From assembly GCA_026168455.1 (NCBI GenBank), contig CM047431.1:22199365-22263364 (forward strand): DNA of 64,000 nucleotides, given 5' to 3'. The DNA comes from Theocolax elegans (Eukaryota > Arthropoda > Insecta > Hymenoptera > Cerocephalidae). Made by a program: the position numbers and the translations under genes. The notes under the pieces are model-generated. The model was not told where the DNA came from. It searched no databases and saw nothing but the letters and a program-made list of their open reading frames with translations. Below, piece by piece: positions 1 to 64,000 of the stretch (positions within the stretch are counted from its first letter, which is position 1; each line of letters opens with the position of its first letter).

Positions 1-1095
1 CAACATTTTCTTTTGAATCAATTTTACACACTTCAATTAATTTTTCCTTTACACTCTCATGTACAAAATGATAATGTATTTCTATATGTTTTGAATTTTT
101 CGTAAAATTACCATTATTTGCAATGTTTATTGCTCCCGAATTGTCTTCATAAATTTTTATAGATTCATTTATACTTATGTCGAATATTTTTACTAATTCT
201 CTTATAAATTTTATTTCACTTACTACCTCAGATAATGCTACATACTCTGCATACATCGAAGCTTTGGTTATACATTTTTGTTTTCGAGATTTCCAATCGA
301 TCACATTCCCATACATTTTTAAAACATATCCAGTCGTAGATTTTCGATCATTATTATCGCCTGCCCAATCGGCATCAACATAGCAAGTTATAGTATCGCA
401 ATTTTCATTTCTTTTATAGTGTAAATTTAAATCTTTTGTTAAGTACAAATATTTCAAAATTCGCAATACGTATTTCCAATGTGTTTCGCTATAACTATTT
501 TGATATCTACTCGAATAATTAACACTATAACTTATATCTGGCCTTGTATTTGAACTAATGTATAATAAAGCACCTATTAAATTTCTATATTTTATATTTG
601 ACTCACAGCTTTCAGATTTCTCTAGCTTTAAATTTGTCTCCATAGGAGTACTATACAATCTACTGTTTTGTATTTGATATTTCTCAACTAATGACTCTAT
701 ATATTTCGTTTGGCTTATAGTAAGCTTATTTTCTAGATAATCATAAGTTATATTTATTCCAAGATACTCTTTGATTTCTCCTAAGTCTTTCATTTTAAAT
801 TTATCTGACAAGAGTTTCTTAACGCTTTGAATGTTTTCCTTACTTTTAATGCAAATTAACAAATCATCTACATAAATCAAAATATAAATTTCATTTTTCT
901 CTTTACCTTTTTTATATAAACATAAATCTACATTACTTCTTTTGAATCCTAATTTTGTAATACACTCATCAAAACACTCATACCAGTCTCTCGGACTTTC
1001 TCGTAATCCATACAACGCTTTTGACAATTTGTATACTCTATTTGTTTTATCTTCGTAACCTTTTGGTTGATTTACATATACCTCAGAGTTTATTT
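1..1095 (-). pseudogene. copia reverse transcriptase/RNase H, C-terminal part
   Basis: This minus-strand frame is open to the window edge. It copies element RNA into DNA. It carries the copia RT signature YVDDLLI near 870-890, the VYVNQP finger motif near 1070, the STPMETN connection segment near 640 and an RNase H domain with a DADWAGD motif near 370. It continues the RT that begins at 1488, but a one-base loss at about 1090-1095 puts the two in different frames. The C-terminus and 3' LTR are not in the window. The family call is secure; the residue boundaries are approximate. Confidence 0.85.
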
Positions 1096-1488
1096 TTCAT
1101 TAAGAAATGCAGTTTCTACATCCATTTGTTCAATTTTTAATTCATTTTGACAACAATAAGAAAGTAAAATTTTTAAGGTTTGATTCTTTGCTACTGGAGC
1201 CTATATGTCATCAATTACATCTGTTTGTTGAAAACCTTTTACAACTAGCCTAGCTTTATATCTATCATCAGATTTTCTCGTATAAACCCATTTAACATCT
1301 AAGATTTTTTTGTCTTTTATTCTTTCTACTAATATCCAGGTTTTATTTTTATTTATGCAATCTATTTCTTGATTCATTGCTTTTTCCCAATTTTTACTAT
1401 CTTTACAATTTATCGCCTGCTCAAATGTACCAGACGTATCTATTCTACAGTAATTTACACATATGTTATAAGAACTTTTCACTTTCAT
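1096..1488 (-). pseudogene. copia reverse transcriptase, N-terminal part
   Basis: The translation shows the typical start of copia RT: WEKAMNQEID, then NKTWILVE, VKWVYTRK and YKARLVVKGF. A TAG stop at 1201-1203 falls where the family has an aromatic residue before APVAK. After it the frame stays open as far as the QMDVETAFLNE region, then meets TAA at 1090-1092. The segment joins directly to the truncated integrase upstream in a different frame, so a large internal deletion is inferred. Confidence 0.8.
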
Positions 1489-2308
1489 TCACATATTGAA
1501 TTAAACAATTATATACCTCATCTTTAGTCTTAATACAATAAACCTTAGCTATTTTGCTATAATCATCCATAAAAGAAACAAAATAATTTTCCCCATTAAA
1601 TCCAGTAGTTTTAAATGGACCGCAAACATCAGTATGTATAATCTCCAAAATATCGTTTGCTCGTGTTCTATTATTTTTAAATGGAAGATTATGCATTTTA
1701 TTCTGTATGCAAATTTTACACTTCATATATTCCGATTCAAGTTCATTAGGAATTCCCGTTAGCAACTGTTGTTTACATAATGTATTCAAATAACTAAAGT
1801 TTACGTGTCCTAAGACTCTATGCCATCGTTCCTTTTGACTCATATTTTTATTTTTCTTGGCACTATTTACATACGTCTCATATTTCAATTTACTTTTCAT
1901 TTTGAATACTCGATTTTCTTTGTAAGCTACAGCTATTAATCTATTATTTTTATCTATAACTTTTGCATAATTTCCTTTTGAAACAATCGTATTTTCGTTA
2001 TCGATTAATTTCCCAAAACTAATAAGATTCATGTTCATTTCTTTAGTATAAAATACATTTTTCATATTTACTTCATTTTGTTTTCCATACGCATCAAAAT
2101 AACTAACAACATTTCCAATCTTTGTTGCTTTTATAGACCGATTATCGCCTAAATAAATATTTATCGGTTCTTTCAAGACAATACATTTTTCAAAGTAACT
2201 TTCATCATTTACAATATGATCCGAATACCCGCTGTCTAATAACCAATGTATTTCGTTACCTGACCTAACGTCACCTTGGCTATGCTGCGCTGCATGAGCT
2301 GTTGCTGT
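1466..2308 (-). pseudogene. copia protease, GAG-pre-integrase and truncated integrase
   Basis: This part is in the same frame as gag but lies past a TGA stop. It opens with an aspartic-protease motif (WLLDSG, about 2240). The pre-integrase zinc module follows, with HRVLGHVNF and later CKICIQNKM. The start of the integrase core has HTDVCGPF, the first catalytic aspartate, and MDDYSK. The second aspartate and the glutamate are absent because the sequence jumps to RT at 1466-1488. About a kilobase of the usual gene is therefore missing, and no working integrase can be made. Confidence 0.85.
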
Positions 2309-3091
2309 TCAAGCGCTCGAACCAGGTCCGCTCTGCTCACCTTGGTTTAAAACTTGTTGTCGACGAAAATTTCCATGCCCTCTGCTGTAGTTGCCTCTTG
2401 TGCCTTGCCGTCCTCTGTCTCTACTGCTTTGACCTCGAGTTGAAACTTGCCATGTTCCGCTGCTTTGTGCTGCTTGGCCTCCATCTTGACATTCTTTTGC
2501 GAAATGTCCAGCTTTCCCGCATTTATAGCAATTTCCTTTTTGACTTTTCTTCGCAGTAAATACGTTTGATCTTTTTTCATTATCTTCATTTTGATTTTTC
2601 AATTCAGCTAGTTTAATTTTATTCTTTACATAATCTGTCGTTTGATCTTCTTCTTTTAATGTATCGATCAAATCACCAATATAACTGTATGATTCTGGCA
2701 ACGTGTTTAGTATATAATTTAAATTCTCTTTTTCACTTATTTTGGCTCCTGCGCTTTTCAATTCGTTCACAGCTTTTTCAAAGTCGGTGAAAAATGACGC
2801 TGTATCACCATAATTATTCAATCTTATTTTTTCAATTTTGTTTCTGCACACAATTTGTAATGCTGTAGATTCTTTCAAATACATGCCGTCTAATTTCTTT
2901 ATTATCTCATAGGCTGTTGTCTCTTCACAAACAAATTCCAATTGCCTATCTGAAATCGAGCTGTATATTATATTAATAGCCTTTAAATCTTGTTCATCCC
3001 AATTTGCTGCATCTGTAATAGCTTTTTCCCTTGTAATCACTGTATCACATTTTTCCATCTTCATAAACATTGTGATTCTCTTATTCCACAT
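2309..3091 (-). CDS. copia Gag
   Basis: The 260-residue ORF begins with ATG about 110 nt inside the primer site. The N-terminal 190 residues fit the copia capsid region (UBN2-like; LDGMYLKES and LNTLPESYSYIGDLI are visible). A CCHC zinc knuckle, CYKCGKAGHFAKEC, follows near residue 190, then a basic, Gly/Arg/Gln-rich RNA-binding tail. In copia elements gag and pol normally form one ORF. Here TGA at 2309-2311 ends the frame just before the protease, so the short product may be a mutation rather than the normal design. Confidence 0.85.
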   Translation of the reverse strand: MWNKRITMFMKMEKCDTVITREKAITDAANWDEQDLKAINIIYSSISDRQLEFVCEETTAYEIIKKLDGMYLKESTALQIVCRNKIEKIRLNNYGDTASFFTDFEKAVNELKSAGAKISEKENLNYILNTLPESYSYIGDLIDTLKEEDQTTDYVKNKIKLAELKNQNEDNEKRSNVFTAKKSQKGNCYKCGKAGHFAKECQDGGQAAQSSGTWQVSTRGQSSRDRGRQGTRGNYSRGHGNFRRQQVLNQGEQSGPGSSA

Positions 3092-3200
3092 GATTCGGAC
3101 TTTTCACTTTACTCAGACACGTGGCTTCCTTTCTTCTTTCTTCTTAATTATTTCCTTATTTTCCCGAAGGTCGATAAGAAAATAATTAAAAATACTAACC

Positions 3201-3214
3201 GCGCTCTGCTACCA
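3201..3214 (-). other. copia primer binding site (initiator Met tRNA)
   Basis: On the minus strand the bases directly after the 5' LTR read TGGTAGCAGAGCGC, complementary to the 3' end of insect initiator methionine tRNA. It touches the LTR end at 3215, which fixes the LTR boundary and the direction of the element. Confidence 0.85.
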
Positions 3215-4088
3215 TGTTGAGGTGTGGATATATAATGGAGAGAATTTTATTTAATAATGATGTGGATTTATTTAACTACTACTTCTTATATACATCGACG
3301 TGTTCATTTGGCGAAGGCTCAAGCCAGAGAGCTCGAGTACCAGTGATAGTCGTATTGTCCGACGTCTCTCGCAGTATAGTCGTACTCACATACATACTGG
3401 AGAGAGGATACTTACAAGTGTGTCTCCACTCACACTCATTAGCACGCTCACTCATTTCGGCGTGCTTCACACTATACATGATTAGCGTACAATATTGAAC
3501 TTGCTTTTTCTTTGTGTTAACTACGTTGTGTTTTGTTCCAATTATTTATTTAATTATTTATTAATTGTTTATTTATTTATTTATTTTATTTTATTGATTT
3601 CTATTTTTATAATAATGTGTAAATCACATAAAGGAGAGGTAAATGTTGGCTATATAACCTTAACTTCTGTGCAATACTTATCTTCGAGAATTTGTATTTA
3701 TTATACTTTGTCTTTAATTCATAGTGCAACGATTCAGAGATACTACGAAAGAATTTTTATAATTTTTAATGAATATTGACGTGTAGTAAGTTACCAATGT
3801 AATAATTATAATATATGTATATTCAATCTTGTTATTATAATCTAATGTAAAATATGTGTAATAAAGGTAATGCCTGAAGAGGATGGAAAATTTCCATCGA
3901 AACGTTGCAATGTAATGTAAACAATACAGTGTGTTCATCAATTATCGATACAATACCTAATCTACAATATTGAACTTGGTTTGAACTTGGGTATATAACA
4001 TTAACTTGGTTTGAACTTGGGTATATAACATGAACTTGGTTTGAACTTGGGTATATAACAATATAAATGTACATATTATATTTCAACA
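3215..4088 (-). repeat. copia 5' LTR
   Basis: About 874 bp, bounded on the minus strand by TGTTGA and TCAACA, a perfect 6-bp terminal inverted repeat. The primer site abuts its inner end. The outer part (about 3968-4060) holds three tandem copies of a roughly 33-bp unit with TTGAACTTGG and GGGTATATAAC, plausibly the promoter-side repeats. A hairpin motif at 3873-3910 inside it is listed separately. The long open frames in the LTR are not coding. Confidence 0.75.
3873..3910 (+). other. hammerhead-like hairpin motif, copy 1
   Basis: The motif reads CTGAAGA, then a 7-bp stem with an A/T loop, then GAAAC. This is the arrangement of the hammerhead ribozyme core (CUGANGA, stem II, GAAA). An extra G between CTGAAGA and the stem departs from the canonical core, so cleavage is not assured. 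Similar motifs are known in the terminal repeats of Penelope-like elements. Two related copies lie at 42075-42110 and 42970-43008. Confidence 0.45.
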
Positions 4089-4114
4089 CATCTTATATAC
4101 AAAGAAATGATGTA

Positions 4115-4441
4115 TGTTGGGAAATCTTGGAAAAGCTGCGCTGTTCATCCCCTCCTTGATTCTAAGTGGTCGCGCTGCCATCTGAGTTCAGAAGAAAAAG
4201 GGCGCCAAGAGCTCTGTCCCCACGTGCTCATTATCTCTCTGGCGTTCGCTGGAAGTCGATGGACCGGAAAGCCACATTGTTCATATTTAGCAGTTATCTT
4301 GTTTAATTGTTCTGTAGTATCAATAATAAATTAAGGTTCACCCGTTTCAAGATTAGTGTTTTCTTTTACACCAGGATCTTCCTGTCAGCACTAGTAAGTA
4401 CGATAACCCCCCCCCCCCCCCCGGAACAATTATTATCAACA
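4115..4441 (+). repeat. BEL 5' LTR
   Basis: 327 bp from TGTTGGGA to TCAACA. It contains an AATAAA-like signal near 4322 and a run of about 16 C at 4407-4422 that is only 7 C in the 3' copy. The primer site begins one base after its end. Confidence 0.9.
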
Positions 4442-4442
4442 T

Positions 4443-4460
4443 TGGTCCTTCGAGCCGGAT
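4443..4460 (+). other. BEL primer binding site (Tyr tRNA)
   Basis: TGGTCCTTCGAGCCGGAT is the complement of the 3' end of insect tyrosine tRNA, CCA included. It starts one base inside the 5' LTR. Confidence 0.8.
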
Positions 4461-4479
4461 CTCGGGAGAAGTCTCCCTC

Positions 4480-4522
4480 TTTCTCACTCTCTCGCTCTCA
4501 CTCTCTCGCTCTCACTCTCTCG

Positions 4523-4560
<38 letters not shown>

Positions 4561-4572
4561 CTCTCTCTCTTT
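4480..4572 (+). repeat. CT-rich microsatellite
   Basis: Imperfect CT repeats with interspersed CTCG units lie just inside the BEL primer site. They create a spurious open frame rich in Ser and Leu. Confidence 0.9.
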
Positions 4573-5355
4573 ATATGTGTCATTTTATATGCGCTTGAAA
4601 GGTGACTGAAGTTTTAGTTCTAGGTTATGTACATGCGAATTATTAATTGAAACCGCACGTGGCGTACGTTACCATCAGTCGGTAATACAGATTTGTCTTT
4701 ACGTGACATGTTACCTTATGGAAATTTCTTTCTTCTTTGTATGTATATTTATGATTTATCGTACAACACGCAAATACTTTTAATAGAATAAACTCTTATC
4801 TCAAAATATTTTACTATATATTGTAAAGAGATTTCTTTATAATATTTTGATTGGTGTTGCTATTAATTGTATATAATTTATTTAAATTCCGTGTGAAACG
4901 TGTGCGATTCTGTATTTAATTGTATTAGAATTGTATTATATGCGCCGAGTGAGGAATGTTTGTACGTGTGTTATTTATATGTTGGCGTACTGTATAAACG
5001 GCTTAGCAATTTGATGTTTTTATACAACAAGTCGAAACTATTGAGAATTTGCTTCTAAAATTTATGTAAAATTTCATTGAGTATTTTTATTTGAGCCTTT
5101 ATATTTTGAATACTGTTAATATCGACTAATAATTAGGTTAATCTTATTGATTTTGCGACTTTGTAATTTTTATTGATTATACGTTGAGTATTTTTAATGC
5201 AATGCTGAGTGATGAGTGTGCAATTTATGCAGTTTTTGAGATAATTATTGTTTGGTTTATATTTGTATTTATACGGTGTTGTACAAAATTGTAGAAGCGG
5301 TGTGTTGCGTGTGTGTTTTTTTTATATTTTTAATTGTGTATGTTGTACAGTATAA
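4573..5355 (+). other. BEL leader or LINE 5' UTR, no gene seen
   Basis: About 780 bp of AT-rich sequence between the CT repeat and the LINE ORF1 start. No coding frame, promoter motif or clear junction is visible. The join between BEL leader and LINE sequence must lie here or immediately upstream. Confidence 0.5.
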
Positions 5356-6455
5356 ATGAGCGGGAAACGCAATTCGAAGGCTGTAAATTGCTCTTGTTCT
5401 AGGAAGGCTATTTCAAACTTGCTTAAGGTTTGTAGTCAGTGTGGCAACCTCTTTCACCCGGGTTGTGCCACTCGTTATCTGGATAGCAAGCCGTCTGACG
5501 TATGTTGCGCTTTAAATATTGGTGAATCCGTCGACAAGACGTCGTATTTAAATTTGCTTAGACTTAAGGATGCAAATTCGTGTTCGACTACTGCACGTCG
5601 TAGTGCTATTGATTCTTCCCGCGATTTAGATTTAAATTTAAATTTAAACTCTGAATTTTCTTCTGAGATGGATTTAGCTACGCCCGTAAACCAAAATTCT
5701 TCACTCGCAATGGCTTCTTTGCCGGAAAATTGGGAGCTGTTAACCTCTTCGCAACAGTCGGCATTTTTATTCAGCAGCAACAAGCTAAATCTAGATAATG
5801 TAAATAATAATCTCAACAACAAACTAGATGGTATCATTAAATCTCTCGATACTCAGAATTCTCAGATATCCACTTTAGAATCGGAAAACGCGGCCTTGCG
5901 TACTGAAGTGGCGCAACTTAAAGATTTGCTAACTAGAGGAGTGCCGAATACCCAAATAAAGGTAACGGGCATCCCTTCATCTTGCTCGATTCCTTTAAAG
6001 CAATTGGCTAAGAACATTTTACATGTTCTCGATCTTGACCATCTTAGTTCAGATATTTTAGACGTGCGTCCGTTTGTTGTTAAGAAAAGCTCATCGGTTT
6101 CTTCAATTCCGTCCTCTAGTCAGGCCTCTCAAAATGCCACTAAAACCTTTATAATTAGACTTAAGTCTTCAGAAACGCGAAATTTTATTTTAGAGGTTAA
6201 GCGTAAATTTGGTATCCTCAAATTGGGTCGATATCAGAGGGCGCTGATAGTTCGTCATCAACCACCGTTAACTTGTTTGAGATGTTACCCCCTGCTATCC
6301 ATGAGTTGCGATTATTAGTTAAGAGTAAACTAGAGCCTTTGAATTATAAATTTATATGGACGCGTGATAGTGTTATTTATGTAAAGAAGGATGAGAAATC
6401 TGAGTGCTTCCAGATCTTAACCGAGGCTGACCTCAATGATGTTTTATTCTTATGA
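5356..6455 (+). pseudogene. LINE ORF1 with PHD-like, coiled-coil and FP-like domains
   Basis: The first 320 codons are open from ATG at 5356. Residues 12-51 hold a PHD-like zinc pattern (C12, C14, C26, C29, H34, C37, C50). A Ser/Asn-rich spacer leads to a probable coiled coil at about 150-195 (LESENAALRTEVAQL). An RNA-binding-like segment follows (FIIRLKSSETRNFIL). Near 6285 the frame shifts. The continuation to 6455 shows a FIWTRDSVIYVKK stretch like the C-terminal domain shared by LINE ORF1 proteins and baculovirus FP25K. Such proteins coat LINE RNA. The frameshift makes this copy defective. Confidence 0.75.
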
Positions 6456-6890
6456 CTACCTAACACTCAGTTAACGGTTGGTGATTCTTCAAAAACCTCC
6501 GCTAAGGTATCTTCTGTCGTTTCTTATGTAAGAGTTGGCCATATTAATGTGAATTCGTTACTGGATCATCGTGCCGAAGTTGAGACGTTATTAGTGTCTG
6601 AGGACCTCGATATTCTTGTTTTGTCGGAGTCATGGTTAACCCCAAATAGGCCAAATTCTATTTACAATGTCAATAACTATACTCTTGTACGGAATGATCG
6701 TGGTTTGGCTTCTACTACTGGCAAGCGAGAGTATATACAAGGTAGTGTAGTGGCGTGTTATGTGAGAGATAGTATTGTATTTCGTATAATAGAGGCCCCT
6801 CAGATTAAAGATGTTAATGAAACTGAGTGTTTATTTTTGGATTTATTAGTTGGTAGTTCTAAGATTCTTTTGGCAGTTGCTTATCGTAGA
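5356..6890 (+). mobile_element. 5' half of a CR1/Jockey-type non-LTR retrotransposon inside BEL
   Basis: ORF1 and the start of an ORF2 apurinic-type endonuclease occupy the place where BEL gag should be. The LINE stops abruptly near 6888, within the endonuclease domain, and BEL gag zinc-knuckle sequence follows without a gap. Loss of the 3' half is unusual, because LINE insertion normally loses the 5' end. Template switching during reverse transcription, or a later deletion, is inferred. Confidence 0.75.
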
Positions 6891-7145
6891 CGCCATATTT
6901 ACGGCCGCAGACTATGTTACAACTGTTTCCGTGAAGGCCACTCGTCGAGAGTGTGCCCCTCAACAAATTCATGTCGATCCTGTCAAAAGAGACACCACTC
7001 ACTCATTCATGAGTGTTTCGCGAAACGATCGGATCAGCCAGCCGATGAAGAAATTCCAAAAAAGAAAAGTCGCTTAGGTGTTGGAGAACCCCTTTCGCGG
7101 CTGTCAGAGTCCCAGATCGATCCAAAGCCATCTCCACAGCTCTGA
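6549..7145 (+). CDS. in-frame fusion: LINE endonuclease N-terminus plus BEL Gag zinc knuckles
   Basis: This 198-residue open frame starts as LINE endonuclease (INVNSLLDHR, DILVLSESWL, then a typical core strand ending in LLAVAYRR near residue 115). It then switches without a stop to the C-terminal nucleocapsid part of BEL Gag: CYNCFREGHSSRVC is the first CCHC knuckle and CRSCQKRHHSLIHEC the second. The endonuclease lacks its later catalytic Asp/His motifs. The frame is probably open by chance or by mechanism of formation. No promoter or leader specific to it is visible, so expression as a protein is unproven. Confidence 0.6.
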   Translation: MNSLLDHRAEVETLLVSEDLDILVLSESWLTPNRPNSIYNVNNYTLVRNDRGLASTTGKREYIQGSVVACYVRDSIVFRIIEAPQIKDVNETECLFLDLLVGSSKILLAVAYRRRHIYGRRLCYNCFREGHSSRVCPSTNSCRSCQKRHHSLIHECFAKRSDQPADEEIPKKKSRLGVGEPLSRLSESQIDPKPSPQL

Positions 7146-7960
7146 CTATCCGTCTTTCCTACGGCCCGTGTTGTCATCGGAGACGGGAAGCAGAAGCGGG
7201 TGACTATCCGAGCTTTGCTGGATCCGTGTTCAGACACAACCATAGTAACCACGACTCTGGCTCGTCGACTGGGTGGTCGTTTGGAACACATCTGCATGCC
7301 CGTCTCAGGAGTATCCGTAGCAACGGTAAGCTCAGCCCAGCTGAGGACCCGCATATATATTCACGATCCCACGAAGCCGACGCCGTGGTGGATAGAGGTC
7401 TACGGGGTTCGAAGCATTGGCATCGTCACACCCACCAGAAATACAAGCAGCCAAATTTCATTGGTCGAAGGAGTCCCTCTCGCGGATCCGAAATTCAGGG
7501 AACGACAAGGCATTGACATAATTTTAGGAGCAAATGTATTTGGCCGAGCCATCCTTCCCGGCGGGATTCGAGGAGCCTCCTTCGTCGCCCAGCAGACGGT
7601 CTTCGGCTGGACCATCTCTGGTACTATCCCGTTGGAATCTGCAGCGCTGCAAGCCGTGGCCACCACGATTGCCCATGAACCAATTCAAGAGATCCGATCT
7701 CACGAGAAACTAGTGAATTTGGTCCAGAGGTTCTGGGCCACAGAAGAGATCCCCCAACTGACTAGGCGATCGAAAGAAGACTCCGAATGTGAGACCAAGT
7801 TCTCCACCTATACACGGACTCGAGATGGACGCTATATAGTCCCCCTCATGATAAGGGACGACGATCTCCGACTACTAGGGGAGAGCCTCCCGCAAGCTCG
7901 GCTGACGCTGTCGGAGACAGTCCTTGCACAGGATAATGCAAAGGGACCCTCAACTCGCCG
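7146..7960 (+). pseudogene. BEL protease and start of reverse transcriptase
   Basis: The frame is open after the gag stop at 7145. It carries a BEL-type aspartic protease with an LDPCSDTTIV active-site strand, where the family usually has LD-x-GS. IDIILGANVF and QTVFGWTISG, typical of the protease end, follow. RT then starts with RFWATEEIP and FSTYTRTRDGRYIVPL. Near 7930-7960 the reading passes into another frame, in which RT continues. The Cys next to the catalytic Asp may reflect decay. Confidence 0.8.
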
Positions 7961-9744
7961 AAGAGTGCAGAAGGTTCATGGAAAATTATTTGAGTCTAGG
8001 TCACATGCGACTCCTCACGCCGAAGGAACTGACGCAGACCGACGTGAAGGCGAATTACCTTCTGTACCATGCAATATGGCAACGCAGCGGTGACGGGCCC
8101 AAATTGCGGATCGTCTTCAACGCGTCGCACCCCACCTCCACCAGACGTAGCCTCAACGACTTACTGCTAGCAGGGCCCAAACTTCAGGTGAAACTCGCAG
8201 CCATCATAACCAAGTGGAGACGGTATCGAGTCGCCTTCTGTACGGACATCAAGATGATGTTCCGCCAGATCCGAGTGGTCGAACAGCACTCACATCTCCA
8301 ACGGATTATCTGGACTCCTTCCACGAATGACCGTGTTCATCATTACGCGCTCCAGACGGTCACGTACGGGGAAAGCTGCGCACCATACTTGGCCCTCCAC
8401 ACCCTAAAGCAACTGTGCGCTGACGAAGGAGAGCAATTGCCGGAAGCAGTCGACGTCGTCAGCAATGAGATCTACGTGGACGATCTCCTGACTGGAGCCA
8501 ACGACCTAAGTTCCGCTCGAAGGCGCCGAGCTCAGCTGGTGCAACTCCTCATGGCGGGCGGCTTTGAGTTAAAGAAGTGGGTTTCCAATTGCCCAGAGCT
8601 TCTCGACGAAATCGACTCAGCCGACAGGCTGCGTCCAAACTGGCTCCAACTGTCCGAAGACCCCGTCAACGAGTTAGGCCTAACCTGGAATCCAATCAAG
8701 GACGATTTTCTCTTTGTTCCACCAGAGACTTTCGAGGTCAACCCACTCACGAAAAGAAGGATGCTAGCTGGTTTGGCCAGAACCTTCGATCCAGCCGGTT
8801 GGCTCGCCCCCCTCACCATCACTGCAAAACTAATCATTCAGGACCTTTGGCGAGGCCACTTTGACTGGGATGAGACATTGCCGCAACCATGGGAAGACAA
8901 GGGGCGACGATTCGAGGAAAACGTGAAGAACGTGGGGCAGCTGAGGCTTCTACACTGGATCGGGACATTGAATTCGAGCCGCGTTCAGCTCCACGTCTTT
9001 GCGGATGCAAGTCGTAGGGTTATGGCCGCCGTCGTATACAGTCGGGTGATCGACATCTCTAGGCAAGTCGCGACAAGCCTGCTACTGGCCAAGACCAAAT
9101 TAACTCCGATTCGAGGTCTTCGACCACCCGCAGAAAAGGCGATCAGAATGACGATTCCAAGACTCGAACTACGGGCCGTGCTCCTCGCATCAAAGCTTCT
9201 TCAGTACGCCGCCGTCCACCTGAGCGTTCCGTCCGCGGATTGCCATGCCTGGAGCGACTCCCGGGTAGTTCTCCATTGGATTCGATCCGACGAAACTTTA
9301 GCAAACCACATTGTGGAAGGTTACGTCTGCCATATTCAAGAGATCACGAATGGAATCACTTGGCGTTACGTCCCCACACACGACAACCCCGCAGACCTAG
9401 CCACCCGTGGAATGGACGTCACTTGTCTGAACAAATCCGACCTATGGTGGAGCGGTCCTTCCTGGTTGAGGAGCCCACCAGAAGAGTGGCCGCGACAGCC
9501 CGCCTCCACCGGCTGCGGTCCAACCGCCGGCTTAGAGACTCTTTGCTGCTCCACACGAGTAGCGACAGAGGATCCCGAACTCATCAAAAGGTTCTCAAGT
9601 CTAGAGCAACTGTTGCGCATTATGGTTCGATGTCGCAGAATCTTCCGCGCCCGCTTGTCAACCAAAGCCACACCACCTTTGGCTCCTCTTACCACTATCG
9701 AGTTGCTGCAAGAATTCTTAACGGCAGTCCGTCTTAGCCAATAA
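7924..9744 (+). pseudogene. BEL reverse transcriptase and RNase H
   Basis: The 606-codon open stretch has the BEL RT core: LRIVFNAS, the FCTDIKMMFRQIRV palm strand, and the catalytic box IYVDDLLTGA. The connection segment contains FELKKWVSN and ELGLTWN. RNase H follows with FADASRRVMAAVVYSRV and WSDSRVVLHWIRSDE. It ends at TAA 9742-9744, with TAG close behind, where integrase should continue. The RT catalytic residues look intact, but the protein is cut from protease by a frame change and from integrase by stops. Confidence 0.85.
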
Positions 9745-9762
9745 CAATACTTTATCCGTTAG

Positions 9763-11005
9763 ATGATAACACTTAGGGCAAAGGGATCCGTGAAGTACAA
9801 TCGGGCCCTTCGTCAACTGGCACCCTTTTTGGACGAAAACGAAGTCATTCGTGTCGGAGGAAGGCTGCAAAACTCCAATCTCGAGTACGACGAGAAGCAC
9901 CCGGTCATTTTGGATGCCAGAAGTGATCTCGCTAAATTGATCATAAAGTGGGCCCATTTGAGGAGCTTACATGGCGGGTTCAGAGCAACCTTCGTCCGGG
10001 TTATTCAGAAGGCCTGGATTGTAGGTGGAAGGGTAGGCCATCAAGGCGTACGTGCGAAATTGTGTTGTCTGCGCCAAGGCATCACCGAGACCGGGACAAC
10101 AAATCATGGCCGGTCTGCCTGAAGTTCGGATTGTTCCAAGCAGACCCTTTAGTCGCTGCGGCCTCGATTACGCTGGCCCGTTCCAGATCTTAAGAACTAG
10201 AGGGCGTGGAGTAGCTTCCACTAAAGGTTACATCGCCCTCTTTGTTTGCCTTAGTACGAAAGCCATCCATCTGGAGGTTGTGGGAGACCTCACTAAGGAA
10301 AGCCTGATTGGTGCCCTTACCAGGTTCACCGCCCGCAGAGGCAAGCCAAAGGAAATTTGGAGTGACAACGGCCGTACTTATTGAAGAACAACTCGCTCAA
10401 GAGGATATCACCTGGAAATTCATCCCTCCAGCCACCCCCACTTTGGGGGCATCTGGGAGGCCGGAGTGAAGTCGGCCAAATCGCACTTACGTCGTGTAAT
10501 TGGACCTCGCAAGCTGACCTATGAAGAGATGGGCACGCTTCTTGCCGAGATAGGGATGGTCCTGAACAGCCGACCTCTGACGCCCATTACGGGCGAAGTG
10601 GATGATATTGACGCCCTCACACCAGCCCATTTTCTCACGGGAGGTCCGTTGACGACTATCCCACGCCCATCAACCGAAGGAATTGACCTGAACCACCGGA
10701 AACATTGGGAGCTAATCAAAGGCCTCCGTGACAACTTCTGGGGACGCTGAGCGAGAAAGTACCTCAACACACTCCAACAAAGGGTCAAATGGACAACGCC
10801 CCGGCTCAACATCGCCGTGGGAGACCTGGTCATCTTGCTAAACCCATCGCTGATCAGGTCGAATGGAAGATGGCCCCTGGGCCGAGTAATCGAGACACAC
10901 CCAGGATCCAACGGATATACCAGAGTCGTGACAGTAAAAACTGCTCTTGGTACTTACAAAAGACCGATAACAAAATTGGCCCGACTGCCAATCTCAACCG
11001 AGTAA
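9763..11005 (+). pseudogene. BEL integrase, fragmented
   Basis: Pieces in at least two frames cover the gene. 9763-10050 has the zinc-domain start (VIRVGGRLQNS, HLRSLHGG). 10052-10384 has NCVVCAKASP, the first catalytic aspartate in CGLDYAGPF, and the second in IWSDNGRTY, then a TGA. 10466-10750 has the tail (VLNSRPLTP, LTPAHFLTGG). A last part runs to 11005 with VGDLVILLN and WPLGRVIETHPG. Stops at 10382-10384 and 10748-10750 and frame changes near 10050 and 10390 show that it is dead. Confidence 0.8.
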
Positions 11006-11083
11006 CCGGCCCATTTACGGTCCGTATCCATGTCAGACCAAGGGCTAAATAGCCAGTTCGTTCACGGAACGAGGCGGGCGAGA

Positions 11084-11316
11084 TGTTGGGAAATCTCGGA
11101 AAAGCCGCGCTGTTCATCCCCTCCTTGATTCCAAGTAGTGGCGCTGCCATCTGAGTTCAGAAGAAAAAAGGCGCCAAGAGCTCTGTCCCCACGTGCTCAT
11201 TATCAATAATAAATTAAGGTTCACCCGTTTCAAGATTAGTGTTTTCTTTTACACCAGGATCTTCCTGTCAGCACTAGTAAGTACGATAACCCCCCCCGGA
11301 ACAATTATTATCAACA
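11084..11316 (+). repeat. BEL 3' LTR
   Basis: 233 bp, TGTTGGGA to TCAACA, preceded by a purine-rich GAGGCGGGCGAGA tract. It matches the 5' LTR except for an internal deletion of about 85 bp, a shorter C run and scattered substitutions. Confidence 0.9.
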
Positions 11317-11334
11317 AGTTATAAAGGTAAAAGT

Positions 11335-11690
11335 TATAAAAGATTAGCAGATAATCGATTAGTTGTTACATATAACCCTTATTAACTACTAAAATTTGAT
11401 TGTCACATTAACGTAGAAGTATGTTCTACTGTACATTGCATAAAATATTTATTTAAATATTCTTATAAAGGACATGACTGTGCATTTATTGAATTGCGAG
11501 ATGCTGATGTAAAATTTAATGTCAATTTTAAGAATTCCGAAAATATTAAAAAAACGAATATGACTACGATGAGGAGTATATAAGTAGTATATATAGTATA
11601 TAAACTGTATATTAACATAATATATAAATGTACGCCAGAAAGTGTGCAAAGATTATTATAATATGTCTTGCACGAAATGTCACATTTTAA
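11335..11690 (+). pseudogene. Helitron Rep/helicase fragment
   Basis: The reading frame from about 11335 gives VVTYNPY, a stop, then KFDCHINVEVC and IKYLFKYSYKGHDCA, a pattern characteristic of the Helitron-like N-terminal region. After a frame change, YINI, TPESVQRLL and LHEMSHF fit the next part of the same domain. About 110 residues of a protein that is normally well over 1000 residues remain, with several stops. No Helitron termini are seen. Confidence 0.65.
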
Positions 11691-11749
11691 AAAAAAAGCA
11701 CAAAGTACCTAGTTAAAGTTATTTTAATTAAAAATATAAATATTAGAAA

Positions 11750-12690
11750 TAAAATTATTACAATTTGCGAAGATTGTTCGACTGATATTGCTGATAAAGT
11801 TCATGGTTGAATTATTTGTTTACCAGATTTGGTAAGAGTAGGTGCTTGTTACTATGAAAATTGTTACAAAAAAATCAACGGCTCTTCGTGGACGTCCGCA
11901 TTACCGTACATTTTCAACAGCAGAAAATTATGTAATATATTATGTTTACTAGAATTTTGATGACTGTCAATTTTCTTTAGCATCAACTCTAGAAAAATAC
12001 TCAATAATATTAATTATTTAGAATGTTCATCTCCAAAATATTTAAAAAAATATTAGAAAAACATTTTAACAGCAATTTATTTTATTTGCGTAAAAAATAT
12101 GTATATACATGTTTCTTACGATGTGGCAGAAGATATTTTAACTGAACAATGGTATGAAAATAAATCAAAAGGTGCAGAAGAAGAAATCATAAGAATTATG
12201 AGGGCAGCTAATTCAATTATTTTTTAAAGATATCCGCAGTTCTTTTTATGATTTCAATCATTACAAAACTCCTGATTATTTTTTTACATAATATTGATGA
12301 CGACATCCCTACAATTTTACATGTATTTTAGAATATTAAAAAAATAAAGAAGGCAATTAAATAAAGTGGTCACCCACCATTACATTATTTACTCATTTCA
12401 TTATTTCAGCTATAAGGCCACGATCATTTTTATCGCCACTTTAATTTGTTTAGTAGCAATAATTCAGTAGAACATGCATCAAAAGGATTAATTAACGCCT
12501 TATGCATTGCATGATGAAACGCAGCTTTTCGAAACATCAACTTTGTACGATCTTCAACAATACAGCTTTGATAAAACTTTTTATACTTCGTCTTCGATAA
12601 TGCGGACTACGATACGTGCACTATCGATGGTTCAACACATTCGATTCCATGAATGAAATTATGTCTTGTAACGGTAAGTACTGTTTACCT
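11750..12690 (+). pseudogene. decayed repeat-encoded protein, family unnamed
   Basis: Short coding-like stretches recur in order in shifting frames: ICLPDLVRVGACYYENCYKK near 11820, GRPHYRTFS near 11895, EQWYENKSK near 12150, EEEIIRIMRAANSI near 12185, LFETSTLYDLQQYSFDKTF near 12530, and FDNADYDTCTIDG then SMNEIMSCNGKY near 12595-12690. They resemble an uncharacterised protein family dispersed in arthropod genomes that I can recognise by pattern but cannot name. The many stops and frame changes mean it is not expressed as an intact protein. No terminal repeats were found around it. Confidence 0.45.
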
Positions 12691-13200
12691 TACCGTTTGA
12701 CGAATTCGAGCAACACGAGCGAACAGTATCGTAATGTTCGCATCGGCTCGGGCCGGCAAGATTCGGATCGGCTTGGTTCGTCGTGGCTACACGGGCGAAA
12801 TCGACTTCGCGCGCAAAAGATTTGTACGCGCACCTGATCACAGAGGTAAGAGACAGATTCTTGCGCGCTCAAAGGAGAGATAGCCACCTTGTTACGCGAC
12901 ATGTGTGATCTCCTCGCCTCCCGTGTTATAGCCTCGCTGTATTATTATTACCGTGTTGTTCACGTGTGCATTTGAAGTGCAGGCCGATTCTGCATTCGCG
13001 GTGTGAGTTTCGCCGTCGAGAATCGACCTGCAGAGACGCAATTACGGTGCACAGACAAACGGACCACTCCGTTCGATACCGCAACGGGAGTAAGCGAACG
13101 AGCGAGAGAGAGAGAGAGAGCGACCGGTCAGCTGATCGTTATACGTTTACAGCATCGAACTCGAGGAAGTAAGTGGTACCATTTCACGCGATCGCGTTTC
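12690..13200 (+). promoter_or_regulatory. GC/CpG-rich island, possible promoter and 5' exon of a host gene
   Basis: About 500 bp are much richer in G, C and CpG than the AT-rich flanks. Two good splice donors lie in it: GTAAGA at 12846 and GTAAGTGG at 13169. A short GA repeat lies at 13106-13120. There is no convincing coding frame; the open frames across it are mostly basic, low-information translations. An untranslated first exon of a gene on the plus strand is inferred. A GC-rich repeat is the alternative. Confidence 0.35.
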
Positions 13201-13259
13201 ATTTAATGAACAATAAATAGTTTATTTATTACGTTATACCAGTCGTTATAACTTTGGTA

Positions 13260-14230
13260 TGTCTTTTGTAATATAAAAATGTGAAGAAAGCCAAGTTATC
13301 TCTTGCCAATGGTCACTTTTACAGGAGTTATTCGACATCCAAAAATAATGTCAGTAAAAATGACTTCCTATTTGATCGCTTACAACTCGGAAAAAAATAG
13401 AGATAGACATCCAAACCAGAAACCAGAAGAAAGCTGAGTTCAAATAGATATGGTTTGAAAAAAAGAAGCTCAAATTGCTTAATTTGGAGCAACGTTATGA
13501 AGAAAATAAGAAATTAAAAAAATTTTAACCAAAATTTGATATGAAAAATTTATTGTTTCTTGACCTAACAATCTTTAATTTCTTATTTTCTTTATGAAAT
13601 ATGAAGAAAGCCGGAGTTTTAGACGCTAACGCACTTTTTTACGATAGATATGAGCAGATAACGAAAAATCTGTCCGAAAAAACTCTTGACTTTGCTCGCG
13701 TATAATTCGGAAACAAATAGAGATATGCTCTCAAACTCAAAGCCAGAAAAAAACTGAAATCGAGTAAATTGATTGAAAAAAAGAAGTTCAAATATCTTGA
13801 TTTGGTTAACATTTATTAAAGAAATAAGAATTTAATGATATTTTGGCCTATAAATGAATACATTTTTTTATTCAAAATATTCATCATAATATCCTTAACT
13901 AATTTGTTTCATAAATATTGACCAAATCAAGATATTTGAACTTCTTTTTTTTAAATTAATCTACTCGATCTCAGTTTTCTTCTGGCTTTGAATTTGAGAG
14001 CATATCTCTATTTGTTTCCGAGTTATACGCGATCTAAGTCAAGAGTTTTTTCGGACAGATTTTTCGTTATTTGTTTATATCTATCGAAAAAAGAGCGTTG
14101 GAGTCTAAAACTCCAACATCTTAATATTTTCATAGTAGTAAACATATCCATAACATATCCATATACATATCCATAATCCATAAACATAAGAGTTTGGTAA
14201 AGATCCGTTTCCCGGCCATGTGGCACTCTC
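13260..14230. repeat. foldback repeat with a third diverged unit
   Basis: 13604-13830 and 13893-14122 are inverted copies of each other, roughly 90 percent alike by eye, around a loop of about 60 bp. A more diverged direct copy of the left arm lies at about 13280-13520. All share GAGATA, CTCAAA and AGAAGTTCAAAT landmarks. Another single copy is at about 42600-42840. No coding potential is seen. Confidence 0.7.
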
Positions 14231-14613
14231 TTTATTAGTATGAAAGAAAATATTTAATATATATAGAAACTTCTAGTTACTGTCGGCAAAAAATGTTGAA
14301 AACTGTGAAAAAATATGCGGAATTTAAATAGTTAACAAAATGCTGACTATTATACATATTAAAGATATCAATATGAAATAATCTTTTCTTTATTTCGCCT
14401 TGAAATAAAAGATTCCTAAACTTTTTTTTAATACCAATATATATGCTACTAAAACTAGAATTGAATCGTAACTAATGTCGATAGTATTAGAGCTAAAAAA
14501 ATAGTCAGAAAATGTATTTTAACAATGAATCTAATAAATGAGCGATTGGAATATTGAAAAGAGTTTCATTTAGTACTTAAAAGTGACTCACTTAAAAATA
14601 CCTACTTAATCGA
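14231..14613. other. AT-rich gap, nothing recognised
   Basis: No open frame, repeat or signal was recognised in this stretch. Confidence 0.6.
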
Positions 14614-14617
14614 TTAA

Positions 14618-14907
14618 CGCCCAAAGTCGGGGAATTTTTTTTAGTTTCATATTCATTATTTTATGCTTAATACGTGACCTATAATGATGCTGATTTTTTT
14701 TCTAAACAGTTTTTTATCTGTTCTCTCAAATGCTGTCGAGAAAATTGACCTATCTCTTTTCAAAAAATAGTCATAATTTTTCGAATATAAAATAATGTAA
14801 AAATTTCTGGCATTCTTTTTTAATTAATTTTTTTCTACAATAAAAAATGCATAAAATAAAAATCATTCAATTTCAAATAATGATAAAAAATTCTATAATT
14901 TTGGGCG
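14618..14907. mobile_element. piggyBac-like MITE, 290 bp
   Basis: TTAA at 14614-14617 and TTAA at 14908-14911 flank an element that begins CGCCCAAA and ends TTTGGGCG, a perfect 8-bp inverted repeat. Duplication of TTAA is the hallmark of piggyBac-type insertion. The interior is AT-rich and non-coding, so it would depend on a transposase elsewhere. Confidence 0.65.
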
Positions 14908-15119
14908 TTAATGCGTTAATAGCTTAAACGGAAAGGTTTTGAGATATGTTATAACTATTGAATACTCGCATTTATAGTAGGGTAGTTTATTATTATTATT
15001 TTACTAATTGGTTTTAATAATGCTGTACAGTAAAGAATAAATTAAAACTTAAATAAATCAGTCTTTTGATATATAAATTTACATATAAGTTATATAATAC
15101 TTTATGTTGCATTAGATGA

Positions 15120-16405
15120 AACATTTTGCGAAGTTTCAGTGGGGAGGGTAGTTATGTCAGCAATTTCTGTGCTTTCTTGATTCACTTTTGTAACTTTTTT
15201 TGCTTTTATCTACTGCTTCTTAAAAAACCCATTGCAACGAATCAGCATAATGTCGTTGGTCAATGTTGGATCCAAATTTGCTCTCAAGTCTGAGAATACA
15301 AATTTCATGGCTAAAACAGCCGTTCAACGCTTACTTACGTCATAGGGACTGCATTGGCAATTTTTGCTAGCAGATATAGTTCAGGGTCCGATATTTTTCG
15401 CCTTTCGCCAATAAATCTTCTTGACGTTTGAGTCTTGGAGTTCTTCTGTATTTCATTAATATTTGCTCAATTTTTTTTTTATCTTCTTGTGTCTCTTGAG
15501 AAGAATGGCCAATTTCAATACTATTTAAATAAATATCTAGATCATCTAAATCTTCTACTGATTCTGTAGCCTAAATAGCGGAACAATAAATCATTATAAA
15601 ATTAACTATGTCACAAATTTTATTTTAATTAAACTAATTAAAGTTGCAAATAAAATACAAAAGATAAAATCATATTTAAAGAGATACGAGTTGAACCTAA
15701 CGATAATTTTTTGAAAAATTTTAATTAATATTTATAAAAAGTGAAATATTTTAGTGTAAAAAATGAGGAAAAAGAGCTATTTATAAAACGTAATATAATC
15801 AAGTATGAGTACTTGCAAAAATAAATGAAAGAAGAGTGATTATGTTCGATTTGATGGTAAAAAAAACAAGTAATTTTGCACCGAGCAAGGTATTTTGCAA
15901 AAAAAAAGTATCAAGAATAGGTATTTTTTCTCTAAACTAGATGCATGATACAAAAGTTTGGAGCCTCCCAAATTAAAGCTATTCCTCTAAATCTATAATT
16001 TTTACACAAATTTTTAGAATTCAAAAAAAAATCTTTTCATATTTGTCGATGAACACAGACTGGGCCCCTTACGTAAATATATTAATGTACATTGAGATAA
16101 TATAATAACAATAATTATGAACTTAGTATTAAAATAAGCGAATATTTTAAAGGTTTTTTTATATACAGTTATGAAAAATTTTCATCAAATAGAAAAGTAG
16201 TCGAACATAGCATGACCGTAAGCTCTGTTTAATATAATATACAAAAATCACCTGAGTCGATTCACTGCTTTGTGAGTGACTTTTTTCATTGACAGTTTGT
16301 TTTTTGCGAGAAAGCTTAATTCACAATTTCGTTAAACTTTTTAATGCCTGGTTTTCTTTTGTAATAGAATCATCATCATTTGGTTCATTCGATCTAAACA
16401 TAAAT
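15120..16405 (-). pseudogene. decayed spliced gene, two exons visible
   Basis: On the minus strand one exon (about 16396-16256) encodes an acidic then basic stretch (NEPNDDDSITKENQALKSL, one TGA, then KLSRKKQTVNEKSHSQSSES). It ends CAG followed by GTGATT, a fair splice donor at about 16255. Across about 680 bp, an acceptor TTTAG precedes GCTACAGAATC near 15570, and the frame continues in phase zero as ATESVEDLDDLDIYLNSIEI and KKIEQILMKYRRTPRLKRQ. Stops follow near 15380. The phase agreement supports a real former gene. I do not recognise the family; a domesticated or transposon-borne regulatory protein is possible. Confidence 0.35.
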
Positions 16406-16779
16406 TTATTTATATCAATTTATCCGAAAATTATTATTAAAAAAAATTCCTAAGTATCATTAACCTTTAGTATGATTATTCATTAGTTTTTAAACGTGCA
16501 TTGAGTTTTTATAATTGAAATAAAAACGTAAGGTTTTTCCATTGTCGCGCAGTATTCATTGATATTTTAGGCTAAAGTCTATTAAAATTCTTATTCATTC
16601 TATAACATTTGATCAAATTGAAATATTAATAAGTTAATTTTTTTATCTTATCTCATTGATCTACACTGAAAAAAAAATTTAGTGAAATCAACTAAAATTT
16701 ATTTGATCCAACTAAATTATTTACTTGTATTCTCCCAGTGGTATATTTGGTTGCCTCAACCAAATGAAAATGTTCTAAA

Positions 16780-17310
16780 CAAATAAATATTTAGTTGTAT
16801 TGACAAATTTGATTCTACAAACAAATAAATATTTAGTTGTTTCGACAAATGCAGTTCTACAAACAAATAAATATTTAGTTGTTTCGCAAATTTGATTCTA
16901 TAAACAAATAAATATTTAGTTGTTTCGACAAATTTGATTCTACAAACAAACAAATATTTAGTTGTTTCGACAAATGCAGTTCTACAAGCAAATAAATATT
17001 TAGTTGTTTCGACAAATTTGATTCTACAAACAAACAAATATTTAGTTGTTTCGACAAATGCAGTTCTACAAACAAATAAATATTTAGTTGTTTCGACAAA
17101 TTTGATTCTACAAACAAACAAATATTTAGTTGTTTCGACAAATGCAGTTCTACAAACAAATAAATATTTAGTTGTTTCGACAAATTTGATTCTACAAACA
17201 AACGAATATTTAGTTGTTTCGACAAATGCAGTTCTACAAACAAATAAATATTTAGTTGTTTAGACAAATTTGATTCTACACACAAACAAATATTTATTTG
17301 TTTCAACCAA
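16780..17310. repeat. satellite array, 84-bp dimer of 42-bp monomers
   Basis: Alternating 42-bp monomers, marked by TTTGATTCTACAA and TGCAGTTCTACAA, repeat with an 84-bp period, at about 12 monomers in all. The length is a multiple of three, so long spurious open frames appear on both strands. Confidence 0.9.
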
Positions 17311-17535
17311 ATATTTAGTAACAGTAGCAATAATTTTCGTTTATTTTTGCATAAAAGAATTTATTTCATTACAGTAATTTATTTATTAGTTATTAATGTT
17401 TTACGATACTTACTGGGAATGATTTTTAGGAGTTTGTTTCAATCACCAAATTTCTTTTTCCTTGCTTTACTTTCTAAAACGCATTACTTAATTTACGGAT
17501 AATTTTATCGCACTCGGAAATAAACGCATTTATAT

Positions 17536-17830
17536 TGTTACGTGGGGTTGGTCGCTCTTGACCTTCGGGATAGTATCACGGGTTAATAAGTGAGTACGAG
17601 AGTATAGGTATGAATCGTTTATTTGATCGTCCCGAGGGACACGTCTATTAACTACAAAAGGTGGAAAGCGAGTCTCTCGCTAGTCCGCGTGTCCATTGAG
17701 GATGGACCATCAAAATCCTTATCATTCGCACAGTGGGGGTAAATATGTTCCCAGGTGCTTGTCTTACATGCTGAGTGCCGACTCAGCATGTGAACACTAA
17801 GTTGCGCGAGTTCTCGGAACTCACGTGACA
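17536..17830 (-). repeat. giant element 3' LTR
   Basis: On the minus strand it begins TGTCACGTGA and ends CACGTAACA. It holds an 11-bp perfect hairpin with a GCCG loop at 17766-17791 and a CACGTG E-box at its edge. The minus-strand sequence just before it is not a clear polypurine tract, which is odd for so young a copy. Confidence 0.9.
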
Positions 17831-18874
17831 CGTCCTAGGCCGCGACCTTCATCGGCCTCGATGAAGTTACATTTAATGTTTGAATATAAGAGATTACAAT
17901 GGTGTTAGTATATTAAGGAAAAAAAACGAAATTGAGAGAAAAAAATCTGGTAATGTGTTATTGTATGATTACATACACATATGTGTTTTTGACGTTACAT
18001 GTTATTGGTATCGGTACATTAAGATAATTTGCTTAATAAACCATTCTTTCGATGCGCGTTTTTTTTTTTTTTTTATTTTAATCTTGGTACCTAAATATAT
18101 GACTACATTTCGTCTTTACGTTGAGTTCATATAAAGAAATATTCTTTGTTTTTTTTTTTGGTTTTTTTTTTTATTCGTCCATTCAATGTGTTTAGTTTAA
18201 GTGTATACAATTTTGTGTGCGTGTGTGTGCGTGTGTGCGTGTGTTGTTGTGTAAAACATTCATAACCCGTATCAACGTATTATTGGTATCATTGTTGTCT
18301 TTGCATTTTCATTCTTCTTATTGTGAGTGACTCCGAAACTTAACAACTTTGTAGCATTATTCGCCTGTTGACTGGTTGATGTAGGTAATTTGTTAGATTT
18401 TGGGTAAAATTGGGCCAATAAAGTAATCGTGTTTGTTGATTTTAAGTTACTATGTATGTTACAGGTTGTGGCTGAGTTAGTAAACCAGATTGGTGTTGAA
18501 CTAAGTCCATCTAAAATCACTTAAAATTGATTAGTAAAAAAGGGGGGGTGGTACCTGGAGAGAATAATTCTTAGTGAATGCGAGTATGTATTTCGATGGT
18601 TATTTTATTTGTGCGTGTGTTAAGGCACTGTACTTTTTTTTTTTTTTTTTTTATTATGCTTCTTATGAATATTGTCTTTTACATGAAAGAGAACGATTTG
18701 CATGTGAGTATATGAGTGTGAACATAATTTCGTGATTTGAGTGGTGTGGTTTGTGTGCTTAGTCTACTAAAATGTTAGTGATCTTATGCTAGTACCAAAT
18801 TAATTTACGGAGGATTCTATAAGTATGATGTAACATGAATTTTTGTTGTAATTTAAATTTGCGTAACTCATGAA
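17831..18874 (-). other. giant element 3' untranslated region
   Basis: About 1 kb between the envelope stop and the 3' LTR. It contains homopolymer A/T runs, a GT-rich microsatellite near 18213-18244 and an 8-bp hairpin (CTTCATCG and CGATGAAG) at 17849-17868. No gene was seen. Confidence 0.6.
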
Positions 18875-20905
18875 TTAAGGGATTGATTCTGTAGTTTTAA
18901 TAAAGCTTACTCTCTTTTCCGGGGATTTAGTGATTGTTTCTAATAGGATAGGTTCTTTGGGTTTATATGAGTGAAAGGCAATAGTTTTCCTGGTAGTGGA
19001 TTGTTTTACTGGATTTTCGCTGGATGGATCGTCGTTATCGTCTGAATCCTCTATTTCTTCTGCGTTGTGTGTGGCTGTTGGCGTTTGTGTATGTGTTGAC
19101 AAATGCATAAATAAATGTGTGAGTGAGCTGAAACAGGCGGCTAGAAGATGCCTACTGCAGCCGTAAGCCGTGTGAAGTGTGTAAGTACGAATTAAGACGT
19201 TAATTATAGCTTTGATGAATTGATAAGCTGAGATGAGGCCTATTATGGCTGCACAGTAAGTGCCGAACGTGATGAGTCCTGATGTCAACGATGTAAATAC
19301 TGATCTTGCTTTAATTTCTATGTATTCTTCATCTATGATATTGGAAAACTGGCTATGATATGATACGTCCGATTTATTGGCTAATTTACGTGTGATGTCG
19401 AACATAAAGGCTTGGTGTTCTATTGGAAAAAGTACATGGTTTTGTGCTCGTTCGATATCTGATTGTGAATAGATTCCACTGTTCATGATATTGGTTATTG
19501 ATTCATAATACCATGTTGGCGTGGTTTTTGGATTGATCGTCTGGGGAGTTCGGACTTCTATAGATGTGGCTGGGTTTCTGTGCCAGAATCCATCTAAAAG
19601 ATAATATGTTGGAAGTAATGGATTGCAGTCTCTTGTTATGCTGTTTTTAACTATGATTCTTGATCTTGGTTTCAGGAAGGTGGATGCATTGTTACACGAT
19701 ACTGGAAGATCTTCAAAGCATTCTTCGGTTTTCCGGAATGTACAAATTACTTGTTGGCATTCAAAGATGTACGCAGCTTCCCCTGCTGCATAAGCCATAT
19801 ATCCTTCTTTGCGCATAATCGCTAATGCGAATAGATCCGGGTGCTGATAAATAAGGGACATCGCTGTGGACATGATTTGCCTTTCTATTTGGCATCTATT
19901 ATGTAAAATGTCTTTGTATAGTGATGTAAATTGGGTTTTTACGTGTTTCGAGAAGTATGATATCTTGGCGTTGAAATAAGCATTGTTTAATATCTCGTGG
20001 ATATTTAATGTTTTTCTAGTTGCAAATGAGTCTTGAGTTTTTTCAAAGATGACTAATATAGGATGCTCGGTTTTTAAAATTGTGAAACCACAAACTGATA
20101 AATTACCGGTAATCTGGAGTCCGAATTGGATATTGTTGGATGAGTTAGCGAAATATATGGTTTGAAGTCCATCGGAAACTTTGGTTCCAATTCCCTCATA
20201 GAGGATTACGTATTCTTCGAACTTGCAAATCGATCTTGCGGCATAACTCCAGAAATAGTGTGTACCATCTGAGTTGGCACATTTTTCGTCTGAATAAGTG
20301 CATGATAGACCATTTTCCATTATTATTTTGTCTTGTAATTTTTTAGCTGTTGCTGAAATTTCTGAAAATGATATTTCTAGGTTATCGGTGACTACAACAT
20401 TTGTGTAATCATGGTTTCGGTGTCTAAAAATGGCTCCTTGACATTTGCCTTGATCGTCCAGGGAACCTGTGATAACTAAATTGACTCTGTTTATCTGTTT
20501 CTTGACCAAGTTGTCTACTATTTGGCCCATGTATTTGAATTGTTCGTATTTCACTAAATCGAAACACAATTCGCGAGATATTGATTTTTCGAAGGTTGAT
20601 TCTCCGTTGTTCACAATTGAACTATGCGAAAACATCCCACATGAGGTGATCTTTCTGTTCACTAATATTTTACATGACATGACTTTTGCCTCTTCTTGAT
20701 CTGTAGATTGCAATAATTGTATTGTGTTGTGGGAAACTAATGGCTCGTCTTCATTTGGTTGGCAACTGCCTACTTCTCTGATGGATATTAGCGTTGATTT
20801 TTCTTGATTATTTCCGCAGTCGTATCCTGATAGTGAAGTGTTGCAAATTGGTACTAAATGTGCTAGTGTTACAACCAGGATCAGATGAGTGACATGTGAC
20901 GACTT
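18875..20905 (-). CDS. env: envelope-like glycoprotein, probably from a spliced mRNA
   Basis: The open frame spans about 676 codons. It has no ATG near its start. It opens just after an in-frame TGA and a splice acceptor (CTGATTACAG, ending at 20906) and then reads through a hydrophobic signal-peptide-like stretch (LILVVTLAHLVPICN). The ectodomain is Cys-rich. A membrane segment lies about 110-140 residues from the end (GLITFGTYCAAIIGLISAYQ), followed by an acidic cytoplasmic tail. There is no furin site or fusion-peptide pattern of F-type errantivirus envelopes. The ECQQVICTFRKTEEC and LPVSCN spacing suggests a class III glycoprotein of jingchuvirus type, which arthropod LTR elements are known to have captured; that assignment is tentative. 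The role would be membrane fusion for cell-to-cell transfer. The frame looks intact. Confidence 0.7.
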   Translation of the reverse strand, partial: KSSHVTHLILVVTLAHLVPICNTSLSGYDCGNNQEKSTLISIREVGSCQPNEDEPLVSHNTIQLLQSTDQEEAKVMSCKILVNRKITSCGMFSHSSIVNNGESTFEKSISRELCFDLVKYEQFKYMGQIVDNLVKKQINRVNLVITGSLDDQGKCQGAIFRHRNHDYTNVVVTDNLEISFSEISATAKKLQDKIIMENGLSCTYSDEKCANSDGTHYFWSYAARSICKFEEYVILYEGIGTKVSDGLQTIYFANSSNNIQFGLQITGNLSVCGFTILKTEHPILVIFEKTQDSFATRKTLNIHEILNNAYFNAKISYFSKHVKTQFTSLYKDILHNRCQIERQIMSTAMSLIYQHPDLFALAIMRKEGYMAYAAGEAAYIFECQQVICTFRKTEECFEDLPVSCNNASTFLKPRSRIIVKNSITRDCNPLLPTYYLLDGFWHRNPATSIEVRTPQTINPKTTPTWYYESITNIMNSGIYSQSDIERAQNHVLFPIEHQAFMFDITRKLANKSDVSYHSQFSNIIDEEYIEIKARSVFTSLTSGLITFGTYCAAIIGLISAYQFIKAIINVLIRTYTLHTAYGCSRHLLAACFSSLTHLFMHLSTHTQTPTATHNAEEIEDSDDNDDPSSENPVKQSTTRKTIAFHSYKPKEPILLETITKSPEKRVSFIKTTESIP

Positions 20906-21883
20906 CTGTAATCAGAGTGTTAGGATGGGTGAGTGAAAGGTTAAGAGAGATGTTTGTTAAGTATAATAACTATGATTGACTGAATGTATATAAAAAGTGA
21001 TGAATCCGTCGAAAATTAATTTGTTTACATGAACTGAAAGGATAAGCATGTTTTAATTGCTATAAAAGGTTGTGGTGACGTGTTACTACTGAAATGGATT
21101 TTTATTCGTGAAGTAAAAAAAAACCTACTTGTAAGGTGACAAATATAACATTGTTGTTTCTGTGATGATTTGTATATTCTGATTGAAGTTAAAATACGCC
21201 AAAACGTTAGGCTGCTTGATTTGAATTCGTAGAACATGTGTGTTTCGCCGACAAACTTATAACTCAAGACAATTTTCATAGAATTTGAAGCTGTTTGATT
21301 GTGACTAACTTGTGATTAATGTGGACTCGCATTTACTTGTGATTTTTTTGTAATGATGTGGGTTTACTTGAGGGAATGAGGTGAATGTTGGTACCCTTTT
21401 TTTTTTGTATTCATATGAAGCTCAGCTATGAAAAAATTTGAAAAAAAGGTATAGCACGAGTTTCACGAATTTACCGGGATCGTGACTTATGATACTAAGG
21501 TAAACAGATTGGGATAGGTGTAAGCGGTGGGATGTGAGTGTGTATAGATTGCTCGTGACTTGAAAGGTAGAATTCGGACTCTGTTCTTAATCCGAACTAA
21601 ACCTTTCAAACCAGTTATGATTCTATTTGATGAGGGAGTTGTTCATGATTAGGATGCTGTTGCTGAATGTAGTGTTAGTATGTATTACAGGAGGTTATCT
21701 TGGGTGGTGGCGTCCGGGGACGCGAAAAATATAATTCGATTTATCGAATTGTATTTTTCGTTTTTTTTTTTTGTGTACTAATATACGAATGCGTGTCTGT
21801 GAGGGTTTTGTTATTTATAAAAGGGGAGGGGAAGAGGGTAGGGTTATGATTGCTTTAGTGTACGCACTTGATCTACATGTGTG
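20906..21883 (-). other. spacer between integrase and envelope
   Basis: About 980 bp without a gene. It ends at the envelope splice acceptor. A near-palindromic ATAATTCGATTTATCGAATT stretch lies at 21731-21750, and poly-T runs are scattered. Confidence 0.6.
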
Positions 21884-24379
21884 TTAAGATTTGGGTGGGG
21901 GTGCGCGGACGGATGAAACTCTTTTAATTTTGTCTATATGTGTTACTCTGATTTCTTTTCCGCGTTTAAGGGTTACGTTGTGAGAATTATAGTCTATGTT
22001 GATTATCTCATATTTGCCTTTGTATTGTCTGGGGAATTTTCCTATTTGGGGTTCTTTTAGTAAATATACTAATTCACCTTCTCGGAAATGTTTCAGATTG
22101 AGTTTTTTGTCATAATAGTATTTGGATCTATACTTGGCTTGAACTAAATTCATAGCTGCTAGAGTTTGGTTTTGTGATATAGTTGATGTTAGATCGGCTA
22201 AATAATCTCCGAAATTTTGTAATGTTTCTTTGGGAGGGAAGCTTGATGGAGTTCTAGCTTTCTCTCCGAATACAAGTTCGTGCGGGGTAAAGGACGTTGC
22301 CTCGTGTTGAGTGCAGTTGTAAGCATGCTGACATGTGGATGTCCATTGATCCCATTCGCACATATTGTTGACGTATTGTTTGAGATACTCTGTGATGGTA
22401 TGGTGCATGCGTTCGATTCCGCCCATAGATTGAGGGTGGTACGCGGAAGATGCGTATTTTTCTATTTTAAATATTTTTGCAAATTCTGATAAGAGTTTAT
22501 TTTGGAAGTGCGACCCTTGATCCGTTACGATGATTCGTGGGGGTCCAAAATATGCTATAACTTTATCCATAAGAGACTTGGCTACTTCGTTGGCATTTGC
22601 TAGTTTTACTGGTGAGAGAACTATGAATTTCGTTAACCAGCATTGGACCGTTAAAATGTACCTATTACCTTCATACGTAGGTTTCAGTGGTCCATAGAAA
22701 TCCAACGATATTTTATCAAAGGCTCTGCTTGGAGTGTCAGTTATTACTAACGGAAGTCTGGTTTTAACTCGTACTAGTTTCTGGACACGACAATCTTCGC
22801 ATCCCAAAACAAACTGGTGTATATCTGGTCTCATGTTTCTCCAATAAAATTCTCTGGATATCTTATTGTAGGTTTTGTTGATTCCTCTGTGACCTCCTAT
22901 CGATGCTACATGAAATTCTTTTATCAATTTATATCTGTCCTCTACTGGCGGGACAGGTAGGTTGTTTAAAAATAGTACAATTGTTACGTTCGTTTTTTGA
23001 AAGCATCTGTTGCAATAATCTATGAGGTAGTCCCATTCGTTTTGTGTCATTATTTGTAAATCTTGCACTAGTCCTAACGTGTTAATTTTATTAGTTAAAA
23101 TAACCTGTTTTAAACGGTTGATGGCTTTTTTCAAATCTAATTTGAGTGGTTTGTTATGCATGTGATGCTTGATAAAAATATACATAATTACTACATTTTG
23201 GATTTTGGTAATTTCTACTTGGCCTATAGAAGGTTGAGACAATGCTAATGCTTCTTGAATTATGAATTGTCGTTCAGTTAATGCATCAATTACTTCTGTG
23301 TTACAAATAAGGTCTGTCGTTAATAAACAAGCTAAGTTTTCTTGAAATGCGAACGGATGACATTTTAGTTTAAGTACGTGAGTGAATGGAGGGCTAATGG
23401 AGTTGTTTGGAACTGCCCATGGTGGTTTTTTTGGTGGTCGTGCATTCTGTACAAGATGCGGGACTAAGGTTTTACTTATGTTTCCTGCTATTTTTTGGGA
23501 ATTATGAATTTGTTCAGAATGATTTGAGTTGTTTTCTGACGGTGCTGTGTCCGATTGATTATGCAGGGGATCGGGTCCTTGAAGTGGTGGTGGAGAGGTG
23601 TTGTTATCATCCTTGTCTATGTCCTGGTTGATGAATGAGGTTTTACTTAAATTTACTTCATGTCGTTTAATATAAGGTGTGAAGTGATTACCGGTGAGGT
23701 GGAGGTGTATAAAACCTTCGTTTGAGTCTGCTAGATATAAATTGTATTGCATATTTCCGAAATCATTTACATAGTGTACGCAGATGTTTTGATTGTAGGT
23801 ATGTGTGAATATATATAAACAATCAGCATCGCCATAGGCTGTATTTGAGCTCAATATGGCTGCTACGTTTGAGGGATCTCCGCAGTTTCGCATTGCTGGG
23901 GAGTTTAACAACTTACGCCGTAATTCAGTTGCTGAGACTTTTAGCTCGCATAGTTTGATTAGGCAATAGAATAAGCAGTTGCCCGGTGGGTCTGCTGGTA
24001 TATCGTAGGATTCAATCAAATCTGCGTGTGGTTCACTACATGTTGGACTTGGTTCATATACTCTAAATCTGCCTCTGTAGGACTCTGTGGAAGGAGTTTT
24101 TCCTTGTGATTCTTCTTTTCGCGGGACATAGTCGAAGTTTTCTACATTGTCAATGTTTGAAGGACCTTGATCAAAAAATGGGTCATCCAATATTGGAGGA
24201 TCTATTGGATCTATTTCATAGCTATTTGGTAATATATGTTCGTCCGAGCAATTCGATTCTTTTGAACTTGATTTACTGGAACTCAAGTCAGAATTGTCTT
24301 CGTTTGGGACGACAGTTGGTTCATACGTCGGAGATCTATGTTTAGCGTGTTCTTCATGTTTACGATGTGTTTTTTCCAT
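21884..24379 (-). CDS. OTU-protease/integrase polyprotein
   Basis: The 831-residue ORF starts at its own ATG, 8 nt after the stop of the upstream pol ORF and in another frame. Residues 1-120 are acidic and Ser-rich. Residues 126-238 form an OTU-type cysteine-protease domain: PPGNCLFYC carries the presumed nucleophile C135 and GNHFTPYI the histidine H232. Integrase follows, with a zinc module (GGHRGINKTYNKI, CEDCRVQK) and a core with DFYGPL, VTDQGSHF and GGIERMHH, the three acidic residues all present. The C-terminus has a GELVYLL-type DNA-binding tail. OTU domains usually cut ubiquitin chains; here it could also process the polyprotein. Both activities are predictions. Confidence 0.85.
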   Translation of the reverse strand: MEKTHRKHEEHAKHRSPTYEPTVVPNEDNSDLSSSKSSSKESNCSDEHILPNSYEIDPIDPPILDDPFFDQGPSNIDNVENFDYVPRKEESQGKTPSTESYRGRFRVYEPSPTCSEPHADLIESYDIPADPPGNCLFYCLIKLCELKVSATELRRKLLNSPAMRNCGDPSNVAAILSSNTAYGDADCLYIFTHTYNQNICVHYVNDFGNMQYNLYLADSNEGFIHLHLTGNHFTPYIKRHEVNLSKTSFINQDIDKDDNNTSPPPLQGPDPLHNQSDTAPSENNSNHSEQIHNSQKIAGNISKTLVPHLVQNARPPKKPPWAVPNNSISPPFTHVLKLKCHPFAFQENLACLLTTDLICNTEVIDALTERQFIIQEALALSQPSIGQVEITKIQNVVIMYIFIKHHMHNKPLKLDLKKAINRLKQVILTNKINTLGLVQDLQIMTQNEWDYLIDYCNRCFQKTNVTIVLFLNNLPVPPVEDRYKLIKEFHVASIGGHRGINKTYNKISREFYWRNMRPDIHQFVLGCEDCRVQKLVRVKTRLPLVITDTPSRAFDKISLDFYGPLKPTYEGNRYILTVQCWLTKFIVLSPVKLANANEVAKSLMDKVIAYFGPPRIIVTDQGSHFQNKLLSEFAKIFKIEKYASSAYHPQSMGGIERMHHTITEYLKQYVNNMCEWDQWTSTCQHAYNCTQHEATSFTPHELVFGEKARTPSSFPPKETLQNFGDYLADLTSTISQNQTLAAMNLVQAKYRSKYYYDKKLNLKHFREGELVYLLKEPQIGKFPRQYKGKYEIINIDYNSHNVTLKRGKEIRVTHIDKIKRVSSVRAPPPKS

Positions 24380-24387
24380 ATGTTTGT

Positions 24388-27300
24388 TTACTGGAGTGAC
24401 GAAGGATACTCTGGTTTTGAGTGACTAACTCGATTTTCTGCGTTCGCTGCGATCTTTGGGACTGGTTTTTCTATTAATTCTGGGTGTTTTTCCCATATGT
24501 CGACTTCAATTCCTTTTCTGCTATCAGTTTCTTTTTTCTTAATGTTAACTAACAAATTTAAATTGTCTCTATCTAAAATTTCCTTTATTTGGGTTGAAAT
24601 GTCGGGTTCCTGAATTTTCCTATTGACTGAAAGAATTGAGGATGAATCTGAGTGTGTGTTAGGTACTGAGAAATAACTTGGTTCAGTTTGAGTGCCTCTA
24701 GTAGTATGATCGTAAATTATTTTTGGTTTTTGTGTGTTTGGTGCTGGGCGGTTGCTTTCTCCTTGTATGTTTAACGGAGTGCTCGTTGCTTTTACATTTT
24801 TTGTTAAATTTTTATCTTTGCAGATATATGCCATTTTTTGACCACTAATTGCTTGGCTGATTATTACATCTGTGGTTGACTTTTCGTTGGCTGTGCTGGA
24901 CGTGGTTGACTCGTGTTTGCTGGATATTTTTTCTTTTTCTAATGATAAGGCTAGAGTGTGTAAAATTCTTTGTTTTTCTTCTTCTGGGAGTACAAATGAC
25001 TGTTTAATAGGGACTAGACGTACGTTGCCAAGAATACAGCCGTATTCGATGGTGTCGCAATAGTCCGGTGAATATAGATTCGTTTCTTCATCGAGAGTTA
25101 GCCACTGGACGTCTATTTTCTTTTTATTCTCTACTATGTCGTTCCTTGTTTTGCATAGATAAAAGTTGTTATGTTCGTTTCGGATGGCTAAAAATTCGTT
25201 TTTATAATAAATGATATTTTTTGAATTTTGTTGAGCTTCCTGCGTGATGATTGGTTTAACTTCTTTTTTTGCGTATTTTGTTGGAACTTCAATTTGATTA
25301 TGTACATAGTTTGCTGTTGGATCTACTTCTTCCTGTAATTTACGTTTACTTGCTGTACGGGCCATTAGGATTCTGGCTGGTGGACTATTTTCTTCGCCGT
25401 ATAATTTGCTGGAGTTTGCTTGTTTTTCTGCTAGTGCATATAGTTCTACTCGGGGTTTCTCTGGATTTTCTTCATTTGCTTTGATGATTGGATTGCGCGA
25501 AAGTGCGTCCGCATGTGAATTCTTGTCTCCTGGGCGATAGATTACACTGAAATTATAACCTCTGAGAGCTGCTTTCAGTCTGTTGAACCTGAGGTCTGTT
25601 TTTTCGCTAGTAAGGAAGTGTTTGAGAGGTTCGTGATCTGTAACGACTGTAAAGTGTTTACCGTAAAGGTATGGTGAAAACTGTTCTTTAGCGAATACTA
25701 CTGCTAACAATTCTTTATCATAAGTTGGGTAGAGAAGTTCACTGCCTTTAAGACAACGTGATGCATAGGCGCAAGGTCTATCCTTCCCTAGTTGGCCTTG
25801 ACTAAGGATAGCGCCTATTGCAAAATCGGAAGCGTCAGTTGTGACTATAAATGGTTTTTCGAGATCTGGTGCTTGTAGTATTGGTTCTTTGCATAATTCG
25901 TCACGAAGTTTTTCAAATGCATCATTTTCTGTTTTAGTCCATGTAAACTTCTTAGTCTTCTTTAGTAATTTATTTAGTGGGTTTGCAATTTTAGCGAAAT
26001 TTTCAATGAATCTTCTGTAATAATTGACGAATCCTAAAAATTGTTTTACTTTTTTGGGATTTGTAGGTGTAGGGTAGTTCTTTACTGCACTAATTTTGTT
26101 TGGATCTGTTTTTATGACTCCGTTGCCTACAATGTGTCCTAATACATGTGCTTCTCTTTTCAAAAATTGACACTTTTTAGGTTCAATAGTTAAATTCGCT
26201 TCTCCTAATCTTTTCATTAGTCTTTTGAATCGAATGCCATGTTGTTCGAGGTCTTGTGCGAACACCATGACATCGTCTAAGTATATTTCTAATTCTTTTC
26301 CTTGCAGACCCGCAAGTGCTAATGCCATAGCTTTACTGAATGTTACGGTTGCGTCCTTTAACCCCATGGCCATCCTTTTATATTGATATGAGCCTGTTGG
26401 AGCAGAAAAGGCAGTTTTGGCTGCATCTTGTGCATCCATTGGGACCTGATAAAATCCTTGTTTGAGGTCAATGGCCGAGATGTAGCGGCTTGATGCTAAA
26501 TTATCTAAAATGTCTGCTGTGAAGGGGAGGGGATAAAAAGATCCTACTGTGATCTCATTTAGCTTACGAAAATCCGTCACCAGTCTCCATCTTTTATTAC
26601 CTTGTGCGTCCGGATGTTTTGGAATAATCCACATTGGGGAGCAGTATGGTGAATTTGATGGTTCTATGATGTCGCTCTCTAAAAGTTTATTTAGTTCTAT
26701 TTCTATTTGCTGCTTAAGAGCTAAAGGGTATCTGTACTGTTTAGTTCTTACTGGCTTATCTGTGGTTGTTTGAATTTTGTGCGTAATTAGGTGCGTAGCA
26801 GGCAATGGTTCGCCGTCTAAGCCAAAAATATACGGGTTCTCTTCAATGAGACTTCTAACATGATCAAGTTCTTCTTGATTACAACCTTTGGTGTCTACTA
26901 ATGAGAGAATCGTTTGTACTCTTTCTTGTTTTGATAAAGTATTTTTTATTTTATTGTCTCGGGTAAGTTTCAATATTTTTGCATGGTGTTTTTCGTCGTC
27001 CTCACCGACGTAAATGTCAGAATCTGGAATTGTGGTTTCACACTTTAATATTTTTACTTCTGGAACTTGGATCTCTACGTCTTTATATCCGGTGTTTATA
27101 CACATGGCGTAAGCCTTGTCGTTGTGGTTTGAAGCTAGAAAATTGCCAAATAAAATGTCTTTGTGAATTTGTTGAAGAGGAACCCAGCCTGATTTAGCTG
27201 AGTTTTTGGAGACATTAGCGTGAATAACACGTCTCATTCTTGCCGGTATAACGAATGACTCTTTTTTGATAAATGGGAATTCTTTGTCTTTTACTCTTAA

Positions 27301-27894
27301 ACAGTTGTTAGCTGCATCTATTTGACCATTATGGTCGTTTATGAAATCCCAACCAATCAAACCGTCTGTGTCTATTGGGAAATCAGAAGGAACAATATGC
27401 ACTTTGCATAAAAAATTATGTAAAAATATCGCAGCTTCTCCAAGAGTGTAGTTTACTCCTTGGGTGACTCCGCTAATTGCTAGCTTTTTCTCTTTGTTTA
27501 TAAAGGTGTCTTCTGAGAGTAATGGCTGTTTGATTATTGATATATCCGCTCCTGAGTCAACGTAAAATTTTGCTTTTCCTTGCTTTAAATGATTGCTTGT
27601 TATTTCTACCACTGGTGGTCTACGACCCGTAGATAGAAATCTTAATTTAATTACTTCATCTTCTTGGCTTCTTGGTTGATCTTTTGTGTTTTCGCTTGCC
27701 TGTGTATCAAAGTGTGACCCCTTGGTTAATTTTGAGTTCTTTGTGTCCGAGAGTGTGTGAGAAGTGAGTTGGTTTTGTTTTTCCGAAAATAATACTTCTA
27801 GACTGCTGGATCTGCTTAGATGAGATTGGTACTTTGAAACTTCCGCCTGCTCGGCATCTGAGGACAGTGGCGAGCAGTCTACTAGTTTAAATTG
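24388..27894 (-). CDS. pol: Pol: protease, reverse transcriptase, RNase H
   Basis: The frame opens 3 nt before the slippery heptamer at 27885-27891 and runs about 1168 codons. It has no ATG at its start, so it must be reached by -1 frameshifting from gag. Order: a Ser/Gln-rich linker; aspartic protease (YVDSGADISII); gypsy RT (DLKQGFYQVPM, catalytic YLDDVMVF); RNase H (TTDASDFAIGAIL, TDHEPL, DALSRNP). A long tail of about 330 residues follows. Its middle (FLAIRNEHNNFYLCKT to IEYGCILGNVRLV) looks like a small beta-barrel, perhaps SH3- or BAH-like, and I cannot name it. The ORF ends at TAA 24388-24390, directly before the integrase ORF. Confidence 0.9.
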   Translation of the reverse strand, partial: QFKLVDCSPLSSDAEQAEVSKYQSHLSRSSSLEVLFSEKQNQLTSHTLSDTKNSKLTKGSHFDTQASENTKDQPRSQEDEVIKLRFLSTGRRPPVVEITSNHLKQGKAKFYVDSGADISIIKQPLLSEDTFINKEKKLAISGVTQGVNYTLGEAAIFLHNFLCKVHIVPSDFPIDTDGLIGWDFINDHNGQIDAANNCLRVKDKEFPFIKKESFVIPARMRRVIHANVSKNSAKSGWVPLQQIHKDILFGNFLASNHNDKAYAMCINTGYKDVEIQVPEVKILKCETTIPDSDIYVGEDDEKHHAKILKLTRDNKIKNTLSKQERVQTILSLVDTKGCNQEELDHVRSLIEENPYIFGLDGEPLPATHLITHKIQTTTDKPVRTKQYRYPLALKQQIEIELNKLLESDIIEPSNSPYCSPMWIIPKHPDAQGNKRWRLVTDFRKLNEITVGSFYPLPFTADILDNLASSRYISAIDLKQGFYQVPMDAQDAAKTAFSAPTGSYQYKRMAMGLKDATVTFSKAMALALAGLQGKELEIYLDDVMVFAQDLEQHGIRFKRLMKRLGEANLTIEPKKCQFLKREAHVLGHIVGNGVIKTDPNKISAVKNYPTPTNPKKVKQFLGFVNYYRRFIENFAKIANPLNKLLKKTKKFTWTKTENDAFEKLRDELCKEPILQAPDLEKPFIVTTDASDFAIGAILSQGQLGKDRPCAYASRCLKGSELLYPTYDKELLAVVFAKEQFSPYLYGKHFTVVTDHEPLKHFLTSEKTDLRFNRLKAALRGYNFSVIYRPGDKNSHADALSRNPIIKANEENPEKPRVELYALAEKQANSSKLYGEENSPPARILMARTASKRKLQEEVDPTANYVHNQIEVPTKYAKKEVKPIITQEAQQNSKNIIYYKNEFLAIRNEHNNFYLCKTRNDIVENKKKIDVQWLTLDEETNLYSPDYCDTIEYGCILGNVRLVPIKQSFVLPEEEKQRILHTLALSLEKEKISSKHESTTSSTANEKSTTDVIISQAISGQKMAYICKDKNLTKNVKATSTPLNIQGESNRPAPNTQKPKIIYDHTTRGTQTEPSYFSVPNTHSDSSSILSVNRKIQEPDISTQIKEILDRDNLNLLVNIKKKETDSRKGIEVDIWEKHPELIEKPVPKIAANAENRVSHSKPEYPSSLQ
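27847..27891 (-). promoter_or_regulatory. -1 ribosomal frameshift signal, giant element
   Basis: Minus-strand TTTAAAC (27891-27885) ends gag as codons TTA AAC, directly before the TAG stop. After a 7-nt spacer, CTGCTCG pairs perfectly with CGAGCAG (27871-27877 with 27847-27853) around a 17-nt loop. The -1 frame has a TAG at 27897-27895, so the two frames overlap only in this short window. This fits the classical X XXY YYZ signal. Confidence 0.85.
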
Positions 27895-29855
27895 CTACTG
27901 CTGACATTTGGCTTATTTTGAGATTTGTCTGAGTTATCATTATTAGTGGTGGCGTTTGATTGCCTGTTGTATGAACTATGCTCCGATTGATGATTGGGGC
28001 GGCTGCTTTGCTCGTTTCTTTGTTGGGAATTACTGGTGTGATTCGATTTGGTACCGCTGGCATTGCTATCGGGCCTTTCCGCGCTGTAATTTCTATTGTA
28101 GTAGTTCCATCGACGATCGTTGTTGTAGTAATTGGGTCTGTGGCTGTAATTATTATTATTTACTCGCGGATTACTATTGTTATTGTAGTATCTATCGTTG
28201 TATCGAGTACGAGGGTTCCCGTAGTCGTGCTGCTGGTTATAATTGCTCTTCTCTCGGCGAAGCCTTTCATTGACTCGACGGTCAATACAGTTGCTAATTG
28301 AATGACCTTTTCTGTTACAATAGTTGCACGTTAGTTGTGGGATGTCATTATTTCGGGTGATATGCGGTTTTGATTGATCTACATTGGTTATCCTTAAGAG
28401 CTGCGTGGTAATACCATCAGCATCTTTTGATTCTTTGTTGGAATTTGCATTTTTGTTTTGGAGTCTGCACGCTTGTTGGCATTCGAACTGAGTAGCCCAT
28501 TTCATGGCTTCTCTTAGATTCGCCGGATGTTCGCTTCTTACTTGATTGTCGAATGGTTGTTTGAGACCATACATGAATTGCTGTAGTGTTTCTCGTTCTA
28601 TGGATAGTGTTTGCGATGTCTTCTCCGCTTCTGTGAGTGTCGTGTCAGCTTTGATTGAACTTAAAATTTTTCCTTTTAATGCTTGTATTCTAGAGCAGAA
28701 ATCGCTGACTGATTCAATGTCTTCTTGAGATATCACTCTGAGTTTACCGATAATGTCAAGAGTGCAGCCAAAGTTGCTATAGTGCGAGTATAAATCCTCT
28801 AGTAGACTTTCTACTCTGTCGTACGTAGTCAATCTATGAGCGTACGCTTCTAATGCTTTCCCAGTTAATTTGTTGGCCAATGATAGTAAAATTTTTCTTT
28901 CACTTGCCCGACCAAATGTTTCTGCCGTGTCTCTTATTGCTGCTGCAAATGTTGGAAGTGCGCCTTCTGAACCATTGAATGTTGGGATTAATTGGATAGA
29001 TTGGTATAGGGACATGTTGGCTGACGGGTCGTGCCGATTTTGCTGTATTTGAACTTGCGTGTTATCAGCTGTAGGAAGAACGTCACGTTCTCTAAGATTT
29101 GGGTTTTGTTGCACATTAAACATCCAATTTTGGGCGCGAGGGCTAAAGATATCTCTTGGGACTAAAATGCAGTTTTGTGCATTTGCAGCTGCCCATGCGT
29201 CTGTAAACTCAGTAGAACTGGGATGCTTTGTGTTGGACTGATTTTGTCGATGAATATCTTTTAGTGTTTCTGATCTTTTCATGGATCCATTGGGATTGTT
29301 TCTGGCCGAATACTGCGCTCCTAGCGTTGTGACTTCTTCGATAGGTGATGCGTTTCGTTTAGCTGATTCGTTGTTGGTATGCGTTTGCTGTCTTTCCTTT
29401 GGGCTGTTGACTCGATAGTTATTTTCACTTCCGAGATCTGTGGAAATCTGTGATCTGATTGACACTCGAGAACGAGGACGTGGTGATTCTAAACGGAACT
29501 TTTGCTCTCTGGCTCGCCTGTATTTTGTAAGTTCTGCATCTGAGCTTTCCGACTCTGAATCCGCATTCGCCATTTTGTCGTGGCAAAAAACGATCTCTTC
29601 GAGAGTTGCGATAGTTGCGGCTACCGATTTCTTATCGCCTTTCTTTTGAGTGAAAATTCTTTTGAAAATTTTTTCTAGTCGTTTATATTGATCGGGATCG
29701 CCGTACATCTCTTGGTGTATAATAGGATATGATGTTTCGTTTTCTATAATTTTCCGATTGCGCGGTATTGCTCCGCTGTTTGTCTGTAGTATCGTCTCAA
29801 TGTTGTCATCTTGGTCAAATAGCCTTGGAAGAGCTGAGTCAGAATTTGATGCCAT
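27882..29855 (-). CDS. gag: Gag of the giant element
   Basis: 657 residues from an ATG in a strong context (ACCATGG). The N-terminal 270 residues are charged and low in complexity. The centre (about 280-470) is a capsid-like region (LIPTFNGSEGALPTFAAAI, FMYGLKQPF). A CCHC knuckle, CNYCNRKGHSISNC, lies near residue 510. The last 130 residues are rich in Asn, Tyr, Arg and Ser and should bind RNA. Gag would build the virus-like particle. The stop directly follows the frameshift heptamer, so most ribosomes should stop here. Open frames on the opposite strand are shadows of its repetitive tail. Confidence 0.9.
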   Translation of the reverse strand: MASNSDSALPRLFDQDDNIETILQTNSGAIPRNRKIIENETSYPIIHQEMYGDPDQYKRLEKIFKRIFTQKKGDKKSVAATIATLEEIVFCHDKMANADSESESSDAELTKYRRAREQKFRLESPRPRSRVSIRSQISTDLGSENNYRVNSPKERQQTHTNNESAKRNASPIEEVTTLGAQYSARNNPNGSMKRSETLKDIHRQNQSNTKHPSSTEFTDAWAAANAQNCILVPRDIFSPRAQNWMFNVQQNPNLRERDVLPTADNTQVQIQQNRHDPSANMSLYQSIQLIPTFNGSEGALPTFAAAIRDTAETFGRASERKILLSLANKLTGKALEAYAHRLTTYDRVESLLEDLYSHYSNFGCTLDIIGKLRVISQEDIESVSDFCSRIQALKGKILSSIKADTTLTEAEKTSQTLSIERETLQQFMYGLKQPFDNQVRSEHPANLREAMKWATQFECQQACRLQNKNANSNKESKDADGITTQLLRITNVDQSKPHITRNNDIPQLTCNYCNRKGHSISNCIDRRVNERLRREKSNYNQQHDYGNPRTRYNDRYYNNNSNPRVNNNNYSHRPNYYNNDRRWNYYNRNYSAERPDSNASGTKSNHTSNSQQRNEQSSRPNHQSEHSSYNRQSNATTNNDNSDKSQNKPNVSSSNLN

Positions 29856-30998
29856 GGTTCTCGACGTGGCGTATCGGTGTCCTTTATTTATTTCACAAAC
29901 ACTGCTTATGTGCTAACTTATGTTCTAATTACCTTATGTCTAGTAAGAATGGGTTGTTTACTTATGCACGGTTGATTTACGTATGGTATGATGTAGAACA
30001 TATAATCAATCGTGTTAGAGGAGAGGGGGAAAAAAACGAAAAATAAGAGTAATTATACTTCTTGAAAGTTTGTACGCTTCTATTAGATTATTCAAAACCT
30101 TATGTGTAACGGGAAAATGTGCCCTTAAATCAGAAGGTTACTAATTATGAGTTAAAAAAACTTGCTTGTACATGTGTTTATCTTGAGTTTGGAATTGGAA
30201 GGCTGGTGGAAGGGAAAGGTAAATTTTTGGTAGAAGTGTATGTGAGTGATTTTTTTTTTTATTCTAGGAAATAATAAAGTGAAATTTAGTTATGATCTAC
30301 TCTCCAGTTTCCTGAGGGGGCTGCACTCGGTGGGTGCAATACTTAATCTACAGTGAAAATGTAAAATGAAATGATTAAGCGTGTTTCATTCCTTCGGTTT
30401 GCCTGTCTTATGTATCTTAATTTTCTACGTATATGTTTATAAGAATACGGTAAAATTAAAAAAATTATTTGGTGTGTTGAAAATATGAATACTCAGTGTG
30501 GTGATTTCTCTTCGCAACTTTCATATTTTGTCTTATTACTAACATAGTTTAGCTGGTATGCAGCTTCGAGGCGAGGAAAATGAATATAAATTCGGTCTCG
30601 ATCGTGGCTGACATCAGCACTCACTTACAAACTTATATAATCATGTATGTCCAATAGCATAGATTAGATGATAAACTTTATACTTAATATAATATTGTAT
30701 GCTTTCTATCTTAAATTTGAGTGGTACGGGATAATGGGGTAGACGATCTGTCTGAAATTGTACACTTGTTGGCATGTTGCTCGATTTCCCTTTTGTTTAC
30801 GTTTTATTTACTTATTTCGCATTTTTCTTTTTTTTTTTTGCAAGGTGCCTGTATGTAACGTTTGCCGTTAAAATGTGTTATTAATTAATAAGTGCGCGTG
30901 ATTTTGCACAGGTATGTTTGAAAATCTGTAGCTTTATTGGAAAGAGCGGATAAAAATCGGTGACCAACAAAGTACTGGTAAGGTTTTATGATTACATA
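29856..30998 (-). other. spacer between LRR ORF and gag
   Basis: About 1.1 kb, AT-rich, with poly-T runs and no open frame of note. With the LRR ORF ahead of gag, it may hold an internal start or splice acceptor for gag expression, but none can be pointed to with confidence. Confidence 0.5.
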
Positions 30999-32759
30999 TT
31001 AGGTAGAATTGGTGAATACTTTTAAATAGTCTTGTTCGAAAACCACGCAGATTCCACGTTGTTTACATTTGTGTATGAAATTATTAACAGCACAAAATTT
31101 GCATTTAATGAAGGTGAAGCAAAAACTTATGTGTGGATCGAATTGATCTATAATGAAATCTGTGTTAATTGACGAGGTTTTCTTCCTGCCTAGGGTGTTT
31201 AAGACATATAGTTTCTCTAATTTGAGATTGGTAAAGTTCTTAAATAATGTATTAATTTTTGGAAAATAATTCAGCTGAAGATCTTTTAATGAGTCGGGAA
31301 ATACTGTGTTTTCAGAGATTTGTAGGCCTAAAATGTTTAATTTATTGATGTTTGGCATGTTTCCTACCAATTGATGGAATATGGGGTTTGCATGGGTGTG
31401 GTGACTGATGTCTAATTCTAAGAGTTCCCGATTTTTGTTTATTGAGTAGTTTTCTATAAAAAGGCCATTTGGAAGACAATCTTGTTTAAACGAGAATTCA
31501 AAGATTTTTATTTTACTACTTGGCGAAAAAATGATGTTAAATAACTTTAAGGAGTGGTGGTCACGCGCGTTACTGTTAATAAATCTAAATTCAGTTAACT
31601 TGGTTGAGTTTTTTAAGGTTTCCAATATGGTCGCGATTTTCAAGTGTCTACAATTGTTTATAGTTAGTGCTTTTAAGTTTTTCAAGTTACATACCGTTAA
31701 CTGGTCAAATCTAAAGACGTCATTATCAATTACGCATAGATGATCAATTCGTTTTAAATCTAAATTCATTTCTGCTTCCTTGACTGTGTGAGATAAAACT
31801 AACTTATTTGCTTTAAAATTTTCTGAAATTAATTTAATGATGTACGCTGAGACACGAATTCCTGATAAATCTATGAAATTTACAATGACTCTGCTGGTGA
31901 TTCTATTTTTTAGTACTTGATCAAAAAATTTGCCTACTGTTTCTGCTGAAATGAGGTATTTGTGACCTTTAAATTCGAAGGATTTAAACTTAAAAATTTT
32001 TGCATCTGCTATCATATTTGCAAGACCTTGTTTACAATTATATCTATCTGTACATGATTGAAAATTAAGTTTGGCGTATTTAGCTGTGGGTGGGCAATGG
32101 CAAGCTTGGTAAAAATTCCCAAAATCTTTAGCCGAAAGCATTTGGGAAAAAAACATGAGGATTTCGGTGCAAGACATTACGCGACGTAGCTCTTCGGGTA
32201 ATAGATCTGGATTGTACTCTATAGCGTTACATACTTCGTCAAAAATAAGGTATTGGTGTGGCTCTACGCTTATTGCCGACTGCAGACCTACTCTGTGTGT
32301 ATATATTAAATTACGTGTACATGCTAAGCATTGAATTTGTGCGGATGCGCTGATGTCTTGGCAGGACACCAACGCGTATGTAGCATTTAATCGTTTAATC
32401 ACTTTGTCCACGTTAAACTTCCTTATTTCTTTACTTTCTAGAAAATGAGTCAACTCTGTTTTTGAAATGTTGTGCCTAAAGTTGTACAATTTCAGCTTGA
32501 GTACTGGGGTATTTTCGATGAATAATATTGGTATTAAGCGCTCGTGTAGGATGGTCTCACCTGGTATGCCGTCTTTATCCATTCGCATCCTTTTTTTGAT
32601 GGCTTGTCGATTGTACGAATTCGTAAATTGTAAATAATATTCATCGAAATAAATTTGTGCTAATCTCAAAGCATGGATTTCTTCATAGTCCGTCGATGCT
32701 TCGATCCGCGTTTGAATATCGGCTCTGATCGATTGGACTTTCTCTAAAGCGGTAGTCAT
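30999..32759 (-). CDS. accessory ORF upstream of gag, RRM-like and leucine-rich repeats
   Basis: 586 residues from a true ATG with G at -3. I do not recognise the protein. Residues 85-135 (LKLKLYNFRHNISKTELTHF, then YALVSC) have the strand-helix-strand look of an RNA-recognition motif. Residues 140-245 are Cys-rich (CLACTRN, CHCPP, CTDRYNC). A stretch at 183-220 (LLPEELRRVMSCTEILMFF) vaguely resembles an F-box. From about 290 to 525 irregular leucine-rich repeats occur (LKNLKALTINNCRHL, NRELLELDISHH, MPNINKLNILGLQ). A Cys cluster lies near 547-571. RRM plus LRR recalls the mRNA export factor NXF1; an F-box/LRR adaptor is the alternative. Both are inferences. There is no signal peptide and the frame is intact. 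Confidence 0.75.
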   Translation of the reverse strand: MTTALEKVQSIRADIQTRIEASTDYEEIHALRLAQIYFDEYYLQFTNSYNRQAIKKRMRMDKDGIPGETILHERLIPILFIENTPVLKLKLYNFRHNISKTELTHFLESKEIRKFNVDKVIKRLNATYALVSCQDISASAQIQCLACTRNLIYTHRVGLQSAISVEPHQYLIFDEVCNAIEYNPDLLPEELRRVMSCTEILMFFSQMLSAKDFGNFYQACHCPPTAKYAKLNFQSCTDRYNCKQGLANMIADAKIFKFKSFEFKGHKYLISAETVGKFFDQVLKNRITSRVIVNFIDLSGIRVSAYIIKLISENFKANKLVLSHTVKEAEMNLDLKRIDHLCVIDNDVFRFDQLTVCNLKNLKALTINNCRHLKIATILETLKNSTKLTEFRFINSNARDHHSLKLFNIIFSPSSKIKIFEFSFKQDCLPNGLFIENYSINKNRELLELDISHHTHANPIFHQLVGNMPNINKLNILGLQISENTVFPDSLKDLQLNYFPKINTLFKNFTNLKLEKLYVLNTLGRKKTSSINTDFIIDQFDPHISFCFTFIKCKFCAVNNFIHKCKQRGICVVFEQDYLKVFTNST

Positions 32760-35700
32760 TGCAGTTATTGACTTTTTTTTTTTTATTTTTTTTTTTATTT
32801 GGCCGATGTTACCCCTAAATAACCAAAATGAAGTTTTGCTTAAAATTTACTACAAGTGTTCTCTTAATAAGGCTGTACTAAATTGAAGGAATTGTAAAAT
32901 AAGTGAAAAATATTTGGTTATTAATATTCTTTGACATGTGTATAATAAAACTTTAGCAATTATTGCGTAGAATGTTAACAATAATTTATATTCACATCTG
33001 TATAAGTTTGATAAGTATGTTCTTACTTGTACGTTTGAGGATATTATTTTTCGCTGAACGCGATTATTATATTATTTTACGTTTCAAGTGTCGTTCAGAA
33101 AGGGATCGGGTGTAATAAGTATAACTTAATCAAGATTGAATTTCAAGATTTTATTGTAACGTAGTACTGATAGTGCGAGATAAATGTTACTACTAAGAAT
33201 TATTTTTCTGTTTAATTTGCTACGTGTGCTTTTTTTGCTTGGTGAGTCGTGAGAACGGTAAAACTAAGTTTAAAGTTAAAAATTGTTACTTGAGACGAGT
33301 GTAGATAAAAGCATTTTATTTTTTGACGGTTGGTTAAATTTACTTTAATATATGTTAAAACAATAATGTTAAATTGATGTATTTCGTGTGTGATTTACAT
33401 TTCCATTTGGAAGGGAAGAAAAAAAAAAATGAAGGCCAGTTGAAATTTTTCGTTAAAACGAATAGGATAATTATTAGATGTTTCAGAGAAAAATTAAATT
33501 AAAGCTTAGTCGACAAAAAAAAATTTGAAGAGGAATACATGAAATAAGTCGTTATTTTGAATTTTTTGGTTAAATTATTTTTGTTGGTTTTCTGTTGAAA
33601 TTTGTTAATTTTCCTAATGAAAAATTTTTTTTTTTTTAATTAGATATTGAGCTATTATTGAGAAAAAAAAAATTTCTTAGATTTGCGAAATAAATTTTGT
33701 ATGGTTTATTGTAATTCTTGAGAATTGTAATTTCACAGTAAATTTTGGTACACCTAGTTTGGTTTCAAAATTATATGGTCTTATTTTTTTTTTAATTGGG
33801 AACGTGCCTTGTTTTTCTGTTTTAATATTTCTATTTAATTTAAATTAATTGATTGCTGTAAGGCTATTATTATGTGTTTATTTTTGTGTGTAAAATGCAT
33901 ATATTTAAGTATACGCGTTCCTAAAAATGTATGCACCAAGGTGCAATTTTTGATATTGCCATGGTTGGCTCTGCTCACGTCGCTATTTGTTTTTTTTTTG
34001 TTACTTCCGTTTAATCGCAAATTAAGTTTATTTGCTAAAACATGCAATAATTTGTTTGAATATTTGGGAGAAAATATTAATGTTAAGAAAAATCTTAACG
34101 ATGAAAACGAGGGGGTTAATAAAATAACTTTTTGTCTAAGTTCGATAGAAAAAAAGGAAAGAGATAAATACTTATTTGCCTTTTGCGCATGAATCTGTAG
34201 CCTGTTTCGTGAGTTACTTATAAAAAAAGCTGAATGTGGATTTTGTTACAATAAAAAAAAAGGGTGAGTTGATGAGTAGGAAAAATGTTTAATTGTTACT
34301 TGATTTGATTCTTTTTGAAAAGAAAATAAAATATTTAAACTCCTGTGCTTTGTTAAAAAAAAGGAACGAGAAAAGAATTTAAGTATGATTTATAAAAATT
34401 ATTTAAACTTATAAAACTTGATATTTACATATCCAAGAAACAAGACTAAAATTGTATGTAATTTCTTTGCTAACATAAAAAAATGCGAATATTATATAAA
34501 AAAAGGCGAATAATATAAAAAATGTGAAACTTTACGGAGTTTGGTTTGATGTTTAATTTTACAACGTTGTTGACTATAAGAAAAGAAATTATATCTCGAA
34601 TTAACGAAGACTATTGTTAATATGTAGGAAAAAATTACAAAATTGTGTTTAATGCATAACTTCCGAGAGAATTTGTTTAGCTATGTGGAAAACTGAAAAA
34701 TCAGTTGTACATGGCTTCGCAAGATTTCCCGACGGAAGCACATAACGCGCTGGTTTATATAAAAAAAGACTTTATTGTTAAAAAAAAAGGTTTTACTTTT
34801 CGTTATATGGAACGATGCAGTCCGCCGAAAACCCTTGCTTATCTCTGTGGAAAAAGGAAAATTCCATAGTACATCGACTCGCAAGATGTCGTCGGAAGAG
34901 CAGATCTTTTTTTTTGTGAAATACTGGTAAAATATTTATAACTCCAAGTTTCATCAAAATTTATTAAAAACTGCTACAAATTAAATAATATTTGAACTGA
35001 ACATTAATAATTATTTATCATTAATTTTAAAACGTTAAATATTTATAAAAGGTTTTATTGTTTTGCACGCGATTTTTATTTGCTAATATACAGTATAAAT
35101 GGTTTTAAGGAGTTTTATTATAAAAACTTTCAATTGCGCGAGAAATTACTAATGACATTTGTTAAATGGGCAAAAAAAGGAGAATTTTATGCTTTTTCAA
35201 CGATGATCGACTATGATTCACTACTACATGTACCTTATTTTAGTAAAAGAATTAATTATTCAGATGTGTAATTTCACTTTTAATATTAATATTTTTTGAT
35301 GAGGATAAATTTACCTATGTTATATATCTGATTTCTGTAATTTTTATGTTTTAAATTATTAACAGTGAAATAATATAAAAAATTTTGACGTGAATAATGT
35401 GCAATGAGCGATATGTAACAGATAAATGTACAGGGAAAAGCAAAAAATTCTAACAGTAGTGATCCTATAATAATAATTAACTTTATCAATGAGAAGAGAA
35501 GAAAATATAAATGACTCTTACCTTCTTAGTTGTTGCAGGAATTGTAATATATATATATATCTATATATATATTTATATATATGTATAATCTGTTAATATT
35601 GTTTTTTTTTTTTTTATTACCCGTAATAACACTTGGACTGAATTAATTAAATTATTGCAACTGACCTATTTTCGTGTGATTTACACATAGTGTTTGAATA

Positions 35701-37623
35701 CTGTTATATGAAAAACTTGCACGATAGACGTATGTTTGAAATTAAATATAAGCTGCTTACACGAATCACTATTTATTATTGTTGTTAACAATCATAATTT
35801 GTCACTGTTATATATATATTTGTTATATTATTATTATTTTGTATTGTTTTATATTACAATTATTGTTAATTTTAACTTGAATTTCTATTGTAACTGTTTC
35901 CGCGAGTCGCGATGCACGTAAAAATGCTTAATTTTTGCCAATAAGAAATTCACTACTATTTTCCTAATTTTTGTGAGCTATATGTTTTGTAACCAGTGAA
36001 TTCCATTTTATTACTTTAACCTGTCAATCCAGGTGAATGGAAATGGGGAAAACCGCGGTAAACTCCGTTCATGAAGGATAAAGTATCAATGAAATTTCTG
36101 GTTTCTGTTTATTTAATAAAAGGAAATATAAAAAATGGATTTTAGCTGGTTAACTTGGGAAAATGGGATAGGTTTAGGATTTCTCCAAAAGGTTAATTTT
36201 TATGCTGCACCCGCGTTTATCCGTCGAAAATTTTCGCGCGTATCAGGTCGATAGAAGAAAAAAGAATTTTTGGCAAGTTTCCCCGTTACCGAACAAACTG
36301 ATTGCGATGACGACTCTCGCCTAACTGACTAATATGCGACACTCGGATGCACGGTGATGCACTTTTTCTTCTCGGCGTTTGAGATAAGGGAGCGTAGAGG
36401 GTCAACTTACGGATGAGGTGATAAAATAATAACGTATTATAAGTATACGTGCGAGAGAGACACGAGTTTGGAGAAGAGATATTTTCTTGGTACAATGTAT
36501 ATTGTTAAAGACTTCTATGCGTATATAGTAATGGTTGAGAGACAACGAGAGGAGAGGAGAGTAGTGCATCGGTTTGCATTTTCTTGATGACGTACTTATT
36601 ACTCGGACTTGAAACTATATTAATTTTCTAATCTGAAATTTATTTTGTTAATGCAATTGCGCGTACTTTCCGTTTATTATTGCTTTTTGATTAATTTTAA
36701 TGATGTATTTTGGTAATAATTGTAAATTGTTCATAATCTCAAAAGTTTATCTAAATTATTAAAGTAATGTTTGAAATTCAAATCTTGTCTAAAATTTTAT
36801 AAAAAAATTTTGGTTAATCTATTTTTCTTGTAGCTTTTGTTACGGTTGCAATAATAGAATAATAAAAAAAAAGGGGAATTGAAGTTAGTAATTGTCAACT
36901 GTACCTAGAATGTCTATTAAGACTTATAATTTGCAATATTATATGGATGATATAAGTACTAAATTATTGAGAAAAAAAAGGATAATAGTGATTTGTTATT
37001 AATCTGTGAGTATAGCAACTCGGTTACTTATTTCTTATTAAAAAAGTAGAAAAGATAAATTGACGAAGAGAAATCACGTAAAGGTATCAAATTTTATACT
37101 TTGTTATCATTCTTTTTTTTTTTGTGAGTTTTCCGCGTTTTTATAATTTCTATAAGGATAGTAAAATTATTAGTTTTTCGTAGTGGCATATTATGCATGC
37201 TTCTGTGTAAAAATAAAATGATTTTAATTAATAACGACAAGCAAACCGAGAAAAAAAACACGCTAAATTAAAATTTACATAATAATGTTAATTATATTGC
37301 TTACCTGAATGCTGGTGGTGAGGTTGTTGCGCCAAAAAGCCATGTTCGAAAAGGAAAAAAAAAACAGAAAAAAAACTTGCTTTGTTTTGTCAAACAAGGG
37401 TATTTCTTATACAAAAACGCGCACTGAATTTACTTGATTAAATTGTACCGATATTGAAGATAAAACTCTGGGACTCGCGATTGAAAGTACAAGGAAAATT
37501 TCTAATTTTTGATGAAATTTTGAAAAATGAGTAAAATGAATTTATTAAAAAATTAACCCAGATGTGACACTGGCCGTACTAGGATCAAGAGTACCGCTGT
37601 CACCAATTTAAAGAGTCTTTATC
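32760..37623 (-). other. giant element 5' leader, 4.9 kb
   Basis: From the 5' LTR to the LRR ORF I see no gene, only AT-rich sequence with many A and T runs and short unsupported frames. Just inside the LTR the minus strand reads GATAAAGACTCTTTAAAT and then TTGGTGACAGCGG. The second part resembles a Leu-tRNA primer site but lies 17 nt from the LTR, not adjacent to it. A splice donor for the envelope mRNA should lie here or in early gag. Confidence 0.5.
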
Positions 37624-37918
37624 TGTTACGTGGGGTTGGTCGCTCTTGACCTTCGGGATAGTATCACGGGTTAATAAGTGAGTACGAGAGTATAGGTATG
37701 AATCGTTTATTTGATCGTCCCGAGGAACACGTCTATTAACTACAAAAGGTGGAAAGCGAGTCTCTCGCTAGTCCGCGTGTCCATTGAGGATGGACCATCA
37801 AAATCCTTATCATTCGCACAGTGGGGGTAAATATGTTCCCAGGTGCTTGTCTTACATGCTGAGTGCCGACTCAGCATGTGAACACTAAGTTGCGCGAGTT
37901 CTCGGAACTCACGTGACA
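37624..37918 (-). repeat. giant element 5' LTR
   Basis: 295 bp, one visible difference from the 3' LTR (GAGGAAC against GAGGGAC). It ends next to ATAT at 37919-37922, the copy of the target site also seen before 17536. Confidence 0.92.
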
Positions 37919-38089
37919 ATATATTCGCACATCGCATCGGTACAATTGTATACGCACATACTCTGCAAGTTGTTAAATTTTCTTATATACTAATCACGAG
38001 AAAAGTTAGTCGTTTGCGTGTAACCTGGATCCACCTAGTGGACGCTATCTGAAACTACTATTTTTAACAAACGATTTATTTAATTTATA

Positions 38090-40270
38090 ACCATATTTAT
38101 TTGAAAATTCGTTAATTCGTAATAAATCATTTGCTGTGAGCAAGTATATACATTTAATTGCTTTTACTAAATATTTATTAATCGTATAATAATTTTGAAT
38201 AATAATTCCAAATAATCAATTTGTTAATTCGTAATAAATTATTTGCTGTGAGCAAGTATATATACTTAATTGCTTTTACTAAATATTTATTAATCGTATA
38301 ATAATTTTGAATAATAATTCCAAATAATCAATTTGTTAATTCGTAATAAATCATTTGTTGTGAACAAGTTTATATATTTATTTGCTTTTACTAAATATTT
38401 ATTAATCGTATAATAATTTTGAATAATAATTCCAAATAATCAATTTCTTAATTCGTAATAAATCATTTGTTGTGAGCAAGTATATATATTTATTTGCTTT
38501 TACTAAATATTTATTAGCGTATAATAATTTTGAATAATAATTGTAAATAATCAATTTATTAATTCTTAATAAATCATTTGTTGTGAGCAGTATATATTTA
38601 TCTGTTTTTACTAAATATTTATTAAACGTATTATAATTCTGAATACAATTACAAATAAATCAATTTATTTATTCCAAATAAATTTTTTGTTGGAATTCTT
38701 AATAAATCATTTGTTGTGAGCAAGTATATATTTATCTGTTTTTACTAAATATTTATTAAGCGTCATATAATAATTACAAATAAATCAATTTATTTATTCC
38801 AAATAAATTTTTTGTTGTGAACAAGTATATTTAGTTGTTTCTACTAAATATTTATTAGCGTATAATAATTTTGAATAATAATTGTAAATAATCAATTTAT
38901 TTATTCCAAATAAATTTTTTGTTGTGAACAAGTATATTTAGTTGTTTCTACTAAATATTTATTAATCGTATAATAATTTTGAATAATAATTGTAAATAAT
39001 CAATTTATTTATTCCAAATAAATTTTTTGTTGTGAACAAGTATATATAGTTGTTTCTACTAAATATTTATTAAGCGTCATATAATAATTACAAATAATCA
39101 ATTTATTAATTCTTAATAAATCATTTGTTGTGAGCAAGTATATATATTTATTTGCTTTTACTAAATATTTATTAAGCGTCATATAATAATTACAAATAAA
39201 GTAATTTATTCGTTTCTAATAAATCATTTGTTGTGAACAAGTATATTTAGTTGTTTCTACTAAATATTTATTAAGCGTCATATAATAATTACAAATAATC
39301 AATTTATTAATTCTTAATAAATCATTTGTTGTGAGCAAGTATATATATTTATTTGCTTTTACTAAATATTTATTAGCGTATAATAATTTTGAATAATAAT
39401 TCCAAATAATCAATTTCTTAATTCGTAATAAATCATTTGTTGTGAACAAGTATATATTTAGTTGTTTCTACTAAATATTTATTAAGCGTCATATAATAAT
39501 TACAAATAAAGTAATTTATTCGTTTCTAATAAATCATTTGTTGTGAGCAAGTATATATTTATCTGTTTTTACTAAATATTTATTAATCGTATAATAATTT
39601 TGAATAATAATTCCAAATAATCAATTTCTTAATTCGTAATAAATCATTTGTTGTGAGCAAGTATATATATTTATTTGCTTTTACTAAATATTTAATCAAT
39701 AATCAATGTTAATTCGTATAAATCATTGTTGTTGAACAAGTTTATATATTTATTTGCTTTTACTAAATATTATTAATCGTATAATAATTTGAATAATAAT
39801 TCCAAATAATCAATTTCTTAATTCGTAATAAATCATTTGTTGTGAGCAAGTATATATATTTATTTGCTTTTACTAAATATTTATTAGCGTATAATAATTT
39901 TGAATAATAATTGTAAATAATCAATTTATTAATTCTTAATAAATCATTTGTTGTGAGCAAGTATATATTTATCTGTTTTTACTAAATATTTATTAAACGT
40001 ATTATAATTCTGAATAACAATTACAAATAAATCAATTTATTTATTCCAAATAAATTTTTTGTTGTGAACAAGTATATATATAGTTGTTTCTACTAAATAT
40101 TTATTAAGCGTCATATAATAATTACAAATAAATCAATTTATTTATTCCAAATAAATTTTTTGTTGTGAACAAGTATATATTTAGTTGTTTCTACTAAATA
40201 TTTATTAAGCGTCATATAATAATTACAAATAAAGTAATTTATTCGTTTCTAATAAATCATTTGTTTCGAG
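38090..40270. repeat. satellite array, right arm of the TIR element
   Basis: About twenty units of roughly 85-113 bp, each with TTGTTGTGA(G/A)CAAGTATAT and CTACTAAATATTTATTA. Unit length and spacer sequence vary along the array. The AAATATTTAGTTGTTTC core is shared with the left 42-bp array. No coding frame. Confidence 0.85.
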
Positions 40271-40464
40271 TAACTATATGTTTAGTTATTTCAAATAAAT
40301 TATACTTGAATCAACTAAATACATATTCACATAAATCAAAAATGTCATTTCAACTAAATATTTATTTCATTCAATTAAATTTTATTTGTATTAAATAAAT
40401 ATTTAGTTGTTTATTGTTCAACAAAATGATTTGGTTGATTCAAATAAATTTTTTTTTCAGTGTA

Positions 40465-41427
40465 ATCATTATTTAAAATTTTCAAAAATTAAAGTGCTAT
40501 AGAAATTTATCCGTAGGGTCACAGCAAAATTTAAAGTTTTATTGCGTCAATAAAAAATTACGTATATATTCTCCCCGGACACATGATAACTGAAGGTAAC
40601 CATACTCGGTAACTTTTTCGCTTACTCATTCCAAGGTTGGAAAAAATACATATTTTTACTGAGGAAATAACCAATAACCGACACCTAATATGACCAATAA
40701 ACGTTAACTACATCATTAATTTTTTTTTACTAACAATTTTAATTGGTAGCTACAAATGATTTATTGAATACACAAAAATTAAATTGATTACTACTTTTTG
40801 GCTATTATTTATTTAAATACGTAAATGATAATTAATTTTTAGTTATCAGATTCTAAAATTTATCGATAAAATTTATTTCGTAAGACATGCACGAAAATCG
40901 GGTTTTTGTGCCCTAAAATTAGGGACTAAATTAGTCCAGTCTATAAAAAAATCTCCCGCTGTGCAAATATTCGTATAAAACTCAACAAAACTATAAATCT
41001 TGGCAGGGAACGCAAAAGGACTCTATATAAATAAAAATGCCTGCTGATCATAAAAAAATCTGCTCTAGACGTTTAATTACATTTGTTGGTGATTCAAAAT
41101 TAATTTATTAGCACAATAATGCATAGTTTACTGATTTTCAAAACCCCTTAAACGCGAACATTCGTGGCAAAGACGTAAAGTGGGCTTTTTTTAAGCCGAG
41201 TGTGGTGCTGCAGTACGACGTGCAGGTGAGTTAGCTCAAAGGCGATTACTTTTTATGCGCTTTTTGCCACTTTACCCCCTTGGCACAAAATATAATATTA
41301 TTAATTGTGTGCAATAAATGGCAAGTAAATTTATTAATTATTATTTTATACCCTAAAAAAGATATGGAAATATAATGTATAGTTATATATTACAAATTAT
41401 GATTGACTTATAAAAATGTAAGGCTAT
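40465..41427. other. AT-rich gap, nothing recognised
   Basis: No gene, known repeat or signal identified. A short dyad (CCTAAAATTAGG) lies near 40911. Confidence 0.6.
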
Positions 41428-42074
41428 CTACATTAATAAGCATATAAACTTAACACACCTTCGAAAAATAATTGGCACATATCTTGGATCTAAATATATA
41501 GCAGCCAAAAGCGCATCATTGTCTAAAAGTTTGGATTCTCTTGCTCTCATAGCTTCGAGCAGATCTTGTGCAAACGGTGATTTTAATTTGTCGACTGATA
41601 AATAGCACTGAAGCCATGCTCCATAAAAATCTCCGGGAAGTAATTGCTCGTTTTGGAAAACAACGGTTGCAATTTTTACTGGCTCCAGGGCAGCAACGCA
41701 TTCATTTATTTCATCCCAATGTTTTTGGGAAAGAAAAAATACTCGGTCAAAATCAGCAAGATTTTTGCACAAAGATTTTGCTTCAATTAAAGAGGAAAGC
41801 ATCAAAAATGATGAATTTCATCTCGTAATGTTTTCCAGTATCGGCTTCTTCACATTATACTGCTTCAAAGAATTTGCGATTGACTCTGTCCTCAAAGCTT
41901 TTACAACTTTACGTGCCTTGAAGTAAATGACACTATGTTTTATACAAAATTTTTAAAAGATTCACTATACTTTAGTAAGGTTAAAGAAATGAAAAAAAAT
42001 ATTTTTTTAGGAAATTCAGGTTTTACCGATTTTGATGAACTAACCATATAAATTTTATATGAATATATTATTTA

Positions 42075-42110
42075 GCGACGTTTCAATGGAATTTCTCCAT
42101 CCACATCAGG
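42075..42110 (-). other. hammerhead-like hairpin motif, copy 2
   Basis: On the minus strand CCTGATGTG is followed by a stem (GATGGA with TTCCAT, loop GAAA) and then TGAAACGTCG. It is related to the copies at 3873 and 42970 but is the weakest, with T in place of the last A of CUGANGA. Confidence 0.35.
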
Positions 42111-42969
42111 CTATACTATTTTGTAATTAAGTACATACAAAGAGTACAATGGACGATAAATACCACTCATTGATTAATTATTTTTTTTTTATTAATTTAT
42201 AATTCAAGATATTTTTGTTTTTATACTATAACTATTCAAATATTCTAGTTCGCGTTTATTCTTCTATTAGCATAATTCTTTTTGGTTTATATTATTCATT
42301 GCTTATTCTAACCTTATACCTCCGAAATATTTTCAATCATAACTAGTGAAATACTGTTACTTTCGAATCAGTAAACATTTCCTGAGTAAATTAGAAGCAG
42401 TTTTTTTGTTTTGTGTGCAACAAATTTATTTAATTATTACAGAAAAAATAGTAACATTATATAACAGTAATAGAATAAGGATGTGCATATTTGATCAAAT
42501 TAATTAATTTTTACTTATTCAGACTGAGAGAATAAGAAAAAATGTATATTATACGCCTACCAATTTTAATTGTTGACAAATTAATTGTTTTTTTTTTACA
42601 TATAAAACGCTGAAAAACGCTTTCTTCTCGACTTCAGTTTGAGGGCATATCTCTATTCATTTCAGAGTTATAAGCAATCAAAGGCAAAGATAATTTTTGC
42701 TCAATATTTCGTTATTTGCTTATAAATACCGCAAAAAAGGGCATTGGCAATAAACCTCCAGTTTTCTTTATATTTTCATAGTAGAAGTCACATCCTAAAG
42801 TTTGGTTAAGATCCGTATTCCGGAAGTCAAGTACTCCCCTTGTCAAATAATGTATTTTTTAACAAAGAATATTTCTAATTAACAAAGACATCGTATACGT
42901 AAAAATAGGGTTATTCGACTTAGCTCCTTGAGCAGTATTAATTGTTTTCGTTCGTTCAGTGTCATAGTA

Positions 42970-43008
42970 CCTGAAGAGGTCTGCAAATAAGCAGACGAAA
43001 CGTTGTAC
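42970..43008 (+). other. hammerhead-like hairpin motif, copy 3
   Basis: CTGAAGA, an extra G, the 6-bp stem GTCTGC/GCAGAC, then GAAACGTTG. The stem bases differ from copy 1 but the pairing is kept, which points to selection on structure. Confidence 0.45.
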
Positions 43009-43640
43009 AAAAAAGTAAAAATTTGTGTTTTTTACTGTTTCACCCTCATCATCGCAACAATTATTTAAAAAGTAGGAAATAACATTTACCAGTGGCAGGA
43101 CTTTATCCATCCGTTTCATCACATCCTACACATAATTGCAGCGTATGGGCAGCGCAACGTACTGATATCAACAAGCCTTCTTCTCCAAACTCTTTTCGAA
43201 TAAGTCATTGACTTCAGATATTTCGTCATCATCATCTATCATCTCGTTATCTGAACTTTCAACATTACAATCTTCCTCTTCATCTAAATCAGCTGTTGCA
43301 AGCACAACTTGTTCATATTTTAAAAGTTTACTTTACTTGACCATGTTGGCACCGTTGTTCGATGTGCACGAGTAAACATTTTTTAGAGATATTTCATAAT
43401 TTTCAAGAGTCTCTTTGAGTATCGAATTCAGGTATTCTGCAGTATGCTTTTCTTCCAGCAGTTTTACAGTTAGCGTTCTTAGTTGTATTTTTTTCAGCTA
43501 TAAATTGCGCATTAATACCCAAAAATGATTTGCTGTGCCGACTTGCAATATCAAAATTTAAGCTGATCAAATTTGCCTGAAACCAACAGGTAATTGTTTC
43601 AACCGACTTATAAAAACGGAGGTGTTATGTTTGAGGCGTA

Positions 43641-44023
43641 TATTTTTCTGTTTATATATTTGAGAACGACTCGTCTATTTTACAGAAACCAAAGTTTAGT
43701 CAAACAGAAATTATTCCTAAATGATCAAACGAAATTTTTATAACAGTCAATTTTACAGTTTTAGTTGTCATGATGAAAAAATTAATTTCCCGCGTAAAAA
43801 TCGGAACTATTGCCGACATGTTGCAAATAAATTGGCCCAGTCTATTTCTAATATATTGCAAACATTTCGCACACATAATTGCAAATATGTTGGCAATATA
43901 ACGCCAAAAAGCATCTTGCGCTATGTCGCCAATATATTGGCAACAGTTACTAAATTTTTTTAAGAAAAGTAGTAAAAATGACTATTTTAAATGTTTCCAA
44001 TATTTTATATTATATTTATATAC
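43641..44023. other. gap with recurring TTGGCAATAT-type words
   Basis: AT-rich sequence in which TTGCAAAT, GTTGGCAATATA and GCCAATATATTGGC recur at irregular spacing between 43800 and 43945. The 80-codon frame through it is repetitive and not convincing as a gene. Confidence 0.4.
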
Positions 44024-44632
44024 TGTAACGGTGTGCTTGCCCGGGGAAAACTTATTGAGTCGCCCGTCTTACGTACCTGTAGTTCGTGGCGAACGAGATT
44101 GTATAATCTCGCCGACTAGATATCAAGTACTCGATGACTCAATACAATTCGTAGCTATACATACGTTGTTTACTTCCCGCGCAGCGGCTGCGGTTACCTG
44201 TCCGCACACTTGCCAATGCTAATCTTTCCTAAAATGGACCGCGGAAAGAAAATTAAACGTGAGTCCGCGAGAATTCGTATCTTGAAATACGACTCGAAGG
44301 AAGACGGAGGAACGAATATATACGCCGGTTAGAAAAATATAAATCAACACGAGTTGAAATAGATTATCTATAAATAAATTTATTGAGATAAATAAATGAT
44401 TAAATTCAATAACATTTACTATGATCGAGGTCTTTATACGCACGAAGGTTGAGTCGTAACCGCCGACTCAACACGAGAGGGGAAAGGGGTACGCGAACTA
44501 ACTAACTTAAAAATATTCGCACGATAGCAAAACTCTTCCATTCCCTGCTTGCCGACAAAGCAGGAGAGGGTCTTCGTCTTCCTATGTAAAATAAGATTAT
44601 ATTTTAAAAAATTATACGCGTTTATGTATGTT

Positions 44633-44635
<3 letters not shown>
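44024..44635. repeat. possible solo LTR
   Basis: A 612-bp segment starts TGTAACGG and ends ATGTTACA, has higher GC in its first half and contains AATAAA signals near 44370-44395. The terminal TGTAAC/GTTACA match and composition suggest an LTR. No partner LTR and no target duplication were found. Confidence 0.3.

Positions 44636-44690
<55 letters not shown>
44636..44690. repeat. CA microsatellite
   Basis: An almost pure CA dinucleotide tract of about 55 bp. The frame through it is spurious. Confidence 0.95.
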
Positions 44691-44693
<3 letters not shown>

Positions 44694-44965
44694 TGTAACT
44701 TTCATTATGCAATAATTAAAAAAAAATTACTTCATTATTCAATCCTTCATCATTCAAATATCTATGAGGAGATCTAGATCGCTCTCTTCCTCCTTCTCGT
44801 TCTCTATGAAGTCTTCTCTCCTCTCTCTCGCGGTCTCTCTCTCTCTCTCTGGCGCGGTGAGTACATTGACGTTAGTCTATCTGTCTCTGTGTATAATACT
44901 AGATTACAGTACTCACGCATATAATACAAGTTTTAGTGCATATAAAATCGGACGCCCGCTGTTGT
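44691..44965. other. unassigned sequence with CT repeat
   Basis: No gene. A CT-rich tract lies at about 44810-44850. Confidence 0.5.
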
Positions 44966-46710
44966 CACGTCCAGACTTGCACCAATTACTATAAAAAATA
45001 TTACAAGAAGGCAAATGGTTAATAAACCATTCGCGTTCCTTTCGCTCTTGTTTGACTAGGACTAGCCTTACGTCTCCGGGAGTAGCGAGCGAAGTTATTT
45101 TGAGAGTAGAGATGCAGGATATAATGAGGGATAAATAAAATATATATGTTTTATTTCGTATTAATCATGCATTATTTATTAAAATATAATATGCTGTTTT
45201 TCTTTAAATGAACACGTGCAACTAAATTATTTGTCGCGTCCCGACGAAAATTATATTATTATTTTTCGTACAAAAGTACTGCGTAGTTTAGAATAAAAAT
45301 ACGGCGTAGAAGAAAAACGAAATAAGGTTGATAAGGAATGGTTCTAAGTAAGTGCAGTAATATAAAATATAATTTATAGAGCTAAGGGACAGATTAGTTT
45401 ACGAGTGTTTCAAACGAAATAGAGATTGATAAGTAGAGTTAAAGATATTATTCGAAGCCAATACGCGTATAAGCGGGATCGCCGATAGTGAGATTGAAAC
45501 GAAGGGTTACGCAAGAGTTTTTTTGTACTGCACTATAAAATCAATGCTCGGAGAAGAACCGGCAATGGGAAACATCGACTAGAAAATTCGAGCATTAGAA
45601 GGAAGTAATAAATTAAGCCGTTCTTTGGATAACGTCGCAGTATAAAAGGGGGACAGAAAATTCTCCGAATCAACTACGAAGCGATACAGAAAATGCATGG
45701 GATTCGATAATTTTTAATTACACACATCTAACGGTCCAATCGGGTGCAAGCACAGAAAAATCGAGAACTACTTACACATCTCCATATAAGGCAAAGTGTA
45801 AGACAAGGCGAAGCGTAAGACAAGGATAGATGCATAGGATTTTAGGGTATACAAAGAGGACCCAGAAGAGACACAGGCACTCCTAAATTTTCATCTGAAG
45901 CTTTCGCAAGGCGAAGCTCTGCTGGACAACTCTTTGATTTTTATCCGAAGGCGTGGCTCTGCTACTTAAACTTTAAAGCAATACGTATTAAAAATCACAA
46001 GAGGAATCGAGACGTATCATTGACATCTACAAGCCATAGTCGAGGAACTACGACTTCGACATCTGGAAATCGTCGAGCTCCAACAGCATACACATCTAAC
46101 GTCGACGCCCGCAGGTCTAGCAGGACATTATCCGGGAATCTGACACCGCTACCCACGTTCAAGGCGGACCTTCGTTCCTCACCGAATATACACACATATA
46201 TATATATATATACATATATATATGTATATCTATATATTTGGGTACTTAAGGTATATTCTTTTCGGCTATCTATACGCTTGTATTATTCGTAAAGGCAACC
46301 TGATATTTTATGTTATTTCGATTGCTGAACCAACCGTTTTCTTTAAAAACAATTATTATTATATATTACAATTTATTCATAATAATTATTCGTTACATTG
46401 TATTTGAATTGAAATATTCACGGTTTGAATTACAATTTATTAACTATAATTCATGTTTTAAACGACAACCATTTTTTTATTTTATCTGCACTTATTTATA
46501 ATGATTCTTATTTCAATTATTGATTATTAATGTTTATAATAAAATAACCTTGCGAATATTTTATTCTGTAATGTGCTAACGTGTTCGCCGCACACTTGTT
46601 TATTTAATCAAAATTAAGATCTTTATTTGACTTAAATAAATTTTTGGAATTGTAAATAAAATAGTGTGAATCTATGTATTTTTGCCCATTAAAAAGCTGT
46701 AATAATTTAG
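44966..46710 (+). repeat. left arm of a 3.4-kb imperfect palindrome
   Basis: It consists of block A (44966-45231, starting TGTCACGTCCAGAC) and block B (45232 to about 46710, starting TGTCGCGTCCCGACG). Both recur inverted at 46711-48421, but in permuted order. Block B corresponds to the LTR of the minus-strand gypsy element to the right. Frames on the two arms encode the same short translation and are not genes. Confidence 0.8.
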
Positions 46711-48421
46711 TTTCACGTGTTCATTTAAAGAAAGACAGCATATTATATTTAAATAAATAATGCATAATTAATACGAAATAAAACATATTATTTTATTTAT
46801 CCCGCATTATATCCTGCATCTCTACTCTCAAAATAACTTCGCTCGCTACTCCCGGAGACGTAAGGCTAGTCCTAGTCAAACAAGAGCGAAAGGAACGCGA
46901 ATGGTTTATTAACCATTTGCCTTCTTGTAATATTTTTTATAGTAGTTGGTGCAAGTCTGGACGTGACAATTACAGCTTTTTAATGGGCAAAAATACATAA
47001 ATTCACATTATTTTATTTACAATTCCAAAAATTTATTTAAGTCAAATAAAGATCTTAATTTTGATTAAATAAACAAGTGTGCGGCGAACACGTTAGCACA
47101 TTACAGAATAAAATATTCGCAAGGTTATTTTATTATAAACATTAATAATCAATAATTGAAATAAGAATCATTATAAATAAGTGCAGATAAAATAAAAAAA
47201 TGGTTGTCGTTTAAAACATGAATTATAGTTAATAAATTGTAATTCAAACCGTGAATATTTCAATTCAAATACAATGTAACGAATAATTATTATAAATAAA
47301 TTGTAATATATAATAATAATTGTTTTAAAAGAAAACGGTTGGTTCAGCAATCGAAATAACATAAAATATCAGGTTTGCCTTTACGAATAATACAAGCGTA
47401 TAGATAGCCGAAAAGAATATACCTTAAGTACCCAAATATATAGATTTATATATATATATATGTGTGTGTGTGTATTCGGTGAGGAACGAAGGTCCGCCTT
47501 GAACGTGGGTAGCGGTGTCAGATTCCCGGATAATGTCCTGCTAGACCTGCGGGCGTCGACGTTAGATGTGTATGCTGTTGGAGCTCGACGATTTCCAGAT
47601 GTCGAAGTCGTAGTTCCTCGACTATGGCTTGTAGATGTCAATGATACGTCTCGATTCCTCTTGTGATTTTTAATACGTATTATTTTAAAGTTCAAGTAGC
47701 AGAGCCACGCCCTCGGATAAAAATCAAAGAGTTGGCCAGCAGAGCTTCGCCTTGCGAAAGCTTTAGATGAAAATTTAGGAGTGGCTGTGTCTGTTCTGGG
47801 TCCTCTTTATATACCCTAAAATTTTATGCATCTGTCCTTGTCTTACACTTCGCCTTGTCTTACACTTTGCCTTATATGGAAATTGTGTAAGTAGTTCTCG
47901 ATTTTTCTGTGCTTGCATCCGATTGGACCGTTAGATGGGCGTAGTTAAAAATTATCGAATCCCATGCATTTTCTGTATCGCTTCGTAGTTAATTCGGAGA
48001 ATTTGCTGTGCCCCTTTTATTACTGCGACGTTACCCAAAGAACGGCTTAATTTATTACTTCCTTCTAATGCTCGAATTTTCTAGTCGATGTTTCCCATTG
48101 CCGGCTCTTCTCCGAGCATTGATTTTATAGTGCAGTACAAAAAAACTCTTGCGTAACCCTTCGTTTCGATCTCACTATCGGCGATCCCGCTTATATGCGT
48201 ATTGGCTTTGAATAATATCTTCAACTCTACTTATCAGTCTCTTTTTCGTTTGAAACACTCGTTAAATAATCTGTTCCTTAGCTCTATTTTATATTACTGC
48301 ATTTACTTAGAATCATTCTTTATCAACCTTATTTTGTTCGTCTTCTACGCCGTATTTTTATTCTAAACTACGCAGTACTTTTTACGAAAAATAATAATAT
48401 AATTTTCGTCGGGACGCGACA
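46711..48421 (-). repeat. right arm: gypsy-3 3' LTR (block B) and block A
   Basis: On the minus strand block B starts TGTCGCGTCCCGACG at 48421, directly after a polypurine tract, so it is the 3' LTR of the element to its right. It runs to about 46968. Block A (46967-46711) follows. The exact LTR end is unclear. Confidence 0.75.
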
Positions 48422-48435
48422 ACTCCCCCCTTTTT
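48422..48435 (-). other. gypsy-3 polypurine tract
   Basis: The minus strand reads AAAAAGGGGGGAGT immediately before the LTR start at 48421, the normal priming site for plus-strand DNA synthesis. Confidence 0.85.
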
Positions 48436-50660
48436 AAAAACGACGCCCTCGTCGTTGTTCAATATTATTATTATATTATTATTTCTCTTAACATAAGATA
48501 TCATACTTAATTTTAAATTATAAACATTATTTCGTTTATTTTTCTTAATTTCTTACGGTGAACTTTATATACCATATTACAAATATTTATTTCGTAGTTC
48601 AACTTCGTTTGTTATTATGTTACATACTTCGAGTACCTTATTTCAAACAGTTTAACAGTATTGATATAATTTACCTATACAAATAGATACGTAATAAAAA
48701 AAAGTTTTATAATTACAATTTTTATTCTAGATATTCCGAAGAATTGTATAATTATTATTAAATGTGTTTCTATAGATAACAGAAAAATTTATTTATCTTT
48801 AGTTTGCACTCCTAATTTTTAGTATACTTCAAGTCATGTTAAAAAAAATATACGTTGTTAGTATTTTTTTATTCTTGTAGTCACATTTTTTTTACAAAAT
48901 TTTCAATTTTCTTCTATAATATTTGTATGCTTACATATATATTTTCTAAAAAGTTAAACAAAAATTTATTACATTACGTTTATTTAATTAATAATTCTAC
49001 TGTTACGAATTGTTAAAGAGAAGAAAAAAAAAAATTTCCTCTTCTTATGCAATATAGATTCTCCCTTCAATGTGAGCAATGTTAGTAGATCCTATCTTAA
49101 TAATGTATTTATATATTTTTTTTTATAAAAGGATTAGGAGTGAAGAAAAATTAATTTTCATCGCTCCCCCTCCCCACCAAAGTAAAACGAACACATAATT
49201 ATTTGACTTTTTTTTAAATTTTCTTTTCAGCCATTATAAACAAAGATTCACATATATTATAATATATAATTGAGAAATAGTTAATTTAGTTTCATAAGAA
49301 AAAGATACAATCGATACAAATGAAAAAATAAAATGAGCAATACATAAGTGACAGTGCGAAAATATAGTAGGCTAGGTAGGCCCATGTAGAACCATCCTCC
49401 TATATCTTGGGAGAAAGAGTAGACTACACTAAATAAACGATACGACGGAATAACCCAAGCAGTTTCGGAACTGCCCGATGCTTGCATATCATAGAATAGT
49501 GGCAGCAACGTTCGTTTTTATTCGCTTAATTCCATTATGTTTCACGTTAAAATGACTAATTTACACTCTTTTTATTTTTATTTTTTTTGAGGAAAAATTT
49601 AAATATTCGTCGTTTTCTTGATTCTATTTAAACTAACAACTATAGAAACTTATTTGTTATGTTCAAGTAAACAAGAGAAATCGTTTGAATTTGTTTACTT
49701 TTTAGTCTCCAATGAAAGAATATTAATTTTGAATAATATTTAAATAAATTCACCAGAATTTTACTACTAATTATATTATTTTTGTAATTTTTTTTGCTAC
49801 ACATTGTTTTATTGGTAATATTAACATGAGAAAAATATTATTTATCTGTATCAATTATCATTGGATATCCTAAATTGTTTTATAAAATTTAAAAATTTAT
49901 TTGTTTTGTACGTTTTTTTTTTTATACCATTCGAAACAATTAGCATACCTATTGTTTATAAATAAGAGGAAAATCTTCTAATGTGCCTGTCTTAGGTTTT
50001 TTATATTACTAGTTCTATATAAAAATTAAATAATCGTATGGAATTAATCGTATGAAAATAAATGTTGTTATTATTTTTTTAAACCTTTTTCTTTTATATA
50101 CATAGTTTGTTTAAATCAGTATTTATGAACAAAGTCTTAGATTGAACACTAGTATGAACTATATTGGCATAAACACAAAATTGTACAATTTTATTATTAT
50201 TGTTTTTATTAATAGTTGAATTTTGTACTTTATCAACAAAATTAACTGATTAATCAAATTTGCTGCATTTTTTTATTAAAATCAATATTAGAAATATTCT
50301 CATACTTTGATTTTGAATCGATGATTATTTCCGACATGTGTATTGATACTATTTGTGAGTTTACTTTATTTAATTAATTTAATTAATGAAGTTTTCAACC
50401 TTTTTTTTTAATTATTAATTTTAATAAAATCTTTCTTTTCCCTCCTCTTCTCGTTTCTTTGCAATCGTCATTTTGTTAGTTTGTACAGATTCTCCTATGT
50501 CCATTGAGTCTAGTGTTAGATTTTTTTGTTTCTAGTATGCTAAACTCTCCTTATATATTTATACCTGCGCGACCAGTAAGAAAATATGACTAATTAACAG
50601 AATTACTAGAGTCAAGGTGAGTTCAGTTGTAATTATTTATATAGGTTTACATTTTACATG
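48436..50660 (-). other. gypsy-3 3' region, no gene seen
   Basis: 2.2 kb of AT-rich sequence between the minisatellite and the polypurine tract. One 75-codon minus-strand frame (49508-49281) is hydrophobic but has no recognisable feature. No envelope gene could be found. Confidence 0.5.
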
Positions 50661-50664
50661 GTAT

Positions 50665-51468
50665 GTAAGAAGGATAAGTGACCGTGTTGCTGGAGCATTT
50701 ACCGCAACGAGGAGGAAAGCGTGCAATTAAGCACTCCTCAGGAAGGATAAGTGACCGTGTTGCTGGAGCATTTACCGCAACGAGGTGGAAAGGGTGCAAC
50801 TAAGCACTCCTTAGGAAGGATAAGTGACCGTGTTGCTGGAGCATTTACCGCAACGAGGAGGAAAGGGTGCAACTAAGCACTCCTTAGGTGTTGCTGGAGC
50901 ATTTACCGCAACGAGGAGGAAAAGGGTGCAACTAAGCACTCCTTAGGAAGGATAAGTGACGGTGTTGCTGGAGCATTTACCGCAACGAGGAGGAAAGGGT
51001 GCAATCAAGCACTCCTTAGGAAGATAAGTGACGGTGTTGCTGGAGCATTTTACCGCAACGAGGAGGAAAGGGTGCAATCAAGCACTCCTTAGGAAGGATA
51101 AGTGACGGTGTTGCTGGAGCATTTACCGCAACGAGGAGGAAAGGGTGCAATCAAGCACTCCTTAGGAAGGATAAGTGACGGTGTTGCTGGAGCTTTTACA
51201 GCAACGAGGAGGAAAGGGTGCAATCAAGCACTCCTTAGGAAGGATAAGTGACGGTGTTGCTGGAGCATTTACCGCAACGAGGAGGAAATGGTGCAATCAA
51301 GCACTCCTTAGGAAGGATAAGTGACGGTGTTGCTGGAGCATTTACCGCAACGAGGTGGAAAGGGTGCAATCAAGCACTCCTTAGGAAGGATAAGTGACGG
51401 TGTTGCTGGAGCTTTTACCGCAACGAGGAGGAAAGGGTGCAATTAAGCACTCCTTAGGAAGGATAGGA
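50665..51468 (-). repeat. 73-bp minisatellite, 11 units
   Basis: Units of about 73 bp carry AAGGATAAGTGAC, GTTGCTGGAGCATTTACCGC and TGCAA(C/T)(T/C)AAGCACTCC. The first three have GACCGTG, most later ones GACGGTG; unit 4 lacks its first third. GTTGC pairs with GCAAC, and AGTGC with GCACT, so each unit can form hairpins. It lies between gypsy-3 integrase and its 3' LTR. Confidence 0.92.
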
Positions 51469-52022
51469 TATAGGTTTTAGGTTTAGTGATGTGTTAGACT
51501 CCAATGATTCTATCTTATTGTAAATCATTTTTTTTTATAGCAGTTAAATTTAAATTTGACTAAGCTCAACTGACATTGAAAATTTATACCTTTTCCTTAC
51601 TTTCCTTTGTACATCAACATCATTGTTATCTTAGGCGAGAAGAGTAAAGAGAAAAAGACCTTATTTTTTTGTTATTTGCCTTATTCGTTTCTAATTTAAT
51701 AATCGCGTATTTATTTAATTTAAGTGAGTGTATGCTTTTCTTGTGTTGATCTTTCTATATAATAAAAAATATTATTTCCTTGTAGTTTATTTTCGACGTT
51801 AATTTAGATATATACATATTATTTTTATATCGTTTTTTTTGTATAAAGTCAGATAAATTGAAATAATTTTATTTTAAGTTGAATGTATGCCAATTGTGAT
51901 TACAAGATAACAAATATTATTCTATTAACAACCTTTTAGAACTGTAAAATATATATATAAGTGCGTATACATATTTTCAAGCACATTGGGGCTATTATAT
52001 GTTATATACCTATGTTTAGGCA
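51469..52022 (-). other. gypsy-3 spacer after integrase
   Basis: About 550 bp of AT-rich sequence, nothing recognised. Confidence 0.5.
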
Positions 52023-54117
52023 CTACAAAGGTTCCATATATGAATATCTTAACCTATTAACATGCACTATTTTCGTTTTATTATGAGCTAGCTCTATTTT
52101 TACATTTCCCTTGTTATTAACTATTTCTAAATTCCGATGTGGTCCAGTATATTGATCGCCTAGTTTGTATTTCTTCCCTCCTTTTAATAACCAGACATTA
52201 TCCCCTGTCTGAAATTCTTGATGATTGGCTTTCCTGTCGTAATAGAATTTTGACCTATGTTTAGAAGCTATTAATTTTTCTCGCGCGATTCCCTGTATTT
52301 CGTTTAAACGTTGTCGTAAATTTATAATGTAATCATCATACGTTGGAACTCGTTCTCGTGGGTCTAAAGGTTCGTTTGATGGTAGTCGCGCTTTTCGTGC
52401 AAAAACAATTTCAAAAGGCGTGTAGAGATGACCCTCATGTACCGACGTATTATATGAAAACGCGGCTAATTCGCATAACTCATCCCATGAGTCATTTCTT
52501 TCTATCATTGTTTTTAAATAATCTGCTAAGCTGCTATGAAAACGCTCAACGGAGTTGGACTGAGGGTGATAAGCCGTGGTTTTAACTTGTTTAATCTTAA
52601 AAATTTTCGCTACTTCTCTCATCAGACTACTTAAAAATGAGGTACCTTGGTCGGATATAATTAACAACGGGGCGCTAAAAATTGAAAAGTGTCGACGGAC
52701 TAACGCTTCGGCGATCGTGGCCGCGGTCGCGTCTAGTATGGGTATCGCCATACAGTATTTTGAAAGGTTACATTGAATGGTTAATATATTATTGTTATTA
52801 TTTCGAGATCTGGGAAATGGTCCCACAAGATCGACCGATATGGATTCCATAGCCGAGTACGGAGTATCTGTTATTATCATACGTTGTTTAGTTTTAACAC
52901 GAACCAATTTTTTTAGTTGGCAAGTTAAACAATGTCTAATGTAGTTTTGTACGTCTTTCTTAATATCTGGCCAATAAAAACGTTGTTTTATACGTTTATA
53001 GGTTTTTGTTACCCCTTTATGTCCTGCACAAGCAGACTCGTGCATTTCGCGAATAATATTTTCCCTATTACTCTCTTCCACACATTTTATGAATCCTAAA
53101 CAAATAATTATTTTTACATTAATTTTTCGTAGAGTTATACTTATTTGTTTCAATATTTCGTTCCATGAAACGTTTTCAATAAATTCGCTCTTTGCGATAC
53201 TTATTGAACGTAATTTTTCTTTTAATATAATATTTTTCAAATTTAATAGATTCGTTTTTAGATTATTAATAATTTCTGAAGTACTCAATCGCTCTTCGTC
53301 ACGTAACACCATAGCAAAATGCATTTTTCCGCTTTTGTTATTGATTCTTATTTCTCCTGGATTTAAATTGGAAAAATGAGGTAGTAATAATTTTGAAGCC
53401 AAATTTCTGGATCCTTCATCTAAAGGCATTCCAGTCGTAGTTATGAAATAAACGTAATTATCTTTCCTCATAAAGAGTTGTTCTTTAACTTCAATGAATT
53501 TCTTTTCATCATTTGGTTCTTCGTAAACATCCTCCTTTTCCCAGGACTCGACAAATTTGTTGTTAAAATTATCCATTTCCATGGGTTGTGATCTTTTGTC
53601 TGTGTTGACTATCGTTTCAATTTCCTCGGGGACTTCTTGTATTATAGGAAGGTTTTTGACTGGTTCTTTTGATATATTTGACTTGTTGGGTCGTTTTGCT
53701 CTCTTTTCGTTGTAGTTTGGCCGTGTTATTTTTCCTGCACGACTGCGTGTTTCCATAGAATGATTTTTAATAACATAAACGGGTTCTTCTATTGGATTTC
53801 TTGATAACGCGTCAGCATTAACGTTACTTTTACCGGCTTTGTATACGATGTCAACGTCGTATGCATTCAGTTTTGTTCTCCATCTACTAACTCTGGATGT
53901 CGGATCTACTGAGTTTTTGAACCAAACAAGTGGTTTATGATCTGTTATAATGAGGAAACGACGGCCTCTTACATAGCAATCGAACTGAGTAACGGCATAC
54001 AGTATGGCTAATGCTTCCCTTGAATAAGTATCATATTTTTGCTCGGCTTCGTTTAATACCCGCGAAACATAAGCAACTGGTAGGTCGGTTCCCACCTCTC
54101 CTTGTGATAATATTGCT
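52023..54117 (-). pseudogene. gypsy-3 RNase H (C-terminal part) and integrase
   Basis: The frame resumes at 54117, at the edge of the gypsy-2 insertion, in the middle of RNase H (AILSQGEVGTDLPVAY). An upstream ATG lies within the gypsy-2 LTR and is not the natural start. TDHKPLVWF and DALSRNP close RNase H. After a linker of about 230 residues, integrase has a zinc module (HESACAGHKGVTKTYKRI, CLTCQLKK) and a core with SVDLVGPF, ISDQGTSF and SVERFHS. The tail has GDNVWLLKGG and ends at 52023. This half has no internal stop, but it is separated from its RT by 6.9 kb. Confidence 0.85.
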
Positions 54118-54519
54118 TGTAACATAATTTTATATATATGTATATATGTATGTATATATTTCGCGAAATGCACGCCATTGACACCTCGATTGACAATTAC
54201 CTACGCCGATGTAATGGGCGTGGCAATTAGATACGCGGCTTTCGAACGATAGCGAAAAGGCGATCACGCTCTCTTGCCTGCCGCCCGCCGAAGTGACAAC
54301 ACCTGAAGACGATCCTAGACTACAGACGCCGAGATCGACTGGGCCCACGATCATCGTAGACGCGAAGAATCGGGCGGTTGGTGAGAGCCAGCGTTAACTG
54401 CGCACTCATTAGTTAAGTTATACTTATGTACAAATAGAATAACAATTAGAAGTTGACAATAAACAAGGGTTTGCCATAAAATCTCATATACATATTCAAT
54501 TTTCCATAAATAAATTACA
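54118..54519 (+). repeat. gypsy-2 5' LTR
   Basis: TGTAACATAA to AATTACA. The TGCT duplication lies directly outside and the primer site two bases inside. Confidence 0.95.
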
Positions 54520-54521
54520 TT

Positions 54522-54533
54522 TGGCGCCCAACT
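54522..54533 (+). other. gypsy-2 primer binding site
   Basis: TGGCGCCCAACT lies two bases inside the 5' LTR and matches the widespread lysine-tRNA-type primer site of Ty3/gypsy elements and retroviruses. Confidence 0.8.
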
Positions 54534-54737
54534 CAGTGGCTCAATTATTTGCTAGCTTTAAACAATTTAAATAGTGTGTAAATAATTGTGAACCTCATAT
54601 ATATATTCATGTATATGCTGATCTTGTGGAAGATCGTTGTTTGGTTAGTTCGCGAATAGAAAATAAGTCAATTGTAGTTTATTCTTATTTTAATAAAATA
54701 GTCATTCTTATTTCAAAATTTAATATAAATAAAATGA

Positions 54738-56045
54738 ATGGACAAAAATAAAGTAAAAAATAAAATCGTTACGCGGTCTGGGAGAGAAGTAAAACTTGTA
54801 CATTCTAATTTAAACATTAAAAATAAAAATCGTTCTGTTAGAAAAATTGAATCGAGTAGAATGTCGACACAAGGGGACAATCAAGGTAACGACACTTCGA
54901 TAGCCCAAAATATTCAAGAATAAACACAAAGGTTAAGGTTATTGCGGGAGCAATTGGAACAACTACGCGATAATCTTCAAGTTCAACAACGTGAATTAGA
55001 GTCGCAACGACAAGCTACAGCCCAGCAGAGGATTCTTTTAGAGCAACAATTAGCCGGTGTGTCGAATAACGGACAATCAACCATCTTGCCTCAGCAACCC
55101 ACAGCGCAAACCACACCAGTCGTTCCAATTGCAGATATAGGCGGTATGATAAGTCAATTAAATCATATTCAGTTGGATCTTAAACTGCCAAAATTTAATA
55201 ATGAATCCGCGAAAAACCCATTAGAGTTTCTTAACGAATATGATCGATATTGTCAAATTAAGGGGATAAGTGACGTAAACAAAAAATTACTCGTACAGCA
55301 ATGTTGCGAGGGGAAAGCCCGTACGTGGGTAGAGTTGCAGGGTGATTTTATATCTTATCAAGCCTTTCGGAATATGTTTCTCGCGGAATTCTATTCGGCC
55401 CCGATACGAACTAATATAAAAAAAATATGGTTAAGTCGTTCGTATAACGAATCTCGTGATATTTCTTATCGAAACTATTTTTTTCGACAATTGAAGGAGG
55501 CCGAATATTTCATACCTAAATTATCTCCGTACGAAGTAAATTATACGATTGTAACGCAACTCCCCGCGCTCGTGATGCGATCGCTTGCTACCGTAGATTT
55601 TGAAATTACGAACGCCGTCGCGCAATCATTGGCTATTTTAGACACTACGAGAGAGCATGATCGTTATCAAAACTCAAGGGTAAATCATGTACCACATCAA
55701 ACTACACATGTACGAAATTTACGCGTAAATTCAAATACTGAAAATTATGGGCAAAATACCGGTTATGTAAATCATCGTAATAGATCATCAAATTTCTATA
55801 GACCCTATCAAAATGAAAATCATTATTATTATAATAGAAATACGTGCGCAACTCAAAACTCGACAAATAATCTGCCTGTGCAAAATCAAACATACGATTC
55901 TCAGGCGAGATATAATCTCCCAGATACGCGATTTCCCCCTCCAACGTACTCGACACGCGTAAATCACGCAAATAATAGCGAGGTGCCGAGAAACCAAAAC
56001 AATGCTCCACAACGCTCTCGTCAATCGAACTTAGATTTAAACTAA
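54738..56045 (+). pseudogene. gag: gypsy-2 Gag with one internal stop
   Basis: ATG at 54738 opens a frame that meets TAA at 54921-54923 and continues in the same frame to 56045. After the stop comes a coiled coil (LREQLEQLRDNLQVQQRELE), a Gln/Thr/Pro linker, then a capsid-like region (LDLKLPKFNNESAKNPLEFL, LVQQCCEGKARTWVELQG). The C-terminal 110 residues are rich in Asn, Tyr and Arg and have no CCHC knuckle, unlike most gypsy Gags. The frame ends in the heptamer TTTAAAC and TAA. A single change would account for the internal stop; whether it occurs in sister copies is unknown. Confidence 0.8.
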
Positions 56046-56083
56046 ACAACGACACATCGTATACAGGCCCGCCGATGTGTCGT
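56036..56083 (+). promoter_or_regulatory. -1 ribosomal frameshift signal, gypsy-2
   Basis: TTTAAAC at 56036-56042 provides the last two gag codons (TTA AAC) before the TAA stop. A 6-nt spacer precedes a perfect 11-bp stem, 56049-56059 with 56073-56083, around a 13-nt loop. Pol is open in the -1 frame from the heptamer onward. Confidence 0.88.
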
Positions 56084-57660
56084 GCGATGTACGATTTTGC
56101 GCAAGAACTTTCTCATGATGTAAATAATAAAGTTATTGAAACCGCGACTCAGAAATCGAGAATAGCTAAATGCGTACATTTACAAATGAAATTAAATGGA
56201 TTTGAGGTTTGGGCATTGTTGGATTCCGGATCGCAAATTACTTGTATATCTGACGATTTTTATAAAAAATTAATAAAAAATAATAAAATTGACGAGTTAC
56301 CCGCGAGTAACGTATACATCGCGACGGCGATTGGTAAAAAAGCTACGACAGTCAAAAAGCAGGTTTTTGTTGACATTTTGTTAAATAATGAAATATTTAC
56401 GTACCCTTTTCTAGTTATCCCTTTCTTGTCGACTGACGTGATTCTCGGTCATGATTGGTGTGTAAGAAACGGTGCGGTTCTTGATTATAAATTAGGTAAA
56501 TTTAAGATAAGGGAAAAATACATTCCTGGGCCGTCATTATTATTTGAACGCGATATGCTGGAAAGAGTGATTATTGATGCGCAAGATGAAATTACATACG
56601 TTCATGTCGTTACTGCTCGCGAATGTAAAAACGATGAACACCAATTGAATTTTAATAACGCGGTAGACCAATTGAAAAATAGTCAAAACAAATGTAGTAA
56701 TCAATGTTGTACAATCATGGGTTTACAATGTGAGATAGAAAATACACAAAATTCGATTACTATGGGTTATAATAATAATAATAATAATATAAGTAATTCG
56801 TATGAACAAATAAACGTAAATATATGTAATTTAGAAAATAAAGATATAGATGTTGCTTCGTCCAGTGGATCGTGTTCTACCGCGAGCAATCTAATAATTC
56901 TTGACGAGTCCGAGAAACGTGTTTTTGAAAAAGTATTAGTCGATTTTCAACAGATTTTATCTGAAAATCCCGGGTGTGCTACTAACTATAAACATAAAAT
57001 TAAACTTAAAACTAAAAAACCTATAATAAAAAAGGATTATCCTATACCGTACGCATTACGACAACCGGTTAATCAAGCCATAAACGAAATGCTTCAGATG
57101 GGGATAATAGAACCTAGTAATAGTCCTCACTTGAATCCTCTCCGTATTGTCCAGAAAAAAGACGGACGAGTAAGGGTGTGTTTAGACGCACGTTATCTAA
57201 ACGAAAACATTCATGACGACCATGAGTCTCCTCCACTTATAAGTGAACTCATGCAAAAACATAATAATAAAAAGATTTTTTCCAAGCTTGACTTGACCCA
57301 TGCGTATTGGCAAGTCGTGTTGGACGAGGAGTCCCGTCCACTTACGGCATTTTTGCATAATTCTAAACTTTACCATTTTTGTCGTGTTCCATTTGGCGTG
57401 AAGGATGCGGGAAATGCTTTAATCCGTGCTCTCAGCTTAGCTGTTGGAAACGAAAATGAAAACATATCCTTTTTTGTAGACGATATTTTAATCAGTAGTC
57501 CGAGTATTGAGGAGCATATAAAGGACTTGCGTTTTCTTTTTAAAAAATTAAAAGACAATAATTTGACCATAAAATTCGACAAATGTGAATTTTTTCGTAG
57601 CAATATTAAATTTTTAGGATATATATTATCGCCGAATGGTCGAATATTATCGAAACTGAT
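56036..57660 (+). pseudogene. pol: gypsy-2 Pol part 1: protease and reverse transcriptase
   Basis: The -1 frame from the heptamer carries aspartic protease (ALLDSGSQITCIS, later VILGHDWC), an Asn-rich linker, then gypsy RT: IIEPSNSPHLNPLRIV, SKLDLTHAYWQV and the catalytic FFVDDILISS. FLGYILSPNGRIL is the end of the RT palm. Just after it, near 57650, the protein continues in another frame, so a one-base change is inferred. The catalytic residues of both enzymes appear intact. Confidence 0.85.
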
Positions 57661-59649
57661 CCCGATAAGTTATCAACGATAAAAGATTTTGAGAATCCGA
57701 AAAATAAAAAACAACTCCAACAATTTCTCGGAATTTGCAATTTTTATCGTCAATTTAATATTGGTTACGCTAAATTCGTCGATCCTTTCCGAGATTTATT
57801 AAAAAACGAAAGCGTTTGGAAATGGACGCCGGAACACGAAATCGCGTTTATAAATTTAAAAAACAGTTTTTTAAATACTGTTGCTTTGCAGCATTATATT
57901 CCTGGCGCGGATTTAGTTCTTCAAACGGATGCTAGTGATCAAGGGTTAGGTGCACTATTATATCAAATGGATAAAAATGGTAATCACGGTTTAATCGCAG
58001 TAACGAGTCGGTGCCTAACCAAATATGAATTACACTGGAGTACAACCGAAAAAGAATTACTTGCAATTGTTTTCGGAATAACAAAGTTTCGCGTGTACTT
58101 AATAGGTATCAAATTTAGAATTATTACCGATCATAAAAGTTTAGAGTATTTATCGTCAACAATGTTTTTAAATCCTCGATTAAGCCGCTGGAGTTTGCTG
58201 CTACAGCAGTATAATTTTTCGGTTGTGCATTGCTCAGGGACGGATAATATCGTCGCGGACTTCCTTAGTCGTAACCCTAATGGAAAGTTTCATGAGCAGA
58301 GCTGTGAAAATCTGATTATTGCTAGTATAAATAGAATTATTGACCCGAGAGAAAATTTTGATATAAATATTCTATGTATAATTAATCTAACCCGCGTAAA
58401 ACAAAATAATTTAATCTATAATGATTTTAAAAATATAATTGACTTACAAAGGAAAGATGAAAAAATTGCAGAAATGATTAAACAAATTCAAAATAATAAT
58501 AATAACAATAATTATTTACAAATTTATGAAGATATTCTTTTTCAACGGAATAAAAATAATAATAATTGGGGCATCGTCGTTCCCGAATGCTTACATAAAA
58601 AATTAATTATGTTAATGCATGCGAAGCTTGGTCATGTAAGAGTCTATAAGACAAGCGAATATATAAAAAATTTCTTTATGTGGAGAGGTTTACGTCGTGA
58701 CGTGAAAAAATATATATTTACTTGCGATTTGTGCCAACGCACAAAACATTTGACAGTACCCATGGAGGGTGAATATAAGATGGTTCGTGCTGAAGCGCCC
58801 AATGATCTCGTCACTGTTGATTTTTATGGACCGTTGCCGCGTGGTCGAGGTGGTGTTGAATACGTTTTCGTCATGCTAGACAATTTTTCCAAATATGTTA
58901 AATTGTACCCTTTAAAGAAAGCAACTACTCGCGCGTGTTTGAAAAAAATATTTGAATGTTATATTCCAGAGTGTCGTAAAATGAAACGTATTTTAACTGA
59001 TAACGGGACCCAATTTACTGCGAAAGCATGGAGGGAAACGTTAGAAGCTAACGATATACATGTCGTATTCAGTAGTATCCGCCATCCAGAATCAAACCCA
59101 ACCGAGCGTATAATGCGCGAATTAGGCAGATTCTTACGAGCGCTTTGTGTAGACAAACACACGGCATGGGCCGAGCATATTCCACGAATCGAAAATCTCT
59201 TTAACATCACTACTCATTTTAGTACTGGTTACCCTCCCAAACAATTGCATTTTGGCGTTTCGATCCGTGATGATATACAAAATATAGTAAAATTTCCGAT
59301 ATCACAAGAAATAAATAGAGAATATATATTAGTTCAAGCTAAAGAGAATTTAATTAAAAATTTCCAAAAAAGATCGAAACAACAAAAACGCGTTAGTAAG
59401 ATTCAACTACGGGTGGGCGACCTTGTTCTTTTAAAAGTACGTCACTTGTCCAATGCACTTGACAAATTAACAAAAAAATTTTTTGATCTATATGAAGGTC
59501 CGTACAAGATTTCGGCAGTTTTGGAAAACGCAAATTCATTTGTTTTAACTGAAAATGATGAAAAGGACACTAGAAAGGGAATATATAATAGAAAAAACTT
59601 GCGAAAATATTATTCTCCAGACTGTGTAAATAGCGTTATTAAATCATAA
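57650..59649 (+). pseudogene. pol: gypsy-2 Pol part 2: RNase H and integrase
   Basis: After the frame change the sequence reads on without a stop for about 660 codons. FLGICNFYRQF is the connection domain. RNase H follows (LQTDASDQGLGALLYQ, ITDHKSLEYL). Integrase has a zinc module (HAKLGHVRVYKTSEYI, CDLCQRTKH) and a core with TVDFYGPL, LTDNGTQFTA and PTERIMRELG, so all three catalytic acids are seen. A VGDLVLLKV tail follows and the ORF stops at 59649. No chromodomain or envelope gene follows. Confidence 0.87.
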
Positions 59650-60647
59650 AAAAGAAAAAAAAAAAAAAAAAACAATGAAATGTACATAAATGCGAAGAAG
59701 TTACTGAAAAGTTAGTTAGTCAAATAAAAAATTATACTTATGTAAATATAATACGGCGAGCGATAAAATATAATTCGTAAATATAATTGTAAAAAGAAAA
59801 ATCACTATAGCTCACCATGGAGTGATAATAGTTTATTTATTAAAATTTTATAACCACACAAAAATCTGTGTCACTTAAGTGCAAAAATACCTATGAATTA
59901 TTTGAAATGATCATATCATAGATACATAACCATTAATAAATATATCAGATGGTATTACCTATTAACTATTTTTATTTTGCATCACTTACATAAAATCATG
60001 ATGCAAAAGGGGGATGTATATACCCTACAAAATAAAACAAAAAATCGATTTGGTAAAATCGATACAGCTTATGTGCAATAGTTAAGGTCGTGTTGAATAA
60101 TTATGTTAAATACCATAGTCTTATAGCTGTCTATCAGCTACACAAAATCGTTTCGATGCTAAATATACTGAATTATCGTACTTATGTGCGAAATATATAT
60201 GACTCTACGTCTAATATTGGTATTTACTTTTTCTCACACCTGTTTATATTTATTCTTACTTAAGTAAGGTCGCTTGCACGCTGAAATTTAAATTTTGGTT
60301 TTAACAAGTTGCAGGTAATATTGATGTGTTTAATGGAAGATATTTTTAGTAACCTTAATTTAATCGAGTAATTTATTCTAAGTTTAGACCTATAATAACG
60401 TCGTGTTATACCAAAGAATATTGTGATGCTTGTTTATATTTTTTCTTCTTACTTGGTGAGACTATTGTGATTTGTTCTTCATACGTTACTGACCGATTAT
60501 GTATGATTTGAGTTTTAGTTATTGTGTATTGTATATATCTACAGGTATTTATCGCGTATTAAGTCGAATTAAATGTATTTTTATATTTCGTTATATATAT
60601 AGATACTAAAAATCATTTTTACGTTGTTTGCGTATCGAACCCAACGT
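59650..60647 (+). other. gypsy-2 3' untranslated region
   Basis: About 1 kb after the pol stop, AT-rich, with an A-run at 59651-59673. No gene. Confidence 0.6.
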
Positions 60648-60661
60648 AAAAAGGGGGATAA
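60648..60661 (+). other. gypsy-2 polypurine tract
   Basis: AAAAAGGGGGATAA directly precedes the 3' LTR at 60662. Confidence 0.9.
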
Positions 60662-61062
60662 TGTAACATAATTTTATATATATGTATATATGTATGTATA
60701 TATTTCGCGAAATGCACGCCATTGACACCTCGATTGACAATTACCTACGCCGATGTAATGGGCGTGGCAATTAGATAGCGGCTTTCGAACGATAGCGAAA
60801 AGGCGATCACGCTCTCTTGCCTGCCGCCCGCCGAAGTGACACCACCTGAAGACGATCCTAGACTACAGACGCCGAGATCGACTGGGCCCACGATCATCGT
60901 AGACGCGAAGAATCGGGCGGTTGGTGAGAGCCAGCGTTAACTGCGCACTCATTAGTTAAGTTATACTTATGTACAAATAGAATAACAATTAGAAGTTGAC
61001 AATAAACAAGGGTTTGCCATAAAATCTCATATACATATTCAATTTTCCATAAATAAATTACA
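60662..61062 (+). repeat. gypsy-2 3' LTR
   Basis: 401 bp, nearly identical to the 5' LTR (a base missing near 60777, another substitution near 60842). TGCT follows at 61063-61066. Confidence 0.95.
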
Positions 61063-61066
61063 TGCT

Positions 61067-63237
61067 CCTATTGCTGTACCGCTAGCGTCTCAAGTCACTA
61101 TAAATGGTTTATTAAAATCTGCAATTTGTAGTATTGGTTGTTTACACAATTTTTCTCTTAAATCATCGAATGCCTGTTGAACCTCGCTGGACCATAGGAA
61201 AGGTGCGTCTTTCTTTAATAAATTACTTAATGGTCTAGTAATACCCGAAAAATTCGCAATGAATCGTCTATAATAACCTGCTAATCCTAAAAATTGACGT
61301 ATGTTTTTCACTGTTTTTGGAATTGGAAATTTTTTTACTGCTTCTAATTTTTTTGGATCCGGCAAAACACCTTCTGGTGATAGTACGTGTCCCAGATACA
61401 CTACTTCTCTCTTTAAAAATTCACATTTGTCTGGCTGTAATTTCAGATTTGCGGCGCGTACTCTTTGCAAAAATTTTTCAAACTTTTGGTTATGCTCCTG
61501 AATATTTTTAGCGTATATAACTGCGTCGTCAAGGAATAAAAATATTTCTTTGCCATGCATGCCTTCGAAAACACGATCAATCATTCTTTGAAAAGTGGCT
61601 GGAGAATTGCATAATCCCATAGGCATTGTTTTAAATTGAAATAAACCGAATGAAGATGCAAAAGCTGTTTTATGTCGATCTTCTTGAGATAACGGAACTT
61701 GTAAAAATCCTTGACATAAATCCAAGACGGTAAATACACGATTTTCTGGTCCGATTTGATCGATAATATCTAGTATATTAGGTAATGGGTATCGATCTTT
61801 TAAGGTTTTATCGTTTAATTGTCGAAAGTCAACAACTAGTCGGTATCGTTTATTACCCTGACTATCAGGCTTTTTTGTTACTAGAAAAACAGGTGATGTA
61901 TAATTGGAACTTGATGGTTCAATTATGTCTCCTTCAATCATTTCTTTTAATTGTTTTTCAAGTTCACTTTTGAGAGCATGAGGAAATCTATATGGCTTAG
62001 CTGTGATTGGTATGTCGTCGACAGTCGGTATCTTATGTTCTATAGCATTTGTCACGCCTAATTTTTCTCCTTTTAGACAGAAACAATCCGAATATTTATC
62101 AATTAAATTTTCTATAGATTGTCTTTGTTCCTTGTCCATTTTATCAAAATGCAAGGCTTCTTTCAACCGTTCATTACGGTTAAGTGCACTTGTATCCTCC
62201 GTTATGTTAAGTATCCTCGCTTCAGATCGATCGTCAGAAATGTCGTGTATGTCGACCTCTTCCCTTTCATAACTATAAAAATTATTAATATAAGGTTTAT
62301 TTGAATAAACCAAGTAACTGTTATTCATTTCGTTTTCGTGTATGGCTTCAACAAATTCACTTCGTAAATTTTCGTTTATTACTCGTTCATTCAATAAAAA
62401 ATCGCTAGGGTCCTCATCCTGTTCATTTTCTTCCTGTATGTTTATTAAATTCTCATTATTTATCTCATTTTCAGTTTCTTCAGTTCCTTGTTTGTTTATC
62501 CATAATATTTCGGTTCTCGGGATAGTATCTAATTCTTCCCCCGACATAACCAATTCCTTGTTATTCAATTTACAAACATAACTAACATTTTTATCACGAG
62601 GTTCGCATTTATCGCCCTCCTCGATTTCGTAATCCATTCGTACTGGACAATTCATCTTTTTATCAACAAAATCTTCCTTATTTTCACGAGGTCCGCATTT
62701 ATCGCCCTCCTCGATTTCATAATTCATTTGTACTCGACAATTCATCTTTTTATCAACAAAATTTTCCTTATTTTCACGAGGTCCGCATTTATCGCCCTCC
62801 TCGATTTCATAAACCATCTGTACTCGACAATTATTAACAGTCTTATTCAATAAATTTTCTTCATTTTTTATTTCATTTTCAATATCATACTTCAGGTCAA
62901 CTTCGTTTTCATAATTAGTACAGGATGGACTCCCAGCCATCCTATCGAACAATGGTGCTTCAATAATACCATAATTTTCAGTAATTTCATCAAATTTCTC
63001 TTTAATACCTGGCTCAGTCACATCACATACCCGTGGCTGCGCTTTTCCATTATTTATTTGTAATCGTTCTTCCTTCATTAATCCATAACAATTTTCACTT
63101 GCTTTACATGTATTATGCCTTAGATCCGACTCCTCGTCGATCTGATGTTCTTGTATTTCGTCATCTTTATAATCGTCATATAACTCTTGTTCTTTTTCAC
63201 TGTAATTGTATAGGTTTTTGTCGTTGCCATTTTGATT
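61067..63237 (-). pseudogene. gypsy-3 reverse transcriptase and start of RNase H
   Basis: The frame continues from protease after a TGA at 63238-63240. A variable acidic linker includes three tandem 30-residue repeats (residues 83-165 counted from the ATG at 63078; NYEIEEGDKCGPRENKE). RT shows IIEPSSSNYTSPVFLV, VLDLCQGFLQVPL and FLFLDDAVIYA, where LDD precedes the usual hydrophobic residue. FLGLAGYYRRFI leads into RNase H. A TGA at 61090-61092 interrupts the FIVT-DAS motif, and gypsy-2 inserted 24 bp further on. The gene is doubly disabled. Confidence 0.85.
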
Positions 63238-63990
63238 TCATTCTTTTGTTTGTTCTTGTTCGTAGATTTCATACGATTCGTTTGTGTCAAATTTTATAAA
63301 CGTTTCATCATTTTCGTGTAATTGAAAATCACTTGACGTTTCTGAGTCACTATCGGTATAATTATAAAGTCTTGAATTTTTCATGTTCGTATAATTATTG
63401 TTTTCCCTTGGTTTTGGCATATATCGTATTGATTTTCGGTCATAATTTTCGATATTCTCCATTATATAAATCGATTCATCCGTTTGCATATTATTTGCAT
63501 TTTCAAAGGGGAGAATTAATCCGTTAAATTCTAAATATTGTTCCAAATAATTGATTTTTGCATCGTTTCTACGGAAAAAATCGATGCCTAAGATTCCATC
63601 TTGTTGTATAGGGAACGAATCATGTACTAAATTGAGTTCCACGGGAGATCCTTCGAAATCTATTTTAATTTTACCACGAGTGGTTAATGAGTGGTCAGTT
63701 ATGCCTTTTAACAATATAATATCATTTTCGTCAATTTTTACGCGAGAGTCTACCTCTGACTCTTTAATTAGACTTACCGATGCTCCTGTATCTAGCAAGA
63801 ATTTTAACGGACGTCTTAACTGACCGGTATCGAAGATTACGACCGGGGCTGAACTTTGTTGGCTTAAATTTATTTTCGCGGTGCGGAGGGGACGTTTGAG
63901 CGGGTTTCCGCGCTCGAGGTAGAGGGAATTTGATTCGTAGCCTCTCTCTCGACCCTCCTCGGAGAGAGAGTATCGGTGTTTCCCTGATTT
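63238..63990 (-). CDS. gypsy-3 protease
   Basis: The -1 frame opens at 63990, just before the GGGAAAC heptamer, and has no natural ATG. The aspartic protease has LDTGASVSLI near 63797 and DGILGIDFF near 63595, the two signatures of the retroviral-type fold. An acidic Asn/Tyr-rich linker runs to TGA 63238-63240. RT follows in the same frame, so this stop most likely arose by mutation of a continuous pol. Confidence 0.75.
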   Translation of the reverse strand, partial: KSGKHRYSLSEEGRERGYESNSLYLERGNPLKRPLRTAKINLSQQSSAPVVIFDTGQLRRPLKFLLDTGASVSLIKESEVDSRVKIDENDIILLKGITDHSLTTRGKIKIDFEGSPVELNLVHDSFPIQQDGILGIDFFRRNDAKINYLEQYLEFNGLILPFENANNMQTDESIYIMENIENYDRKSIRYMPKPRENNNYTNMKNSRLYNYTDSDSETSSDFQLHENDETFIKFDTNESYEIYEQEQTKE

Positions 63991-64000
63991 TTATTTCCTT
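63870..64000 (-). CDS. gag: gypsy-3 Gag, C-terminal tail (partial)
   Basis: In the zero frame about 43 codons are open from the window edge to TAA at 63870-63872. The tail is rich in Arg, Ser, Thr and Pro, as expected after a nucleocapsid region. It overlaps pol by about 120 nt. With so short a piece the call rests mainly on its position and the frameshift signal. Confidence 0.45.
   Translation of the reverse strand, partial: GNKNQGNTDTLSPRRVEREATNQIPSTSSAETRSNVPSAPRK
63942..63984 (-). promoter_or_regulatory. -1 ribosomal frameshift signal, gypsy-3
   Basis: The minus strand reads GGGAAAC (63984-63978), a 7-nt spacer ACCGATA, then the perfect 9-bp stem CTCTCTCTC with GAGAGAGAG (63962-63970 with 63942-63950) around an 11-nt loop. 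The heptamer is in the right register to move ribosomes from the gag tail into protease. The stem is low-complexity, so it could in part be chance. Confidence 0.65.

What the first reader, a model, noticed from the sequence alone, without database searches (positions are those of the whole stretch)
17536..37918. A 20.4-kb gypsy-type element with five open genes and near-identical LTRs
The LTRs differ at one visible position in 295, the ATAT duplication is intact and all five ORFs are open. The size is two to three times that of normal gypsy elements because of an accessory gene, long spacers and a 4.9-kb leader. It appears young and perhaps still mobile.
Basis: partly seen in the sequence, partly recalled or inferred. 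Interest (0 to 1): 0.85.

Follow-up and report, generated by a model that had tools for sequence, protein, structure and literature searches.

The report
Giant gypsy element with chuvirus-type envelope
This is a young, 20-kilobase retrovirus-like mobile element with a Ty3/gypsy engine, an envelope gene of the kind known from unrelated RNA viruses (chuviruses), an extra leucine-rich-repeat gene and a possible ubiquitin-cutting domain, and it is one of a whole group of such elements in its genome.

Summary
The 20.4-kb element is real: 295-nt LTRs differing at one site, ATAT duplication, minus strand. It is no one-off: 41 LTR matches, four more LTR pairs with matching 4-bp duplications, and siblings with the same leader start, leucine-rich-repeat (LRR) gene and envelope.

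'Five open genes' needs correction. The two pol frames are one gene: 3 of 9 close copies read it as one 2003-codon frame, so pol is broken here. The envelope frame has no ATG.

Gene order: LRR accessory, gag, pol with about 870 extra codons before integrase that hold an OTU-like region (tentative), envelope. RT/RNase H is closest to Ty3. The envelope matches Pfam Monjiviricetes_fusion, the chuvirus type, E=2e-152. Gag-Pol probably uses a -1 shift at UUUAAAC; envelope probably starts on a spliced 13-codon leader exon (inferred).

Accessory, OTU-like region and envelope lie together at 16 loci, 7 of them with only 61-66% identical envelopes. The accessory shows purifying selection.

A 2023 survey saw no clear Gypsy capture of this glycoprotein (PMC10084718); a relevant 2025 paper was not held. 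Host not identified.

The parts
37624..37918 (-). 5' LTR, 295 nt
37595..37606 (-). possible primer-binding site TGGTGACAGCGG, 18 nt inside the 5' LTR; primer tRNA not determined
   Evidence: read; present in 10 of 102 loci held, all of them 5'-LTR loci
37305..37343 (-). predicted start exon: ATG and 13 codons up to a splice donor CAG|GTAAGC
   Evidence: inferred from sequence only
32760..37623 (-). 4.9-kb leader
   Evidence: first 1.5 kb compared with siblings only near the donor
30999..32759 (-). accessory gene, 586 aa, LRR protein
27882..29855 (-). gag, 657 aa; weak Ty3_capsid match (E=6.5e-5, 22.9 bits, cut-off 29.1)
27885..27891 (-). UUUAAAC directly before the gag stop, candidate -1 slippery site
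   Evidence: same letters in relative L067
24388..27612 (-). pol, first frame: protease, RT, RNase H (frame open from 27894)
21884..24379 (-). pol, second frame: OTU-like region and integrase (frame open from 24424)
23660..24070 (-). OTU-like region with invariant G-N-C and H..P
   Evidence: against:
18875..20905 (-). envelope, Monjiviricetes-type fusion glycoprotein; acceptor-like TTACAG ends just before 20905
17536..17830 (-). 3' LTR, 295 nt
17532..17535 (.). target-site duplication ATAT
37919..37922 (.). target-site duplication ATAT

Best explanation
An endogenous, retrovirus-like Ty3/gypsy (Metaviridae) element of a lineage that carries a jingchuvirus-type fusion glycoprotein as envelope, an LRR accessory gene before gag and an OTU-like region inside Pol. 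Shown: LTR boundaries, 4-bp duplications, gene order, recent insertion, recurrence in siblings and divergent relatives, selection on the accessory. Inferred: Gag-Pol by a -1 shift at UUUAAAC; envelope from an mRNA spliced from the donor at 37305 to the acceptor before 20905, so that the leader ATG opens the signal peptide; passage between cells by the envelope. Tentative: the OTU-like region removes ubiquitin or a ubiquitin-like protein from Pol or from host factors (about 0.6 that it is an OTU fold). Weakest: the LRR protein is an adapter to a host ubiquitin or antiviral pathway (about 0.4) or exports unspliced RNA (about 0.3). This copy is a recent insertion with a broken pol.
For: LTRs and duplications; siblings; protease, RT, RNase H and integrase, Ty3 Gag-Pol chain 7q5b at E=6.6e-76; envelope E=2.1e-152 over profile 62-643 of 653; donor with in-phase ATG in 0.7% of simulated leaders, donor kept in 12 of 12 and ATG with phase in 10 of 12 5'-LTR loci, window and one local duplicate included; UUUAAAC also in L067; accessory dN/dS 0.12-0.27 in the seven comparisons that were not saturated; 16 loci with all three modules; accessory profile hits ribonuclease inhibitor at E=9.1e-9.
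Against: No RNA or protein data. Pol is broken in this copy. The curated OTU model finds none of the 128 OTU-like places (69 places found, 0 shared), only 1 of 14 members reaches even E=0.053, the Asp before the Cys is not conserved, and two odorant-binding proteins score nearly as well in the PDB search. The relative L061 has a stop just before the mature envelope start. One sibling envelope comparison gives dN/dS 1.23 on very few changes. No RT or envelope tree was made.
Confidence: 0.8

Rival explanations
1. An ordinary envelope-carrying gypsy element that has gathered passenger DNA: accessory, leader and pol insert have no function in its cycle.
For: The accessory has no relative in the protein database and no Pfam domain above cut-off; four related pol frames of 1940 codons have an envelope close by but no accessory match (only 75 of 228 accessory candidates were scored).
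Against: dN/dS of 0.12-0.27 for the accessory, co-occurrence with envelope and OTU-like region at 16 loci, long open frames with the OTU-like region down to 32% identity.
Confidence: 0.1
2. The two pol frames are a regular programmed frame change, not damage.
For: Two copies have similar second-frame lengths, 842 and 846 codons.
Against: 3 of 9 close copies read through in one 2003-codon frame.
Confidence: 0.07
3. The pol split is a sequencing or assembly error and the copy is whole.
For: Single-copy frame changes are a common assembly error (general knowledge).
Against: A second copy has a frame of similar length. No reads could be checked.
Confidence: 0.2
4. The region before integrase is not an OTU protease but another cysteine-rich domain.
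For: Curated OTU model does not find it; odorant-binding proteins score close.
Against: Invariant G-N-C and H..P in 14 members; 5 of 8 PDB hits of the core profile are OTU or viral L-protein pieces that I recall as OTU domains; hhalign 84%, E=7.5e-6 against OTU sequences of this genome, control 0.1%. The hhalign match ends before the histidine.
Confidence: 0.4

Closest known systems
Anakin, BEL/Pao elements of mosquitoes with a chuvirus glycoprotein (PMC7642597, passages seen)
   Same: LTR retroelement with a chuvirus-type glycoprotein behind pol
   Different: Engine is BEL/Pao there and Ty3/gypsy here; no LRR gene or OTU-like region is mentioned in the passages seen
Errantiviruses and other envelope-carrying gypsy elements (PMC12440569 part 1 of 5, PMC13172572 passages seen)
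   Same: Ty3/gypsy engine with an envelope gene, 4-bp duplications
   Different: Errantivirus envelope is described as baculovirus-derived (PMC12440569); here it is the Monjiviricetes type
Burro, giant gypsy elements of planarians (PMC6431247, passages seen)
   Same: Giant gypsy element with accessory, ubiquitin-related domains and an envelope-like region
   Different: Over 30 kb, one huge polyprotein with MATH/TRAF, BIR and other domains and an in-frame env; here separate frames, LRR and OTU-like
Cer1 with CERV, C. elegans (PMC10309623, passages seen)
   Same: Gypsy-type element with an extra protein besides Gag and Pol
   Different: CERV comes from a spliced mRNA and exports unspliced RNA; no such function tested here, no sequence comparison made
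Ginger1 DNA transposons (PMC2836005, passages seen)
   Same: OTU domain in one protein with a gypsy-type integrase
   Different: OTU lies C-terminal of the transposase there; here the OTU-like region precedes integrase in a retroelement Pol

Membership tests
Ty3/gypsy (Metaviridae) | order protease, RT, RNase H, integrase | tested here: met
Ty3/gypsy (Metaviridae) | RT closest to Ty3 | tested here: met
   among solved structures only; 7q5b is named Ty3-G, 4ol8 recalled as Ty3; no tree
Ty3/gypsy (Metaviridae) | TG...CA LTRs and 4-6 bp duplications | tested here: met
   definition from PMC12440569
Errantivirus | baculovirus-type envelope | tested here: not met
   only Monjiviricetes_fusion is called
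Errantivirus | place in the RT tree | not tested
   no reference sequences were at hand
Anakin (BEL/Pao with chuvirus glycoprotein) | chuvirus-type glycoprotein inside LTR boundaries | tested here: met
Anakin (BEL/Pao with chuvirus glycoprotein) | BEL/Pao pol | tested here: not met
   Ty3-type RT and RNase H
Troyka | CG...CG termini and 3-bp duplications | tested here: not met
   definition from PMC12440569
Burro | giant Gag-to-Pol polyprotein with MATH/TRAF and BIR domains | tested here: not met
   separate frames, no such Pfam domain
OTU cysteine protease | Pfam OTU above cut-off | tested here: not met
OTU cysteine protease | catalytic Cys in G-N-C and a C-terminal His | tested here: met
   invariant in 14 members
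OTU cysteine protease | catalytic Asp near the Cys | tested here: inconclusive
   D in many but not all members, with a two-residue insertion in most
OTU cysteine protease | OTU fold | tested here: inconclusive
   single-sequence model pLDDT 45, not usable
LRR protein | leucine-rich repeats | tested here: met
   profile of 11 members against PDB, ribonuclease inhibitor E=9.1e-9; no Pfam LRR above cut-off

The most novel reading that the evidence does not exclude
A distinct, recently mobile lineage of complex animal retroviruses: a Ty3/gypsy engine that took its envelope from a jingchuvirus and carries a deubiquitinase inside Pol plus an LRR host-interaction gene, with a spliced envelope mRNA; the accessory gene may have moved between retroelement lineages (before gag here, behind a pol-like piece in L072, seen by eye).
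Probability: 0.33. Interest if true: 0.85.

Novelty: new variant of a known kind. Interest (0 to 1): 0.66.

Why it matters
A 2023 survey of jingchuvirus glycoproteins in arthropod genomes found them flanked by Gypsy fragments but reported no clear evidence of capture by Gypsy, only by Pao (PMC10084718, Results section and passages seen). Here such a glycoprotein sits inside bounded Ty3/gypsy elements and recurs with the same partner genes in divergent loci. That makes capture of one type of viral envelope by two retroelement superfamilies directly testable. The selected LRR gene and the OTU-like region suggest retroelements that act on host pathways, and the predicted splice junction and slippery site are simple RNA predictions.

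Tried and rejected
Secondary insertion or assembly join: rejected, siblings share the parts. Five separate genes: rejected for pol. C7:40129058 and C7:40151062 looked like a 22-kb pair but have the same flanks, so they are one solo LTR duplicated, and are not counted as a pair; the LTRs C1:16164688 and C1:78600021 share flanks with neighbours and are not counted as further copies. The possible pair C5:19101504/19121450 was not checked for its duplication (no locus for the second LTR). Structure models: both single-sequence jobs were poor (pLDDT 45 and 40); the Foldseek list for the accessory, with NLRP proteins on top, is not used. Host: four ends of three long sequences showed no telomere array for the motifs counted, and the insect marker search PF01395 did not complete, so no taxon is claimed. 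Database relatives of the accessory (7996 candidates scored) and of the pol insert: none. Envelope in IMG/VR: 29 stretches matched a pattern, none confirmed. PHROGs: only weak matches of unknown function for the accessory. One search read the minus-strand loci (L051, L052, L054, L059) on the wrong strand; those lines are not used. Accessory behind pol in L072: by eye only, Pfam did not call its pol part. RRM-like and F-box-like parts of the accessory: by eye only. Primer tRNA: not tested.

Full report
Place and host. The window is G000:C7:22199365-22263364 of an unnamed assembly of 658 Mb in 1277 contigs; seven of its sequences are 66-111 Mb long. The host was not identified. That it is an animal is inferred from the kinds of elements.

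Observation. The 295-nt LTRs differ at one position and the element is flanked by ATAT. The LTR search gave 41 matches (40 of 52 candidates scored). Five LTR pairs have matching 4-bp duplications: ATAT (window), ACAT, ATAT, CAGT and CGAG. Their start-to-start distances are 20,088, 20,137, 20,083, 23,004 and 22,175, and their LTRs differ by 1, 0, 0, 2 and 3 substitutions, the last also by 2 gaps. Solo LTRs with matching flanks exist too. One change in 295 at 3e-9 to 1e-8 per site and year (recalled rates) means about 0.2-0.6 million years, with a wide error.

Genes. Order: accessory, gag, pol, envelope. Protease, RT, RNase H and integrase are called by Pfam; gag has only a Ty3_capsid match below its cut-off. 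The best solved relatives of protease-RT-RNase H are 4ol8 (E=2.1e-76) and 7q5b, Ty3-G Gag-Pol (E=6.6e-76). Between the RNase H match (ends near 25555) and the integrase zinc domain (begins near 22948) lie about 870 codons. The search with the region before integrase gave 128 matches (128 of 253 candidates scored). Nine copies match at 93% or more: 3 have the region in one 2003-codon frame; the other six, the window included, in frames of 430-1271 codons. So the window's pol is broken and 'five genes' is four.

Envelope. PF24664 Monjiviricetes_fusion, E=2.1e-152, profile 62-643 of 653. Three database proteins match at 35-46% identity and begin, by eye, with a signal peptide. The window's matching N-terminus is open to 20911 without an ATG. 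Just before 20905 stands an acceptor-like TTACAG. The leader's only donor of 7.8 bits or more, CAG|GTAAGC at 37305, has an ATG 13 codons upstream in the right phase. In 1000 simulated leaders 5% held such a donor and 0.7% one with an in-phase ATG within 150 nt (threshold set after seeing the site). Among 12 5'-LTR loci (one is the window, one a local duplicate), 12 keep the donor and 10 keep ATG and phase. Of 16 loci probed for the acceptor, the 6 of this family that align there keep it, the window included; 7 LTR loci do not reach it and 3 relatives are too diverged. In relative L058 (66% identical envelope) an ATG follows an acceptor-like TTCACAG; in relative L061 a stop stands just before the mature start, which does not fit simply. 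Splicing is inferred.

Gag-Pol. Pol lies in the -1 frame of gag. Gag ends AAT TTA AAC TAG, with the heptamer UUUAAAC; L067 has the same letters there. An in-frame UUUAAAC in the last 12 nt has a chance of about 0.0007 by base composition.

Accessory. 84 matches at 22-100% identity in the own genome (75 of 228 candidates scored), many open at about 590 codons. The profile of 11 members hits ribonuclease inhibitor (E=9.1e-9) and, weakly, SKP2 (0.016) and ANP32 (0.022). dN/dS: 0.15, 0.19 and 0.27 against three siblings, and 0.12, 0.19, 0.21 and 0.24 for four other pairs (dS about 2 in the first); 8 further comparisons were saturated and give no value. Envelope: 0.09, 0.25 and 1.23 against three siblings, the last on very few changes; 2 saturated. 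Comparisons between copies also include changes after insertion.

OTU-like region. 14 members were aligned: window, L067 and 12 pieces fetched of the 128 matches. G-N-C and H..P are invariant. The core profile has 8 PDB hits at E up to 1: four pieces of viral L proteins (0.035, 0.039, 0.3, 0.93), which I recall as OTU domains; EschOTU (0.23); two odorant-binding proteins (0.3, 0.32); an initiation factor (0.56). The longer profile gave three L-protein pieces and one odorant-binding protein, 0.3-0.44. Against six OTU sequences of this genome (chosen from the 69 matches to PF02338; several look like Helitron proteins, recalled) hhalign gives 84%, E=7.5e-6, but the aligned part ends before the histidine; the accessory profile as control gives 0.1%. 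Against: of 14 members one reaches PF02338 at E=0.053 and none the cut-off, and none of the 69 PF02338 places is among the 128.

A lineage. Of 84 accessory matches, 29, at 16 distinct loci, have an envelope and an OTU-like match within 35 kb; about 0.65 accessory-envelope pairs are expected under even placement. Seven of the 16 have envelopes of only 61-66% identity. In six of these seven the order and strand agree with the window; at C3:8.17M the order differs, so neighbouring elements are possible. 26 of 73 envelope matches have an OTU-like match within 8 kb, among them four with 1940-codon frames and no accessory match nearby. A further 35 envelope matches at 38% identity have no stop inside (72 of 1403 candidates scored); their engine was not determined.

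Mechanism. Shown: a bounded LTR element, recent insertion, gene order, selection on the accessory, recurrence. Inferred: -1 shift, spliced envelope, cell-to-cell passage. Tentative: ubiquitin cleavage, accessory as host adapter or RNA exporter.

Literature. PMC10084718: Results section and passages. PMC7642597, PMC6431247, PMC13172572, PMC10309623, PMC2836005: passages. PMC12440569: part 1 of 5. Chary and Hayashi 2025, cited in PMC13172572 for envelope-carrying gypsy elements across metazoans, is not held and was not seen; it may describe related elements. Searches listed no paper that, by title and start of abstract, describes a gypsy element with chuvirus-type envelope, OTU-like region and LRR gene; the library holds open-licence papers only.

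Noticed in passing
16777-17312 and 38112-40279: The element sits between a 42-bp and a roughly 112-bp tandem array.
   Followed up: no
7000-11000: An island of about 53% G+C in a window of otherwise mostly 18-42%; it holds a Pao-type peptidase ORF.
   Followed up: no
1466-3091, 52023-54173, 54942-59649, 61090-63078: Pieces of copia-type and further gypsy-type elements.
   Followed up: no
17831-17880: No clear purine tract beside the 3' LTR, but a short inverted repeat; the plus-strand primer is unclear.
   Followed up: no
G000, e.g. C433:16524-18197: 35 envelope matches at 38% identity without stops, with nearly equal scores: another, possibly young, envelope-bearing group of unknown engine.
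   Followed up: no
L072:934-4299: Accessory fused in frame behind a piece that looks by eye like protease and RT of another element; Pfam does not call that piece.
   Followed up: partly
G000:C5:34413117 and 34415501: Two accessory matches side by side in one locus; similar neighbours at C2:46836825/46839705 and C7:23747174/23748837.
   Followed up: no
G000:C2:38951402 and similar: Clear OTU domains in repeated frames up to 1846 codons, probably Helitrons (recalled).
   Followed up: partly
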